DNA of 64,000 nt, taken from assembly GCA_014654455.1 (NCBI GenBank), contig JACWCY010000001.1, positions 53,501-117,500 on the forward strand, read 5' to 3'. How positions within the stretch are numbered: position 1 is the first letter of the stretch; each line of letters begins with the position of its first letter. Both the position numbers and the translations under genes were made by a program. Under the pieces are notes generated by a model. That model made no database searches, was not told the DNA's origin, and saw only the letters and a program-made list of their open reading frames with translations. Of the stretch, positions 1 to 64,000 are shown piece after piece. The DNA comes from Pelagibacterales bacterium SAG-MED01 (GTDB lineage: Bacteria; Pseudomonadota; Alphaproteobacteria; Pelagibacterales; Pelagibacteraceae).

Positions 1-1
1 T

Positions 2-544
2 GTTGAAAACACAACTTTAACATTCAAACAAATTGCTGATTTTTGTAAACTACATGAAGTAGAAGTTCAAGGAATTGCTGATGGTGAAGTTGCAAAAGGT
101 ATTAAGGCTTATAACCCAATAATTTCTGGTCAACTTTCTAGGGAAGAAATTGATCTCTCTTCAAAAGATACAAATAGAGCGTTAGAAATAAAAAGTTCTG
201 ATATTGAAATATCTAATTCAGAAAATAAAATTAAAAAATATATTCCTTTATCTAAAAGACAAGATAAGCCAGACTCAGCTCTATGGTTAATTAAAAATCA
301 CGATATTTTAAAGGACTCTCAAATAGCTAGGTTAGTAGGTATTACAAAAAATTCTGTTTCATCGATTAGAAACAAAAGTTATTGGAATTACAATAATCTA
401 AATCCAAAAGATCCTGTTGCCCTCAATTTGTTTAGTCAAAAAGATCTAGTTGAAGCAATCGAAAAAGCTCAAAGAAGAATTAAAAGAGAAAAAAAACAAA
501 AAGAAAAACTTCAACAAAGTAAGATTATTAACAATAATGTGTAA
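2..544 (+). CDS. C-terminal part of DUF1013-type (TrcR-like) transcriptional regulator, 5' truncated by window
   Basis: Open frame from base 2 to TAA at 542-544: VENTTLTFKQIADFCKLHEVEVQGIADGEVAKGIKAYNPI...SQIARLVGITKNSVSSIRNKSYWN, with alphaproteobacterial DUF1013 character. Confidence 0.75.
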   Translation, partial: VENTTLTFKQIADFCKLHEVEVQGIADGEVAKGIKAYNPIISGQLSREEIDLSSKDTNRALEIKSSDIEISNSENKIKKYIPLSKRQDKPDSALWLIKNHDILKDSQIARLVGITKNSVSSIRNKSYWNYNNLNPKDPVALNLFSQKDLVEAIEKAQRRIKREKKQKEKLQQSKIINNNV

Positions 545-588
545 AAATTATAGACATAAAAATATAAAAGTGTTACTTACTCACTTTT

Positions 589-795
589 TTGGAGGTAGTT
601 ATTAAAATAGAAGTTAAAGATAATAATGTTGAACAGGCTCTTAGAGTTTTAAAAAGAAAGCTTCAGCGAGATGGTTTTTTTAAGGTTATTAAACTTAAAA
701 ACACTTATGAAAAGCCATCAGAAAAGAAAAAAAGAATTCTTCAAGAAAATATTAAAAGAGTAAAAAAATTAAATAAACTAAAAAATAGAATTTAA
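589..795 (+). CDS. rpsU: 30S ribosomal protein S21 (exact start uncertain; alternative start codon)
   Basis: VIKIEVKDNNVEQALRVLKRKLQRDGFFKVIKLKNTYEKPSEKKKRI matches S21; short and basic. Confidence 0.9.
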   Translation: MEVVIKIEVKDNNVEQALRVLKRKLQRDGFFKVIKLKNTYEKPSEKKKRILQENIKRVKKLNKLKNRI

Positions 796-801
796 TTATA
801 C

Positions 802-878
<77 letters not shown>

Positions 879-900
879 ATTAAAAATATAATGAAAAATT

Positions 901-1566
901 ATGTTTAAGAAAAAAATATTCAAAAAATTAACATCGAAATATAACGAACATGCTTACACAGGCTTGATGGGCTATTTTATGAAAAAATGTCATCAAGATT
1001 TAGAAAATTTTCCATTTTCAAATAAAATTAAAAATGTCTTGGAAATAGGTGCGGGGAATTCACCGCATTATAAATTTATTAATCACCATTACAAAAAATA
1101 TTATATAATTGAGACTACAAAGATTAAAAAAAATTATTACAGAGATAATCCTAGAGTTGTAGCAAAAAAATATAATGGAGAAAAAATCCCTTTTAAAAAT
1201 AATTTTTTTGACAGAATTATTATTTCTCATTGCTTAGAGCATATTAATTATCCAGAAAAATTTATTTTTGAAATGACTAAGAAACTGAGAAAGGGTGGCG
1301 TTCTATCTATTTCTTTACCAACCGATCCTGGAGTCTTATTTAGAATCGGAAGAATCTATTTAAAATTATTTTCTATTAGAAATAAATATAGGATTTCTGC
1401 AAATGAGTTTGATTATATGAATGCTACCGAGCATGTAAATTCAATTTTTGGACTTAACTCAATAATCAAATATAATTTTAAAAATTCAATTAAAGAGTCA
1501 TTTGTTCCTTTTAAGATTAAGTCTTTTGATTTAAACTTATTCTACAATGTACACATTACTAAATAA
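901..1566 (+). CDS. class I SAM-dependent methyltransferase
   Basis: VLEIGAGNSPHY (motif I) and FDRIIISHCLEHINYPEKFIFEMTKKLRKGGVLSISLPT. Confidence 0.8.
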   Translation: MFKKKIFKKLTSKYNEHAYTGLMGYFMKKCHQDLENFPFSNKIKNVLEIGAGNSPHYKFINHHYKKYYIIETTKIKKNYYRDNPRVVAKKYNGEKIPFKNNFFDRIIISHCLEHINYPEKFIFEMTKKLRKGGVLSISLPTDPGVLFRIGRIYLKLFSIRNKYRISANEFDYMNATEHVNSIFGLNSIIKYNFKNSIKESFVPFKIKSFDLNLFYNVHITK

Positions 1567-1567
1567 A

Positions 1568-2272
1568 TTAAATTTTAAAACGAGACTTTTTACTATCTTT
1601 TAAAAAACCTTTTACCGTTTCAATTGTTAATTGATGAAATGTTTTCCCAAAGTTTTCAATTTTTTCTATGATCGATGGAGGAATTGTAATGATATGACAT
1701 CCTAGTTCTTTTGCTTGTAGATAATTATAAGGTTCTCTTACACTTGCCCATAGTATGTCAACATTCTTATATTTTTTTGCCATATAAATACTTTTTTTGA
1801 ATTCAGGAATTGAGTCTCTACCCACATCTCCTGCTCTACCTGCAAATATTGATATTATTACTTTAGTTTTTTTATTTATAGATTTTAGAATTTTTCTAGT
1901 TTGGTTAGCTGAGTAAACTGCTGTAATATTAAGTTTAATATTCCTATGATTTAAATTTTTTATTACTTTTCCGGTAAAATGACCTTTTGAATTTACAAAT
2001 GGTATTTTAACATAAACATTTTTTCCCCATGAATTTATTTGGAGACCTTGTTTTTCCATTTCTTTTACATCATCTGAAAAAACCTCTAGAGAAACAGGTT
2101 TGCTATTACAAATTTTTAATATCTTTTTTGAATAAGTCTTATAATCTTTTGCTCCTGCTTTACGCATTAGGCTTGGGTTTGTTGTAAATCCCTTTACTAT
2201 TTTTTTTTTATTAAATTTTTTAATTAAATTTAAATCTGCTATGTCGCAAAATATTTTTGTATTCAAATTCAA
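1568..2272 (-). CDS. transaldolase family protein
   Basis: KIFCDIADLNLIKKF...VKGFTTNPSLMRKAG...LEVFSDD...VYVKIPF...LNITAVYS. Confidence 0.85.
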   Translation of the reverse strand: MNLNTKIFCDIADLNLIKKFNKKKIVKGFTTNPSLMRKAGAKDYKTYSKKILKICNSKPVSLEVFSDDVKEMEKQGLQINSWGKNVYVKIPFVNSKGHFTGKVIKNLNHRNIKLNITAVYSANQTRKILKSINKKTKVIISIFAGRAGDVGRDSIPEFKKSIYMAKKYKNVDILWASVREPYNYLQAKELGCHIITIPPSIIEKIENFGKTFHQLTIETVKGFLKDSKKSRFKI

Positions 2273-2273
2273 A

Positions 2274-3671
2274 CTATAAATTTTTGGTTATATCTTCTGT
2301 CATTTTTTTTGCATCTGCAAATAACATCAATGTATTTTCTTTATAAAAAAGATCGTTATCGATGCCAGCATAGCCTGGGGATAGGCTTCTTTTTACAAAT
2401 AATACAGATTTACATTTTTCTACATCTAAAACTGGCATTCCATAAATTGGGCTTTGAGGATCTGTTTTGGCAACAGGATTTGTTACATCATTTGCACCTA
2501 TCACAAAGGCTACATCAGCATTTGCAAAATCATTATTTATTTCTTCAAGTTCAAAAACTTCATCATAAGGAACATTGGCCTCAGCCAACAATACATTCAT
2601 ATGTCCTGGCATTCTTCCTGCTACTGGGTGAATTGCATAAGAAACTTTTATGTCATTTTTTTTTAAAGTATCGACCATTTCTCTTAAAGCATGTTGAGCT
2701 TGAGCAACTGCCATACCATAACCTGGAACAATTATAACTGAAGAAGCATTTTTCATTAAAAAAGCTGCATCATCTGCATTTCCACTTTTTACTGGTCTTT
2801 GTTCTTTATTTTGAGAAGTATTAGATTGTTCTGTTGCACCAAAACCACCTAATATAACATTAAAAAACGAACGGTTCATACCTTTGCACATAATGTAAGA
2901 TAAAATCGCACCAGAGGATCCAACTAAAGCTCCAGTAATAATTAAAGCCGTATTTTCCAAAGTAAATCCAATTCCTGCAGCTGCCCATCCTGAATAAGAG
3001 TTAAGCATAGAAATTACAACCGGCATGTCAGCACCACCAATAGGTATTATTAATAAAAAACCAATCAAAAAAGAAATAGCTAATAACATCCAAAATAAAT
3101 TTGAAGATTGAGTAGAACAAAGTAAATATATCAAAACTATTATTGAAATTAATATTAATGCATTGAGTGGATGTTGACCTTTAAATGTAATTGGTGCACC
3201 AGACATTATCCCCTGAAGTTTTAAAAATGCTATTACTGACCCAGAAAAAGTTATTGCACCAACTGCAGCACCAATTGACATTTCTATTAAACTGCCAAGT
3301 TTTATATTGCCTGGATATCCTAGATTAAAAGCTTCTGGATTTAAAAATGCTGAAATAGCAACAAAAACAGCTGCAAGTCCAACAAGACTATGAAAACCAG
3401 CTACGAGCTCAGGCATAGCTGTCATGGGTATTTTATATGCAATAAATGCACCTACTAAACCACCTATTAAAAGAAAAATTATAACAAAAATAAATCCACT
3501 CGAAAAATTTCCTAAAGATAAAAATGTAACTGTAATTGCAATTATCATTCCTAAAATTCCAAAAAAATTTCCTTGTCTTGATGTTTCTGGAGATGATAGG
3601 CCTCTTAATGCTAAAATAAATAATATACCTGAAATAAGATAAAAAATTGCTGATAAATTTGATGATATCAC
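2274..3671 (-). CDS. pntB: NAD(P) transhydrogenase subunit beta
   Basis: Multi-TM N-terminus plus IIVPGYGMAVAQAQHALREM...HPVAGRMPGHMNVLLAEANVPYD...ANDVTNPVAKTDPQSPIYGMPVLDV. Confidence 0.97.
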   Translation of the reverse strand: MISSNLSAIFYLISGILFILALRGLSSPETSRQGNFFGILGMIIAITVTFLSLGNFSSGFIFVIIFLLIGGLVGAFIAYKIPMTAMPELVAGFHSLVGLAAVFVAISAFLNPEAFNLGYPGNIKLGSLIEMSIGAAVGAITFSGSVIAFLKLQGIMSGAPITFKGQHPLNALILISIIVLIYLLCSTQSSNLFWMLLAISFLIGFLLIIPIGGADMPVVISMLNSYSGWAAAGIGFTLENTALIITGALVGSSGAILSYIMCKGMNRSFFNVILGGFGATEQSNTSQNKEQRPVKSGNADDAAFLMKNASSVIIVPGYGMAVAQAQHALREMVDTLKKNDIKVSYAIHPVAGRMPGHMNVLLAEANVPYDEVFELEEINNDFANADVAFVIGANDVTNPVAKTDPQSPIYGMPVLDVEKCKSVLFVKRSLSPGYAGIDNDLFYKENTLMLFADAKKMTEDITKNL

Positions 3672-3979
3672 TTTTTATCCCTTTTCTTTTTTTTATACAT
3701 TGCTAACATTCTTTGTGTAACTAAAAATCCACCAAAAATATTTATTGCGGCCAATGAGATTGCTAAAAATCCAAATATACTAGAAGTATTAAAAACACTC
3801 TCATCATTACCAGCTAATCCAGCAATAATTGCACCTACTATAATTACTGAAGAAATAGCATTTGTCACTGACATTAAAGGAGTATGCAATGAAGGCGTTA
3901 CACTCCAAACAACATAATAACCTATGAAGATTGAAAGAATAAATATGCTTAGTCTAAATATAAAAGGGTCTATTTCCAT
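3668..3979 (-). CDS. pntA2: NAD(P) transhydrogenase subunit alpha part 2 (membrane domain)
   Basis: 103 aa; FIGYYVVWSVTPSLHTPLMSVTNAISSVIIVGA; adjacent to pntB. Confidence 0.93.
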   Translation of the reverse strand: MEIDPFIFRLSIFILSIFIGYYVVWSVTPSLHTPLMSVTNAISSVIIVGAIIAGLAGNDESVFNTSSIFGFLAISLAAINIFGGFLVTQRMLAMYKKKKRDKK

Positions 3980-3982
3980 GGT

Positions 3983-5071
3983 TTATTTAATTAATGTTTT
4001 TTCAATTATTTCATCTTCTAAATTTATATTAATTTCATTTTTTTCTTTATCAAATAAATTTGTGACAAAATTAAATACATTTTTAGCATAGAGATTTGAT
4101 GCAGATATAGGTAACTTATTTAAAATATTTGTTTCACCCATTATTTTTACTCCACTTTTGTCAACTAACTTATCTACTTCTGTAAAAGCAGTATTTCCAC
4201 CCTGTATTGCAGCTAAATCATAAATTACAGAGCCTGTTTGCATATTTTTAATCATTTCATCTTTAATTATTATAGGTGCTTTTTTTCCAGGAATTAAGGC
4301 TGTACAAATTACAATATCGATTTTTTTTAAAGTCTCATGAAGTAATTCTTCTTGTTTTTTTTTAAAATCATCAGAAGCCTCTTTTGCATAGCCTCCTTTA
4401 GTTTCAAGATTTTCTGCACCTTCAACCGTTAAAAATTTTCCTCCTAAACTTTCAACTTGTTCTTTTGAGGCCATTCTCACGTCTGTAGCAAAAACAATTG
4501 CACCCATTCTTTTAGCAGTAGCGATTGCTTGCAATCCAGCAACGCCAGCACCAACAACTAATACTTTTGCAGCTGGAATTGTTCCTGCAGCTGTCATCAT
4601 CATTGGAATAGCTTTTTCAAACTTAGCAAAAGACTCTATTACCGCCTTATATCCTGCAAGGTTTGCTTGAGAAGAAAGTATATCCATTGATTGAGCTCTG
4701 GTTATTCTAGGTAATAATTCTAATGAAAACAAGTTAACTTTTTTTTTTGCTAAACTTTCTATTTTATCTTTATTTTTAAAAGGATCTAAAACACCAACTA
4801 CTGTTTGATTTTCTTTTAGTAGTGAAAGTTTTTCTGGTGATAACAATCCTAGCTGAATAATTAAATCACAATTCTCGATTAATTTTTTTTCATCTTTAAA
4901 TATTTTTGCCCCAATATCTTCAAATATATCATCACTAATTCCTAAATGAACGCCATAATTTTCTTGTAATGATAATTCAAAACCTAAAGATATATATTTT
5001 TTTGCAACATCTGGAGTAATAGCAATTCTTTTTTCAATTGATTGATCCTCTAAAACTGATGTGATTTTCAT
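3983..5071 (-). CDS. pntA1: NAD(P) transhydrogenase subunit alpha part 1
   Basis: EKRIAITPDVAKKYISLGFE...KVLVVGAGVAGLQAIATAKRMGAIVFATDVR. Confidence 0.95.
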   Translation of the reverse strand: MKITSVLEDQSIEKRIAITPDVAKKYISLGFELSLQENYGVHLGISDDIFEDIGAKIFKDEKKLIENCDLIIQLGLLSPEKLSLLKENQTVVGVLDPFKNKDKIESLAKKKVNLFSLELLPRITRAQSMDILSSQANLAGYKAVIESFAKFEKAIPMMMTAAGTIPAAKVLVVGAGVAGLQAIATAKRMGAIVFATDVRMASKEQVESLGGKFLTVEGAENLETKGGYAKEASDDFKKKQEELLHETLKKIDIVICTALIPGKKAPIIIKDEMIKNMQTGSVIYDLAAIQGGNTAFTEVDKLVDKSGVKIMGETNILNKLPISASNLYAKNVFNFVTNLFDKEKNEININLEDEIIEKTLIK

Positions 5072-5080
5072 AAAAGAGTT

Positions 5081-5191
5081 TTACAACAAGAAAAAAGCCA
5101 TTAGAACTAAAACTAATACAACAGCGACAGTTCCCCACAACACGAATTTGGTGAAATTATTCCAAGTATTTTTATGGCTTTCATTTTCCAT
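5081..5191 (-). CDS. aa3-type cytochrome c oxidase subunit IV-like small membrane protein
   Basis: Not in the supplied ORF track. Translates to MENESHKNTWNNFTKFVLWGTVAVVLVLVLMAFFLL*; single TM, matching the short alphaproteobacterial CoxIV family. Confidence 0.75.
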   Translation of the reverse strand: MENESHKNTWNNFTKFVLWGTVAVVLVLVLMAFFLL

Positions 5192-5194
5192 AAA

Positions 5195-5320
5195 TTACTT
5201 CTGACGGGCTTTAAATTTTGGATTTATTTTATTAATTATATAAACTCTGCCTCTTCTTTTTACTAACTTAGAGTTTAAATCTCTTTTTTTTATAGATTTT
5301 AATGAACTTTTAATTTTCAT
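5195..5320 (-). CDS. rpmJ: 50S ribosomal protein L36
   Basis: Not in the supplied ORF track. [41 protein letters not shown], typical alphaproteobacterial L36. Confidence 0.93.
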
Positions 5321-5329
5321 AATTTAAAT

Positions 5330-5444
5330 GCCGGCAACGTCCTACTCTTCCATGCCTTAAGACAAAGTACCATCAGCGCAGAAGGGCTTGACTTCCGAGT
5401 TCGGTATGGGATCGGGTATAGCCCCTTCGCAATAATTACCGGCG
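5330..5444 (-). rRNA. rrf: 5S rRNA (ends approximate)
   Basis: Minus strand contains CCCGATCCCATACCGAACTCGGAAGTCAAGC...GATGGTACTTTGTC...GGAAGAGTAGGACG; terminal helix GCCGGTAA/CCGGCA. Confidence 0.95.
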
Positions 5445-5555
5445 AGATGCTTATAACAAGGAATAAAAAAATGTAAAGCTAGTTAACTTTCAGAATTTTA
5501 TGCAAAATACTTAAAAATACTAACCTTTTTAAGCTTTTTTGGATATTATCTAATA

Positions 5556-6242
5556 ATGAATGAATTAACTTTAGTTATACCTGCAAAAGAAGAAGCGGAA
5601 TCTTTGCCACTAGTTTTGGATGAAATAAAAGGCTTAAATTTAAAAGTTATTATTGTATTAGCTGATGATGATTTAAAAACAATCGATGCATTAAAAAATT
5701 ATGATTGTGAAATTTTATACCAATCTCAAAGAGGATATGGAAATGCAATAATTGAGGGTATTAAAAAAGCACAAACAAAATATATTGCAATTTTTTATGC
5801 AGATGGATCAACTGATCCATTATTTTTAAATCCTATGTTAGATAAAATTTTAAATGAAAAATACCAAATTGTTTTTGGTAGTAGATATGAAAAAAATGCA
5901 AAAAGTTATGATGATGATATAATAACAAGAATTGGTAATTTTGGTTTTACACTTGTTGGTAATTTGTTATTTTCATTAAAAATTTCAGATATTTTATTTA
6001 CTTATATTGTTGCTGAAAAACAAATTATGGAAAATATGGATTTAAAATCTAATGACTATTGTTTATGTACAGAAATCCCACTTAAATCTAAAAAAATGAA
6101 TTTGAAATATACAACACATCCTTGTATTGAAAGAAAAAGATTTGCTGGTAAAAAAAAGGTGAAAGCCATTAAAGATGGACTTAAAATTTTATTTTCTCTT
6201 ATTAAAAATTTTTTTAATTCAAGCTCTTTCGATACTAAATAG
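5556..6242 (+). CDS. family 2 glycosyltransferase (dolichol-phosphate-mannose-synthase-like)
   Basis: ELTLVIPAKEEAESLPLVLDEI...YIAIFYADGSTDP; paralogous to 25224..25892. Confidence 0.82.
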   Translation: MNELTLVIPAKEEAESLPLVLDEIKGLNLKVIIVLADDDLKTIDALKNYDCEILYQSQRGYGNAIIEGIKKAQTKYIAIFYADGSTDPLFLNPMLDKILNEKYQIVFGSRYEKNAKSYDDDIITRIGNFGFTLVGNLLFSLKISDILFTYIVAEKQIMENMDLKSNDYCLCTEIPLKSKKMNLKYTTHPCIERKRFAGKKKVKAIKDGLKILFSLIKNFFNSSSFDTK

Positions 6243-7463
6243 TGTTTCAACAATAAAGTTCAGTTGTTTATTTGAGATTTGTTTAGTGTGTAATCCAATG
6301 ACAAAACCAAGATCTTGGATTTTCTGTGCTCCATAAAAAATTTTATTATTGGGGTTTAGGTTGTATAATTTAGCAGATGGTTGATTTAAAAAAGAACCAC
6401 TAATTATTGGTCTTGTTTCTAATCCTTTTTTTTCAATGAGTTCTATAAATTTTCTTTTTTTATTTTTAAATTTTTCATTAAGTAAAATAGGTAAAACCAT
6501 GTAGCTTGGGTCAATTTTTTTTGAGTAACTTACAAAATGAAATTGATTTTTCCATCTTGAATCTTTTTGAAGTTTTGTGATAATCTTTTTTTTATTATTT
6601 TTTCTCGTTTTTTTAAATAAATCTAGTCTTTTTAATTGATTTCTTCCGATAGCAGCCTGAATGTCAGTTGGTCTTAAATTGAAACCAGAGTTTATAAAAA
6701 TATACCTAGGATCTAAATTTGGAAATTTTTTAGCATTTTCTTGATAAACTTTTTTACCCCTCGACCATCCGTGAGATCTTAGAGATAATAATATTTTATA
6801 ATCATTCTCATTATTACAAACTATCATACCGCCCTCACCACAAGTAATTTGATGGGAATAAAAAAAAGAATAAGTTCCAAAGTCACCATAAGTTCCAAGA
6901 TGTTTGTTTTGAAATTTTGCACCAAGAGCCTCACAATTATCCTCTATTACAATAATATTTTTTTTTTTTGCATAATTTGCAATTTTTTTTATATCTGTGG
7001 AAATTCCTAGAACATTTATCAACATTATTACTTTTGTCTTATTTGTAATCTGATTGATCAATTTATCAGCATCCACATTTAAAGTCTGTGGATTTACATC
7101 TACAAACTTAGGAACTAAGCCTGATTGAACTAATGGCCAAAGAGAAGTTGACCAGCAGAGAGCAGGTATTAATGCTTCATCACCTAATTTAAATTTATTT
7201 TTTCTTAGTGGATTACATGCCGCAAATGCAGCCAATAGATTTGCAGACGATCCAGAATTTACCATTAGTGAATATTTTGATTTTACTACTTTAGAAAATT
7301 CTTTTTCAAATTTTTCAGTTTCCTTATTCATGGTAATAAATCCTTTTTTTAAAACCTGAATTCCTTTACTTAAATCTTGTTTACTTAATCCTTTTTCCAA
7401 CAAAGGATAGAGATATTTCTTTTTATTTGGATCAAGGTATTTATAATTTTTTTTTATTTTCAT
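6219..7463 (-). CDS. colD: ColD-like PLP-dependent GDP-4-keto-6-deoxymannose 3-dehydratase (DegT/AHBA fold)
   Basis: SGSSANLLAAFAACNP...GDEALIPALCWSTSLWPL...IEDNCEALGAKFQNKHLGTYGDFGTYSFFYSHQITCGEGGM; His at the usual PLP-Lys position as in ColD/RfbH. Confidence 0.72.
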   Translation of the reverse strand: MKIKKNYKYLDPNKKKYLYPLLEKGLSKQDLSKGIQVLKKGFITMNKETEKFEKEFSKVVKSKYSLMVNSGSSANLLAAFAACNPLRKNKFKLGDEALIPALCWSTSLWPLVQSGLVPKFVDVNPQTLNVDADKLINQITNKTKVIMLINVLGISTDIKKIANYAKKKNIIVIEDNCEALGAKFQNKHLGTYGDFGTYSFFYSHQITCGEGGMIVCNNENDYKILLSLRSHGWSRGKKVYQENAKKFPNLDPRYIFINSGFNLRPTDIQAAIGRNQLKRLDLFKKTRKNNKKKIITKLQKDSRWKNQFHFVSYSKKIDPSYMVLPILLNEKFKNKKRKFIELIEKKGLETRPIISGSFLNQPSAKLYNLNPNNKIFYGAQKIQDLGFVIGLHTKQISNKQLNFIVETLFSIERA

Positions 7464-7486
7464 TTTGAATTTTTCTATTTAAAAAT

Positions 7487-8449
7487 CTAGTTTTTAATCT
7501 GGCTTTGTTTTTTATCAACTAATTTTTTTAAACCTGATAAAAATTTGATTTTTGTTTTCCATTTAAGTTTTTTTATCAAAGTGCTATCAAGATTTTTGTT
7601 TAATGTTCCATCAGGGAATTTTTTATTATAAATTATTTTACCCTTAAAATTAGTTAGTTTTTTAATTTCTTTAACAAGTTTTTTAATAGAAACATGATCA
7701 CCACTACCAACATTCATAATTGGAAGTGATTTTTTAAAAATATTATTTAATTTTTTTTTACTTGTTTTAAGTGAAACTAAAATTGCATTAGCTAAATCAT
7801 CTGCATGAATAAATTCTCTTATTGGTTTTCCACTACCCCATATTTGTACATTAGTTCCATTTTTCTTTGCATAAATAAATTTACTTATTAATCCTGGTAT
7901 TACATGGCTCGACTTTATGTCAAAATTATCATTCAAGCCATAAACATTTGTTGGCATCAAACAAATGATATCTTTTTTATAATCTTCATGTAAAATTGAA
8001 CATAACTTTAAACCTGCTATTTTTGATAAAGCATATGCCTCGTTAGTCTTTTCAAGCTTACCTGTAAGAAGATACTCTTCTTTAATTGGAATTTTTGATT
8101 TTTTTGGATAAATGCAAGAAGAACCCAAAAAGATTGTTCTTTTAATGTTATATTTTTTTGAAGCTAAAAGTAAATTTTTTTGAATTTGAAAATTGTCAAT
8201 TAAAAACTCTAATGGTTTACTTTTATTTTCAATAATACCTCCAACTTTAGCAGCACATATAATTAAAATATCTGGTTTTTTTTTTTTAAAAAATAGATCT
8301 ACTTTTTTTTGATTTCTTAAATCTAATTTTTTGCGACTTGCTGTAAGTATTCTTTTAAATTTTTTAATTTTTAATAAATCAACTACTGAACTACCTACTA
8401 AACCATTATGACCAGCTACAAAGATTTTGGAATTTTTTTTTAGCATCAA
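7487..8449 (-). CDS. fcl: GDP-L-fucose synthase / GDP-L-colitose synthase-like epimerase-reductase
   Basis: KIFVAGHNGLVGSSVVDLL...AAKVGGIIENKSKPLEFLIDN...LGSSCIYPKKSKIPIKEEYLLTGKLEKTNEAYALSKIAGLKLC. Confidence 0.87.
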   Translation of the reverse strand: MMLKKNSKIFVAGHNGLVGSSVVDLLKIKKFKRILTASRKKLDLRNQKKVDLFFKKKKPDILIICAAKVGGIIENKSKPLEFLIDNFQIQKNLLLASKKYNIKRTIFLGSSCIYPKKSKIPIKEEYLLTGKLEKTNEAYALSKIAGLKLCSILHEDYKKDIICLMPTNVYGLNDNFDIKSSHVIPGLISKFIYAKKNGTNVQIWGSGKPIREFIHADDLANAILVSLKTSKKKLNNIFKKSLPIMNVGSGDHVSIKKLVKEIKKLTNFKGKIIYNKKFPDGTLNKNLDSTLIKKLKWKTKIKFLSGLKKLVDKKQSQIKN

Positions 8450-8565
8450 TTATTAAGAATATTATATATCGAAACTAATATTTACTTTTAATAAACAATC
8501 AAGTTTTTTTTTTATTGATTATATAATTGTTAAATTAAAAAATTATAGGTATTAATATTAAAATT

Positions 8566-9867
8566 TTGCCATTAATGAATTGCTTAAAAATGCGAATTTA
8601 CAATAAGAAAATATTAATTTTACCACTTATTATAATACTAAGTTTAATTGTCTCTTTTTATTTTGGAGAAGATACATTAGGAGGGGCTGAACATGATCAT
8701 TTTTTTATTTTAAAATTTAGTTTACTTTTTTCTGAAAATTTTTCCGAAACTTTTAGTAATTATGGAATAGGTATTCTTCAGGCAAGAAATTCTCCCATTT
8801 TTTCTATTTTTCAATCAGTATTTATAAGTTTAGGTACTGATTTAGATACTTTAAGATACTTAAATTCTTTAATAATAATTCCTATCTTTTATTTTTTTTA
8901 TAAATCTTTAAAAATAAAATATCCCGATCTCTCATATGAAGTAAAAATAATTTTTACTTCAATATTATTTTTATCACCTACAATAAGATCACTTATAATT
9001 TGGCCATACCCATTAATTTATGGACTATTATTTTTTATAATTTCGAACTATTTCTATATAAAATTTGAAACTATCGATAATGAAAAAAAGAAAATTATTT
9101 TTTCACTCAATAATGTTTTCTTTTTAGCAGTTGCAGCTTATTTTACGCCTAACTTTGCTCTTTTTTCTTTGTTTTATTTATACAAGTTTTTTTTACATTA
9201 TAAATTTTCAAAAAATTTATACATTATAATTATTTTAAATATTTTGCTCGCATTGCCAGCTATTCATTTTACAATTGAGAAAGATTTTTATTTTTTAAAA
9301 ATGAATGTTACAGGAGCTGCTCTAAGTTCAAAGCTTAATTTTTCTAATAAAATTATTTTGATCTCGACAATTTTTTTCTTTTATTTTATTCCATTTATTG
9401 AAATTAATAAAAAATTATTTTTTGAAGGACTTAAATTAAATAAAAATTTAATCTTTTTATTAATTTTTATTCTATTAAATATTTTTTTCTACGATTATAG
9501 TAACCAAACAGAAGGTGTTGGTAGAACTGGTGGTGGTTTATTTTTACATTTATCTCAATTATTGTTTTCGAGTCCAATTCTAGTTTTTTTAGTATTTATA
9601 ATTTTCATATATTTGATATTTATTTATGATCTTGTAAATTTAAATAATATTATCTTATTTTTCATTTTAATAGTTTATAATGCTCAATACTCAATCTATC
9701 ATAAATATTTTGATCCTCTCATTTATATAATTCTTTTATTTTTAATAAAATTTAATTACAAAAAAATTGTCATAAATTTTAGAAAAATATCTTTCAAATA
9801 TATTGGATTATATTTGTTTTTTTTACTAATGAGTTTTTTTAAAAACTCTATAATTAATTATTTTTAA
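8566..9867 (+). CDS. polytopic membrane protein, GT-C-like
   Basis: About 430 aa, many hydrophobic segments, acidic GEDTLGGAEHDHFF loop after TM1. Confidence 0.5.
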   Translation: MPLMNCLKMRIYNKKILILPLIIILSLIVSFYFGEDTLGGAEHDHFFILKFSLLFSENFSETFSNYGIGILQARNSPIFSIFQSVFISLGTDLDTLRYLNSLIIIPIFYFFYKSLKIKYPDLSYEVKIIFTSILFLSPTIRSLIIWPYPLIYGLLFFIISNYFYIKFETIDNEKKKIIFSLNNVFFLAVAAYFTPNFALFSLFYLYKFFLHYKFSKNLYIIIILNILLALPAIHFTIEKDFYFLKMNVTGAALSSKLNFSNKIILISTIFFFYFIPFIEINKKLFFEGLKLNKNLIFLLIFILLNIFFYDYSNQTEGVGRTGGGLFLHLSQLLFSSPILVFLVFIIFIYLIFIYDLVNLNNIILFFILIVYNAQYSIYHKYFDPLIYIILLFLIKFNYKKIVINFRKISFKYIGLYLFFLLMSFFKNSIINYF

Positions 9868-10732
9868 TAATCTTGGAGATATAATCTTTTAAATCTATTT
9901 TTCCAAAAACCCTATAAACTTTATTAGATAGATTTATATTTGTTAGAGCGGATGCATACCTTTCACCTCTTCTATAAGGTAATAATTTAATACGAGTATT
10001 AAACATTCTTGCAACATTAAGTATTGAGTAAGATTTTTTATTCAAAATACTGTAATGTCTACATTTATTTTCTTTCCAAGCTCTGATGCAAACCTCTACT
10101 GTATCTTGTATATGTGTAAATCTTCTTGACTGAGAACCCGGTCTTACTACTGGTAAAGGATTTTTTTTTTTGTAATGATCTTCAAATATTCCAACAACTG
10201 TTGCCATTTTTCCTTTAGAAATTTGGTGAGGTCCATAAACATTATAAAAATAAATAATTTCAAATTTGAAATTAAACCATTTTTTTAAATTTTCTAATAA
10301 TTCTAAGTTTTTAGCCTTTGTGAATGCATAAGGAGAAAGATCTTTATCTCTTCCCTTATTTCCCAGCGATGCTGAGGTTGCAGAATAAATTAATTTTATT
10401 TTGTTACTCAAACAGTAATTAAATACTGAATTAGATCCAACAGAATTAGATTGTAAGCAACTCTCCATTTGTAAAAAACTTTGGTATATCCTCGAAAATT
10501 CACCAAAATGAAAAATGGAATGAATATTTTTCGTATTTTTCAAAATTTTATCAATATCTTTAGTATCTCCTTTTATATATTTTACTCTTGATGATTTCTG
10601 ATGATTTTTTAATGAACCTGAAGAATAATTATCAATACTAACAAGTTTGAATTTAGTTTTTTTTAATAAATATTTAATTAGGTTGGTTCCAACAAATCCG
10701 GCTCCACCAGTTATAACAATTTTTTTTTTCAT
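9854..10732 (-). CDS. NAD-dependent epimerase/dehydratase (UDP-sugar 4-epimerase-like)
   Basis: KKKIVITGGAGFVGTNLIKYLL...YSATSASLGNKG...SPYAFTKAKNLELL. Confidence 0.82.
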   Translation of the reverse strand: MKKKIVITGGAGFVGTNLIKYLLKKTKFKLVSIDNYSSGSLKNHQKSSRVKYIKGDTKDIDKILKNTKNIHSIFHFGEFSRIYQSFLQMESCLQSNSVGSNSVFNYCLSNKIKLIYSATSASLGNKGRDKDLSPYAFTKAKNLELLENLKKWFNFKFEIIYFYNVYGPHQISKGKMATVVGIFEDHYKKKNPLPVVRPGSQSRRFTHIQDTVEVCIRAWKENKCRHYSILNKKSYSILNVARMFNTRIKLLPYRRGERYASALTNINLSNKVYRVFGKIDLKDYISKIIKNN

Positions 10733-12366
10733 TATTTTTTAATTACTAAAAATCTAGTGTTTTTCCTCTTATTTTTATATTCTACTTTGACTAGATCATT
10801 TAATATAAAACCGTCTTTATTCAAATAGAAAAAAGCTTTATTAAATGGATTATAACCATATTGTTCAAATTCTTTATCAATCCTACTAATATTTCTACTC
10901 ACAAAAATTATTATCGCCAATAATAAAATAAGATAAATTTTTTTCTTAGTAATTAAATAATCAAACTTATACATACTTAAATAAACTGATATTGGTATAA
11001 AAAATATTAAAGCTAAAAGTGTATAACCTCCATATCTTAGCGCAGGATGGTTACAAAACCACTCAAGAGTTAAAAGTAAAATTAATAGATAAAAAAATTT
11101 ATAGTTATATTTTTTTATCTTTATCTTAGATTGATTATATCTAAATAAAAAAATAGTTATGATTGAGATTGTTGTTATAACTAAAATATTATCAGATACT
11201 TTATTAAAAAAGTAAACATCAATCCAATTACTAACCCAATTAAAATTAGCAACATAAACCTCTGGATTTTCAACTCTAAAATTAGGTCCCGCTCCACCTT
11301 TAGACCACTGTTCATACCATAAATACATTTGATCAACTTGCTGTAAAGGTATTGCCCAACTTAAATTTTCAAAACAAGTAAATCTTGCTGGGTAAATTAA
11401 ACAACCAGTATTTGTAAAAGTTGTGAAAATTGTAAATATAAAAAATATTAAAATTAAATACGTATAGTAATTTTTTAATACTAAATTTATTAAACTGTTA
11501 AGTTTGAAAAATTTACTAATTTGAAAAAACCACAATAAGAAAATTATAGAATATATAATGTAAAACGCCTTTAAAGAGATTATAATAGCGAAAAGTATTA
11601 CGAGTTTCGTATAATAATTAGTGAAATATTTTTGATCTAATTTCTTTTTTTCATAATTTAAACTTTTAAGATAAAATATGCTCATCAAAAAAATTAAAAT
11701 TAATGCAGATCTATCTGTTCCGTGCTCTGATAATCTTGGGAAAGAAGTATTAATGTAAAGAAGAGAAAGTATTGATAAAAATAAAATATGGCTGAAGTCT
11801 TTTTTAATTAGCTGGTCTCTAATTACATTGTAAAGTATAAAGTTAGAAAAACCAAAAATATATACGGCACCACCATTTAAAAAGAAGTACTTAATTCCTG
11901 GTAAATAGAATAATGAATTCAAATAAAAAATTGAGGATGGTGTTCTAAAGCCATGATTTAAATTACCTAACCCAAATACTTTTTCAAATTCTGTTAAAAT
12001 TATAGTGTATGGAAAATGATAATAAAAAAAATCATCATGATTTTTATACATTAACAACCCCATAAATATAATTGAAAAAATTATTGTTAAATCTTTTATC
12101 TCTTTTCTTCTTTTAAAAAAATTTTGACGAAAATCATAAATAAATACTATTAAACCAAGTAAAATAATTATTGAATTATGTAAATAATTGTGTGGGAAGA
12201 AAATATTGGTGAGATATGAAATAAAAATTAAAATTGCTAAACCAAGCAGACTATCAAATGAGCTTGCTTGATAATTGGAATTAATTAATGTAAATATTCT
12301 CCCGTATCCCATAATTGAATACAAAATTAAAAAATAAAAAAATAGTAAAATTAGAATCTGATCCAT
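10732..12366 (-). CDS. polytopic membrane protein, GT-C-like
   Basis: 544 aa, many TM segments; YKNHDDFFYYHFPYTIILTEF luminal motif. Confidence 0.5.
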   Translation of the reverse strand: MDQILILLFFYFLILYSIMGYGRIFTLINSNYQASSFDSLLGLAILIFISYLTNIFFPHNYLHNSIIILLGLIVFIYDFRQNFFKRRKEIKDLTIIFSIIFMGLLMYKNHDDFFYYHFPYTIILTEFEKVFGLGNLNHGFRTPSSIFYLNSLFYLPGIKYFFLNGGAVYIFGFSNFILYNVIRDQLIKKDFSHILFLSILSLLYINTSFPRLSEHGTDRSALILIFLMSIFYLKSLNYEKKKLDQKYFTNYYTKLVILFAIIISLKAFYIIYSIIFLLWFFQISKFFKLNSLINLVLKNYYTYLILIFFIFTIFTTFTNTGCLIYPARFTCFENLSWAIPLQQVDQMYLWYEQWSKGGAGPNFRVENPEVYVANFNWVSNWIDVYFFNKVSDNILVITTISIITIFLFRYNQSKIKIKKYNYKFFYLLILLLTLEWFCNHPALRYGGYTLLALIFFIPISVYLSMYKFDYLITKKKIYLILLLAIIIFVSRNISRIDKEFEQYGYNPFNKAFFYLNKDGFILNDLVKVEYKNKRKNTRFLVIKK

Positions 12367-12392
12367 ATAGATTTAAATTAGTTATATAATTT

Positions 12393-13703
12393 ATGGTAAA
12401 ATTTAATCAATTAATAAATAATGAGGGTTTAAATATCTTTGATAAGGCATCTATTTTATTTTTTAGTTTGCTTCCTATTTCTATTTTAGTTGGAAATGCA
12501 GCAATTAATTTAAATATATTAATTATAAGTATAATTTTTTTAATTTATTGTTTAAAATTTGAATTTTGGACATGGCTAAAAAGTAAAATGTTTTTAGCTT
12601 TATTTTTCCTGTACATTTTTTTAATCATCAATTCTACTTATTCGCTTTTTTTTATAGTTGAAAATGAGTCTGGGGGATTAGTAAGATCTATTTTATTTAT
12701 CAAGTTTATTTTATTAGTATTTGCTTTCTCAACATTAGTTGAAAAAGAGAAGGTTCTATCTAAAATCAAAATTAATTGGTTAATCATTATATTGGTAGTA
12801 ATTATTGATATTTTTTATGAAAAATATTTTGGCAAAAATATTTTTGGATTTAAAAGTCCTAATCCTCAAAGAATAATATCTTTTTTTAAAGATGAAATGG
12901 TTGTTGGTGGTTACATTCTTTGCTTTGGATTTGCTACAGTTACATATTTCTTAAGCCAAAGTAAAAAAAATAAATCAATATTGTTTTTTTTGATTATTTT
13001 TTTGATAATTCCAGTTTCAATTTTTCTGACTGGTGAAAGATCTAATTTTATAAAATCTGCTTTTTTATTTATTGTAATTGGAATATTTTTAAATAATAAA
13101 AATTTTTATATTAGTTTTAAATATTTAATTCCGGTATTTTTTTTAATAATTTCATCATTTGTTTATTTAAATGATGATATTAAAGATAGGTACTCTGTAT
13201 TTTTTAAAAGAATTTTAGTAGTTGAAGGAAACAAAACTTTTTTAGAAAAATTTGAAAATATTAAATATTTTGCTCATTTTGATACAGCAATAAAGATTTT
13301 TAAAAATCATCCAATTACTGGAGTGGGTAATAAAAACTTTAGGAAAGAATGTTCAAAAGAAATTTATTTTGAAGAAAAAATAAAATTTTCTGCTCAGAGA
13401 TGTAGTACTCACCCACATCAAATTCATTTTGAAATACTTTCTGAATTAGGAATTATAGGATATTTTTTTATTACTTCCTTCATGATTGTTTTTTTATTTA
13501 AAAATATTAGGATATTCTTAAATACTCACAATATAAGTCATTTAAGCAATATTACTTATATTCTTCTTTTTTTTACGCCGTTACTACCTGGAGCGGGAAT
13601 ATTTAGTACTTTCAATGGTTCTATTTTTTGGATAATTTTTTCTCTAACATATCTTACCTATAAAAAAGAATATTTAAATTTTAGAAAAAAAATATTAAAA
13701 TAA
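12393..13703 (+). CDS. O-antigen ligase/polymerase family (Wzy/WaaL-like)
   Basis: Multi-TM; TGERSNFIKSAFLF and large loop FKNHPITGVGNKNFR...CSTHPHQIHFEILSELGIIGYF. Confidence 0.82.
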   Translation: MVKFNQLINNEGLNIFDKASILFFSLLPISILVGNAAINLNILIISIIFLIYCLKFEFWTWLKSKMFLALFFLYIFLIINSTYSLFFIVENESGGLVRSILFIKFILLVFAFSTLVEKEKVLSKIKINWLIIILVVIIDIFYEKYFGKNIFGFKSPNPQRIISFFKDEMVVGGYILCFGFATVTYFLSQSKKNKSILFFLIIFLIIPVSIFLTGERSNFIKSAFLFIVIGIFLNNKNFYISFKYLIPVFFLIISSFVYLNDDIKDRYSVFFKRILVVEGNKTFLEKFENIKYFAHFDTAIKIFKNHPITGVGNKNFRKECSKEIYFEEKIKFSAQRCSTHPHQIHFEILSELGIIGYFFITSFMIVFLFKNIRIFLNTHNISHLSNITYILLFFTPLLPGAGIFSTFNGSIFWIIFSLTYLTYKKEYLNFRKKILK

Positions 13704-13711
13704 GATTAATT

Positions 13712-13873
13712 ATGAAAAAATTTAGAAGAAATTTTATTAAATTATTTTTTTTAAGTATTTTTTCATTTATATACTTTGGCAAATCAAATGCCAAAGAAAA
13801 TTTCAATACAAATCTTAGAATAAAAAAAAAAAAACTAAAAAAATTTTATTGGTATTTAAATGAAAATGATTAA
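13712..13873 (+). CDS. 53-aa Tat-signal peptide-bearing small protein preceding a GMC oxidoreductase
   Basis: Not in the supplied ORF track. MKKFRRNFIKLFFLSIFSFIYFGKSNAKENFNTNLRIKKKKLKKFYWYLNEND*; RRNFIK twin-arginine motif; stop overlaps next start (TAATG). Confidence 0.72.
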   Translation: MKKFRRNFIKLFFLSIFSFIYFGKSNAKENFNTNLRIKKKKLKKFYWYLNEND

Positions 13874-15285
13874 TGATTTACAAAAATATATTAGATACTA
13901 AAGATAAAAATTTTCCAATTGTTATTATTGGCAGTGGTCCGGCTGGAATTACACTTGCAACAAAATTAGCAAAAAAAAAAATTAATAGTTTAATAATTGA
14001 AGCTGGAGATGAAGAGTATAGTGATAGTTCCCAACAAAATTATAGATCCAAGGTGATAGGTGATGAAATTGATGACTTAAGATATAGCAGATTAAGACAG
14101 CTTGGAGGTACTAGTGGACACTGGGGAGGATGGTGTAAGCCCATTGAAAAATGGAATATTGAAAAATGGGGTCTTAATTACAAAGAAATTTCAAATTATG
14201 AGAATGAAACCTGTAAAATTTTAGATATAAAAAATAAATTCAAAAAAGCTAGATTAGACAAATACTTTAATCAGATTGAATTTAGATATTCAAAAGTAAG
14301 ATTTGCAGAAAAATATAAAGATGAAATTAAAAAATCAAAATATATTCATTTAGTATTAAATTCTCAAGTGACACATTTTGAAGGTAACGATCAAATTATA
14401 AATAAAGTAGTTGTCGCCCAAAATAAAAAAATTCATAAAATTAAATCTAATTTTTTTGTTTTATGCAGTGGTGGAATTGAAAACTCAAGAATATTGTTAT
14501 GGACAAACCAAAAAAGTAAAGGATTACTTAATAAAGATTTGCCGATTGGTAAATTCTGGATGACTCATCCGTGGATACTTGGGGGTGTTGGTTTTTTATA
14601 TAAGTCAAAAATAAAAGAAATATTAAAAGATAACTTTATAAATTATGACGGACCTATTCACATTTCTGCTAGCAAAGATTTAATTAATGAAAAAAAGATA
14701 ATGAGTGGTGCAATTTATATGAATGCCAAAGAGGATACCAAATTATACAAAGAGATAGTTAAAGATTTTTTATGTGTGGCACCTGATTATGGTAAAAAAA
14801 TTGCAAGAAGTATTTTTGATAAAGATTTAAAATGTGGAGATATATTCATGAATCTTGAAGAACTTCCAGATGAAAAAAATAGAATTGAATTAGATAAAAA
14901 TGAATTAGATAACAATGGTATTCCAATTACCAATCTTTACTACAAACAATCAATTGATACATTAATTTCAATGAAAACTATTTTGCAAGAATTGGGAAAT
15001 TTTTTTGTTAAAAAAGATATAGGAAGAGTTGCTATTAAAGAAAATATTGAAAATTTGACAAATTACGAACACTTAGGGGTTCATCATCATATGGGTGGAA
15101 CAAGAATAGGAGATAATCCAAAAATCTCTGTTGTTGATAAAAATTTAAAAGTTCACTCTACTAAAAATTTATATGTTTGTGGAAGTTCAACGTTTTCAAC
15201 AGGAGGATATTCAAACCCAACCTACACTATAGTTCAATTAGCTCTAAGATTATCTGATCACATTGATAAAAAGATAAATTTATAA
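13873..15285 (+). CDS. GMC-family FAD-dependent oxidoreductase
   Basis: FPIVIIGSGPAGITLATKLAKKKINSLIIEAG (FAD GxGxxG) and C-terminal HHHMGGTRIG...LYVCGSSTFSTGGYSNPTYTIVQLALRLSDHI. Confidence 0.88.
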   Translation: MIYKNILDTKDKNFPIVIIGSGPAGITLATKLAKKKINSLIIEAGDEEYSDSSQQNYRSKVIGDEIDDLRYSRLRQLGGTSGHWGGWCKPIEKWNIEKWGLNYKEISNYENETCKILDIKNKFKKARLDKYFNQIEFRYSKVRFAEKYKDEIKKSKYIHLVLNSQVTHFEGNDQIINKVVVAQNKKIHKIKSNFFVLCSGGIENSRILLWTNQKSKGLLNKDLPIGKFWMTHPWILGGVGFLYKSKIKEILKDNFINYDGPIHISASKDLINEKKIMSGAIYMNAKEDTKLYKEIVKDFLCVAPDYGKKIARSIFDKDLKCGDIFMNLEELPDEKNRIELDKNELDNNGIPITNLYYKQSIDTLISMKTILQELGNFFVKKDIGRVAIKENIENLTNYEHLGVHHHMGGTRIGDNPKISVVDKNLKVHSTKNLYVCGSSTFSTGGYSNPTYTIVQLALRLSDHIDKKINL

Positions 15286-15309
15286 TTAAATAAATGATAT
15301 AAAAATTGA

Positions 15310-16023
15310 ATGAATAAATTAAAGAATAATTTTGTACAAAATTCTATTCTAATCATTTTAGTTTTATTTTTTTTTTCAACAAAAACCAATTTTGTAAAAA
15401 ATATTCATTTTATTATTTCAAAAAATTATGATGAACGAATAAATAGTGTTTACGGTTTTTGTTCACCTGAAGGTATAGGATATTTACGTAGCATTAAAAA
15501 AAAATATAATTTTAAAGAAAATCCTAAAATTATTAATTATGAACATGTGCCTCAAAATAATTGGGCAATTCTAAACACAAAGAACATAGGTAAAGCTTCA
15601 AACAAATTAATATTTTTAAATTATCCGGGACCTCAGTATGAGATTAATCTCAACAAATCAAACAAAGGTATATATGAGTTAAAAGATGTAGAATTTATAG
15701 CTCAAAATTTTGAAACTATCTCAAAAATAAAAGTTTCAGATTATGCTAATTTAACAAACGAAGAAATTAAATTAGAAATATTATCAATAGATAAATCGCT
15801 TAATAAGAAAATAATTGAAAATATTGAATTAAGAAAAAATAAAAAAGAGAACCTAAATTTAATTTTCAAAAATTTAAATCTTTCTGAAAGTAAGCTATTT
15901 TTCAAACTTCATAATTCAAATGAAGTTAAAAGTATAGATATAACCCTACAAAATAAGTATGACTTAAATAATTTCAAAATTATAAATGAGTTTGAAAATT
16001 GCTACCTTGTTGAAAAATTATGA
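15310..16023 (+). CDS. hypothetical membrane-anchored protein
   Basis: N-terminal TM and globular remainder; stop overlaps the downstream start. Confidence 0.6.
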   Translation: MNKLKNNFVQNSILIILVLFFFSTKTNFVKNIHFIISKNYDERINSVYGFCSPEGIGYLRSIKKKYNFKENPKIINYEHVPQNNWAILNTKNIGKASNKLIFLNYPGPQYEINLNKSNKGIYELKDVEFIAQNFETISKIKVSDYANLTNEEIKLEILSIDKSLNKKIIENIELRKNKKENLNLIFKNLNLSESKLFFKLHNSNEVKSIDITLQNKYDLNNFKIINEFENCYLVEKL

Positions 16024-17339
16024 TTGAAATTACAAATATAATTTTAGCCTTATTTTCATTTTTGTTAATTACATTTGTACCATTAAATATATTTAACACT
16101 AAAAATAAGATTTTTAATGATTGTTCATCGTTAGATTTAGCTTCATTTAATTTGATTATTAATTGTAATATTTTGTTAATTTTTTCACTTCTTCCTCTTG
16201 CAATGGAAAATTATAATTACATTTATTACACTTTCTTAATACTCTTTTTTTTCTATTCTTATTTTCTAAAATTTAAGAATTTAAAAGATTTTAAAAGTAT
16301 GACTTTAAATATAATATTTTTAGCATCTATTTTTTTTATTATTTCTATTCATGTTACTGCAAAATTAAAACTTGGATGGGATGCCCAATTTTTTTACTTT
16401 ATTAAATCATTGTTTTTTATTGAAGGACAAAATTTTTATGATTTAAATAAATTTCAATATGGTTTTCATCCCCATTTAGGATCTTTTTTTTGGTCATTTT
16501 ATTGGAAGTTAATTAATATTAATTATGAGTATATTGGAAGATTATTCTATGTTTTTGTCTCTTGTTTTTCTTTATTTTATATTTGTAAAAAAAATTTTGA
16601 AGATAATGACTTCAGAATAATAATATTTTTTTTGTTGGTATTGTTTTTTTATGAATATGAGAGATTTTCTGGACTTCAAGAAATTCTTATATTCTCATTC
16701 TTAATTTTATTATCAAAATATTTTATGAAAATATTAAATACAAAAAATATTTTATATTCAATTTTTTTTGTAATCACATGCAATCTTATCTTGTGGATAA
16801 AAGCTGAAGGAGTAGTTTATTTATCTATCATGTTTATAATTTTTAATTTGAGTAATAAAATTAATATTAAACAAAAAATGTATATGAGTTTATGTTTTGT
16901 ATTAATCGTTTTATTTAAATATATGGTTTATGAGATTTCACAAAATGTGATGCTAGATAAAACTGGACACCCATATGATTTAAATTATTTTGAAATCTTA
17001 AATCTAAATTTTATAATTTTTAAATTAAAACTCATCATACCGTATCTGATTTATTATTTATTAAATAATATATTTTTAATTTTTGGAATAATTTTAATAA
17101 TTTACAATAAATATTATAAGATAAATATAGCGTATAATAACTCTATGTTATTATATTTATTTTTAAGCACTTGTTTTATTTTTAGTGCTTACCTATTCAG
17201 AGATATGGAAATTGAATATTCAATTAAAACTACTATGGAAAGAATTACATTTACAATATCTGGTTTTTATTTAATGACTTTAGTAAACTTTTTAACAGAT
17301 ATCGTAGATAAGTTTAAAAAAATAAAGTCAAAATCATAA
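16020..17339 (+). CDS. polytopic membrane protein, GT-C-like
   Basis: About 12 hydrophobic segments; KLGWDAQFFYFIKSLFFIEGQNFYD loop typical of GT-C-like proteins. Confidence 0.5.
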   Translation: MIEITNIILALFSFLLITFVPLNIFNTKNKIFNDCSSLDLASFNLIINCNILLIFSLLPLAMENYNYIYYTFLILFFFYSYFLKFKNLKDFKSMTLNIIFLASIFFIISIHVTAKLKLGWDAQFFYFIKSLFFIEGQNFYDLNKFQYGFHPHLGSFFWSFYWKLININYEYIGRLFYVFVSCFSLFYICKKNFEDNDFRIIIFFLLVLFFYEYERFSGLQEILIFSFLILLSKYFMKILNTKNILYSIFFVITCNLILWIKAEGVVYLSIMFIIFNLSNKINIKQKMYMSLCFVLIVLFKYMVYEISQNVMLDKTGHPYDLNYFEILNLNFIIFKLKLIIPYLIYYLLNNIFLIFGIILIIYNKYYKINIAYNNSMLLYLFLSTCFIFSAYLFRDMEIEYSIKTTMERITFTISGFYLMTLVNFLTDIVDKFKKIKSKS

Positions 17340-18197
17340 AGCATAAATACAATATAGACTGTAAAAACCAAAGGATATCACTAATAATATTAAAATTTTA
17401 TCTTTAGTGAATACTTCTACAGGATCAGAAAAATTTTTTTTAAATAATGAGAATAAATATCTTGCTGTACCAAGGGCTACTATCACAAAGCTTAAATAAA
17501 AATTTTCTCCAAATTTATCTATACTTTTTTCGGATATAGAGAATACAAAGAATAGGATTATTAATATTGAAGAATTAATTAATATAAACTTTTGAAGTTC
17601 ATTTGTATTATAGAGAGATACAAAATTTTTGTTAATTTTATTATTATTTAAATCCATAAGTCTTTTTCCAAACCCAACAGTTAGTACTGCAAAAAAAATA
17701 ATTGATACTAACCATTTAGAAAAATCCAAATTAAAATAATAAATTGGTGCTAACACCCTAATAATATAAAATAATGATAAAACAACTACATCAATTATAT
17801 AAATTTTTTTAAGAAAGATTGAATAAGATAAATTTAATAAAAAATATGTTATAAAAACCATATTTAAAACAAAGTTATTTTTATAAAATAAAAAACTTAG
17901 TAGAGTTAAGAATAATATTAAACAAAGTATAATTGCATTTTTCTTTGAAATCTCACCAGATGCTATGGGTCTTTTTTTTTTTATTAAATCTTTTTTATCC
18001 TCATTGCAATCTATAAGATCATTTAGAATATAAATAGTACTTGATGAAAAAGAGAGAAGAAAAAATATATCTATTAAACCAATTAAAACTTCTTCTGAAA
18101 GATATAAAGAAGAAAAAAAAATTGGAACTAAAATTAATATATTCTTAATCCAATTTTTAACTTTAATTGTTCGAGCAATTGTAGATATATAATTCAT
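17334..18197 (-). CDS. UbiA-family prenyltransferase resembling decaprenyl-phosphate phosphoribosyltransferase
   Basis: RTIKVKNWIKNILILVPIFFS...STIYILNDLIDCNEDKKDLIKKKRPIASGEIS (NDxxDxxxD motif). Confidence 0.8.
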   Translation of the reverse strand: MNYISTIARTIKVKNWIKNILILVPIFFSSLYLSEEVLIGLIDIFFLLSFSSSTIYILNDLIDCNEDKKDLIKKKRPIASGEISKKNAIILCLILFLTLLSFLFYKNNFVLNMVFITYFLLNLSYSIFLKKIYIIDVVVLSLFYIIRVLAPIYYFNLDFSKWLVSIIFFAVLTVGFGKRLMDLNNNKINKNFVSLYNTNELQKFILINSSILIILFFVFSISEKSIDKFGENFYLSFVIVALGTARYLFSLFKKNFSDPVEVFTKDKILILLVISFGFYSLYCIYAL

Positions 18198-18201
18198 TCA
18201 T

Positions 18202-19242
18202 TTACAAAAATTTTTTTAAAATACCTAAAAATTTTTGTTTAATTTTACTTCTGTGGAGTGAAGAATCATATCCTAGTTCATCAATTCTATTTAAATAATC
18301 ATTGTAGGAATTACATAACATCTCAATATTTGATAACTTTGGTCTCCATTTCAATATTTTAAAAGAATTTTTTAGGTCGTAATGAAAATTCCATGAATAA
18401 GATAGATAATGCCAAGAAGAAAGGGGTGACAAATTTAATTTGTCTAAAACTGCTAAAGAAAAAATACAAAGATTCTTGTTTATAGGTAAAACTTGAGATT
18501 TAGAATTTACTTTTTGAAAAAAACCATTCAAATCATCTTTAAGGGTACCATAACGATCAGTTCCAACATTAAAGATACCAGATATGTTTCTCTCAGCAGT
18601 CTCTACACTTACGTCAACCAAGTCTGCAGTATTTGCAAATTGAAATGTATTATTACCATCACCAATGATAGGTATTTTCTTATTATCCCTAACCCAATCA
18701 AACAATATCTCAAATATTCCAAGTCTACCCTCACCTAAAATTGGTCTAGGTCTTATTATTGAACATGAAATCTTTGCTTCATCAAATTTTTTTTTATTAT
18801 TAACCATTTCCATCTCGGCATGATATTTGGAAACTCCGTAAGAGCCTGTTGGATTATAACTCATATAATCGACATTTAATGTTTCACTTTTAGGTTTTCC
18901 AAAAATTGCAGACGAACTCATATGACTTATATGAGAAATATTGTTACTTTTAAGAGCTAAATCTATTACATTCTTTGTGCCAACAACATTGGTCTCGTTA
19001 AATTTTTTTTCTGCTTTTGATAATGGCACTAAAGCAGCATTATGATGAACCACATCTGCTTTTTTTAATAATTTGTAAAGGTTTTCTTTATCTAAGATAT
19101 CTATTTTATGAAATTCTGAAATTGAAGAAATTTTATCATCTTCAATTATGTCTAAAGATATGACTTTTTGATTTTTTTTTACAAGATCTTTGACTATAGC
19201 TGAGCCAAGAAATCCACATGCACCAGTTACTAAATGAATCAT
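18202..19242 (-). CDS. NAD-dependent epimerase/dehydratase
   Basis: MIHLVTGACGFLGSAIVKDLV...GSYGVSKYHAEMEM...GIFNVGTD. Confidence 0.82.
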   Translation of the reverse strand: MIHLVTGACGFLGSAIVKDLVKKNQKVISLDIIEDDKISSISEFHKIDILDKENLYKLLKKADVVHHNAALVPLSKAEKKFNETNVVGTKNVIDLALKSNNISHISHMSSSAIFGKPKSETLNVDYMSYNPTGSYGVSKYHAEMEMVNNKKKFDEAKISCSIIRPRPILGEGRLGIFEILFDWVRDNKKIPIIGDGNNTFQFANTADLVDVSVETAERNISGIFNVGTDRYGTLKDDLNGFFQKVNSKSQVLPINKNLCIFSLAVLDKLNLSPLSSWHYLSYSWNFHYDLKNSFKILKWRPKLSNIEMLCNSYNDYLNRIDELGYDSSLHRSKIKQKFLGILKKFL

Positions 19243-19247
19243 TAGAT

Positions 19248-20300
19248 TTAAAATTTTAGACTATTGTTTGATTGCATCCATTGAAAATTTCTTTTTAAAC
19301 CCAAACTAAGGTCAATTTTTGGATTATACCCAAGGTCTTTTTCAGTTTTTTCAATCGTACAAAATATGTTTTTACTAAGTTCTGACAGCACGTGTATTTT
19401 AGAATTATACAGACCAGTTTTTTGTAAGATTGCATCTGCAACATATGCTAAGTCACTAAAAAAACCAGGTAGTCTAATATTTTTATTTTTAGATTCTATT
19501 GAAAAATGTTCTAGAAGAACTTTTCTTATTGTCATAATAATTTCTATTTGACTATAAGGTTTTCTATCAGCAATCCAATAAGCATTTCCTACTGCTTTTT
19601 CTTTTAAGTATGCGAGTATTAATCCATAACTTAAATTTTCAGTATTAGACATAGATCTCAAATTATCACCTGAACCAACTAAGGGAACTTTTCCTTTATT
19701 AATCATTTCAAAAAATAAATTTTGTCTATCTGGCTGATGCGGTCCATAAAACCACATTGCTCTAACAAGAACCGTATCTATCAGTTTTTTTTTTTGTATT
19801 TCTCTAATATATTCTTCCATTAACATTTTAGATCTACCATAATTAAAATAAGGGTTATATTTTGAATTTTCATCAAATGGTGTATTTTGATTAACATTCA
19901 AACCAAACGGAGAATTAGAGGATAAGACAATAATTTTCTCAATATTGTTATCAATTGCATTTTGACATATATTTTTTGTTCCTTGAAAGTTAACGTTATA
20001 TAAATCTGAAATTTTTCTTGGATGAATAATTCCCACCAGATGAAACAATACTCCACTTTTAAAGTTATCTAAAAAACTTTTACAATCATCGAAACTTGTT
20101 ACATCGCCATAAAAATAATTTATTTTATCTCCAAATAGTCTAAATAACTTTTCGTGTTCATTTTTGGGAATAAATACATTAATATTTAAATTTTCACTAA
20201 GGTTATGAGTTTCAGGATAAATATCTATACCTTTTAAAAAGGCATTAATTAAATTAATACCCAACCAACCGCTTGCACCCGTAATTAAAATATTTTTCAT
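19248..20300 (-). CDS. NAD-dependent epimerase/dehydratase
   Basis: NILITGASGWLGINLINAFL...YNPYFNYGRSKMLMEEYI. Confidence 0.82.
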   Translation of the reverse strand: MKNILITGASGWLGINLINAFLKGIDIYPETHNLSENLNINVFIPKNEHEKLFRLFGDKINYFYGDVTSFDDCKSFLDNFKSGVLFHLVGIIHPRKISDLYNVNFQGTKNICQNAIDNNIEKIIVLSSNSPFGLNVNQNTPFDENSKYNPYFNYGRSKMLMEEYIREIQKKKLIDTVLVRAMWFYGPHQPDRQNLFFEMINKGKVPLVGSGDNLRSMSNTENLSYGLILAYLKEKAVGNAYWIADRKPYSQIEIIMTIRKVLLEHFSIESKNKNIRLPGFFSDLAYVADAILQKTGLYNSKIHVLSELSKNIFCTIEKTEKDLGYNPKIDLSLGLKRNFQWMQSNNSLKF

Positions 20301-20401
20301 TGTTTTGTAAATTTGTTTGTCGAATTTGTGAGTATATAACTTATAATATTAAAAAAATATACACATATATTATAAAAATAATTATAAGACACTTAGTGAC
20401 T

Positions 20402-21070
20402 ATGAAAGAAAAACTATACAATATTTTGAGATTATTACTTGGAAGTGGAAGTCTTTTAAGAAAATATCAAATCAACTTTTGTTCAAATTTATCTTTAAAA
20501 GGATTGTCACTAGAATTAGGTGCCACTGAAACTATTGAAAATAATTTTTCCTATTTCATAAAACATGACAATGAATTTCATCTGTCAAATAATTTCGAAA
20601 ACAAAAAATTAAAAATCTTTAGGGCAGACTTAACAAAAAAATTAAAAATTAGATCCAATAAATATAATAATATTTTAATTTTTAACGTTTTAGAGCACTT
20701 ACCAGATTATCACACTTCATTGACTGAAATTAACAGAATATTAAAAAAAGATGGTACACTTATAGGCTCTACTCCTTTCATTTATCAAATTCATGGAGCA
20801 CCAAAAGATTATTTTAGATTTACTAAACAATTTTTTGAAAATGAACTTAAAAAAAAAAAATTTAAAATAATTAAAATAGAATGTCTTGGAAAAGGACCTT
20901 TTACAGCTTGTTATTCATTACTTTTTGCTTATTTACGGTTTTTGCCAATTTTTAGTCAACTATTTTTATTAATCTGTTTCTTATTAGATAATTTTTTGCA
21001 AATTTTTATAAAAACAAATTTAAAAGATATATTTCCTATTGGAATTATTTTTTTAGCAAAAAAGAAATAA
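20402..21070 (+). CDS. class I SAM-dependent methyltransferase
   Basis: ILIFNVLEHLPDYHTSLTEINRILKKDGTLIGSTPFIYQIHGAPKDYFRFT; internal ATG at 20402 preferred over the 20300 start in the ORF track. Confidence 0.75.
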   Translation: MKEKLYNILRLLLGSGSLLRKYQINFCSNLSLKGLSLELGATETIENNFSYFIKHDNEFHLSNNFENKKLKIFRADLTKKLKIRSNKYNNILIFNVLEHLPDYHTSLTEINRILKKDGTLIGSTPFIYQIHGAPKDYFRFTKQFFENELKKKKFKIIKIECLGKGPFTACYSLLFAYLRFLPIFSQLFLLICFLLDNFLQIFIKTNLKDIFPIGIIFLAKKK

Positions 21071-21079
21071 TTTTATTAA

Positions 21080-22219
21080 ATGAAAATTTTTTACTGGTCC
21101 CCGTTTTTTTCTAAAATAGCTACAATCCAAGCTGTAATAAGATCAGCTGAGTCTCTTATTCAATATGAAAAACAAAAAAAATACGATGTATCTATTATTA
21201 ATGCTATTGGAGAATGGGAAGAATATAAGAAATTTATTAATAAAAAAATTAACATTATCAATTTAAACAATAAAAATTTAATAAATATTATTCCAAAAAA
21301 TAGTTATATCAAAAGTAGACTTTCATATATTTTTATTTTTTTGTTTAATTTTTTTAAATTGAAACGGCTAATAAAACAAGAACAACCAAATTATTTAATT
21401 ATACATCTGATAACTTCATTGCCAATACTTTTATCTATTTTTTTTAAAAAAAAAACCAAGATCATTTTAAGAATTTCTGGTTTACCAAAAATAAATATTT
21501 TAAGACATTTTTTTTGGAAACTTTTTTCAAATAATATTCATATTGTTACTTGTCCAACAAAAGCGACTTATGATTATTTTAAACAAAAAAAAATTTTTTC
21601 TGATGAAAAATTAATAATTTTAAAAGATCCAGTAATTGATATCGAAAAATTTAAAGATCAATCTAAAGAAAAAATTGAAAATAAATTTTTAGAAAAAAAG
21701 ATCATTATAGGTATCGGAAGATTAACTAAACAAAAAAATTTCGAATTATTGGTAAATTTTTTTTTAAAAATAGAAAAGGATTATCCTGAATACATATTAA
21801 TTATTTTAGGTGAAGGTGAAAATAGGCACAAATTAGAAAAAATAATTAAAGATTTTAAGCTTCAAAATAAAATTTATATCTTAGGTCATCAAAATAATGT
21901 CTATAAATATTTAAAAAATTCTAAATATTTTATATTATCCTCATTATGGGAAGATCCTGGTTTTGTTTTAATAGAAGCTGCGTTGTCTAACTTGACTATA
22001 ATTTCTAGTGATTGCCCAAATGGTCCTGATGAAATTATTGTAAATAAAAATTTTTTATTTAAGAATAATAATTTAGAAGATCTCTATAAAAAATTTCAAA
22101 GAATAGAAGATAGCCCGCATGATTTGACAGTTTTAAATCAAAAAATTTTGGTTAAAAAAAGAATAAAGGAATTTACTAAATTTTGGCATTATAAAAGTTT
22201 AAATAAATTATTAAATTAA
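21080..22219 (+). CDS. GT4 glycosyltransferase (group 1)
   Basis: IIGIGRLTKQKNFELLVNFFLKI...LGEGENRHKLEKII...SSLWEDPGFVLIEAALSNLTIISSDCPNGPDEII. Confidence 0.9.
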   Translation: MKIFYWSPFFSKIATIQAVIRSAESLIQYEKQKKYDVSIINAIGEWEEYKKFINKKINIINLNNKNLINIIPKNSYIKSRLSYIFIFLFNFFKLKRLIKQEQPNYLIIHLITSLPILLSIFFKKKTKIILRISGLPKINILRHFFWKLFSNNIHIVTCPTKATYDYFKQKKIFSDEKLIILKDPVIDIEKFKDQSKEKIENKFLEKKIIIGIGRLTKQKNFELLVNFFLKIEKDYPEYILIILGEGENRHKLEKIIKDFKLQNKIYILGHQNNVYKYLKNSKYFILSSLWEDPGFVLIEAALSNLTIISSDCPNGPDEIIVNKNFLFKNNNLEDLYKKFQRIEDSPHDLTVLNQKILVKKRIKEFTKFWHYKSLNKLLN

Positions 22220-22220
22220 A

Positions 22221-23135
22221 ATGGATAATATCATTTTATGTATCTGCACTTATAAAAGAAATAACAAATTAATTGATTGTTTGTTAAGTATAAAAAGATT
22301 AAAGCTATTAAAAAAATTTAATATTAAGATATTAATCTTAGATAATACTATTAATTTTTCCTCAAAAAATATAATTAAAAATTTCAAAAAAAAAATTGAC
22401 TTTAAAATTTTTCTTAAAAACGAAAAAAGGAGAGGTGTAGTTTTTGCCAGAAATGCGTGCTTAGATTTTATCAATAAAGAAAATCCAAAATATGTTGGTT
22501 TTATTGACGATGATTGTATTTTAGATCCAAATTGGTTAATAAATACAACTAAAACTATAAATAATTTAAATGCAGACGTTGTAACTGGTCCACAACATTA
22601 CAATAAAAACAATTTTCATAAAGATAAAATAAATTACACAATGTTTTTTGAGAAAAGTTATAAAAAAGATATTTCAAAAGTTAATTGGGCTGCTACAAAT
22701 AATGTTTTTTTCAAATACAGTATTATAAAGAATAATAGTTTAAAGTTTGATCAAAATTTAAATAAATTTGGAATGGGAGAAGATCAGCTATTTTTTTTAC
22801 AACTATCAAAACTAGGAAAAAAAATTTATTGGTCAAAAGAAATATCTGTAACTGAAACCATTCATGCTCATAGGTTAAGTCTAAATTGGCTCATTAAGCG
22901 AAGTTACAGACTTGGTATACTTGGTAACTACATTGATAGAAAAATGCATGGTAATCTTTTTGGAATTTTAATCAATTACATAAAATCAATTTATTTTTTA
23001 CTAAAATTTATTCTTATTTTATTTTTACCGTTTAAAAAAAATTATTTCATCAGCCTAAATAATAACTTATTTAGAGCTATTGGAAAATTTTTAGGACCAA
23101 TTTTATTTAAAAAAATAAACTTTTTGAATAATTAA
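22221..23135 (+). CDS. GT2 family glycosyltransferase
   Basis: NIILCICTYKRNNKLIDCLLSI...GVVFARNACLDF...YVGFIDDDCILDPNWL. Confidence 0.85.
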   Translation: MDNIILCICTYKRNNKLIDCLLSIKRLKLLKKFNIKILILDNTINFSSKNIIKNFKKKIDFKIFLKNEKRRGVVFARNACLDFINKENPKYVGFIDDDCILDPNWLINTTKTINNLNADVVTGPQHYNKNNFHKDKINYTMFFEKSYKKDISKVNWAATNNVFFKYSIIKNNSLKFDQNLNKFGMGEDQLFFLQLSKLGKKIYWSKEISVTETIHAHRLSLNWLIKRSYRLGILGNYIDRKMHGNLFGILINYIKSIYFLLKFILILFLPFKKNYFISLNNNLFRAIGKFLGPILFKKINFLNN

Positions 23136-24166
23136 TTAGCTAATTTTTTTTTTAATATAAAGTATAAGAAATTATAAATTGTTAATGAAAAAATTGTAAT
23201 TGTTAATTGATATTTTGTATTAGAATAATTTAAGGTTGCTAAATAGAATACGATTAAATTAAATAAGTTAATCATCAAACCTGAAAAAGTATTCACAACT
23301 ATAGGATTGGTAATTTTTTTTTTTAAAAAACTATTAAAATTTAAATAAATTAATTGATGTAAATGTAAATTATCAGGTTTAAATGCTGAGTATTTAATTG
23401 AAATTTTTCTTATTATTGAAAACAAGTTTTCATATGCAGGATACCATAAAAGGTTCATTACGTAATATGGTGAAATTGAATTATTATTATTATATATATC
23501 AATTAAGAGAATACCAAAAAAAACTCCTAGTAAATAGGAACCTCCATCACCTAAATATAAAAGCTCGAATAAATTAAGAAAAAATAAAATCAATAAAGTG
23601 GTAATTAAAACAGAAAATAAGTTTTCATTAAAAAAATCATAGGAAAAATCTCCTAAAAGAGTATTAGCAAAAAATAATACTAAAATATAATAACCTATAA
23701 CTAAGGTATTAAGCCCGTCAATAAAGTTTGTTCCATTAACAAGAACCAAAATACAAAATGTTGAAAAAAAAAATTTAAAATAAAAATTTTTAAGAAGATT
23801 ATCAAAAAAATCTACTCTTATAGAATCAATTGTAATATCCATTAATATTATGAAAAAAACTAAAAATAAAATTTGTATAACAAAACGAAAATTTGGAGAT
23901 CTTAAAATATTTGTATCAGATAAAAATCCAAATAAAAAAATTAATGAACATAAAGTCAATAAATATAAATTTTCTTTTGATAAAAAAATAAATAGAGTTA
24001 GTAAAATTATTAATCCACCAGAAAATGGAGGTGAAATACTTTGATTTATGAGAATCTTATGTTCTGAAATGCCTTTTTTATCTCTTAGAAAAGAAAACTT
24101 AGAAAAAAAATAATTAATTATTAAACTATATGAAACAATAATAAAAAATAATTTAATATTTTCCAT
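23132..24166 (-). CDS. WecA/MraY-like undecaprenyl-phosphate sugar-1-phosphate transferase
   Basis: Multi-TM; SPPFSGGLIILLTL, FLFGFLSDTNILRSPNFRFVIQ, VLVNGTNFIDGLNTL, LGDGGSYLLG, LHLHQLIY-type loop. Confidence 0.85.
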   Translation of the reverse strand: MENIKLFFIIVSYSLIINYFFSKFSFLRDKKGISEHKILINQSISPPFSGGLIILLTLFIFLSKENLYLLTLCSLIFLFGFLSDTNILRSPNFRFVIQILFLVFFIILMDITIDSIRVDFFDNLLKNFYFKFFFSTFCILVLVNGTNFIDGLNTLVIGYYILVLFFANTLLGDFSYDFFNENLFSVLITTLLILFFLNLFELLYLGDGGSYLLGVFFGILLIDIYNNNNSISPYYVMNLLWYPAYENLFSIIRKISIKYSAFKPDNLHLHQLIYLNFNSFLKKKITNPIVVNTFSGLMINLFNLIVFYLATLNYSNTKYQLTITIFSLTIYNFLYFILKKKLAN

Positions 24167-24171
24167 TAAAA

Positions 24172-25227
24172 TTACTTTAATTCAGATTTGGCTAACTCTA
24201 AATCACTTTTGATCATATCCTCAACTAATTTTCTTAAAGTAAACTTTGGCTTGAATCTTAATTTTTTAAAAGCTTTTCTTGCATCACCTCTAAGATAATG
24301 AACTTCATTTGGTCTAAAATAACGTTTATCAACTTTAATCAATAATTCCTTTTTATTTTTATTTAATATGTAAGCTTTTTCATTAAGCCCTTTTCCCGTC
24401 CAAATAATTTTCATTTTCAAAACTTTTGCACACATATCTATAAATTGTCTGACGCTATAAGAATTTCCTGTTGCAACAACAAAATCTTCAGGTTTTTTTT
24501 GTTGTAAAATTCTCCATTGCATTTCAACATAATCAATTGCATGTCCCCAATCTCTTTTTGCATTGAGATTACCTAAATACAAAACGTCTTTAGATCCAAG
24601 TTTTTTTCTTGTTAAAAATCTTGTTATTTTTCTAGTTACAAAAGTTTCTCCCCTTCTTGGGCTCTCATGATTAAAAAGAATACCATTGCTTGCAAAAATG
24701 CCATAGGACTCCCTATATACAGAAGTAATCCAATATGAATACAATTTAGCAACACCATATGGGGACTTGGGATGAAACTTTGAATTTTCATCAAATACAT
24801 TTTTATTGTAAGTTTCTCCAAAAAGCTCTGAAGTACTTGCTTGGTAAAATTTTACTTTTTTAATATTTAAAAATCTCAATGCTTCTAAAATTCTTAATGT
24901 TCCTATTCCAGAAACTTCTGCAGTATATTCCGGATTATCAAAAGATACTCCAACGTGACTCTGAGCTCCAAGATTGTAAACTTCATCTGGTCTAATTTTA
25001 TTAATTATATTATAAACGCTATTGCTGTCGGTTAAATCACCATAATGTAAATAGAAATTTGTTTTATTATGTGGATCAATATAAATATGATCTATTCTTC
25101 CTGTGTTAAAGGATGAAGATTTTCTAATTACTCCATGGACAACATATTTTTTTTTTAATAATAACTCAGCTAAATATGAACCATCTTGTCCTGTAATGCC
25201 TGTGATTAATGCAACTTTTTTTTTCAT
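24172..25227 (-). CDS. gmd: GDP-mannose 4,6-dehydratase
   Basis: [46 protein letters not shown]...[33 protein letters not shown]...[14 protein letters not shown]. Confidence 0.96.
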
Positions 25228-25892
25228 TTTTTAACTATTAAAAGTCTTAATATAGAAATTAGTATTAAAAAACCATCTCTAAATTCATTTACCTTCTTCA
25301 CGCCTGCTATTCTTGATCTCTCAAAACTTGGAAAATCGGTTAAAATAAAATTTTTTTTTTTAGCTTTAATTGGTAATTCTACGCAAAATGAAAAATCATT
25401 ATACCTCATATCAAGGCTTTTAAACGCCTCAACTGATCCCATAACATACGTATATAAAACATCTGAAATTTTCAATTTAAATAAAAAATTGCATAATTGA
25501 GTAAAAAAAAAATTTCCAACGCTTGTTAAAAAAGTATCATCTTCGGTTCCTGCTCCTTTAATATATCTAGAGCTAAAAACAAAATCAGAACCACTCTCTA
25601 GCTTTTCTTTTAATTTATATAAATCTGAAGGATCAAAAGATCCATCAGCATTAAACACACAAAAGTATTTTGTTTCCACCGAGCTAATACCTTCTCTGAG
25701 TGCGTTTCCAAATCCTTTACCAGTTTGGAAAAGAATTTTTTCATTATAACTTTTGATTGAACTGTAAGTAGACAAATCATCTTTTGACATAACAATTATT
25801 TTTTTTACATCATATTTTTTTAATTCATCAAGTACTTTTGGCAAAGATTCTGGTTCATTTTTTGCAGGAATAACTAAAGTAATTTCATTCAT
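25224..25892 (-). CDS. GT2 glycosyltransferase (dolichol-phosphate-mannose-synthase-like)
   Basis: [23 protein letters not shown]...[15 protein letters not shown]; paralogous to 5556..6242. Confidence 0.82.
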
Positions 25893-26662
25893 TATAAATT
25901 ATAAATTTTAGTTTTTTTTATTAAAGCCTTAAATGATAATCTGGTTACGTAAAAAATAGATTTGATAATACTGAATTTTTTATAATAATGATATAGCTTA
26001 TATGCATCACTTAATTTTTGGAAGAAAGAGTCTGATAAGGAACCTTTTGTATATCTCCATGAAACAAGAAATTTATTTATTCCGTAAATTAAATTTATAT
26101 CTTTAATTATGTTTAACCATAAAAAATAGTCTTCTTTAGTTTTTAATTCACAAAACTTGTTTTTATTTGAAAAAAGTTTTTTATCAATTATTACTGTAGA
26201 TAGACCAATATCACAGCTTTGTATCAAATCATTATAAGAAATAACTGGATTAATTCTAAACTGTCCTATTTTATTATTGTTTGAGTCTATAATATTATAA
26301 TTTGAATGTGAAAAAATTAGTTTATTTTTTTTCATGAAGTTTAATTGTATCTTCAGCTTATTGTTTGACCAAATATCATCTGCATCACAAAAAGCTAAGT
26401 ATTTGCCCTTCGCATTTTTGATGCCTTTATTTCTAGACAATCCAGGACCTAAAATTTTTTTATTTTCGATTAATTTTTTTTTCTTAATTTTTTTGAGTTG
26501 ATTTTTAACAAAATTTAGTTCTTCTAAATTCTTATCATCGTATATCAATATAACTTCAAAATTTTTATAAGTTTGCGATTTAATTGAGTTGATAGTTGAA
26601 GCAAAATATTTTTTTTTCTTGTGATAGGGAATTATGATACTTACTAAATTTTTTTTAGACAC
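25892..26662 (-). CDS. GT2 family glycosyltransferase
   Basis: LVSIIIPYHKKKKYFASTINSIKSQTYKNFEVILIYD...GPGLSRNKGIKNAKGKYLAFCDADDIW. Confidence 0.92.
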   Translation of the reverse strand: MSKKNLVSIIIPYHKKKKYFASTINSIKSQTYKNFEVILIYDDKNLEELNFVKNQLKKIKKKKLIENKKILGPGLSRNKGIKNAKGKYLAFCDADDIWSNNKLKIQLNFMKKNKLIFSHSNYNIIDSNNNKIGQFRINPVISYNDLIQSCDIGLSTVIIDKKLFSNKNKFCELKTKEDYFLWLNIIKDINLIYGINKFLVSWRYTKGSLSDSFFQKLSDAYKLYHYYKKFSIIKSIFYVTRLSFKALIKKTKIYNL

Positions 26663-26664
26663 AA

Positions 26665-27405
26665 TTACTTAAATAATCTTTTAAAATTTCTTATTAACCT
26701 TAATAAAAAAATTATGTAAACTATAAACTTATTTTGTCCATTATTAATTCTAATTCTATTATTTTCTCTTAAAAAATCTATATATCTAATTCTTGAAGAC
26801 AAACCGCCTTTTCTGAATTTTCCTAAAATTTCATTTTTTTTAGTCGCGATACCTTTAAAATTTTCTTTTACTATCATCCTATAAAATAAGTCATAATCTG
26901 CAGAATATTTATATTGAGTATCATAAAGACCAAGTTTTAATTGAGATGTTTTTCGTATAAAAAAACCAATGGAGTGAGTTGTATAAAATCCAAAAGTCCA
27001 TTTGATTTTTTTTGGATTAAAACCATGCATTAACTTATGTTTTTCTACACTTCCAAATAAAAAGTCTATATCTGGATAGTTTGAAAAATAATCATTCACT
27101 ATTGATAATGCTTTGGGATAATAAATATCATCTGAATTAAGAATCCCTATTATATCGCCAGTTGATTTGCTTATTCCTTTATTCATAGCCTCATACAGGC
27201 TTGAGTCTGTTTCACTTTTCCAAAAGTGAATTTGATCAGAGTATTTTTTAAGTATTTCAACAGTTTTATCTGTGGATTTACCATCAATTATAATGTGTTC
27301 AAAATTTCTATATGTTTGATTTTTTAGGCTTTGTAGATTTTCCTCTAAAAATTTTTCTGAATTTTTAGTTACTGTAACAACTGATACTTTCAAATTTTTA
27401 TTCAA
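26665..27405 (-). CDS. GT2 family glycosyltransferase
   Basis: KVSVVTVTKNSEKFLEENLQSLKNQTYRNFEHIIIDGKSTDKT...ILNSDDIYYPKAL. Confidence 0.92.
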   Translation of the reverse strand: MNKNLKVSVVTVTKNSEKFLEENLQSLKNQTYRNFEHIIIDGKSTDKTVEILKKYSDQIHFWKSETDSSLYEAMNKGISKSTGDIIGILNSDDIYYPKALSIVNDYFSNYPDIDFLFGSVEKHKLMHGFNPKKIKWTFGFYTTHSIGFFIRKTSQLKLGLYDTQYKYSADYDLFYRMIVKENFKGIATKKNEILGKFRKGGLSSRIRYIDFLRENNRIRINNGQNKFIVYIIFLLRLIRNFKRLFK

Positions 27406-27409
27406 TTTA

Positions 27410-28507
27410 TCAAATATATTTATTTATAATTTTTAAATATTTTTTAAGATTTTTTTTGTAATCAAATCTATTTAAATATTTTTTGGCTAAAGTGGCTTTT
27501 TGTTTATATTTTTTTTTATCTTTAACAAATAGTAATAACTTTTTATATAGGTCGATATGATCTCCTGTTTTAAATAAAATTCCTAATTTACCACCCAAAA
27601 GTATCTCTTTTGGACCAGTTGGACAATCTGATGAGATAATTGGAACTTTGCTCATTTGCGCTTCTAATAAAGCATTTGGTAAACCTTCATACTTAGATGA
27701 TAGAATAAATAAATCAAATAGACTCAAATATGAAAAAGCATTTTTTTTATAACCTAATAAATAAACATTCTTTGTTAAATTATTTTCATTGATATATCTA
27801 TTTAATATTGTTTGATTTTTTCCTTTTCCAATTATAACTAATTTAAAATTAATATGTGATTTTTTTAAAATAAGTGCCATTGATTTTAACAATGTAAGTT
27901 GATCTTTTTGATCAGTTAGCCTTCCAATATTGATAATTTTTAAACCACCATAATTTTTTAACATCTTAATTTTAGGATTTTGTTTTTTATATTTCAAGAT
28001 TGGATTAAAAATAACCGTAGAATTTAATTTAAAAGTATTACTTATTATTTTTTTAAACTCTAAACTATTAACAATAATTTGATTAGGTAAACTATATAAA
28101 ATTTTATATAAAAAAAACTTAAAAAAATTATCTATATATTTATCTGGTGCAGTATTCAATCTAATCACTACAGGCCAAGACATTATTTTAGATAAAATTA
28201 TAGAAAAAACATTCGATTGAAAAGAAATAATCAGCGCTTCATTTCGCTTAAAAAATCTAAGTAAAATGATAGTACAAATTATGCTTTTCAGCAATCTACT
28301 TTTATTAAACCAAAAAGTTGATTTAGGCTTTATTATTTTAATGTTTTTATTTAAACTAACTTTTGAAGAAGTTACTAAATATATGTTTGAATAAAATTTT
28401 TTTAAATAATTAATTAAAAAAAATAAATTTTTTTCAACTCCCCCTCTTTCTATTGATGGAATAAATATTACAATTTTTTTATCAATTTTTTTTTTTTGAT
28501 ATCTCAT
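27410..28507 (-). CDS. GT4 glycosyltransferase (group 1)
   Basis: VIFIPSIERGGVEKNLFFLINYL...INIGRLTDQKDQLTLLKSMALI...SSKYEGLPNALLEAQMSKVPIISSDCPTGPKEIL. Confidence 0.94.
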   Translation of the reverse strand: MRYQKKKIDKKIVIFIPSIERGGVEKNLFFLINYLKKFYSNIYLVTSSKVSLNKNIKIIKPKSTFWFNKSRLLKSIICTIILLRFFKRNEALIISFQSNVFSIILSKIMSWPVVIRLNTAPDKYIDNFFKFFLYKILYSLPNQIIVNSLEFKKIISNTFKLNSTVIFNPILKYKKQNPKIKMLKNYGGLKIINIGRLTDQKDQLTLLKSMALILKKSHINFKLVIIGKGKNQTILNRYINENNLTKNVYLLGYKKNAFSYLSLFDLFILSSKYEGLPNALLEAQMSKVPIISSDCPTGPKEILLGGKLGILFKTGDHIDLYKKLLLFVKDKKKYKQKATLAKKYLNRFDYKKNLKKYLKIINKYI

Positions 28508-29507
28508 AGATTTTTTTAAAAGTATTGTAATTTAAGTCCGGATTGTTGAAGAAATTATTCTGTTTGCAAATTTTTTGATGAAATATATTTTCATCATTAA
28601 TAAGATTATTTAATTTTTTTGATAATTGATCAAAATTGTTAAATTTTTCTATTATATCAAGTTCATAGAACTTTTTTGATGCATTTGATTGCTCAAGTTG
28701 AACCAAGAGTCCACCGTGTTCGATAATTTCTACTGATCTGGGATAAAAAATATTTGATCCCCATTTAGAGCCAAAATCTAAACAAATATTTCCATTATAA
28801 AATTTACTTATTTTTGCCAAGTCGAACTCGTCATCCAATGAATCATTAATATATTCTTTCCATTTTGATCCAATAATTAATATTTTATTTCCGAAAACTT
28901 TTTTTAACTCAATTATCAAATTAAACCTCAATCTCTCTTTTAATTGTAAATAGTATGTTTGAATTCTAGCATGATTGTGAAGATCATATTTTTTCCAAAA
29001 ATTGTAATTGTCTATTATTCTTAAATTATTGAATATTTCTTTTTTCTCTTTTTCCCAAATTTCATCGACTTCTTTAAAGTCTGAGATATTAAAACTTCCA
29101 ACAAAAACAATTTTATAATCTTTTAATAATTTAGATTTTGTAGGCTTGTGGGGATATAAATCTAATAAATTTTCCTCTAATTTTGAAAAATTTTCAAAAA
29201 CAAAACAATTATTTTTGAAATTTTTATACTCATTTGGGATTTTATAACTTGTTCCTCCAAACCAAATATTAATCCCTTGTTTATTTATCTGGGGTTTGCC
29301 ATCACAAGATATGAATATGAAATTTTTAAAAAATTTTGTAAATAATTTAGATAATAAATGTAATGGAAGTCCCAACATATAATATTTAAAAATCCCACTT
29401 AGATCAAATATTTTAAAATTTTTAATCTTTTTAATATTAATAAAATTATTTAAAGCTCTTCTTCTAAATCTATGTTTAAATATAAAAAAAAAAAATACTG
29501 GTTCCAT
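28482..29507 (-). CDS. putative GT-B/CgeB-like glycosyltransferase
   Basis: C-terminal GNICLDFGSKWGSNIFYPRSVEIIEHGGLLVQLE resembles the nucleotide-binding half of CgeB-like proteins; divergent N-terminus. Confidence 0.5.
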   Translation of the reverse strand: MEPVFFFFIFKHRFRRRALNNFINIKKIKNFKIFDLSGIFKYYMLGLPLHLLSKLFTKFFKNFIFISCDGKPQINKQGINIWFGGTSYKIPNEYKNFKNNCFVFENFSKLEENLLDLYPHKPTKSKLLKDYKIVFVGSFNISDFKEVDEIWEKEKKEIFNNLRIIDNYNFWKKYDLHNHARIQTYYLQLKERLRFNLIIELKKVFGNKILIIGSKWKEYINDSLDDEFDLAKISKFYNGNICLDFGSKWGSNIFYPRSVEIIEHGGLLVQLEQSNASKKFYELDIIEKFNNFDQLSKKLNNLINDENIFHQKICKQNNFFNNPDLNYNTFKKIYEISKKKN

Positions 29508-29516
29508 TTTTAATAA

Positions 29517-30278
29517 TCAATTTGAAGTTTCACTTCCAAAGCCATTTTTTTCCATACCTAATGCAAATTTAGATATTGATAATCTCATTAAATTATAATT
29601 TTGAATTATCCTATGAAACCAAGGTTGAATACTTCTTTCGAACTTAAGTTCAAGTATAGTTTTTCCTGATGCAAATTCTTTAAAATTAAAGTTATTATCA
29701 TTATCAAAAATATTTTGACCAGTGCTGCTTTTGAGTTCCGTGTCAAATGTTAGTCTAAATAAAAGACCAAATTTATTGATATATGGGCGTCTATTATAGT
29801 CGACTACAATCTTTGGCTCTATCTTCTTTCTTAGTGTCTCAAAAACAAAGTCATTAATTACTTTATTTTCTCTAGAATAATATTTAAATAATTGAAACAA
29901 GCTTTTTTGATTTGAAAAAAAATTAAGATGTTCTTGTAAAATTTTAGTTCTTAATTTGTAAGTTTTTTGATTTTTTCTACCCTTCATTTCTAGGAATAAA
30001 TTTGATTTTCCATCTTCTTTATTAGTATAACTTCTAATTCTAAATTTTTTTCTCAATTTTATTCCATCAACTTTTTCATAAAAATTAGCATAATCTGGTG
30101 TATCGAAATATAAAGATCTTACAAAATATTTTTTACTTTTTTTCTTGTCTGCATTTATATCTAGTACCATAAAATTTTTTATCTCATTTTCTATTTGATC
30201 TGCTTTTTTTTTACTCAGTAGAAATTTAAATTCATACCTTGAAAAGCTCTCAGTTTTATTTGATTGTAATTTAGTCAT
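29517..30278 (-). CDS. VTC-domain polyphosphate polymerase-like protein
   Basis: SFSRYEFKFLLSKKKADQIENEI...YFVRSLYFDTPDYANFYEKVDGIKLRKKFRIRSY...NLFLEMKGRKNQKTYKLR...KTILELKF. Confidence 0.88.
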   Translation of the reverse strand: MTKLQSNKTESFSRYEFKFLLSKKKADQIENEIKNFMVLDINADKKKSKKYFVRSLYFDTPDYANFYEKVDGIKLRKKFRIRSYTNKEDGKSNLFLEMKGRKNQKTYKLRTKILQEHLNFFSNQKSLFQLFKYYSRENKVINDFVFETLRKKIEPKIVVDYNRRPYINKFGLLFRLTFDTELKSSTGQNIFDNDNNFNFKEFASGKTILELKFERSIQPWFHRIIQNYNLMRLSISKFALGMEKNGFGSETSN

Positions 30279-33048
30279 TTTTTTTTATTAATTTACCTTG
30301 ATTTTCTAAATCTTTTACTTTTGATATTTTGTTTATGTGTTTATTTTTTTTTGTAATAGAGAATATATTTTTATCTATTAAAGAATTGCCTATTTTACTT
30401 TTGATTATTTTTATGGAAGAATCTTCATCTGCACTAATTTGATTAAATTTTTTACTTATATCATTTGAATTATTAACCTCAAAAATTGAATTATGTATTT
30501 CTGAAATACCCCCATCTCCATATCTCCAATTTTTTTTATAATTTTTTATATGAAAATCATTATTTTTAAATTCCAAATTATCAATATAAGAGTAAGAATT
30601 ATCCTTTGTAGCAATTCCAACCTGATTTTCAGAAATTTTACTATTTTTAACCACCAAAAAAGAATTTTCGCCTACTGATATGCCTTTATCATTAGATCCA
30701 ACTAATTCAGAATTGTTAATAAAAACAATCGACTCCATTAAATCAACTGCATCATTTTTTGAGTTTTTTATAATAGCATTTTGTAAATAAATATTCTCTG
30801 ACATATCTATATCAATACCATCACCAAAAGCTTTATTTACTTTCAAATTCTTAAATGAAATATTTTGTGAATAAATGACGTGTATAGCGTCATCATAGCT
30901 AAGATTATTTTTTACTAATATATTTTTGAATAATATATTTTTGGCATTATGTAAAGATAAAGAAGAAATAAATCTTATATTTCCAATAGAGAAATAATCA
31001 AAATTTTTGTTGGTAAAATTTTCTCTTACAAAACCACTTCCACCATCAAAAATTATATTTTCAAAAAATGAATTTTGTGTTGAATTACCTACTAAAGCTA
31101 CAGTGCCCCAATTTTCCTGTTCAGCTTTTTGAAAAATTATAGGTGCATCAGTTGTTCCTTTTGCATTTACTTGGTTTTTAAATATTAAGCTTACATTTTT
31201 TTTCAAATTAAATTTAGTACCTGGCTCTATAACTACTTTTTCATTATATATTTTTGTTTTGTTAAAATTATAATTACCCTGGAGTTTTATTGTCTTTTCA
31301 TTTTTAAAATTTATATTTAATGGATAATTTAATTTAGCATATGGTGATGCTATGAAAGAGGTTTTTTCTAATGAATATATCTTTTTTGTAAACGGATTTT
31401 CAAATTCTATCTTATATGGGTTTTTTGGAACATCAAAGATAAACTTAAATCTCGTTTTTGATGTTTTTAAATTTATGTGTGATTGATAATTTGTTGTCTC
31501 AATAAAATTTAACCTATTTGAGTAAAAATTATAATCAATAAGTAAATAATCTTCTTCTTTTGAAAAATAAAATTTTTTTTCATTTTTATCTAAAACTCCA
31601 TTTTCATTTAAATCTAAAGCTACCCAGTCTGGTTTTTGATCTTTAAAATGAAATCTTAAATTTGATAATGGTAAATCTCCATCAACAAATAAAGTCAAAC
31701 CGTTCTTATTCTCTTTCCAGCCACCTACTGGCTTTCTCTTAATATATAAATGAAGTCTATTTAAATATTCATTATAAGATTTTAGAAAATTTTCATTTTC
31801 ACTGGTTGTCTTTTCATTTGATATGTTTTGATTATATAAATTTTGTATTAATTGGAAAATGTTAAAATTTTTAACTAATTCCTCAACATCTCTTTTCTGA
31901 GAGATTTTTATTTTTTTTTCAAACCTTTGAAATTCTTCAATTAAATTCTCTATTTCTTTGGAATTTAAAATTCTATAAATATTTTCTAATTTTTGATGAT
32001 GGAATAAACTTGATTGATTTAACAATAGAATGAGATCATTAGAAGAATAATTTATTCTAAAATTTTTTTGTTGCAAATTCCCGATTAATGGATCTTGAGC
32101 AATTGGAATTAAATTTCCAGACCAAGGATCAGAAACAATCCTAAAATTATGAGAATTATCGTTATGAAAATTTTGTGTTAAAATTTGATAAGCAGTAAAC
32201 TTTGCCCAATGGTTTATTCCAACTATGTTTGCTAAATTATCAAAATATTTTCTGTCATTATGGCTTACTCTTATTAATTCAAGGAAAAAAGTTAAATCAG
32301 ATTTATCTTCTTTATCTAGTTGATTGAAAATAGCACTTTTACTTGTTGCACCTGGACTATTAAAAGCATTCATTTCCAGTGCAATAATTGATTCATCTAA
32401 AATATTTTCTGCTTTATATAAATTAACAGGCATGATTTTTTTTCTTCTAAGAAAACTCTCATTTAAATTTTCACTTTCAATATAAACACCATGGCTGGTA
32501 TCATTTATATATAACTCTACTAAGTTGAATTCTGGAGATAAAACCCCAATTTTATTTGCTATCAAGCCTGAAAAATATTTATTAAAATTATATGGTAAAT
32601 AATCGAAATAACGCTTTTGATTTATTACATCATTCTTTCTAGTTTTTATTCTCCAATGTTTTTTTTCTAATAACCAATTTCTTGGATTGTCACCTCTAAA
32701 TCTTACCTGCATATCTTTTAATTTATTTTCTTGATTATAATGAAAACCATCTTGCCAAACTTTTGTGGAATTAGGGGTGTCACTTAATAATTTTTTTTGG
32801 TTTTGCTCCTCAACGTAAATTCTTTTTGTCTTAAGTCCTAAATTACTATTTTCTCTAAAATTGATGATTGATTTGACTACACCAACCTTTGTTTTGTACT
32901 CAAGCCAATTAAAAGGATCTTGATAAGTGTACATAGATTTATGTGCATAATTCCAGTCTGATTTGATTATGCTGTACAAAAAAGTTAGATATAAAACAAA
33001 TAGAAATGGTAAACTTCCAATGATTAAAAATTTTAATGTTTTTTTCAT
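30271..33048 (-). CDS. CotH-kinase-like protein fused to right-handed parallel beta-helix repeats
   Basis: MQVRFRGDNPRNWLLEKKHWRIKTRK...HGVYIESENLNESFLRRKK...NFHNDNSHNFRIVSDPWSGNLIPIAQDP, then SFKNLKVNKAFGDGIDIDMSENIYLQNAIIKNSKNDAVDLMES beta-helix repeats. Confidence 0.85.
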   Translation of the reverse strand: MKKTLKFLIIGSLPFLFVLYLTFLYSIIKSDWNYAHKSMYTYQDPFNWLEYKTKVGVVKSIINFRENSNLGLKTKRIYVEEQNQKKLLSDTPNSTKVWQDGFHYNQENKLKDMQVRFRGDNPRNWLLEKKHWRIKTRKNDVINQKRYFDYLPYNFNKYFSGLIANKIGVLSPEFNLVELYINDTSHGVYIESENLNESFLRRKKIMPVNLYKAENILDESIIALEMNAFNSPGATSKSAIFNQLDKEDKSDLTFFLELIRVSHNDRKYFDNLANIVGINHWAKFTAYQILTQNFHNDNSHNFRIVSDPWSGNLIPIAQDPLIGNLQQKNFRINYSSNDLILLLNQSSLFHHQKLENIYRILNSKEIENLIEEFQRFEKKIKISQKRDVEELVKNFNIFQLIQNLYNQNISNEKTTSENENFLKSYNEYLNRLHLYIKRKPVGGWKENKNGLTLFVDGDLPLSNLRFHFKDQKPDWVALDLNENGVLDKNEKKFYFSKEEDYLLIDYNFYSNRLNFIETTNYQSHINLKTSKTRFKFIFDVPKNPYKIEFENPFTKKIYSLEKTSFIASPYAKLNYPLNINFKNEKTIKLQGNYNFNKTKIYNEKVVIEPGTKFNLKKNVSLIFKNQVNAKGTTDAPIIFQKAEQENWGTVALVGNSTQNSFFENIIFDGGSGFVRENFTNKNFDYFSIGNIRFISSLSLHNAKNILFKNILVKNNLSYDDAIHVIYSQNISFKNLKVNKAFGDGIDIDMSENIYLQNAIIKNSKNDAVDLMESIVFINNSELVGSNDKGISVGENSFLVVKNSKISENQVGIATKDNSYSYIDNLEFKNNDFHIKNYKKNWRYGDGGISEIHNSIFEVNNSNDISKKFNQISADEDSSIKIIKSKIGNSLIDKNIFSITKKNKHINKISKVKDLENQGKLIKKND

Positions 33049-34094
33049 TTATAAATTTTACAGAAATTGCTATTTGTAAATTGCATCTTTTTAATAGTCA
33101 TTGATAATTCTAATTTGTCTATGTTTTCCAGGCTTTTATGCCTTAATCTTAAAACTTCTTCTTTCATTTGAGAAACTATTATATTTAAGGAGTTATCTAA
33201 ATTTTCAATTATATATGAATTATTAGAGCTAATAGTTAAATCATTTTCATTGATATTAATTTCAGCCCCAGATGAAAAATATTTCATTTCTTTTATATTC
33301 AAAATTAAATTACTTAAAGGTGCCATATGTAAATCTATACCATTTAAATTAGTCGATTTATCAAAAATAAATTCATAAGTTTCACTTTGATTTATTACAA
33401 AATTTGAATTTATAAAATTTAATTGATTTACATCTTTTAAATTATTTACTCTTAAAAAAAATTTTTGATTGTTATATGAATTAAATAAAGTTCCATATTT
33501 TAAAGGTAAATTACCTCCTAAAAATTCATCATTATATTTAATACAGTATTTATTTGCCAACTTGGGGTCATTATTTTTTTCAGAAATGAAAATTGCTAAT
33601 CTATATGCCTCATTTTCAGCAGGGGATATATTTATTGCTATATTAATGTGATCTAATGCTTTTTCGTAATCATTATCACTAATTGATCTTGCGTACCAAA
33701 TATGAAATTTGTAAATCCGGTCATCAAATTCCAAAAGCTGTTCAAAAATATTTTCAAGTTTATTGTAATCATCTTGGGTAATCGCTCTAGAAACAACTAA
33801 CTCTGTTGCCTCATATATGCCTGGAAGCATATAAGTTCTACCCTTTGAGAATTTTTTTGATGTATTAATATAATCATTTAATTTTTTTGAAAGTATTGAA
33901 AAATCTCTAACTTGCAATCCATGATCTAGTGTCTTTAATCTATAAAAATCATGAAGGACCAAAATTCTTGAAATGATAGACCTTCTATTTTCGTGATCTA
34001 ATGCAAGAAATGTAACTGAAACAAAAATTAAAAAAAAAACAGAAAAAAACAGGTATCTTATTTTTTTAAAAAAAAACATTTTATTATTGTACAA
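33045..34094 (-). CDS. membrane-anchored TPR-like protein
   Basis: N-terminal TM; DNDYEKALDHINIAINISPAENEAYRLAIFISEKNNDPKLANKYC TPR-like segment. Confidence 0.6.
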   Translation of the reverse strand: MYNNKMFFFKKIRYLFFSVFFLIFVSVTFLALDHENRRSIISRILVLHDFYRLKTLDHGLQVRDFSILSKKLNDYINTSKKFSKGRTYMLPGIYEATELVVSRAITQDDYNKLENIFEQLLEFDDRIYKFHIWYARSISDNDYEKALDHINIAINISPAENEAYRLAIFISEKNNDPKLANKYCIKYNDEFLGGNLPLKYGTLFNSYNNQKFFLRVNNLKDVNQLNFINSNFVINQSETYEFIFDKSTNLNGIDLHMAPLSNLILNIKEMKYFSSGAEININENDLTISSNNSYIIENLDNSLNIIVSQMKEEVLRLRHKSLENIDKLELSMTIKKMQFTNSNFCKIYK

Positions 34095-34099
34095 TAAAA

Positions 34100-34816
34100 C
34101 TAATAATCTACATCATTTTTTGCAGCAACAGCAACAACTTCGGATAAACTCTGGAGGTTTGATAGTTCTTTTATAAAGTCTTCGTAAGATTTTCCTTCTT
34201 TTAATACAATATCAAAACTTAACTTCAGAGATGCGTTATCACTTGATGCTTCAGCATTTAATAAAGTTGATGTTTTACAAAAATTAGTAAATATTTTTTG
34301 ATAATCTTTTTTGTCTTGGTCTTTTTCATTTTGACTTCTAAATTGAATTATAAATTCACTTTTAAAAATTGAACCGTAGTTAGTATAATTTAAAACTAAA
34401 GCTATCATAGTTATAATAGTTGTCCCACTTGCAGCTAAAAAATAACTTCCTGTGCCTGCCGCCATTCCAGCAGCTAATGACCAAAATATATAAGCTGTAT
34501 CTTTTGTATCTTTAACGACAGTTCTAAATCTTATAATTGACAAAGCTCCAACTAATGCAAAAGCTCTTGCTAAATTATTTCCAATAACCATTATTACCAT
34601 AGCAACAATCACAGCTACAAAAATATTAGTAAGAACAAACGATTGCGAATAACTTAAACCTTTGTGAGTTTTTTTATAAACCAGACTTATTATAAATCCT
34701 AAGAAAAAAGCAATTAATAAATTTAAAATTACTTCCTCTGGATTATAAATTTCTGCAAACTTTATTGAATTAATAATATTATTATCTAACAAGGATGAGT
34801 TGGAATTATTTTCCAT
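34100..34816 (-). CDS. DUF4956-family membrane protein
   Basis: Multi-TM; LARAFALVGALSIIRFRTVVKDTKDTAYIFWSLAAGMAAGTGSY. Confidence 0.87.
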   Translation of the reverse strand: MENNSNSSLLDNNIINSIKFAEIYNPEEVILNLLIAFFLGFIISLVYKKTHKGLSYSQSFVLTNIFVAVIVAMVIMVIGNNLARAFALVGALSIIRFRTVVKDTKDTAYIFWSLAAGMAAGTGSYFLAASGTTIITMIALVLNYTNYGSIFKSEFIIQFRSQNEKDQDKKDYQKIFTNFCKTSTLLNAEASSDNASLKLSFDIVLKEGKSYEDFIKELSNLQSLSEVVAVAAKNDVDY

Positions 34817-35026
34817 AAATTTTATTTAAATTAAGTTTACTTTTATATCAATTAAATGTTTTTAAAAGACATTGCTCTAATAATATTTTTAATACAAAAC
34901 ATCAAGAAATTTGCCTCATCTTGGCCAGATATTTAATCTATTAGTTTTTAAATTTTTCCATAAATGAGAAAATTTTAATTAAATTAGTGTTTATTTTGTA
35001 AAACTCTTTAATTAAACATATAAAAC

Positions 35027-36118
35027 ATGAAAATAAACTTAATAATTTTTATTTCTGAATTCAATTTAGGTGGAGCTGGAAATTCACTTTTTAAGTTGTG
35101 TAAAAATTTACCAAAAAAAAAATTTTCTATAACTGTATTATGTTTAAATAAATGTTTTTATAAATCAAAACTAAATGAACTTGGTATTAAGGTCTTTGAA
35201 ATAAGATCAGATAAAACTTTTTTTGCGATGCCAAAAATTAAAAAAATAGTTGAAAACTTGATCAAAAAAAAACAAAAAAATATTTTTTTATCGAATATTC
35301 ACTTTTCTAATGTTTTGTCTGTGCTATTTTTAAGATCTCTAAATATCAAAATAGTTCTTGTAGAAAGAACCCCATTTGAAGAATTATTTATTTACTATAA
35401 TTTTTTAGATTTTATTAAAAAAAATATCATAAAAATATTAATCAAATTTACATTTTATAAGGCTGATTTATGTATTTCAAACTCAAAATACATATCTGAA
35501 AAATATAATAAATTTTACAATTTAAAGTTTAAAACAATTCATGCTCCTTCTTTTAAAAAACTATATTTCAATAAACAAAAAAAATTAACTAAAAAAGAAA
35601 TATGTTTTGGAATAGTCAGTAGATTAAGTAGGGAAAAAAAGATTGAAGATGTAATTCAAGTATTTTCAAAAATTAATAAAAATATAATTTTAAAAATAGT
35701 TGGTGATGGTCCTGAAGAGAAGAAGTTAAAATACTTAACAAAAAGATTGAGACTAGAAAAAAAAATAAAATTCCTCGGTAGGCATGATCCAGATAAAATT
35801 AAATTTACCATGAAGAAATTTGATTATTTTATTAATAGCTCAGATTTTGAAGGATTTCCAAATAGTGTTGTAGAGGCATTGAGTGTAGGAATACCGGTAA
35901 TAGCGAAACAAAGCCATGGTGGTATAAATGACATGATCAAGAACAAAAACTATGGAATTATTTATAATAATTACTCAGAGTTAAAAACTATCATATGCAA
36001 TATAGTAGAAAAAAAATCATCCTTTAAATTAAATAAAAAAGATTTGTTTATTCATCTTAGCAATTTCAATGAAGAAAAAAGTGTTAGTAATTATCAAAAA
36101 TATTTAGAAAAAATTTAA
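35027..36118 (+). CDS. GT4 glycosyltransferase (group 1)
   Basis: FGIVSRLSREKKIEDVIQVFSKI...IVGDGPEEKKL...NSSDFEGFPNSVVEALSVGIPVIAKQSHGGINDMI. Confidence 0.93.
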   Translation: MKINLIIFISEFNLGGAGNSLFKLCKNLPKKKFSITVLCLNKCFYKSKLNELGIKVFEIRSDKTFFAMPKIKKIVENLIKKKQKNIFLSNIHFSNVLSVLFLRSLNIKIVLVERTPFEELFIYYNFLDFIKKNIIKILIKFTFYKADLCISNSKYISEKYNKFYNLKFKTIHAPSFKKLYFNKQKKLTKKEICFGIVSRLSREKKIEDVIQVFSKINKNIILKIVGDGPEEKKLKYLTKRLRLEKKIKFLGRHDPDKIKFTMKKFDYFINSSDFEGFPNSVVEALSVGIPVIAKQSHGGINDMIKNKNYGIIYNNYSELKTIICNIVEKKSSFKLNKKDLFIHLSNFNEEKSVSNYQKYLEKI

Positions 36119-37080
36119 TTATAAATTTTCCAATTACTTTTATACCAAGAACAGGTTTTATTAAGAGCTTTTTTAACATCAAAAAAATCTTTTTTATTTA
36201 TATAACCTTTTATTTTTTTGTTATTACCATGAGTTTTTTTAACATCTGCCAATTGAAACTTTCTTTTTTTTATATTAGGTTTTATAGAAAAGTTCATATC
36301 AATATATTTTAATATTGAAGTAATTTTAATAGGCTTATTAGAACAAATATTAAATACCTGGTGTTGTTTATCTATTTTTTTATTTAGCGTTTTATACATA
36401 ATTTCACAAACATCCTTAATGTAAGTAAAGTCTCTAGTATGGTTACCGAAATTATTTAAATAGAAAATTTTTTTCTTATTAAAGATTGACCCCAAGTACT
36501 GGTAAATAAGCATATCAGGCCTGCCCCATTCCCCAAAAACAGTAAAAAATCTAAATCCAATACATTTTGTATTAGAGTTTTTAAAAAAAGTTTCTACCAT
36601 TTCTTCATTATTTTTTTTTGTTAAACCGTAAATATTTTTTGGATTTATTTTATTTAACTCGTTTAAAGGAAATTTTTTACTATCCCCGTATACAGAACTA
36701 GAAGAAGCATAAAAAAATTTTTTAATATTATAATTTTTTATGCTCTCTAAAAGATTAAAAAAACCAAGTATATTACTATCAATATAGACTCTAGGATTTT
36801 CTAAAGAATACCTCACACCTGCTTGAGCTGCAAAATGAAAAACGGTATTAAAATTTTTTTTAAATATTTTTTCTACTTGATTTTTATTTTTTATGTCGAT
36901 CCTTGAAAAACTAAAGTTTTTAAATTTTTTTAATTCTTTTAGTCTTTTTTGTTTTATCTTTACCGGGTAATAATCGTTCAAATTATCGATCCCACAAATT
37001 TTATAATTAGTATTCTCTAAGAGATACTTTGAATAATTATAACCTATAAAACCTACCGCTCCTGTAATCAAAATTTTCAT
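36115..37080 (-). CDS. UDP-glucuronate 4-epimerase-like NAD-dependent epimerase
   Basis: KILITGAVGFIGYNYSKYLLENTNYKICGIDNLNDYYPVKIKQKRL...FHFAAQAGVRYSLENPRVYIDSN...YASSSSVYGDSKKFPLNE. Confidence 0.9.
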   Translation of the reverse strand: MKILITGAVGFIGYNYSKYLLENTNYKICGIDNLNDYYPVKIKQKRLKELKKFKNFSFSRIDIKNKNQVEKIFKKNFNTVFHFAAQAGVRYSLENPRVYIDSNILGFFNLLESIKNYNIKKFFYASSSSVYGDSKKFPLNELNKINPKNIYGLTKKNNEEMVETFFKNSNTKCIGFRFFTVFGEWGRPDMLIYQYLGSIFNKKKIFYLNNFGNHTRDFTYIKDVCEIMYKTLNKKIDKQHQVFNICSNKPIKITSILKYIDMNFSIKPNIKKRKFQLADVKKTHGNNKKIKGYINKKDFFDVKKALNKTCSWYKSNWKIYN

Positions 37081-37113
37081 AAATTAATTTTATTTATATA
37101 TTTTAAAGATGAT

Positions 37114-38343
37114 TTACTCATAATATTCAAATGGATCCATTATTTTTAATTTATTTTTTTTATTATTCAGTATTTTATATTGAGTTTTAAAATGGTCATT
37201 TTTAGACAAAAATAGAATAAGATCGTAATTATTATTAATATTAATTTTAGCTAAAGAGTTAAATTTTTTTTTTGCTTCATTGTTAATGAATGGATCATAA
37301 ATATCGACAATACCAGATTTTTTTTTTAATGTTTCATATATTTTTAAATTGATAGAATTTCTTAAATCTGCAATACCCGCTTTGTAAGACAATCCGATTA
37401 TCAAAATATTAGTTTTTTTTAATTTTTTTTTTTTTCTTTTTAAGAAACTTTTTATTTCATTAATCACAAATTTATCCATAAAATCATTAGTTTTTCTACC
37501 TGCTAAAGTAACAATTGTTTTTAAATTATTTTGTTTAGCTATAGATGCTAAATAATATGGATCAACTGGCAAACAATGACCACCTACTAATCCGGGGTGA
37601 AAATTTAAAAAATTCCATTTAGTTTTTGCAAGCTTTAAAACTTCTTTAAAATTTATTTTAAGCTTTCTACAAATTAGTAAAAATTCATTCATTAATGCTA
37701 TATTTAAATCCCTTTGAATATTTTCAATAACTTTTGCAGTTTCAGCAGCAGTTATATCATTTGAAAAAGCAATTTTTTTGCATACAGTTTTATAAACACT
37801 TGAAACCTTTGTTAAAATTTTTTTATTATTTGTATTAATTGATACAATTTTGTTTATGTTATCAATTGTATTTACTTTGTCTCCTGGGTTTACTCTTTCT
37901 GGACTATAACCAATATAAAAATCTCTATTGATTTTTAATTTAGTTTTTTTTTGTAAATAGTTCATATATTGAAATGTTAGACCTGGATAAATTGTTGATT
38001 CTATAAATAAAATATCACCTTTTTTTAATATTTTAGAAACCAGCTCAATTGCTAAATTTAAATTTCTTAAGTCAGGTTTTTTATTTTCAAAAATTGGTGT
38101 AGGTACACATAATATAAAAAAATTACATTTTTTTATATCTTGTAAATTGTTTGTAAAATTTATTTTTTTATTTTTAAAATCTTTAAATGAGAATTCTTTA
38201 TTGGTATCGATTTTGTTATTTAAATTTTCTACTCTTTTTTTATTTGTATCAAACCCAACACACTCATATCTTTTTGAAATATTTAAAATTAGTGGCAAAC
38301 CAACATAACCAAGTCCAATAATACAAATTTTAGTTTTGCTCAT
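37114..38343 (-). CDS. nucleotide-sugar dehydrogenase (UDP-GlcNAc/GalNAc 6-dehydrogenase, TviB/WbpA-like)
   Basis: KICIIGLGYVGLPLILNISKRYECVGFDTNKKRV...SPERVNPGDK...LVGGHCLPVDPYYLASIA. Confidence 0.93.
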   Translation of the reverse strand: MSKTKICIIGLGYVGLPLILNISKRYECVGFDTNKKRVENLNNKIDTNKEFSFKDFKNKKINFTNNLQDIKKCNFFILCVPTPIFENKKPDLRNLNLAIELVSKILKKGDILFIESTIYPGLTFQYMNYLQKKTKLKINRDFYIGYSPERVNPGDKVNTIDNINKIVSINTNNKKILTKVSSVYKTVCKKIAFSNDITAAETAKVIENIQRDLNIALMNEFLLICRKLKINFKEVLKLAKTKWNFLNFHPGLVGGHCLPVDPYYLASIAKQNNLKTIVTLAGRKTNDFMDKFVINEIKSFLKRKKKKLKKTNILIIGLSYKAGIADLRNSINLKIYETLKKKSGIVDIYDPFINNEAKKKFNSLAKININNNYDLILFLSKNDHFKTQYKILNNKKNKLKIMDPFEYYE

Positions 38344-38389
38344 TATATTTTATTTTAAATTAAAAAACTTATACTTATAAATGCTAAAC

Positions 38390-39328
38390 TCATTTGTCAA
38401 AGTTATAAATTTCTCTTATTTTTTTTTCCCGATTATTTTCTAAATCTATTAACTTACAATCTTTTATCTCAGTTAATTTTTTTTCACCTACTAAATAATT
38501 TAGATTACCTTTCGGATCTCTACTTTCAGTGAAATTAGCCATTACGTGATTATTTATATTTTCTGTAGTTAAATTCTGAAAATAAGTTTCTTTACTATAC
38601 TCATTAGATACGAAAAATGCGTTATTTTTAAATAAATTAGTGCCTAAAAAATAAAAATCTTTTTTTTCCATTAAATCAATTAAAGCCATTAGAGACATTC
38701 CAAAACATAAACTTGAATAATGATACTCTTTTCTATTGAAATTATTAATATTTGGAACACTTACTTTAAATTTGCTACCAAATATAGGATTGAATTCTAA
38801 CACTGCGATTTTTGAAAATTTTTTTGGCAATTTATCTAAAACCCAGTAATCAATACCATCTATATCTAAACTAAATAGATCTAAATTTGAAAAAATTTTT
38901 TTATTTTCAACAACATCATTAATATTATTAGTATCAATATTTTTTTTTATAATCTTTAATTCACCTCTCCATAATTTTATATTTTTTTTTACCTTTTTTT
39001 CAAAGTTTTCAATACAATCGATTATTGTGCCTTTAGGAGAACATCTATCAAAAATAAATCTGGTATTCGCTTCAGAATAATCACCTACCCCAATCTCAAG
39101 AAATTTAGGTTTTTCAATGTTCAATTTAAATAATAAATAATCTAATATTCCATCTTCACCATTTTGAGAAAAAACTTTAAAATCCACATCATTTAAACTT
39201 TTAACATTTTTGTAATTTTTTCTCATATTTAAGATATGAGATTGACCAATCATAAATAACTTTCGATTTTGATAATCTTTAAAAAAAAAGCGATATAAAA
39301 AAATTTTTATTATTTTGATACTAAACAT
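38390..39328 (-). CDS. conserved hypothetical, methyltransferase-like fold
   Basis: VFSQNGEDGILDYLLFKLNIEKPKFLEIGVGDYSEANTRFIFDR...NLDLFSLDIDGIDYWVL. Confidence 0.6.
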   Translation of the reverse strand: MFSIKIIKIFLYRFFFKDYQNRKLFMIGQSHILNMRKNYKNVKSLNDVDFKVFSQNGEDGILDYLLFKLNIEKPKFLEIGVGDYSEANTRFIFDRCSPKGTIIDCIENFEKKVKKNIKLWRGELKIIKKNIDTNNINDVVENKKIFSNLDLFSLDIDGIDYWVLDKLPKKFSKIAVLEFNPIFGSKFKVSVPNINNFNRKEYHYSSLCFGMSLMALIDLMEKKDFYFLGTNLFKNNAFFVSNEYSKETYFQNLTTENINNHVMANFTESRDPKGNLNYLVGEKKLTEIKDCKLIDLENNREKKIREIYNFDK

Positions 39329-41084
39329 TATAATTATTTTTTTTTAATAACTCTTTATAAGTGATATTTGATTCAATCTTTCCATTTTTTAAAATATAAA
39401 TTTTATCACAATTAGCTAATGCATTTGTTCTATGTGATACAATAATGATTGTTTTGTCTCCTTTTAAATTATTCATCTCATCTATTATTTTTTTTTCATT
39501 ATTTAAATCTAATGAACTTGTAGCCTCATCTAACACTAGAATATCTGGATTGGTGTATAATGCTCTTGCAATACCAATTCTTTGTTTTTGACCACCAGAA
39601 ATTCTAGATCCAACATTTCCTACTGTTGTCATTTCTTTGTCTGGCAAATCATTAATAAATTCTTCTAGTTGAGCTTTTTTTATAGATAATTTTAAATTAT
39701 CCTCTTTGATTTCTTCATCAGATAGACCAAAGCAAATATTTGTTTTAATTGTATCATCAATTAAATATATATCTTGAGAAATATAGCCTATTTTTTTTTG
39801 CCAACTTTTTAAGTTTTTTGAAATATTGATACCATCAGATGCGATTGTTCCTTTGTTTGGTGTTAATAGTCCTAAAATTAAATTTATTAATGTGCTTTTT
39901 CCTTCGCCAGAAGAGCCTATTATTCCAATAGTTTCACCTTTGTTAATAACTAAAGACAAATCATTTATTACATTTTTTTTGTTATAGCCAAAACTCAAAT
40001 CATTAATTTCAATATTTTTTTTGAAAGAAATTTTTTTGACATCTAATTGATCATCATTTAATTTTTTTTCTAATTTCTTTTCTTCTCTAAAAGCTTTAAC
40101 AATACTGTCAAATTGAGGTTGCATATATCTAATAGTTCCCATTGATTGTGTTATAACTCCAAATGCAGGGATGAATCTTGCACCAGCGGCAACTAATAAA
40201 GAAATTATTGGGATTATCATATCATCAGGTTTGTCCAAAAAAATTAAAAATACTGAGATGCTAATAATAGAAGTAACTGCAAGCATTTCATAAACTATTT
40301 TTGGCAAAGCGGTTACAAAACCGGTTATAAAAGTAAGATGTTCTACAGAAAAATTTACTTTATTAAAAGAATTTAAAAAAAAATTTTCTTTATTTAAAAC
40401 TTTAACCTCTTTAATTGAATGAAATGTTTGTGAAACAATTTTATATTTTTTGGCTTGTTTCTCTCTTAGTATACGCGCTCTAAACTTTAATATTTTTTTA
40501 TAAAAAAAATAAAATATTGTTGCTGCAATAAATAATAAAAAAAAAGATAAGGAATAAATTATAGGATCTATAATAATCAATGATCCAAAAATAATAATTA
40601 CCAATATAATTTCTCTTATATATGTGATTTTTGCTAAAAAATATCTGTAGGCATAAGCTATATCTGATTCAAATCCTCTTATCATTTCTGATGGATTTGA
40701 TTTTAAAAAAAAAGTAAAATCGGATTTAATGTAATAATTATATAATTTTTTTGCTCCATTAATTTTAAAAATTTTCATAATTTCTAATTGAAGATAAGTA
40801 ACCCAAGTAATAACCAAATTCTTAATCATAAATACTGAAAGAAAAATAAAACCAGAAATGAGGATAATTTTTTTTCTATTAATCTCAAAATTAATTTCAA
40901 AATTTAAAAATTCAGATACTTTAACTACTGATGCCTCTGTGTTAATTATTGCCAATGCAAACATAGGCACCAAACCAATGCCTAACATTTCCAAAAAAAG
41001 AACTACAATTGAACTTAAAAATAAAAAGTAAACTTTAGATAAGCCACTACCTGCAACTAATAATTTATATTTTTCCGGCACCAT
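39321..41084 (-). CDS. ABC transporter, fused permease/ATPase (lipid-linked oligosaccharide or polysaccharide flippase-like)
   Basis: Six TM region; Walker A GSSGEGKSTL, signature ISGGQKQRIGIARAL, Walker B ILVLDEATSSLD. Confidence 0.92.
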   Translation of the reverse strand: MVPEKYKLLVAGSGLSKVYFLFLSSIVVLFLEMLGIGLVPMFALAIINTEASVVKVSEFLNFEINFEINRKKIILISGFIFLSVFMIKNLVITWVTYLQLEIMKIFKINGAKKLYNYYIKSDFTFFLKSNPSEMIRGFESDIAYAYRYFLAKITYIREIILVIIIFGSLIIIDPIIYSLSFFLLFIAATIFYFFYKKILKFRARILREKQAKKYKIVSQTFHSIKEVKVLNKENFFLNSFNKVNFSVEHLTFITGFVTALPKIVYEMLAVTSIISISVFLIFLDKPDDMIIPIISLLVAAGARFIPAFGVITQSMGTIRYMQPQFDSIVKAFREEKKLEKKLNDDQLDVKKISFKKNIEINDLSFGYNKKNVINDLSLVINKGETIGIIGSSGEGKSTLINLILGLLTPNKGTIASDGINISKNLKSWQKKIGYISQDIYLIDDTIKTNICFGLSDEEIKEDNLKLSIKKAQLEEFINDLPDKEMTTVGNVGSRISGGQKQRIGIARALYTNPDILVLDEATSSLDLNNEKKIIDEMNNLKGDKTIIIVSHRTNALANCDKIYILKNGKIESNITYKELLKKNNYNV

Positions 41085-41150
41085 CTATTTTACTTTTTTG
41101 CACTTAGTTTGCTGATATATTTCTCAAAGTTAATATTACTTTTTTTTCTA

Positions 41151-41179
41151 ATTTTATAAATGTGTATCATATTGTTCAA
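41151..41179 (-). promoter_or_regulatory. putative sigma70-type promoter for the ABC exporter operon
   Basis: Minus strand TTGAAC-17 nt-TAAAAT; the -35 lies within the 41173..41189 palindrome, about 60 nt upstream of the ATG. Confidence 0.4.
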
Positions 41180-41189
41180 TAATTGAACA
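41173..41189. promoter_or_regulatory. palindrome TGTTCAAT-A-ATTGAACA, candidate operator copy 1
   Basis: Perfect 8-bp arms around one base in the divergent intergenic region between 39321..41084(-) and 41258..42436(+); repeated at 55528 and 63607. Confidence 0.75.
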
Positions 41190-41257
41190 TAAACATTGTG
41201 CTTAAAATAAGTCAATGTATACTTAATATTTAAATAATTTAATAATTATAAAAAAAG

Positions 41258-42436
41258 ATGAATAAACATAATTTTATACAATATGGCAAACCTTACTACG
41301 GTTCTGAAGAAGATAAACAAGTTAAAAAAGTTTTAAATAGTAACTGGATTGGAACAGGTCCTATTTCTCAAAAATTTGAAAAAAATTTTTCTGAATACAA
41401 AAAGGTTAACTATGCAAAATCTTTAAACTCATGTACTGCAGCTTTACATTTATCTCTTTTGCTTTTAAATTTAAAAAAAAATGATGAAGTAATAACTACT
41501 CCTTTAACTTTTGCTGCAACAATAAATTCAATAATTTTAGCTGGAGGTAAACCAGTGTTGGTAGATATTAGAAACGATACGTATAATATTGATGAAAAAA
41601 AAATAGAAAAAAAAATAACAAGAAAGACAAAAGCGATTTTACTTGTCCATTTTGGTGGTATCCCTTGTGATATGGATCCAATAATAAAAATAGCAAATAA
41701 ATATAATCTCAAAATAATTGAAGATTGTGCCCACGCAATTGAATCAAAATATAAAAATAAAAATACTGGATCGTTTGGATTTACTGGTTGTTTTAGTTTT
41801 TATGCAAATAAAAACATCACAACTGGTGAGGGTGGTATGCTTATATGTAAAGATAAAAATATCGCAAAAAAAATTGAAATAATGAGATTGCATGGGTTGA
41901 GTAGAGATGCTTGGAAAAGATATATGCCTCAAGAAAAAATTCCAAAAGCAGGTTTAGTCTGGGATCATTACGATATAAAATATGTGGGATTAAAATATAA
42001 TATGATAGATATTAATGCAGCTTTAGGAATATCTCAATTAAAAAAAATTACATCTATGCTTAAAGAAAGAAACAAATTAGTAAAAGAATATAATAAACAT
42101 TTAAAACATCTTCCTGTTTTTTTTCAAAATACAAATTCCTATAAATTTAAAAATGCACATCATTTATTTACTATAGTATTAGATAAAAAAAGAACGAAAA
42201 AAAAAAGAGATTATCTACTAAGATATTTAAATGAAGAAGGTATTGGTGTTGGTGTAAATTATAGATCAGTTACCTCAATGTCATGTTATAAAAAATTATT
42301 CAAATGGAATAATCAAACATGTAAAAATGCAAATTATATTGGTAATAATATACTTAGTTTGCCGCTTTATCCTGGATTAAAGAAAAAAGAGCAACAATAT
42401 ATAATAAAAAAATTAAAAAAATTTTTTGATAATTAA
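41258..42436 (+). CDS. DegT/DnrJ/EryC1/StrS aminotransferase
   Basis: SLNSCTAALHLSLLLLNLKKNDEVITTPLTFAATINSIILAGGKPVLVDI...IEDCAHAIESKYKNKNTGSFGFTGCFSFYANKNITTGEGGM (PLP Lys retained). Confidence 0.94.
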   Translation: MNKHNFIQYGKPYYGSEEDKQVKKVLNSNWIGTGPISQKFEKNFSEYKKVNYAKSLNSCTAALHLSLLLLNLKKNDEVITTPLTFAATINSIILAGGKPVLVDIRNDTYNIDEKKIEKKITRKTKAILLVHFGGIPCDMDPIIKIANKYNLKIIEDCAHAIESKYKNKNTGSFGFTGCFSFYANKNITTGEGGMLICKDKNIAKKIEIMRLHGLSRDAWKRYMPQEKIPKAGLVWDHYDIKYVGLKYNMIDINAALGISQLKKITSMLKERNKLVKEYNKHLKHLPVFFQNTNSYKFKNAHHLFTIVLDKKRTKKKRDYLLRYLNEEGIGVGVNYRSVTSMSCYKKLFKWNNQTCKNANYIGNNILSLPLYPGLKKKEQQYIIKKLKKFFDN

Positions 42437-42460
42437 TTTTATAAACCTATAAAAACAAAA

Positions 42461-43216
42461 ATGAATAAAAAAGTTGGATGCATAATAGAAGCTAGAACTA
42501 ATTCTAAAAGATTGCCTAACAAAGTTTTGCTACCAGTGTTGAACAAACCAATTTTATACTGGCTAATTAAAAGAATAAAAAAAATAAAAAAAATTAAACA
42601 AATAGTATTAGCAACAACAATAAACAAAAATGATGATATTCTCGTTAAATTTGCAAAAAAAAATAAAATCAAATTTTTTAGAGGTAGTGAAAGTAACGTT
42701 GTGGGTAGAGTATGTGGTGCTGCAGAAAAATTTAAAATCAAAACTATTGTTGAAATAACTGGGGATTGTCCTGTAATTGATATAAATATAATAAATCAAT
42801 TATTAGATATTTTTGAAAAAAATTCGACTGAATATGTGAATAATTGTAATTACAGAAGCTATCCTGATGGGATGGATGTTCAAATTTTTAATGCAAAATC
42901 TTTAAAAAAAACTTTGAGAAATGCCAGAGACGCTAAAGAATTAGAACATGTGGGACTTCATCTAATTAGAAATCCTCAAAAATTTAAAACTATAAATGTA
43001 ATAGCTCCAAAAATTAATTATTTTCCTTCTCTTGGTCTAACACTTGATGAAAAAAAGGATTATATTTTATTAAAAAAAATTATTGAACACTTCGGTATAA
43101 AGAACCCCTATTTTACTTGTGAAGAAATAATTGATCTATTGAATAAGAAGAAAAAATGGAAAAAAATTAACAATAAAGTTAAAAGAATAGGATCTAACAT
43201 TTATAAAAATAGGTGA
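42461..43216 (+). CDS. SpsF-like cytidylyltransferase family protein (CMP-sugar synthesis)
   Basis: VGCIIEARTNSKRLPNKVLLPVLNKPILYWLIKRI...FFRGSESNVVGRV...EITGDCPVIDINIINQLL. Confidence 0.88.
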   Translation: MNKKVGCIIEARTNSKRLPNKVLLPVLNKPILYWLIKRIKKIKKIKQIVLATTINKNDDILVKFAKKNKIKFFRGSESNVVGRVCGAAEKFKIKTIVEITGDCPVIDINIINQLLDIFEKNSTEYVNNCNYRSYPDGMDVQIFNAKSLKKTLRNARDAKELEHVGLHLIRNPQKFKTINVIAPKINYFPSLGLTLDEKKDYILLKKIIEHFGIKNPYFTCEEIIDLLNKKKKWKKINNKVKRIGSNIYKNR

Positions 43217-43290
43217 TATTAATAGTTTACCACGATGCAGGTGGTGCTGACATTGTAAGTAATTATATAAAAAACAATTTAATATTATGA
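43213..43290 (+). pseudogene. N-terminal fragment of a 'HDAGGA'-type protein
   Basis: GTG start overlapping the previous TGA: (M)ILIVYHDAGGADIVSNYIKNNLIL*; only 25 codons, looks like a severed gene start. Confidence 0.5.
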
Positions 43291-43376
43291 GAATTTCGGA
43301 TAACGATAAATATCCATCATTTTTCAAGATATATAATACAAAATATATATTGAAAATTTTTAAAATCCAAAACTAA
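43287..43376 (+). pseudogene. C-terminal remnant of a formyltransferase-like gene (related to 49457..50113)
   Basis: MRISDNDKYPSFFKIYNTKYILKIFKIQN* resembles LRIADNDRYPCFFEYKKKIFKIKIYK* at the C-terminus of 49457..50113. Confidence 0.6.
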
Positions 43377-44545
43377 AAGTATTCTTTTTTGATTATATCT
43401 ATAATTTGTTCGTTTCCAGAATTTTTATTTTTTGGCAAATATTTTTTTAAAAAATAATTGTAATATTTAAATCTTGATCTCAAATCTTTCATTAATTTTG
43501 TTTTACTAAATTTAAATTCCTCAGATATGTTAATTTCTTTAAGTTTTAAATATTTATTGTAATGATCAGTTTTATAATTAATCTTTTCAAATAAATTACT
43601 TTTTAAATTTATAATAGGCTTTTTATTCATTATCGCATAGAGGATAGTGCTAGAGTCATAAAAAACTACTAAAAAAGCTTCATGTATATATTTTTGAACA
43701 TTTCTATTTACGATTTTAAATTTTTTAAATCTAAATTTTGCTTTCTTAAACGAGTACTTGGGAGAAATTGATATTATAATTTTTTTTTTAAATGAATTTC
43801 TTAATTTTAAAAGAAAATTATTTAAGTTTTTATAATGTACTTTTAAATCTTGTTCCTTGAATTTTCCAGTTATCTCAGATACGTCTTCATAATTTGGTGG
43901 TAGTTCTAATAAAAGTATATGTTTTTGTTTTGGTTTTTTTATGTTTATTTTTTCTTCATAGTGCAGGCTATTAACTAACTTAAAGCTTTTTACGTACGAA
44001 AATTTTTTTTTAAAAGAACTAGAATTTATATCATTATAAAGTTTAGCATTACTAATAAATCTAATATCTATTTGTGAAAATAACTTAATCATAACAAAAA
44101 GATTATGTAACAGGTGAGGAATTGTTCTAATAAATAAATTATTTATTCTATGGCCAATCTTTCCTTGATAATAATATGGACTTGGTTGGATATGACCTAA
44201 ATGTGTAATCATGATTTGAGGAATTTTTTTTCTGGCTATAAAATAGAATAAAGCAAAGTATCTTAGCCTTCTTGATACACCATTTATAATCAAACAATCT
44301 TTATTTTTTATAAATTCATCAAAATGAGATAAACTTTTGGGGTCAAATAATTTCAGGTTTTTGAAAAAATTTGATTTTTTAAATTTTGGTGCATTACCTT
44401 TAAATATTATTTCTAGACGATCAGTATTAACTATATAAAATTCTTTAAATTCTCTATTTAAATCATGTAATATTTTTCCATAACTAGATGGAACAGTGTT
44501 CAGATCTCTAAAAGAAAATAAAAATAAAATCTTTGTTTTTTTCAT
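43373..44545 (-). CDS. hypothetical surface-carbohydrate protein, possibly GT-B-like
   Basis: 390-aa ORF; AFLVVFYDSSTILYAIMNKKPIINLKSNLFEKI resembles the C-terminal half of polysaccharide-transferase-type proteins. Confidence 0.5.
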   Translation of the reverse strand: MKKTKILFLFSFRDLNTVPSSYGKILHDLNREFKEFYIVNTDRLEIIFKGNAPKFKKSNFFKNLKLFDPKSLSHFDEFIKNKDCLIINGVSRRLRYFALFYFIARKKIPQIMITHLGHIQPSPYYYQGKIGHRINNLFIRTIPHLLHNLFVMIKLFSQIDIRFISNAKLYNDINSSSFKKKFSYVKSFKLVNSLHYEEKINIKKPKQKHILLLELPPNYEDVSEITGKFKEQDLKVHYKNLNNFLLKLRNSFKKKIIISISPKYSFKKAKFRFKKFKIVNRNVQKYIHEAFLVVFYDSSTILYAIMNKKPIINLKSNLFEKINYKTDHYNKYLKLKEINISEEFKFSKTKLMKDLRSRFKYYNYFLKKYLPKNKNSGNEQIIDIIKKEYF

Positions 44546-44578
44546 TTAGATATTTATTTAAAATATGTCTTTACGATA

Positions 44579-45094
44579 TTATTTTATTAAAACTTTTTTA
44601 TAAAAACTATCTGCAAATAAAGCAATATATGAAAAAATTAGAGTGGAAATTAAAGTATTTTTAAAAAAAGGTAGCGCCATAACATAACTATTAAACAGAC
44701 CATTTAAATTCTTTTCATACATGTCGCTTGATATCCATGCACCAAAATTTGTAATAATGTAAAAAATTAGAGACCCAATAAATACGAAAACGAAAAAGTT
44801 TTTTTTATTTATTTTTGTTGAAATCTTAAAAAAGAAATATGAAATTACAAATAATGATAGATAAGTATAAAACATTTTATCATGAAATTTCAAAAAAATG
44901 TCTGACGCTAGCATTGAAACTGTAATTACAATTAAAGACATGGTAAAATTTTTAAATAAATATCCTCCCATGATTGCTACTGCTATTATAGGAGCAAAAT
45001 TTGGAGGGTGAGGTACCAATCTTGCAAAAGCTAATAATAGAATAATACAGATTGGAAACATCAATTCCCTAAATTTTTTATCAAATTTTGTCAT
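44579..45094 (-). CDS. small multi-TM protein (DUF6580-like)
   Basis: FARLVPHPPNFAPIIAVAIMGGYLF...ASDIFLKFHDKMFYTYLSLF...NFGAWISSDMYEKNLNGL. Confidence 0.75.
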   Translation of the reverse strand: MTKFDKKFRELMFPICIILLLAFARLVPHPPNFAPIIAVAIMGGYLFKNFTMSLIVITVSMLASDIFLKFHDKMFYTYLSLFVISYFFFKISTKINKKNFFVFVFIGSLIFYIITNFGAWISSDMYEKNLNGLFNSYVMALPFFKNTLISTLIFSYIALFADSFYKKVLIK

Positions 45095-45186
45095 ACAACT
45101 TAGTTATATATTTTTTTTAATAACTCTAATAATAGACTATTTTAAACAACATGTTTTTTAGTGAAAATTGTTATATTTTATTAATA

Positions 45187-45208
45187 TATTCAAGTCAACG
45201 CTTGAATA
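45187..45208. promoter_or_regulatory. inverted repeat TATTCAAG-TCAACG-CTTGAATA upstream of the radical SAM gene
   Basis: Perfect 8-bp arms, 6-nt spacer, 40 nt before the ATG at 45249. Confidence 0.45.
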
Positions 45209-45248
45209 AATCACATTATTAAAATATATATTTTTTTTAATTAATAAT

Positions 45249-46871
45249 ATGAGTTTAAAAATACTTTTTCTTTATCCAAATTTGTTTGGAACAAACATGA
45301 TACCGCCAGCTATAGCTTTATTTTCAGCTATGTTGAAAGAAAAAGGTCACCAAGTTGAGGTTTTTGATACCACTTATTATCTTGTAGATACTGGTACAAA
45401 TTCAGATAAAGCGATGGAAGATACCTTAGCAGTTATCCCAAGCAACTTAGCTAGTAGAGGAATTAAAATGAAAGAAACTCTATGGGAAGATGATCTTAAC
45501 ATTCATATAAATAGATTTAAACCTGATTTGATTGGAATTTCTGCAACTGAAGATATGTGGGAACTTGGAGAAAAACTTTTAAATAATATTAAAGATTATA
45601 AAGTAGAAAATAATGTACCAGTAATAGCTGGTGGAGTATTTCCAACTTTTGCTCCAGAATTAGTAATTAAAAATGAAGTTGTAGATATAGTATGTGTTGG
45701 TGAGGGAGAAAATGCATTACTTGACTTATGTGAAAGAATAAAAAATGGAGAAAAGGATTTTTCAAATATCACAAATTGCTGGGTAAAAACTATTGGACCA
45801 GAATATTTAAAAAATAGAAATGTTATAAGAAAAAATCCAATATCAAAACCTGTTGATGTAAATAAAAATCCAATAATAGATCTAAGTCTTTTTGAAACAA
45901 ACAGATTGTTTAGACCAATGGGTGGTCAAATCTATAAAATGTTTCCTGTGGAAACTATAAGAGGCTGTCCGTATACATGTACTTTCTGCAATTCACCAGA
46001 TCAAATGAAACTATACAACGAACAATCTGATGGTGGTTTTTTTCGAAAAAAGAGAATTGATTTAATTTCGAAAGAACTAAAGCATTTTAAAAATGATGAA
46101 GGGGTCGAATATAATTATTTTTGGGCAGACACATTTTTAGCAATGAATAAAAAAGAGTTTGAAGAATTTGTAGAAATGTACTCAGAAATCAAGATACCAT
46201 TTTGGATGCAAACTAGGCCTGAAACTATTACGGACTATAACATGAAAAAACTTAAAGAAGTAGGATTAGATAGAATTTCTTTTGGAATAGAACATGGAAA
46301 TGAAGAATTTAGAAAAAAAATTTTAGATAGAAGATGGTCAAATGAAAATATTATTGAAAAACTAAAACTACCAAATAAATATGATATAAGCTATACTCTT
46401 AATAACATTACAGGTTTTCCGACTGAAACAAAAAAATTAGCATTTGATACTATTGAGTTGAATAGACAAATTGATGCGGACAATTCCAATATAAGTACTT
46501 TCGTGCCTTTTCATGGCACCCCTTTAAGAAAGATGTGTGAAGATTTGGGGCTGATAAAACCTGAAACACTTGTAAAGTCCACTGCGTCAAATCCAGATGA
46601 AAAAGATATTGGGCAATTAAATATGCCTCAATATCCTCCTCATGAGATCAGGGAAATAAGAAAATGCTTTAATTTATACGTCAAATTTCCAAAAAATAGG
46701 TGGAAAGAAATTGAAAGAGCAGAAAAAGATGATGCTGAGGGAAACAGAATATATGATTATTTGAAACAGGAATTTCTTGAAAAATACATGCCCAAACCAA
46801 ATGCTGATCCTCATGGTGGAATTGAAGATTTTGTATGCATCGATAGCGCTAATAACGGTCTGGCAATTTAA
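45249..46871 (+). CDS. B12-binding-domain-type radical SAM protein
   Basis: ETIRGCPYTCTFCNSP (CxxxCxxC); Rossmann-like N-terminus KPDLIGISATEDMWELGEKLL...VIAGGVFPTFAPELVI...VCVGEGENAL. Confidence 0.9.
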   Translation: MSLKILFLYPNLFGTNMIPPAIALFSAMLKEKGHQVEVFDTTYYLVDTGTNSDKAMEDTLAVIPSNLASRGIKMKETLWEDDLNIHINRFKPDLIGISATEDMWELGEKLLNNIKDYKVENNVPVIAGGVFPTFAPELVIKNEVVDIVCVGEGENALLDLCERIKNGEKDFSNITNCWVKTIGPEYLKNRNVIRKNPISKPVDVNKNPIIDLSLFETNRLFRPMGGQIYKMFPVETIRGCPYTCTFCNSPDQMKLYNEQSDGGFFRKKRIDLISKELKHFKNDEGVEYNYFWADTFLAMNKKEFEEFVEMYSEIKIPFWMQTRPETITDYNMKKLKEVGLDRISFGIEHGNEEFRKKILDRRWSNENIIEKLKLPNKYDISYTLNNITGFPTETKKLAFDTIELNRQIDADNSNISTFVPFHGTPLRKMCEDLGLIKPETLVKSTASNPDEKDIGQLNMPQYPPHEIREIRKCFNLYVKFPKNRWKEIERAEKDDAEGNRIYDYLKQEFLEKYMPKPNADPHGGIEDFVCIDSANNGLAI

Positions 46872-46895
46872 TTTATTTAAAAAATAATTCTAAAG

Positions 46896-47879
46896 ATGCT
46901 TAGTGTAATATTTAGATGTGACGCTGGATACGTTAAAAGAATCGGGACTGGTCATTTATTTAGATCTATTACGATTGCAAAACTTTTAATTAAAAGATTT
47001 CATATACCCAGAAATAAGATTGTTTTTATTACTAAAACAAAGAATAAATTTTCAATTGCAAAAAAAGTATTAAAACAAAATAATTTTCAAAATATACCAA
47101 TTAAGGAAAATGCTAAAAGTATAGACGAATACTTGACTCTAAAAAAACTTAAATCATCATTATTAATTATAGATAAGTATAAAACAAAAAATACAGGATA
47201 CTTAAATAGATTAAAAAAAAATTTTAAAAAAATTATAATACTTGATGGTATTAAACATGAAAATAAGGATTTTTTATATATAAATTCATTAATTCAGGAT
47301 GTTAATAGAAATAAGATAAAACATATTGGTTTTAAGTATTTAATCTGCCCCTCTTTTTTTAAGCAGAAAAAATTAAAAATAAACAAAGAAATAAAAAAAA
47401 TTTTTTTGTTTTTTGGTGGTTTTGATAATAAAAATATTATGGATAAAATAATTAAATACTTTGTTACTAAAGAAACAAAATATGTATTGTGTGTACCTGA
47501 ATCATTAAAAAAAAAATATTATAAAAACAAAAAAATTAGATACTATAAAAATAGTAATATATATAATTTTTTATCATCATCTGATTTAGCGATAACTTCA
47601 GGTGGACTTATCATGTTTGACGCAATCAATTTAAAAAAACCATTAATTGCAATACCACAATATATGCATCAAAAAGTGAATATTAAAAAATTGAGTAAAA
47701 AAAGATGTTTGATTAACCTTAATTTAGACAAATATTTATATAAAAACTTAAAAAAATATTTATTCACCATTAATGATTTTAATAAAAGAGTTAAAATGAT
47801 TAACAACCAAAACAAAATTCTCTCTGGCAATAAAACACCAAAAGCAATAGAATTGATCTTCAATGAATTTAGAAAATAA
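46896..47879 (+). CDS. PseG-like UDP-sugar hydrolase
   Basis: VIFRCDAGYVKRIGTGHLFRSITIAKLL...LFFGGFDNKNIMDKI...SSDLAITSGGLIMFDAINLKKPLIAIPQYMHQ. Confidence 0.78.
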   Translation: MLSVIFRCDAGYVKRIGTGHLFRSITIAKLLIKRFHIPRNKIVFITKTKNKFSIAKKVLKQNNFQNIPIKENAKSIDEYLTLKKLKSSLLIIDKYKTKNTGYLNRLKKNFKKIIILDGIKHENKDFLYINSLIQDVNRNKIKHIGFKYLICPSFFKQKKLKINKEIKKIFLFFGGFDNKNIMDKIIKYFVTKETKYVLCVPESLKKKYYKNKKIRYYKNSNIYNFLSSSDLAITSGGLIMFDAINLKKPLIAIPQYMHQKVNIKKLSKKRCLINLNLDKYLYKNLKKYLFTINDFNKRVKMINNQNKILSGNKTPKAIELIFNEFRK

Positions 47880-48636
47880 CAAATATTTTAATTTTAAAAA
47901 TAAAATTGTTCTAATTACTGGATCAAATGGGATAATTGGAAATGAACTTTGTAATTTTTTTTTAGAATTGGGTGCAATTGTTTTTGGGATTGATAGTAAA
48001 GAAAAATCAGTGAAAAATTCTAAATATACTCATTTCAAAGGAAGTGTTGCTAATGATAGATTCATCTTCAATAAATTATCTCTAATAATAAAAAAACATT
48101 CAAAAATTGACATTATTTTAAATTGTGCAGCTATTTCTATATTTAGTCATTTTGAAAAAAGGACAAAAAAAGAAATTGATCAAACAATAAATGTTAATTT
48201 GATAGGAACACATAATGTAATTAAAAATTACGTCAAATTACATACAAAGAAAAAACTACAATCTAGCAGAATAATTAATTTTGGCTCAATTTATGGAACA
48301 AATAGTCCTGATTTTAGAATATATGGAAACAATGATAGATTTAATTCTGAAATATATGGAGCATCTAAAGCATCAATCATTCAATTAACAAAATATCTAG
48401 GTGTTATGTACATAAAAAAAAAAATTTTTATTAATTGTATTTCTCCAGGTGGCACAATTGTGAGTAAAAACAAAATATCAAAAAGATTTTATACAAAATA
48501 TTCCTCAAGAACTCCTATCGGAAGAATGGCAACACCAAAAGACTTGTTCACTGCTATAATCTATTTATCAAATTCAGAAACAAAATATACTGTAGGTCAA
48601 AACATTGTAGTAGATGGTGGATTGACAGTATGGTAA
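47863..48636 (+). CDS. short-chain dehydrogenase/reductase
   Basis: KIVLITGSNGIIGNELCNFFLELGAIVFGID...LNCAAIS...FGSIYG...YGASKASIIQLTKYL...NCISPGG. Confidence 0.93.
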   Translation: MNLENNKYFNFKNKIVLITGSNGIIGNELCNFFLELGAIVFGIDSKEKSVKNSKYTHFKGSVANDRFIFNKLSLIIKKHSKIDIILNCAAISIFSHFEKRTKKEIDQTINVNLIGTHNVIKNYVKLHTKKKLQSSRIINFGSIYGTNSPDFRIYGNNDRFNSEIYGASKASIIQLTKYLGVMYIKKKIFINCISPGGTIVSKNKISKRFYTKYSSRTPIGRMATPKDLFTAIIYLSNSETKYTVGQNIVVDGGLTVW

Positions 48637-49457
48637 AAAAGATTTTTAATCGAAAAATCAAATCAAAATTTTTAATAGCAGAAGCCGGTATTAATCATAA
48701 TGGAAATTTAAAAGAAGCATTTCTTTTAGTAGATAAGGCTAAAGAAAGCTTAGCAGATGCAATAAAATTTCAAACATACAAAGCAGAAAAAAGAGTTAAA
48801 AAAAGTAGTCCAATATTTAGTATTCTTAAAAAATGTGAGCTATCAAATGAAGAATTTTTCAAATTAAAAAAATATTGTGATAAAAAAAAAATTACTTTTT
48901 TTTCAACACCTTTTGATTGTGAGAGTGTTAATTTTTTAAATAAGATAAATGTAAAGCTATTTAAAATTTCATCATTTGACATAGCTAATATTGATCTTAT
49001 CAGCGAAATAAAAAAAACAAAAAAACCAACAATAGTTTCTACAGGAATGGCCTCAATAGGAGAAATCCAAAGTACATTTAAAAAATTTAAGAATAAAAAT
49101 ATTCCTTTGGCATTATTACATTGTATTTCCTCATATCCAAATTTAGAGGAAAATTCATATTTAGCAAATATTACAGATTTACAAAAAAAATTTAACTGTC
49201 CTATTGGGTTATCTGATCACACGCCAAATATTAAAACATCAATATATTCATACATTTTAGGTGCAAATATCATAGAGAAACATTTTTACCTAGGTAAAGG
49301 CCACAATTGTGTCGATAAAAGTGTTTCATTAGATCCAAAAAAAATGAAGCAACTTAAAACTGAATTAATAAATATTGATAAGATATTAGGAGATATAAAA
49401 TATGGTTTTAAAAAAGGTGAAGAGTTTGCAAAAACACTTCGAAGGAAAAAAATGTAA
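48630..49457 (+). CDS. NeuB-family nonulosonic acid synthase, lacking the C-terminal SAF domain
   Basis: KFLIAEAGINHNGNLKEAFLLVDKAKESLADAIKFQTYKAEKRV...PTIVSTGMASIGEI...LLHCISSYPNLEEN...GLSDHTPNI...GANIIEKHFYL; ends ...TLRRKKM*. Confidence 0.92.
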   Translation: MVKKIFNRKIKSKFLIAEAGINHNGNLKEAFLLVDKAKESLADAIKFQTYKAEKRVKKSSPIFSILKKCELSNEEFFKLKKYCDKKKITFFSTPFDCESVNFLNKINVKLFKISSFDIANIDLISEIKKTKKPTIVSTGMASIGEIQSTFKKFKNKNIPLALLHCISSYPNLEENSYLANITDLQKKFNCPIGLSDHTPNIKTSIYSYILGANIIEKHFYLGKGHNCVDKSVSLDPKKMKQLKTELINIDKILGDIKYGFKKGEEFAKTLRRKKM

Positions 49458-50113
49458 TGCCTAAAACAAAAAAAAATAAAAAGTACCATGTTACATTTTT
49501 ACTTGATAAATCAAATAACTGGATTGAAAAATATCTTATTAACTTTAATTTCAATTTAAAAAAAAAATTTTTTTTTAAAATTAAAAAAAATTTTCATTTA
49601 ATCAAGAATCAAGACCTAGTATTTGTTTTAAGTTATACAAAAATCTTATCTGAAAAATTTATTTTAAAAAATAAATTAAATATTGTTGTACATTCTAGTA
49701 AATTACCAAAAGATAGGGGCTTCTCTCCTGTTCAAAATCAAGTTCTTCGAGGAAAAAGTATTATAGATATATCGCTTATAAAGCTTGTAAAAAAAGTTGA
49801 CTCAGGTGATATTTTTTTGAGAGATAAATACAAAATAAATAACACAGATTTAAATGATGAAATAAGAAAAAAACAGGCTATTGCTACACTCAAAATTATT
49901 AAAAAATTTTTAATCAAATTTCCAAATATTAATAAAAAAAAACAATCTGGAAAAGCAAGTTTTAATAAAAGAAGAAATTTCTGGAGCAACAAATTAGATA
50001 TAAACAAATCTATAAGATCTCAAATCAATTTATTAAGAATTGCTGATAATGACAGATATCCGTGTTTTTTTGAATATAAAAAAAAGATTTTTAAAATTAA
50101 AATATATAAATAA
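49457..50113 (+). CDS. methionyl-tRNA formyltransferase-like (sugar N-formyltransferase) protein
   Basis: NIVVHSSKLPKDRGFSPVQNQVLRGKSIIDISLIKLVKKVDSGDIFLRDKYKI...LRIADNDRYPCFFEYKKKIFKI. Confidence 0.82.
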   Translation: MPKTKKNKKYHVTFLLDKSNNWIEKYLINFNFNLKKKFFFKIKKNFHLIKNQDLVFVLSYTKILSEKFILKNKLNIVVHSSKLPKDRGFSPVQNQVLRGKSIIDISLIKLVKKVDSGDIFLRDKYKINNTDLNDEIRKKQAIATLKIIKKFLIKFPNINKKKQSGKASFNKRRNFWSNKLDINKSIRSQINLLRIADNDRYPCFFEYKKKIFKIKIYK

Positions 50114-50121
50114 TAATATAA

Positions 50122-51288
50122 TTATCTTATAGGTGTATCGTCCCACTGATCTTGGTCATGAAGTTTCTTTCCCTCTGATACTAAAGTATCATCATATTGC
50201 CAAGGTGATATTTGGTGTTTTAGTGCAATTTCCATAAATTCTTTTTCTGTAATATCCATAATTTTTAAAAAATATTCTAAACTTTTTGGTTTTTTTGCAT
50301 GATATTTATCTACAAGTATCTTCCCTTCCTCCTTAGTCATTTTTCCAAGTCTTATTTCCCTAGCAACAGATTGGGCAGTTCTTCCGAAGCCTCTTTTTAC
50401 ATATTTTAACCAATCTCTAATTCCATTTACTCTGCATTCAATCTTTTCCATCCAAAATTCTGGTGGCAAACCTTCAACTTCATCTTTTTTCCAGTCTAAT
50501 TCTTTCATTATAATTTCTGTTTGCTTAGCCGGATCCCAGTTTATAAATGTTCCATAGCACAAACTTTTATATCCAATTCTTTTCAAATCCCTGAGCTTAG
50601 GATATTTAAAAGGTGCTAAGTCTCTTTCAGAAATAACGCCATCTTTAATAAATCCATACATATCTTCTGCGTTTATACCCAAGTTTATATATCTATTGAA
50701 TGACTCCTCATCTTTTTCTTCCATATTTTTTTCATCAAAATCGTAATATCCATTATATTCTGCCTGAGACTCTCCCCAAATTATAAGTGGTATATTAAAT
50801 TTAACTGCTATCTGCATTGGGTAGGCAAATATGCCAGTATGACAATGCCAACAAAAATCACCTTTTCTTTTTAATGACTCTAACATTAATTTACCTACAA
50901 TTTTCATATTAGGCTTGAATACCATGTGATCAGTTCCCAGAATCTTAAGAGTCTTTTCAATATTTTTAGTATGTTGTTCTCTAAAAAAACCATGATCAAA
51001 AGATATGACAAGTGGTTTAAGCTTATGTTTAACAACTATTTCATATAAAACATAAGTCGAATCTTTCCCTCCACTAAAGGGAACTAAACAATCATAATCT
51101 CCCTTTCCTCTAAAATCTTTCACTAGCTCTTCAAATCTTTCGGCTCTTTTGTTCCAATCTATCTTTGATTTTTGGTGTTTATGATTATTACAAACGTTAC
51201 AAACTCCTTCTTTGTCAAACTCAAAAGTCTCGTATGTTTCTGGTAACATGCAGCTAGAACAGGATTTTAAGAAAAAATTGTTACTCAT
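50122..51288 (-). CDS. N-acetyl sugar amidotransferase (WbpG/PseA family)
   Basis: CSSCMLPETYETFEFDKEGVCNVCNNHKHQK...DYDCLVPFSGGKDSTYVLYEIV...GDFCWHCHTGIFAYPMQIAVKFNIPLIIWGESQAEY. Confidence 0.92.
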   Translation of the reverse strand: MSNNFFLKSCSSCMLPETYETFEFDKEGVCNVCNNHKHQKSKIDWNKRAERFEELVKDFRGKGDYDCLVPFSGGKDSTYVLYEIVVKHKLKPLVISFDHGFFREQHTKNIEKTLKILGTDHMVFKPNMKIVGKLMLESLKRKGDFCWHCHTGIFAYPMQIAVKFNIPLIIWGESQAEYNGYYDFDEKNMEEKDEESFNRYINLGINAEDMYGFIKDGVISERDLAPFKYPKLRDLKRIGYKSLCYGTFINWDPAKQTEIIMKELDWKKDEVEGLPPEFWMEKIECRVNGIRDWLKYVKRGFGRTAQSVAREIRLGKMTKEEGKILVDKYHAKKPKSLEYFLKIMDITEKEFMEIALKHQISPWQYDDTLVSEGKKLHDQDQWDDTPIR

Positions 51289-51323
51289 AAATTCATGATT
51301 AGATTAAATTTAAATATTATCAA

Positions 51324-52082
51324 CTAAAATAATCTTAAGTTAATATTGTAACTTTTAAGATATGCTTTGGCTCTTATAGGGTTGCTATCAGTAAAATTAA
51401 ATAAGCTTCCACATGCAACCGCACTTATATTAGAATTTTGAAAAATATTCTTTATTTGATCATAATTGCCAATACCACCAGAAAATATTATAGGCACAGT
51501 AGTTAAATCATTAACTTTTTGTGCAAGCTCATAATCAGGACCTTTCATTGTCCCTTCACAATCAATTGAATTTATCATTACCTCTCCTATATCGTTATCC
51601 ATCAATTTTTTTAGATGGTTTTCTAGAGAAATTTTCTCAATTTTTTTTCCACAATTTGAAACTAACTTGAGATTTCCATCAACTTTTTTTACATCAATAC
51701 TTGCTACAACTGCTTGTCTTCCAAATTTCTCAGCAATATTTTTTATTAAGCTGTAGTTTTCATAACACGCTGAATTAATTACAATTTTATCAGCACCATT
51801 TTTAATAATCTTTGTTGCATCTTCAATTGATTTAATACCACCACCGGCTGTTATAGGAATAAAACACTCTTTTGAAATTTCTTTTAAAAAAAAAATTAAT
51901 TTTGATAAAAATTTATTATCTCTATTAATATTTAGTAAAATTAATTCATCAGCATCTGAATCATTAAATATTTTTGCTGTAGAAATTGGGTCACCTACAT
52001 CTTTAAACGAATTAAAATTAATTGTTTTAACAAATCTATCATCTAAAATTAATAACAAAGGTATAATTCTTTTTTTTAACAT
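51324..52082 (-). CDS. hisF: HisF-like cyclase-fold partner of the sugar amidotransferase
   Basis: KRIIPLLLILDDRFVKTINFNSFKDVGDPISTAKIFNDSDADELILLNI...ITAGGGIKSIEDATKIIKNGADKIVINSACYEN...PIIFSGGIGNYDQI. Confidence 0.9.
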   Translation of the reverse strand: MLKKRIIPLLLILDDRFVKTINFNSFKDVGDPISTAKIFNDSDADELILLNINRDNKFLSKLIFFLKEISKECFIPITAGGGIKSIEDATKIIKNGADKIVINSACYENYSLIKNIAEKFGRQAVVASIDVKKVDGNLKLVSNCGKKIEKISLENHLKKLMDNDIGEVMINSIDCEGTMKGPDYELAQKVNDLTTVPIIFSGGIGNYDQIKNIFQNSNISAVACGSLFNFTDSNPIRAKAYLKSYNINLRLF

Positions 52083-52708
52083 TAAATATTCCAGTTACAA
52101 AAATTTTCCAAAATTTTAAGACCGTTTTTAGAACTTTTTTCGGGATGAAATTGAAATCCAACCACATTGTTGTTTATTACAATTGAGGGAAAATTATCTA
52201 AATATTTTGTTTCAGCATACAAACACTCTTTGTTTCTCAGTTTCATTTGATATGAATGAACAAAATAAAAGTTACTTTTATTTTGAATTCCTTTCAAAAT
52301 ACTGTGATTTTTAATAATATTAATTTCATTCCAGCCAATATGAGGTAAATAAAACATTTTTGAATTATCTGTTTTCATTAAATCTACAGATGCTTTTATG
52401 AAGTTTAATCCTTTACTCTTTTTATTCTCGAAGCCTTCAGTCGCAAGAAATTGCATTCCAAGACAAATACCTAATAAAGGTTTTCCTTTATTTACATAAT
52501 CATTTAACTGTAATTGAAAATTTTCATTATTAAAATATTCATCTGATATATTTGAAAATGAGCCAACCCCAGGAATAATTAAGTGAGAAATCTTGTTTAG
52601 TTTTTTTTCTTCATTAATTTTTATAATATTAAAATCAAAACCTAAATTATAAACTGCACTTGAAACAGATGTTAAATTACATATTTCTAAATCCAATATG
52701 CCAATCAT
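52082..52708 (-). CDS. hisH: HisH-like glutamine amidotransferase
   Basis: LIIPGVGSFSNI...KPLLGICLGMQFLATEGFE...FYFVHSYQM...VVGFQFHPEKSSKNGLKILENF. Confidence 0.94.
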   Translation of the reverse strand: MIGILDLEICNLTSVSSAVYNLGFDFNIIKINEEKKLNKISHLIIPGVGSFSNISDEYFNNENFQLQLNDYVNKGKPLLGICLGMQFLATEGFENKKSKGLNFIKASVDLMKTDNSKMFYLPHIGWNEINIIKNHSILKGIQNKSNFYFVHSYQMKLRNKECLYAETKYLDNFPSIVINNNVVGFQFHPEKSSKNGLKILENFCNWNI

Positions 52709-52710
52709 AA

Positions 52711-53259
52711 TTATAAGACTTTACCAAAAATTAATTTATCAACTCTTTTTTTTTTAAAAACAAATTGTTTTTTTAATATACCTTCAAGTTTAAAACTGTT
52801 TTTTATTAAAACTTTTTTAGATGGAAGATTATTTGCATAAACACTTGCAATAATTTTTTTCAGTTTAAATTTATTTTTTGCTAATTTACAAATTTCTCTT
52901 ATAGCTGAAGTCGCTATTCCTTTTCTATGCAAAGATTTATCTCCAATGAAATAACCAATTTCAGCAGTTTTATGTATAAAATTTATTGGACCAATCTTTA
53001 TATTTCCAACATGTGCCCATTCTTTTTTTTTATCTTTAATATTAATTGTATACAAAAATTCATTTTTAGATTTCACCTTATCTTTAATGTAATTATAAAT
53101 TTTTATTTTTGTATTTTTAACAAATCTTTGCTCTGTAAATTCTATTATCTCACTAGTATTCATCCACTTAATATATTTTTCAGATATCATTTTGATAGTA
53201 AATCTAGACAATTTAACTCTAGGCAACACTATTTCTACTTTAAAGTAATTTTTTTTCAT
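52711..53259 (-). CDS. GNAT-family N-acetyltransferase (PseH-like)
   Basis: WAHVGNIKIGPINFIHKTAEIGYFIGDKSLHRKGIATSAIREICKLAKNKFKLKKIIASVYANNLPSKKVLIKNSFKLEGIL. Confidence 0.88.
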   Translation of the reverse strand: MKKNYFKVEIVLPRVKLSRFTIKMISEKYIKWMNTSEIIEFTEQRFVKNTKIKIYNYIKDKVKSKNEFLYTINIKDKKKEWAHVGNIKIGPINFIHKTAEIGYFIGDKSLHRKGIATSAIREICKLAKNKFKLKKIIASVYANNLPSKKVLIKNSFKLEGILKKQFVFKKKRVDKLIFGKVL

Positions 53260-53266
53260 CTCAATT

Positions 53267-53383
53267 TTATAATCTTTTAACTCTTTCAGCTAGCTCTTCT
53301 ATAAACAATTTATGGATTATATAAAAACGTTTTGTATCTTTGTAATTAGTAATAATTAAAACTTCGGTTCTATCTAGTGACAT
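53267..53383 (-). CDS. 38-aa orphan small ORF (possible gene remnant)
   Basis: MSLDRTEVLIITNYKDTKRFYIIHKLFIEELAERVKRL*; starts directly after the stop of 53384..54700; not in the supplied track. Confidence 0.4.
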   Translation of the reverse strand: MSLDRTEVLIITNYKDTKRFYIIHKLFIEELAERVKRL

Positions 53384-54700
53384 TTAGTTTAATCTGGGTA
53401 AACCCATAATACTTTCTTTAGTTTTTAAAAAGTCTGATACTTTTCTTCCATTCTCGCATTGATGAATTTTTTCAAAAATCTTTTCTAAATTATCATAATA
53501 TTTATTTAGGATAGATTTTTTATGATCTATTGATACATAAAATGTATCGGTAGCTAAAATATTTTTTTTTAACATTTCTTGTGTTATTAATGTTTTGTAT
53601 GCATTTGATTTGTCTGAAAGAATTTTGAATTGAGCTAATGCATTTAAACCCGATATCTCAATTGAAATATTTTTTAGTTTAGCTATTTCTTTCCATGTTT
53701 TTTTTATATCTTTTCCAATTTGGTCAATTATTTTCCATGATTTTAACTCGTTCATGACATCGAGAGTTGCTAAAGCAGCAACGGATCCTATTTTTTCAGT
53801 CCAAAAAGTACTACTAATGAATGTGTTTTGTGCATGTTCCATCACTTCTTTTTTGCCAACTATTGCAGTAATTGCGTATCCATTTCCTAGTGCTTTACCA
53901 AACATTGCTACATCTGGAATAACCTTATAATGTTTATGTAACCCACCAAATGTCTTTCTAAATCCAGAAGTACATTCATCAAATATTAAAACAATTCCTT
54001 TTTTTGTTGCTAAATCTCTAACTTTATTAAGAAAATTGTTTTTAGGCTCAATATTTCTATAAACTTCCATTTTTATTGTTCCAACTTTGTTTTTTTCAAC
54101 TATTTTTTTAAGTTCTTCAAAGTCATTGTACTCAAATGGAAAAACTGTATTTTTTAAAACTTTTGGAACACCATCTGTTTGTAAATTTTTTATTAGATGA
54201 GAATTTAAATTGTTTTTATTCTGTAAGTTAGAAGATAAATACCAGTCATGCCATCCATGATATCCACATACAGCAACCCCATCTTTTCCTGATGCTGCTC
54301 TGGATATTCTAATTGCTATTGAGTTAGCTTCTCCTCCACTTCTAGCAAATTTAGCCATATCAAAATGAGGATGAATTTTTAATAATTTTTCAGTAAGAGC
54401 AATCTCCTCTGGACTATTCAATGTCGACATATTTCCATTTTTTAAGGCTTTGATTACCTTAGAATCAACTCTTGAATTACTATAACCTAAAATATTTGTA
54501 CCAATCCCCATTAAAGAACAGTCAACAAATTCATTATTGTCTAAATCCCAAATTCTACAATCTTTTGCTTTTTTATAATAAGTGGGCCATACATTTGGTA
54601 AAAAACGATCAGGATTTTTTGATAAAAGCATATTTCCTGATGGAATTATTTTTTTTGCCCTATTCCATAATTTTTGACCTGTGTTTTTTCTTTTTGCCAT
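53384..54700 (-). CDS. class III aminotransferase (glutamate-1-semialdehyde aminomutase-like)
   Basis: WDLDNNEFVDCSLMGIGTNILGYSN...FARSGGEANSIAIRISRAASGKDGVAVCGYHGWHDW...LIFDECTSGFRKTFGG...FGKALGNGYAITAIVG. Confidence 0.92.
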   Translation of the reverse strand: MAKRKNTGQKLWNRAKKIIPSGNMLLSKNPDRFLPNVWPTYYKKAKDCRIWDLDNNEFVDCSLMGIGTNILGYSNSRVDSKVIKALKNGNMSTLNSPEEIALTEKLLKIHPHFDMAKFARSGGEANSIAIRISRAASGKDGVAVCGYHGWHDWYLSSNLQNKNNLNSHLIKNLQTDGVPKVLKNTVFPFEYNDFEELKKIVEKNKVGTIKMEVYRNIEPKNNFLNKVRDLATKKGIVLIFDECTSGFRKTFGGLHKHYKVIPDVAMFGKALGNGYAITAIVGKKEVMEHAQNTFISSTFWTEKIGSVAALATLDVMNELKSWKIIDQIGKDIKKTWKEIAKLKNISIEISGLNALAQFKILSDKSNAYKTLITQEMLKKNILATDTFYVSIDHKKSILNKYYDNLEKIFEKIHQCENGRKVSDFLKTKESIMGLPRLN

Positions 54701-54739
54701 TTTTTAATACAAATTTCTAATTTAATTAAATAAAACAGT

Positions 54740-55456
54740 TTATTTAATTGCCAAAAAAACCTCAAAACAAACAAATTTGGCAACAGTAGAAATATCTTTA
54801 AAACCTGCTCTTTTTAAAAGTTCTAAATTTCCTTTTGTGGAAAATGGATCCAAAACACCTTTTAAGCTTTTTGTTTTAGAATTAATTTCTTCATTAGAAA
54901 AACCATTATTATATTTCCACTCTTTATATATTTCATTCATCATATCTTGTGTACGTGCATCATATGACCTTACTTTTTCAGCAAAGAAGAATGCCCCACC
55001 CCAATTTAAATTTTTATATATTTTATTTATCATTGCTTGTCTGTAATTTTGATTAATAAACTGCAAGGTGTAAAAAGAAATAGTAAAATCATTTTTTTTC
55101 AACTTTAATTTTTTTATATCTTTATTCAAAAATTCAATATTTTTAATTTTATTATACTTTTTTGCATACGTTATCATTTGCTTTACTATATCAATTCCAT
55201 AATATTTGACATTTTTTTTTGCTTTATGTCTTATTGCAATTTGTTTTAAAAAAGATCCTGTTGAGCATCCAATATCGTAAATAATAGAATTTTCTTTAAC
55301 AAAGTAATCAGATAATTCTTTACACAACCATTGTGAGTCTTTGTACATTGGTACTGATTTTTTTATATGGTTATCAAATTTTGGAGCAATATTTTTACCA
55401 AAAGACCATGAGGCTTTTTTGGAGAAAATATTTTTATCTATTTTAATTTTTGACAT
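54740..55456 (-). CDS. CmoA-like SAM-dependent methyltransferase
   Basis: IIYDIGCSTGSFLKQIA...ISFYTLQFINQNYRQAMINKIYKNLNWGGAFFFAEKV...KYNNGFSNEEINSKTKSLKGVL; start MSKIKI at 55456 preferred because the tracked 55534 start lies in the palindrome. Confidence 0.8.
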   Translation of the reverse strand: MSKIKIDKNIFSKKASWSFGKNIAPKFDNHIKKSVPMYKDSQWLCKELSDYFVKENSIIYDIGCSTGSFLKQIAIRHKAKKNVKYYGIDIVKQMITYAKKYNKIKNIEFLNKDIKKLKLKKNDFTISFYTLQFINQNYRQAMINKIYKNLNWGGAFFFAEKVRSYDARTQDMMNEIYKEWKYNNGFSNEEINSKTKSLKGVLDPFSTKGNLELLKRAGFKDISTVAKFVCFEVFLAIK

Positions 55457-55527
55457 ATTTTTTTTATTATTATTCAAATAATCTAAATAATAATATTTTA
55501 AATATTGAAAAAAGCTATTTTCAATAC

Positions 55528-55544
55528 TGTTCAATAATTGAACA
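55528..55544. promoter_or_regulatory. palindrome TGTTCAAT-A-ATTGAACA, candidate operator copy 2
   Basis: Between divergent 54740..55456(-) and the wHTH regulator 55588..55899(+); identical core to the 41173 copy. Confidence 0.78.
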
Positions 55545-55587
55545 ATATGCTAAACATAACACTGATTTTTAAATAAAAAACAAAATT

Positions 55588-55899
55588 ATGAGCAAAAAAC
55601 AAAATTATTTGGATATATTAAGATCAATCCAAAAAGAACCTGAAATTACGCAGAGAAAAATGGCAACAAGTCTGGGCTTTAGTCTTGGAAAACTAAGTTA
55701 TTGTTTAAAAAGTCTTCAGCAAAAAGGTTATGTTAAAATAAATAATTTTAAAAAAAGTAAAAAAAAATTAGGATATATATATAAACTTACACCATCAGGA
55801 ATTTCAGAAAAAACAAAACTAACTATAAATTTTATGAAAAGAAAAATGATAGAATATGAGGAACTTAAAAAAGAATTAGATGATACAAAAAATAAATAA
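55588..55899 (+). CDS. MarR/wHTH EPS-associated transcriptional regulator
   Basis: LDILRSIQKEPEITQRKMATSLGFSLGKLSYCLKSLQQKGYVKINNFKKSKKKLGYIYKLTPSGISEKTKLTINFMKRKMIEYEELKKEL. Confidence 0.9.
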   Translation: MSKKQNYLDILRSIQKEPEITQRKMATSLGFSLGKLSYCLKSLQQKGYVKINNFKKSKKKLGYIYKLTPSGISEKTKLTINFMKRKMIEYEELKKELDDTKNK

Positions 55900-55904
55900 A
55901 TTTA

Positions 55905-56696
55905 TTATTTTATTATTGCTCTAATGGTATATTTTTTATTTATTTCATAAATACTATTTAAATAAACGACTTTAAATTTCAATTTTTTTAAAAACATATT
56001 TAGCGATTTTAAACTAAAAATATTATAATGTTCTAAAAAAAATTCTTGTCTGTTATACCCATCTTTACATGCCGCAGAGTCAGGAACTTCGATATAAATT
56101 TTTCCATCTTTTTTAAGTAAAGATTTATATAATCTTAAAATTTTTTTAATCTCACTCAAATTAAAATGTTCTAGAACTTTATTGAATGTTATTAAATCAT
56201 ACTTCTTTTTAATTTTTTTGATTTTTTTGATATCATTTGAAACTAAATTAAGAAACTTACTTTTTAAAAAATTTATCATATTTCTATCACTTTCAATACA
56301 ATCCATTTTAAATCCACATTTCACCATTTCAAAAGGAAAGATTCCAAATCCACTACCAACATCTAAAACTTGTGAATTTTTTTTAATTTTTTTTTCTAAA
56401 AAATTTACTCTTTTTAAATTAGAAGATTTTTTTTTATTTTTTCTTATTTTTTCAAATTTTTTTTCAATATTTTTATGAGAGTAATTTGAATAGTTTTTTT
56501 TATATACTTTTTCTAAAAATTTTGAATATTTGTGTATGTTGTAATAATGTCCACATTCACAAGCATAAAGTGACCTTGAATAATTTTTTTTATTCTCCAA
56601 TCCAAATAAATTTTCACCTTTATTTTTTTTTTTAAATTTTTTAATTAATTTAATTTCCGATTTATTGCAAATTTTACATTTTAATGAAAAATTCAT
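55905..56696 (-). CDS. SAM-dependent methyltransferase with N-terminal Zn-ribbon-like Cys motif
   Basis: CKICNKSE...YACECGHYY; QVLDVGSGFGIFPFEMVKCGFKMDCIESD...ITFNKVLEHFNLSEIKKILRLYKSLLKKDGKIYIEVPD. Confidence 0.85.
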   Translation of the reverse strand: MNFSLKCKICNKSEIKLIKKFKKKNKGENLFGLENKKNYSRSLYACECGHYYNIHKYSKFLEKVYKKNYSNYSHKNIEKKFEKIRKNKKKSSNLKRVNFLEKKIKKNSQVLDVGSGFGIFPFEMVKCGFKMDCIESDRNMINFLKSKFLNLVSNDIKKIKKIKKKYDLITFNKVLEHFNLSEIKKILRLYKSLLKKDGKIYIEVPDSAACKDGYNRQEFFLEHYNIFSLKSLNMFLKKLKFKVVYLNSIYEINKKYTIRAIIK

Positions 56697-56808
56697 ATTT
56701 TGAATAAATTGAGTTTTTTAAAACTATATTTTAAATTAAACAAAATTTGGATAATAATCAAAGTTTCTTAATTTAATTTTGTTCAAGTCAATATTTTCTT
56801 TTTTTCAT

Positions 56809-58512
56809 TTAATTTTTTTTAAGCTTGTAGTTTCCAATATACAATACATCAAGCCCTGACAAATAAAAATTTTTTAAAGCATCTTGAACTGAGCATACCA
56901 TTGGCTCGCCTTGCACATTAAAGCTAGTGTTTAATAATATTGGTATATCTGTTTTATTATAAAAAGATCCAATTAATTTATAAAATAGTGCATTTGAATT
57001 TTTATTAACTGTTTGTAGTCTACCCGAGCCATCTACATGTGTTACTGATGGTAGATATTTTATTTTATCTTTTTTTATCATCAAAGTATTTTCCATAAAA
57101 TAACTTGTTTGAACATTCTCAAAGTATTCTTTTGTTTTCTCTTCAAGTATCGCAGGTGCAAATGGTCTAAATTTTTCTCTATATTTAACAAATTTATTTA
57201 TTTTATCTTTGATTAAGGGGTTTCTTGGATCAGCCAAAATTGATCTATTTCCTAAAGCTCGATCTCCAAATTCAAGTCTTCCTTGAAACCAGGCAATAAT
57301 TTTTCCAGAAATTATTGAATTTGTTGCATCGTTACAAATATCTTCTTTATATTCAAACTTTAATTTAAATTTTTTTAATACCTCTAAAATCTGATTATTA
57401 GAATATGAAGGTCCTAAATAATTATTTTTAAAATTAATTTTATATGATTTATTAAATAAGCTATTTACAAATAAAGCAGCACCAGTCCCAGCACCACTAT
57501 CATCTGGTACAGGTGGAACAAAAAGTTTTTTAAAATTTGTTTTTTTTAAAATTTTACCATTAGCAACACAATTAAGAGCACATCCACCTGCAATTACAAG
57601 GTTACTTGACTTATTTTTTTTACTTAAAGAAATTATCAATGAAAGATAAATTTTTTCAAATATTTTTTGTGCTGCATAAGCAATATTATAATAATCTTTG
57701 GTCAAATTTTTCCCTAGTTTATTTTTATTAATACCCAAATAATTCTCTAAATTTTTGTTTACATATCCTGGTCTATGAAACATGTAATGATTGAAATATT
57801 TGAGTTTTAAAAAAAACTCTCCTTTGGAATTAAATTCAATAAGTTTCTCGATTTTATTTTCATATATTGAAGATTTTCCATATGAGCTAGCTCCCATTAA
57901 TTTCCATTCTTCACTTTGAGGTTTAAATCCACAAAATTCTGTAAATGTAGAATAAAAAGAACCTAGAGAATGTGGAAATTTTTGTTCAAAAATTTTTTTT
58001 ATTTTATTTTTTTTTCCGCTATAAAAACCTAAACATTGTTCTTCTCCAAAAGCATCAACTGTTAAGATTGATGACTCGTTAAAAGAAGATAAAAAATAAT
58101 TACAAGCGTGGCTTAAATGATGATTAACAAAATAAATTTTAATTATTTTTCCATTTTCCAATTCAAGTTCCTGTATAAAAAAATCCTTATTTATTTTTTT
58201 AATATCTTTCATCAAATGATTTAGGGTGCTGTGTAAAATAGATGGAATATAAGTTAAATTTTCTGAGTTATTATTATCAAACTTTTCCAAATTGATTAGT
58301 GGATTCCAAGAAATGGCTATTGCATCAATCTCTTCAAACTTAATATTAGCTTTTTCAAGACAAAATTTAATTGCTTTGTTTGGAAATTTTCTTGTTCTTT
58401 TTTCTCTTATAAGTCTTTCTTCCTCAACAGCTGCTATTAACTCATTGTTGCAAATTATTGAGGCTGAAGTATTAAAACCAATGGCATTGAGTCCAAGAAT
58501 ATATTTTTTCAT
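56809..58512 (-). CDS. NodU/CmcH-family carbamoyltransferase
   Basis: ILGLNAIGFNTSASIICNNELIAAVEEERLIREKRTRKFPNKAIKFCLE...HHLSHACNYFLSSFNESSILTVDAFGE...IAGGCALNCVANGKIL...FGDRALGNRSILADPR. Confidence 0.95.
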   Translation of the reverse strand: MKKYILGLNAIGFNTSASIICNNELIAAVEEERLIREKRTRKFPNKAIKFCLEKANIKFEEIDAIAISWNPLINLEKFDNNNSENLTYIPSILHSTLNHLMKDIKKINKDFFIQELELENGKIIKIYFVNHHLSHACNYFLSSFNESSILTVDAFGEEQCLGFYSGKKNKIKKIFEQKFPHSLGSFYSTFTEFCGFKPQSEEWKLMGASSYGKSSIYENKIEKLIEFNSKGEFFLKLKYFNHYMFHRPGYVNKNLENYLGINKNKLGKNLTKDYYNIAYAAQKIFEKIYLSLIISLSKKNKSSNLVIAGGCALNCVANGKILKKTNFKKLFVPPVPDDSGAGTGAALFVNSLFNKSYKINFKNNYLGPSYSNNQILEVLKKFKLKFEYKEDICNDATNSIISGKIIAWFQGRLEFGDRALGNRSILADPRNPLIKDKINKFVKYREKFRPFAPAILEEKTKEYFENVQTSYFMENTLMIKKDKIKYLPSVTHVDGSGRLQTVNKNSNALFYKLIGSFYNKTDIPILLNTSFNVQGEPMVCSVQDALKNFYLSGLDVLYIGNYKLKKN

Positions 58513-58727
58513 TTATTCATATCCATTAAAATTTTAGCATTTATAAATTTAAATAAGAAATTTGAATTTTTACTTATCATGTCTTTATCATTTAAAATAT
58601 CTAAAATTTTTTTCTTACTTGTTATTGAATAAATTGATGATTTTTTTTTGACAAAATTAAGTATACTTTTAGACTTAAAATCTAATAATTTATCTGGTGA
58701 TATATTAAAACCTACAATTCTACACAT
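58509..58727 (-). CDS. 72-aa hypothetical ORF beginning MCRIVGF
   Basis: Overlaps the carbamoyltransferase start; N-terminus vaguely resembles class II amidotransferases (MCGIVGF). Confidence 0.4.
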   Translation of the reverse strand: MCRIVGFNISPDKLLDFKSKSILNFVKKKSSIYSITSKKKILDILNDKDMISKNSNFLFKFINAKILMDMNK

Positions 58728-58729
58728 CT

Positions 58730-59746
58730 TTATTTATTAAAATCACTTAATTGAACTAATTGATTCTTTTCTAAATCATGTTTAACTTTCTTACCTAAAT
58801 AATTCTTAGTTGAAGGAGGTATTCCACCTCCAGGTCTGATAAAAAAAACATTATTTTTTGTTAACACTTCACTTTTTTTAATTTTTCTTTTTGTGTGTAG
58901 ACTTCTTCTTGATTTTAAAATTTCCAAAGTTTCATTTTTTTCAATTTTCTTATTACCATTTCCCTTCATCAGATTTATTTCATTTAATTTTTTAATTAAC
59001 TTTTTTAATTCTAAAGGTGTTGCAGAAAGTTTATGATCCCTAAATGATTTTTTTTTGTCTTCAGTTAATGTAAAATGTTTTTCAATGATATTTGCTCCTA
59101 AGGAATAAGCATAAATACAAGCATCTATACCTATGGAATGATCAGAATATCCAGTAATAAAAATATCCTTTTTTAACTTTGATATAAACGAAATATTTAA
59201 GCTTTCTTTTGGGCATGGATAACTAGATACACAATGCATAAGACATATATTTTTTTTTATAAAATTTTTTTTCCAATTTTTAAAAATTATTCTTTTTAAA
59301 TCTTTTAATTGTAAATTGTTTAAAAGCCCTGTTGAAATTATAGTTGGTTTTTTAATTAATGAAATCTTTTTAATTAGTTCATAATAATTATTATCGCCTG
59401 AAGCAACTTTATAAATATTTTGAATTTTTGAAAACTTGTTTATATAATTTATATCAAAAATACTGCTAAAAAATTCAATTTTTTTTTTTTTACAAAACTT
59501 ATTGAGTAGTTCAAACTGTTTAAAGTTTAAACATATCTTTTTTAGTTGTTTAATTCTTTTGTTCTCATTAGTTGAAACTAAATTTTCAGGATTTATAAAC
59601 TGAAATTTTACTGCGTCTGCTCCTGCTTTTTTTGCTTCTATAATTAATTTTTTAGCTTTAAGAATATTACCACCATGGTTATTCCCAATTTCAGCAATTA
59701 TAAAAAAATTGTTATTTTTGATTCTTTGAAATAAAGTATTTTTCAT
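58730..59746 (-). CDS. NeuB-family nonulosonic acid synthase with C-terminal SAF domain (second copy)
   Basis: FFIIAEIGNNHGGNILKAKKLIIEAKKAGADAVKFQF...PTIISTGLL...LMHCVSSYPCPKESLN...GYSDHSIGIDACIYAYSLGANIIEKHFTL...RRSLHTKRKIKKSEVLTKNNVFFIRPGGGIPP. Confidence 0.95.
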   Translation of the reverse strand: MKNTLFQRIKNNNFFIIAEIGNNHGGNILKAKKLIIEAKKAGADAVKFQFINPENLVSTNENKRIKQLKKICLNFKQFELLNKFCKKKKIEFFSSIFDINYINKFSKIQNIYKVASGDNNYYELIKKISLIKKPTIISTGLLNNLQLKDLKRIIFKNWKKNFIKKNICLMHCVSSYPCPKESLNISFISKLKKDIFITGYSDHSIGIDACIYAYSLGANIIEKHFTLTEDKKKSFRDHKLSATPLELKKLIKKLNEINLMKGNGNKKIEKNETLEILKSRRSLHTKRKIKKSEVLTKNNVFFIRPGGGIPPSTKNYLGKKVKHDLEKNQLVQLSDFNK

Positions 59747-60746
59747 TATCTTTTTGTCTATACCAATTAATCATTTTTTTCATTCCTCTTTCCAAATTGT
59801 ACTCAGATGAAAAATTTACTAAATTTTTTGCTTTTTTCATTGATAGGGTTCCTCTGATGGGCATGAGTTTGTCTCTTTTAATTGTTTTTATTTTTAATTT
59901 TGGAAAATAAATCTTAAGTATATTTATTAATTCTAAAATTGATCTTGATTTTCCATAAGTTAAATTAAATATTTGATTTTTTGATTTATTACTTTTCATC
60001 ATTTTTATCATTCCGTTGATGAGATCACCTATATAAGTGAAGTCTAATTTTTCTTTTCCATTCCCATTTACTAAAACTGGTTCATCTTTCAAAGCACTCT
60101 CTATGAAAATCTGAATCACCCTTCTACTTACACATCTTTCCCCATAAAGTGCGGATGGTCTTATTATTGTGTAGGGTGTTTTAAATACTTGATTATATCC
60201 AATAACCATTTTTTCACCTGCAAATTTTAAAGCCCCATATATGCCCAAAGGTTCACATATTGTATTTTCATTTACTGTTGTTTTTTTAAATTGTCCGTAA
60301 AGCATGCTCGAAGATAAATAAAAAAATCTTTTTAATTTTTTTAAAGATCTAGATGCATCCAAGGAATTTTCTAGTGTTCTAACACTGTTATCAAAAGTAG
60401 AAAACGGATTTTTATTTGATACATTTGCATGAGCAACTGCAGCTAAATGAAAAAAATAATTTGGGTTAATTTTATCTACTAATTTGCTTATTTTTTTATA
60501 GTTTCTTGCATCTTGATTATAAATTTTTACATTACTTTCTTTTAATAGTTTTATTCTTTCATTTAATATTTTTATATAAAAACTATTTTGATTGTTAGAA
60601 ATTTTACTTTTAAAACTTTTAATATTATTTACATCAAATGAGTCGACTACTGATACGTCATAATCCTTACATAATTTAATTGCTAAGTTGTGACCTATAA
60701 ATCCCGATCCACCTATAATTAAAACTTTTTCTTTTTTAATTTTCAT
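59712..60746 (-). CDS. NAD-dependent epimerase/dehydratase
   Basis: KVLIIGGSGFIGHNLAIKLCKDYDVSVVD...FHLAAVAHANVSNKNPFSTFDNSVRTLENSLDASR...GIYGALKFAGEKMV. Confidence 0.92.
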   Translation of the reverse strand: MKIKKEKVLIIGGSGFIGHNLAIKLCKDYDVSVVDSFDVNNIKSFKSKISNNQNSFYIKILNERIKLLKESNVKIYNQDARNYKKISKLVDKINPNYFFHLAAVAHANVSNKNPFSTFDNSVRTLENSLDASRSLKKLKRFFYLSSSMLYGQFKKTTVNENTICEPLGIYGALKFAGEKMVIGYNQVFKTPYTIIRPSALYGERCVSRRVIQIFIESALKDEPVLVNGNGKEKLDFTYIGDLINGMIKMMKSNKSKNQIFNLTYGKSRSILELINILKIYFPKLKIKTIKRDKLMPIRGTLSMKKAKNLVNFSSEYNLERGMKKMINWYRQKDNEKYFISKNQK

Positions 60747-61886
60747 TTAAATTTTATTTATTCCTTCGAGTTTTTTAGCAATATAAATAAGATTTTGTTG
60801 ACTAACATGGGGACCTATTGGCAAACATATTGAATTATTACTAATGTTATTTGCGTTAATTAAATTTTTTTTATTAATATTAAATTTTTTTTTATAATAT
60901 TTTAATTCTGGTAAAATTTTAGGATAATAAATACTTGTTCCAATTCCATTGTTGTTGAGATATTGAATAATTTTTCTTCTCTTTTTTTTTAATGATCTTT
61001 CCAATAAAATTGACATGCAATAATAACTGCTAATGAACTTATTTTCAGAATGAGTTGAAATAATATTAATATTTTTAATATTATTAATTTTTTTTTTCAA
61101 GAAATTAAAATTTTCTTTTCTTTTTTTTATAAATAATTTCAATTTTTTTAATTGTTCAACACCCAAAGCACATTGCATTTCTGTCATTCTAAAGTTTAAC
61201 CCGATAGTTAAAACATCATACTCACCAGGAATTTTTCTTTGATCAAAAGTTTTATCAACTCCAAATCCTTTAAACAGTTTTGCCTTTTGTAAATCATTTT
61301 TATCTTTACATATTAAAATTCCTCCATCACCTGTGGCTATGTGTTTGGCTGGATAAAAAGAAAAACAAGCAAAATCTCCAAAACTACCTACATGTTTATT
61401 CTTATATTTTGCCCCTAGCGCTAAAGCACAATCTTCAATTAACTTAATTTTATATTTTTTGCATAATTTTAATACTTTATCTATTTTGACTGGCTTTCCT
61501 AAATAATGAACAATTGTTATAGCTTTTGTTTTTTTTGTTATTTTTTTTTCTATTAGGTCAACATCAATATTGCCGGTATCTTTTTCACAATCCACAAAAA
61601 CTGGTTTAGCACCTAAAAAAGTGCCTGCATGAACTGTTGCTACGTGAGTTTGTGCGGGTACTATAAATTCTGAGTTTTTATCTAAACCACTCAAAAAATA
61701 TGATGTCAATAAAGCTGAAGTGCATGAACTGATTGCTAGTATATTTCTAATCTGAGTAAAATTTGCAAAATCTTTTTCAAATTTTCTAGAAAAAGGTCCA
61801 TGTGTTAAAATACCAGATTTTAAAACTTTATTCACCAATGAAATCTCATTAGTACCAATAATTGGACGCGCAAAAGGAATTTTCAT
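60747..61886 (-). CDS. DegT/DnrJ/EryC1/StrS aminotransferase
   Basis: KIPFARPIIGTNEISLVNKVLKSGILTHGPFSRKFEKDFA...IEDCALALGAKYKNKHVGSFGDFACFSFYPAKHIATGDGGIL (PLP Lys retained). Confidence 0.95.
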   Translation of the reverse strand: MKIPFARPIIGTNEISLVNKVLKSGILTHGPFSRKFEKDFANFTQIRNILAISSCTSALLTSYFLSGLDKNSEFIVPAQTHVATVHAGTFLGAKPVFVDCEKDTGNIDVDLIEKKITKKTKAITIVHYLGKPVKIDKVLKLCKKYKIKLIEDCALALGAKYKNKHVGSFGDFACFSFYPAKHIATGDGGILICKDKNDLQKAKLFKGFGVDKTFDQRKIPGEYDVLTIGLNFRMTEMQCALGVEQLKKLKLFIKKRKENFNFLKKKINNIKNINIISTHSENKFISSYYCMSILLERSLKKKRRKIIQYLNNNGIGTSIYYPKILPELKYYKKKFNINKKNLINANNISNNSICLPIGPHVSQQNLIYIAKKLEGINKI

Positions 61887-62887
61887 TTCAAATAATTAAT
61901 TTTAACTGTTTTATTGTTTTTAATAGATCTTTCAATAGCAAAACAAACTTTTATTGAATAAAAAACTCTTTCAATTAATTTTTTTCTTAAAGATTGCTTT
62001 CCAATTGATTCTAAAAAAAACTTAATTGCATTTCCTTTGTAATAATTTTTATAGTTATTTTTTGTTTTTTTAACAATATTTTTTGATTTAGATTTAAAAA
62101 TTCGGATGTTTTCAATATCATTTTCAAAAGTTTTTTTAGTTCCATATATTGCCAGTTTATGAAAATGTGGATAAACACACCCAAAATTACTTGAAATTTT
62201 AGCTATCATACCATTAGCAAATTTTAATAAAGAAACAGTACAATCATTATATTTAAATGCACTTTTATTGGTACAAAATTTATTTCCATAAGATTTAACT
62301 TCAACAATATGAGACTCAACCATCCATGAAATCAAATCGACCATATGAATTCCTCCACCTAGTGTAACAGAATAGTATGGGATTTTTCCTCTCCAACCAT
62401 GAGTAATTTTTTTTAATCTTCCATAATTATAATCAGCCTCTACTGAATATATTTTTCCAAAATCATTATTAAGAATAGATTTTTTTAAATTAATAAAAAC
62501 AGGAGACTCTGATAGAATGAAATTTGAGTATAAATGAATATTTTTATTTTTTTTTAATAAATTAAAAACTTTTGAAAGATGAGCCTCTTTTAAAACCATC
62601 GGTTTTTCAACAAAGATGTTTTTTTCATTCTTTATACCTTTTAAAATTTGATTGAAATGATAATTATCATAACTTGCAATTGAAATTATATTGATTTCGA
62701 TATCATTAAAAATATCATTTTCTGATGAGCATATTTCTATTGATGGATATTTTTTTTTTATTAACAGCATTTTTTTCTTATCAAAATCAAAAATTTTCTT
62801 AACTTTACATCCAAATTTAAAATAGGACTCAATGTGTCTTTCACCTACACCTAAACCTATAACACCTATATTAAAATTTTTTTTCAT
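61883..62887 (-). CDS. Gfo/Idh/MocA-family oxidoreductase
   Basis: FNIGVIGLGVGERHIESYFKFGCKVKKIFDFDKKK...NIFVEKPMVLKEAHL...GGGIHMVDLISWMV. Confidence 0.93.
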   Translation of the reverse strand: MKKNFNIGVIGLGVGERHIESYFKFGCKVKKIFDFDKKKMLLIKKKYPSIEICSSENDIFNDIEINIISIASYDNYHFNQILKGIKNEKNIFVEKPMVLKEAHLSKVFNLLKKNKNIHLYSNFILSESPVFINLKKSILNNDFGKIYSVEADYNYGRLKKITHGWRGKIPYYSVTLGGGIHMVDLISWMVESHIVEVKSYGNKFCTNKSAFKYNDCTVSLLKFANGMIAKISSNFGCVYPHFHKLAIYGTKKTFENDIENIRIFKSKSKNIVKKTKNNYKNYYKGNAIKFFLESIGKQSLRKKLIERVFYSIKVCFAIERSIKNNKTVKINYLK

Positions 62888-63557
62888 TTATTATTTCTTT
62901 AGATATTTTTAATAGTTTTTTTATTCCTAAATTTTTATCTTTAGATCTTCTAATAATTTCTTTGATAACATTAAAATCTGATTTTGTATTAATTGATAAA
63001 TTAATATAATTTAAATTTTGATTTAAAGAAAAGTTTACTATATGAAATTTTTTGAAATTTTCATAAAAATACTTGGTAATATGCTCTTTGTGACTTTTTT
63101 TTTTTATTTTTTTAAAAAATTTAAGAAATGTTGCACAGTTAACGACTTCTACAGATTGACCTTGTGGATAAGATCTTGGAAAAGTGTTTGTAACTAAATC
63201 AGGTTTTTTTTTTAAAAAAATATTTACAGCTTTATCAACTAGCTTATAATCAATTAATGGACTGTCACCAGAAATTCGAATAAAATTATTACTTCTTACA
63301 TTTTTGATAACTTTTATAAACCTGTGATAAACATTATTTATACTACCTCTAAAATATTCAATTTTTTTTTCTTTACAAAATTTTTCAATTTTATCATCTG
63401 ATTTTAAAGATGAGGTTGCTATAATAATTCTACTAATTTTTTTGGATTTCTTTAACTTTTTGACCACTCTTTCCAACATAGTCTGATTATACATCTTTTT
63501 TAATACTTTTTTTGGTAATCTTGTGGAACTCATTCGGGCCTGGACTATACAAATCAT
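62871..63557 (-). CDS. SpsF-like cytidylyltransferase family protein (second copy)
   Basis: MICIVQARMSSTRLPKKVLKKMYNQTMLERVVKKL...YFRGSINNVYHRFIKVI...RISGDSPLIDYKLVDKAV. Confidence 0.92.
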   Translation of the reverse strand: MICIVQARMSSTRLPKKVLKKMYNQTMLERVVKKLKKSKKISRIIIATSSLKSDDKIEKFCKEKKIEYFRGSINNVYHRFIKVIKNVRSNNFIRISGDSPLIDYKLVDKAVNIFLKKKPDLVTNTFPRSYPQGQSVEVVNCATFLKFFKKIKKKSHKEHITKYFYENFKKFHIVNFSLNQNLNYINLSINTKSDFNVIKEIIRRSKDKNLGIKKLLKISKEIINEKKF

Positions 63558-63606
63558 TAATTTTAAATTTGTCTTTTAATCATAATTTTTCTATTATGTA
63601 TCATAT

Positions 63607-63623
63607 TGTTCAATTATTGAACA
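63607..63623. promoter_or_regulatory. palindrome TGTTCAAT-T-ATTGAACA, candidate operator copy 3
   Basis: In the divergent intergenic region between 62871..63557(-) and 63668..(+); flank TGTATCATAT also shared with the 41173 copy. Confidence 0.78.
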
Positions 63624-63644
63624 TACAATAAACTAATATATAAT
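63617..63644 (+). promoter_or_regulatory. putative sigma70-type promoter overlapping operator copy 3
   Basis: TTGAAC-16 nt-TATAAT upstream of the ATG at 63668; the -35 is the right arm of the palindrome. Confidence 0.5.
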
Positions 63645-63667
63645 CATTGTTATAATTACAAAAAATT

Positions 63668-64000
63668 ATGAATATTTTTAGACTTATAGTTATTAAGGCA
63701 TTAATATATTTTTTTTACAATGAATATCGATTATTCGTTAGAAAAATTAAATATTTAATAATATTCAATAAGGAATTAAGTTTTTTTAAATACCTTCAAA
63801 GTAAAGAAAAAAATTATCATATTCTAAAAGATGAAATAAAAAAGAAAGCTTTAGAAAAAAATTTTATTTTTTGGACAAAGTTTATTAAAAAAAATGAAAT
63901 ATTTAAAAGTAATAGTGAGGACACAATATTAATTACTAGTTTAGTAAGTACAAAATTCTATACAATTTATAATAATATAATTGGATTATATTTATCGAAA
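63668..64000 (+). CDS. hypothetical protein, 3' truncated by window
   Basis: Open frame MNIFRLIVIKALIYFFYNEYRLFVRKIKYLIIFNKELSFFKYLQSKEKNYHILKDEIKKK... to the window end. Confidence 0.55.
   Translation, partial: MNIFRLIVIKALIYFFYNEYRLFVRKIKYLIIFNKELSFFKYLQSKEKNYHILKDEIKKKALEKNFIFWTKFIKKNEIFKSNSEDTILITSLVSTKFYTIYNNIIGLYLSK

Follow-up and report, generated by a model that had tools for sequence, protein, structure and literature searches.

A palindrome in SAR11 hypervariable region 2 as the predicted operator of a short MarR-type regulator of surface-glycan genes

The palindrome TGTTCAATWATTGAACA is very probably the operator of the TIGR04176 protein encoded at 55588-55899, which, as judged from sequence, would repress its own gene and the surrounding surface-glycan operons. 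The window (the whole 64-kb stretch of SAR11 DNA that was analysed) was scanned, and exact copies were recovered at 41173-41189, 55528-55544 and 63607-63623, all in gaps between divergent genes, as an earlier note on this DNA had reported for three near-identical palindromes. No further copy was found in the window at 1-2 mismatches, in agreement with the earlier remark that the full palindrome was not seen in its left part (5.5-40 kb). By base composition alone, 9e-5 copies would be expected in the window and 0.0016 in the genome. The scan of the 1.17-Mb genome gave 4 exact copies, none with a single mismatch and 1 with 2 mismatches (on contig C15, discarded because it is located within a gene), and the relaxed core GTTCA-N5-TGAAC returned the same 4 sites; the palindrome is thus rare. 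The fourth exact copy (C7:955-971) lies in the divergent promoter of amidotransferase/asnB. With this copy on a different contig, the regulon extends beyond the window, and the island-restricted control proposed earlier is better described as centred on the island.

The window is SAR11 hypervariable region 2 (HVR2), located between the 5S and 23S rRNA genes; the 23S/16S rRNA is found beyond the right end of the window, at 120.2-123.6 kb of contig C1. Both rRNA flanks were found on one contig, enclosing the regulator, in 7 genomes including this one. The features of the window used below are as follows.

5329..5443, minus strand: 5S rRNA, which bounds the island (HVR2) on the left
37114-38343, minus strand: UDP-Glc/GDP-Man dehydrogenase, second gene after the exporter
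38390-39328, minus strand: gene with no family, first after the exporter
39321..41084, minus strand: PglK/MsbA-type ABC glycan exporter, predicted target
41166..41171, minus strand: putative -10 TATGAT facing the exporter gene; the -35 position is 17 bp upstream, in the conserved geometry in which the operator is the spacer
41173..41189: predicted operator TGTTCAATAATTGAACA, flanked by the ABC-exporter operon on the minus strand and by the aminotransferase/cytidylyltransferase pair on the plus strand
41258-42436, plus strand: DegT/PseC-type aminotransferase, predicted target
42461-43216, plus strand: CMP-sugar cytidylyltransferase, predicted target
54740..55534, minus strand: divergent SAM-dependent methyltransferase, CmoA-like, the real start of which is probably the ATG near 55456
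55528..55544: putative autoregulatory operator preceding the regulator gene, in the same position as in orthologous loci
55546..55551, plus strand: putative -10 TATGCT, weak, at the conserved offset, 17 bp after the hexamer AATACT (55523-55528)
55588..55899, plus strand: regulator, TIGR04176 MarR_EPS winged-helix protein, 103 aa
56809..63557, minus strand: nonulosonate-type operon, predicted target, consisting of the next seven entries
62871-63557, minus strand: CMP-transferase
61883-62887, minus strand: GFO/IDH/MocA
60747-61886, minus strand: PseC/LegC-like aminotransferase
59712-60746, minus strand: SDR
58730-59746, minus strand: NeuB/PseI-like synthase
between the NeuB/PseI-like synthase and the carbamoyltransferase, minus strand: small ORF
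56809-58512, minus strand: carbamoyltransferase
63600..63628, minus strand: putative promoter with -35 TTGTAT (63628-63623), operator-filled 17-bp spacer and -10 TATGAT (63605-63600)
63607..63623: predicted operator, preceding both the nonulosonate-type operon on the minus strand and a plus-strand gene without assigned function from 63668

The product of 55588..55899 scored 128.3 bits against TIGR04176 (cut-off 88) in a profile search, with residues 4-100 aligned on positions 3-99 of 105; by this alignment the 103-aa protein is a true, full-length member of the family (MarR_EPS), and it is the sole one of the genome. It also matches Pfam HTH_24/MarR, and its gene sits among surface-glycan genes here and in other genomes. 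The AlphaFold model (monomer only; pLDDT 87) has a MarR-type winged helix-turn-helix followed by a single long helix at the C terminus (69-102) and shows no obvious ligand pocket; Foldseek matched it to MepR-DNA, HcaR, PcaV and other MarR structures. Judged from the monomer, the protein is not long enough to include the N-terminal dimer helices that are usual in the MarR superfamily.

The position directly upstream of the regulator gene, at which the earlier note had placed one copy, is occupied by the operator in 67/71 SAR11 loci, frequently as tandem operators about 23 bp apart, and by YGTTCA-N5-TGAACR in 74/79 loci outside SAR11 (named records, mainly beta/gammaproteobacterial). Standalone homologues in the phylum sample carried it in their own promoter in 17/20 cases, and the arm bases were invariant in SAR11 and non-SAR11 regulator loci. 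Outside SAR11 the regulator is usually the first gene of one polysaccharide operon, and beta/gammaproteobacterial loci have the operator essentially once, before the regulator; in SAR11 the operator is spread across exchangeable cassettes.

All promoters described here are predictions, and real flanks were compared with shuffled flanks. The operator lay over the predicted transcription start site (TSS) in 61/72 non-SAR11 loci versus 14/72 after shuffling, and at SAR11 autoregulatory sites it formed the -35/-10 spacer in 36/65 cases versus 1-5 after shuffling, with a second copy at the predicted start. The one-sided extension of the palindrome (AATATG / AATATGATACA), which had been read as a longer, asymmetric element, is real but corresponds to a -10 hexamer 17 bp from the -35 position (TATGAT at 41166-41171 and 63600-63605, minus strand; TATGCT at 55546-55551, plus strand). 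The copy at 55.5 kb, for which no clear -10 had been seen, therefore has a putative one, weak as it is, at the conserved offset. The TTGAAC arm, formerly taken as a -35, was rejected as a general -35 element, since the scorer, given shuffled flanks around the unchanged operator, chose this arm and a -10 at +23 to +27 with a higher frequency than in the real data. Because both operator positions (over the TSS and within the -35/-10 spacer) would occlude RNA polymerase, the predicted geometry indicates repression and supports the promoter occlusion suggested earlier. The mixed geometry of the SAR11 target promoters makes repression at each of them less certain than repression of the regulator gene. 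The weak or mixed -10/-35 positions at some SAR11 target sites, together with the sharing of one site by several divergent genes, would fit a TIGR04176 protein that binds the same sites as an activator or dual regulator of the glycan operons; this is unlikely in view of the TSS overlap outside SAR11 and of the operator-filled spacers with a second copy at the start in SAR11 regulator promoters, as these positions occlude polymerase, whereas class I/II activators lie further upstream.

Co-occurrence of operator and regulator was observed in a sample of 247 family genomes with the strict pattern TGTTCA-N5-TGAACA, which was present in 96/119 genomes with the regulator and in 9/123 without it (P~1e-33, Fisher, a value that exaggerates independence because the genomes are related). 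The corresponding site totals were 174 and 9, and the reversed-pattern control gave 7 and 5. Within the genus, the operator was found in 13/19 regulator-positive and 2/54 regulator-negative genomes. The strict 12-base arm pattern was missing from 23/119 regulator-positive genomes, some of which have outer-base variants and many of which are incomplete MAGs. The nine genomes that hold one operator copy each with no TIGR04176 gene detected could point to a different transcription factor as the binding protein, with the TIGR04176 gene merely among its targets. That is improbable, since their count is near the control level (9 versus 5), the site is kept before the TIGR04176 gene across classes that share few regulators, and the operator spacing changes with the TIGR04176 recognition helix. 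In this covariation, subfamilies with altered recognition helices have N4-spaced instead of N5-spaced sites, and spacing tracks the whole recognition-helix type only; a single-residue rule (K35 = N5) was discarded, R35 being found with both N5 (SLGR-xN[YF]C) and N4 (SLGRLNA).

Among SAR11 copies away from the regulator, 52/57 were intergenic, although the intergenic share of the sequence is 11% (part of this set came from loci picked for holding several sites), and the control gave 0 matches in 1.1 Mb. These copies mostly precede nucleotide-sugar, nonulosonate and exporter genes, and annotation of the flanking genes in the window bore out the placement of the other two copies before the ABC-exporter and nonulosonate operons. 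An island-centred regulon of an EPS-type MarR regulator, as proposed in the earlier note, is thus in keeping with the co-occurrence, the own-promoter position and the intergenic copies before surface-glycan genes. The occurrence of the palindrome at intergenic cassette boundaries inside HVR2, where genes are rapidly exchanged (PMC2217521), might alternatively mark a place of recombination or cassette exchange in the hypervariable island, but this is very improbable, as the palindrome stands at fixed offsets from predicted promoter elements and beta/gammaproteobacteria have about one per locus, before the regulator and not flanking cassettes. The perfect inverted repeat upstream of operons might also suggest an RNA hairpin that serves as terminator, attenuator or riboswitch-like element, but this is hardly credible. 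Predicted starts fall inside or downstream of the repeat, so that the full repeat would not be transcribed from them. For a terminator its arms have too little length and too much A and T, and there is no T-run after it. Moreover, the bases of the arms do not vary, although compensatory changes should be tolerated in an RNA stem.

For the repressor-operator reading, we infer physical binding, repression rather than activation, and feedback from these sequence patterns. A dimer of the short winged-helix regulator would bind YGTTCA-N5-TGAACR inside core promoters and block RNA polymerase. The regulator would thereby hold down its own gene in negative feedback and, through the three further genomic copies, both members of divergent surface-glycan operons, namely the exporter, the nonulosonate/aminosugar cassettes and the amidotransferase/asnB pair. 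In bacteria outside SAR11, a single operator heading one polysaccharide operon, with the regulator first, would be sufficient; SAR11 would have come to carry the same operator dispersed over exchangeable HVR2 cassettes.

SAR11 is known for few regulators, and its hypervariable surface region is thought to govern phage recognition. TIGR04176 gains a predicted operator and mechanism, together with a regulon that can be tested in many Pseudomonadota simultaneously. For SAR11 the data indicate common repressor control of part of this hypervariable surface region, and surface variation may therefore be subject to regulation in addition to exchange. More tentatively, HVR2 could be a plug-in surface-antigen system, in which cassettes each bear the same operator and the cell switches or co-ordinates its phage-receptor coat as a unit; a newly acquired cassette would then come at once under the resident 103-aa repressor.

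The window shares its rRNA-flanked location and cell-surface gene content with the HVR2 described between the 5S and 23S rRNA genes as a region of rapid gene exchange (PMC2217521); the papers searched gave no description of a shared transcriptional control over HVR2. Searches of these papers on the family accession, the family name and SAR11 operator terms returned no DNA site, action mode or regulon for TIGR04176 and no earlier description of the palindrome as an operator. The regulator resembles TIGR04176 ('MarR family EPS-associated transcriptional regulator') in its size of about 105 aa and its polysaccharide loci, and differs in that the predicted SAR11 regulon is dispersed over several operons. 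It shares the winged-helix fold with MarR, MepR, HcaR and PcaV, the closest solved folds, and shares with MarR/MepR-type autorepressors a palindromic operator in its own promoter and tandem operators, both predicted here. Unlike those classical proteins, it has 103 aa instead of 135-150 aa, its model has no obvious ligand pocket, and it is predicted to control surface-glycan operons, not efflux or aromatic catabolism.

Exact matches to the 17-bp palindrome were confirmed at window positions starting 41173, 55528 and 63607, all three between divergent genes (3/3) as described in the earlier note, and 9e-5 copies per window were expected from base composition. The assembly, which comprises 1.17 Mb in 19 contigs, contained four exact copies, no copy with one mismatch and a single match with two mismatches, located within a gene; the relaxed core GTTCA-N5-TGAAC recovered only the same four sites. 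The plus-strand gene behind the third operator (63668-64000) extends into a masked (N) stretch of the stored genome and gave no Pfam match. The fourth copy was found on a 4.2-kb contig (G000:C7; L017, 1-4224) between the following divergent genes:

Minus strand, WbuX-type N-acetyl-sugar amidotransferase
Plus strand, asparagine-synthase-like (AsnB-like) gene

This copy again marks a divergent surface-glycan promoter. Because the contig ends in an apparent MlaA-type lipoprotein gene (judged by eye), the target of the fourth operator may lie outside hypervariable region 2 (HVR2). The window itself is placed in HVR2, since its rRNA flanks agree with those given for this region (PMC2217521):

5329-5443, 5S rRNA, left side of the island
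Just beyond the right end of the window, 23S/16S rRNA

Among the 19 regulator-bearing genomes of the window's genus, 7 (G000, G078, G106, G135, G183, G187 and G203) had the regulator flanked by 5S and 16S on a single contig, and in 9 more it shared a contig with one rRNA flank, at most about 65 kb away; contig breaks prevented placement in the other 3.

The regulator (55588-55899, 103 aa) is the only TIGR04176 (MarR_EPS) protein of the source genome, scoring 128 bits against a cut-off of 88. Its AlphaFold model (pLDDT 87) consists of a winged helix and a single long C-terminal helix (69-102), and a structure search with the model returned MarR-family structures, including MepR-DNA. The recognition helix, SLGKxNYCLKAL, is almost invariant among standard TIGR04176 members. 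As no ligand pocket was evident in the 103-aa protein, control by homeostatic feedback or by a partner protein is possible.

Of 247 genomes from the family of the source organism, 119 carried TIGR04176 above the cut-off. Site and regulator co-occurred: TGTTCA-N5-TGAACA was present in 96/119 regulator-bearing genomes (174 sites) versus 9/123 genomes without any regulator match (9 sites; Fisher 8e-34), and within the window's genus alone in 13/19 versus 2/54 (P 3e-8), P values that are indicative only because the genomes share kinship. The reversed-pattern control occurred in 7 regulator-bearing and 5 regulator-less genomes.

Of 71 unique SAR11 regulator genes, 67 had at least one site between positions -300 and +60 relative to the start, mostly at -10 to -45, when up to 2 changes in the 12 arm bases were allowed. 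Paired tandem sites were frequent, with a preferred spacing of 23 bp: 17 pairs had precisely this distance, and 36 lay 19-26 bp apart. Scanning of 1.10 Mb of SAR11 loci yielded 57 additional core sites versus 0 control matches; 52/57 were intergenic, versus an 11% intergenic share of the sequence (P about 1e-43, with some loci chosen because they were multi-site). The proposed link to polysaccharide operons extends to these loci, where the genes behind the sites include those for PseB/LegB/CDP-glucose-dehydratase SDRs, NeuB, CMP-sugar transferases, PglK-type ABC exporters, HMGL-like aldolases, a cytidylyltransferase-PEP-mutase protein and radical-SAM enzymes. Cytidylyltransferase-like domains joined to PEP mutase are encoded at two operator-linked loci (L055:2-592 and L065:207-1508), a hint of phosphonate-decorated glycans in some SAR11 relatives.

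The same operator was present at 17/20 standalone TIGR04176 genes sampled phylum-wide (contig-end fragment L134 left out), and the three exceptions (L124, L129 and L132) all encode changed-helix proteins. Named records (Methylobacillus, Methylotenera, Methylophaga, Marinomonas, Microbulbifer, Gallionella and others) supplied 79 loci. In 74 of them the exact core lay upstream of the regulator, with the consensus YGTTCA-N5-TGAACR; across their 1.24 Mb there were just 8 further sites, and 2 matches to the control. In 8 of these loci that were inspected, the regulator heads, or in some follows others in, a same-strand run of polysaccharide genes (including Gmd-, Fcl-, PglK-like exporter-, PseB-, PseC-, PseF- and NeuB-like, named by eye from sequence similarity). 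Control of one operon by one operator would therefore seem to be the general rule, from which the multi-site regulon would have been elaborated in SAR11. At L190 (Microbulbifer rhizosphaerae), a NusG/RfaH-like sequence (10354-10848, plus strand, by eye) directly 3' of the regulator suggests combined control of initiation and elongation at that operon.

N5 spacing was found in 151/159 SLGK members, and changed-helix members (SLGG, STGG, SVGS/SVGA; SLGRLNA in fused proteins) had N4-spaced sites, GTTCA-N4-TGAAC or GCTCA-N4-TGARC. This correlation supports direct recognition, though it depends on phylogeny, tracking entire subfamilies and not a single residue. L135-L143 (family f13, same class as the window's organism) encode fusion proteins with open frames of some 690-705 aa, in which a TIGR04176-like winged helix at the N terminus is joined to ATP sulfurylase and APS kinase. 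One or two GTTCA-N4-TGAAC sites lie upstream, so that this is apparently an enzyme regulating its own gene, possibly in glycan sulfation.

In non-SAR11 loci the -10 of the best sigma-70-like promoter starts 14-16 bp ahead of the operator centre, which puts the predicted start in or beside the operator (61/72 versus 14/72 with shuffled flanks). At SAR11 regulator genes the operator instead forms the 17-bp spacer (36/65 versus 1-5 with shuffled flanks; CTTTACT-GTTCA...TGAACGn-TATAnT), often with a second operator at the predicted start, and SAR11 target sites mix both geometries (47/81 versus 13-20). The following elements were predicted in the window:

63.6 kb, minus strand, promoter TTGTAT-17-TATGAT
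41 kb, minus strand, -10 TATGAT
55.5 kb, plus strand, -10 TATGCT

The one-sided extension of similarity beside the palindrome is real and represents the predicted -10 of the operator-as-spacer geometry. The TTGAAC arm, earlier read as a -35, may serve as one at single sites, being the top-scoring reading on the minus strand at 41 kb and on the plus strand at 63.6 kb; as a general reading it was rejected, since shuffled flanks also produce it and it is rarer in real data than in shuffled. Because either operator position, over the start or as the -35/-10 spacer, would block polymerase, we infer from this geometry that the regulator, which probably binds the operator, would repress from it, with feedback on its own gene.

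No earlier description of a TIGR04176 operator or regulon was found in the literature searched, which left out most subscription journals. MarR-type autorepressors are a well-known kind of regulator, and the greatest potential interest here lies in the proposed dispersed control of exchangeable surface cassettes in SAR11.
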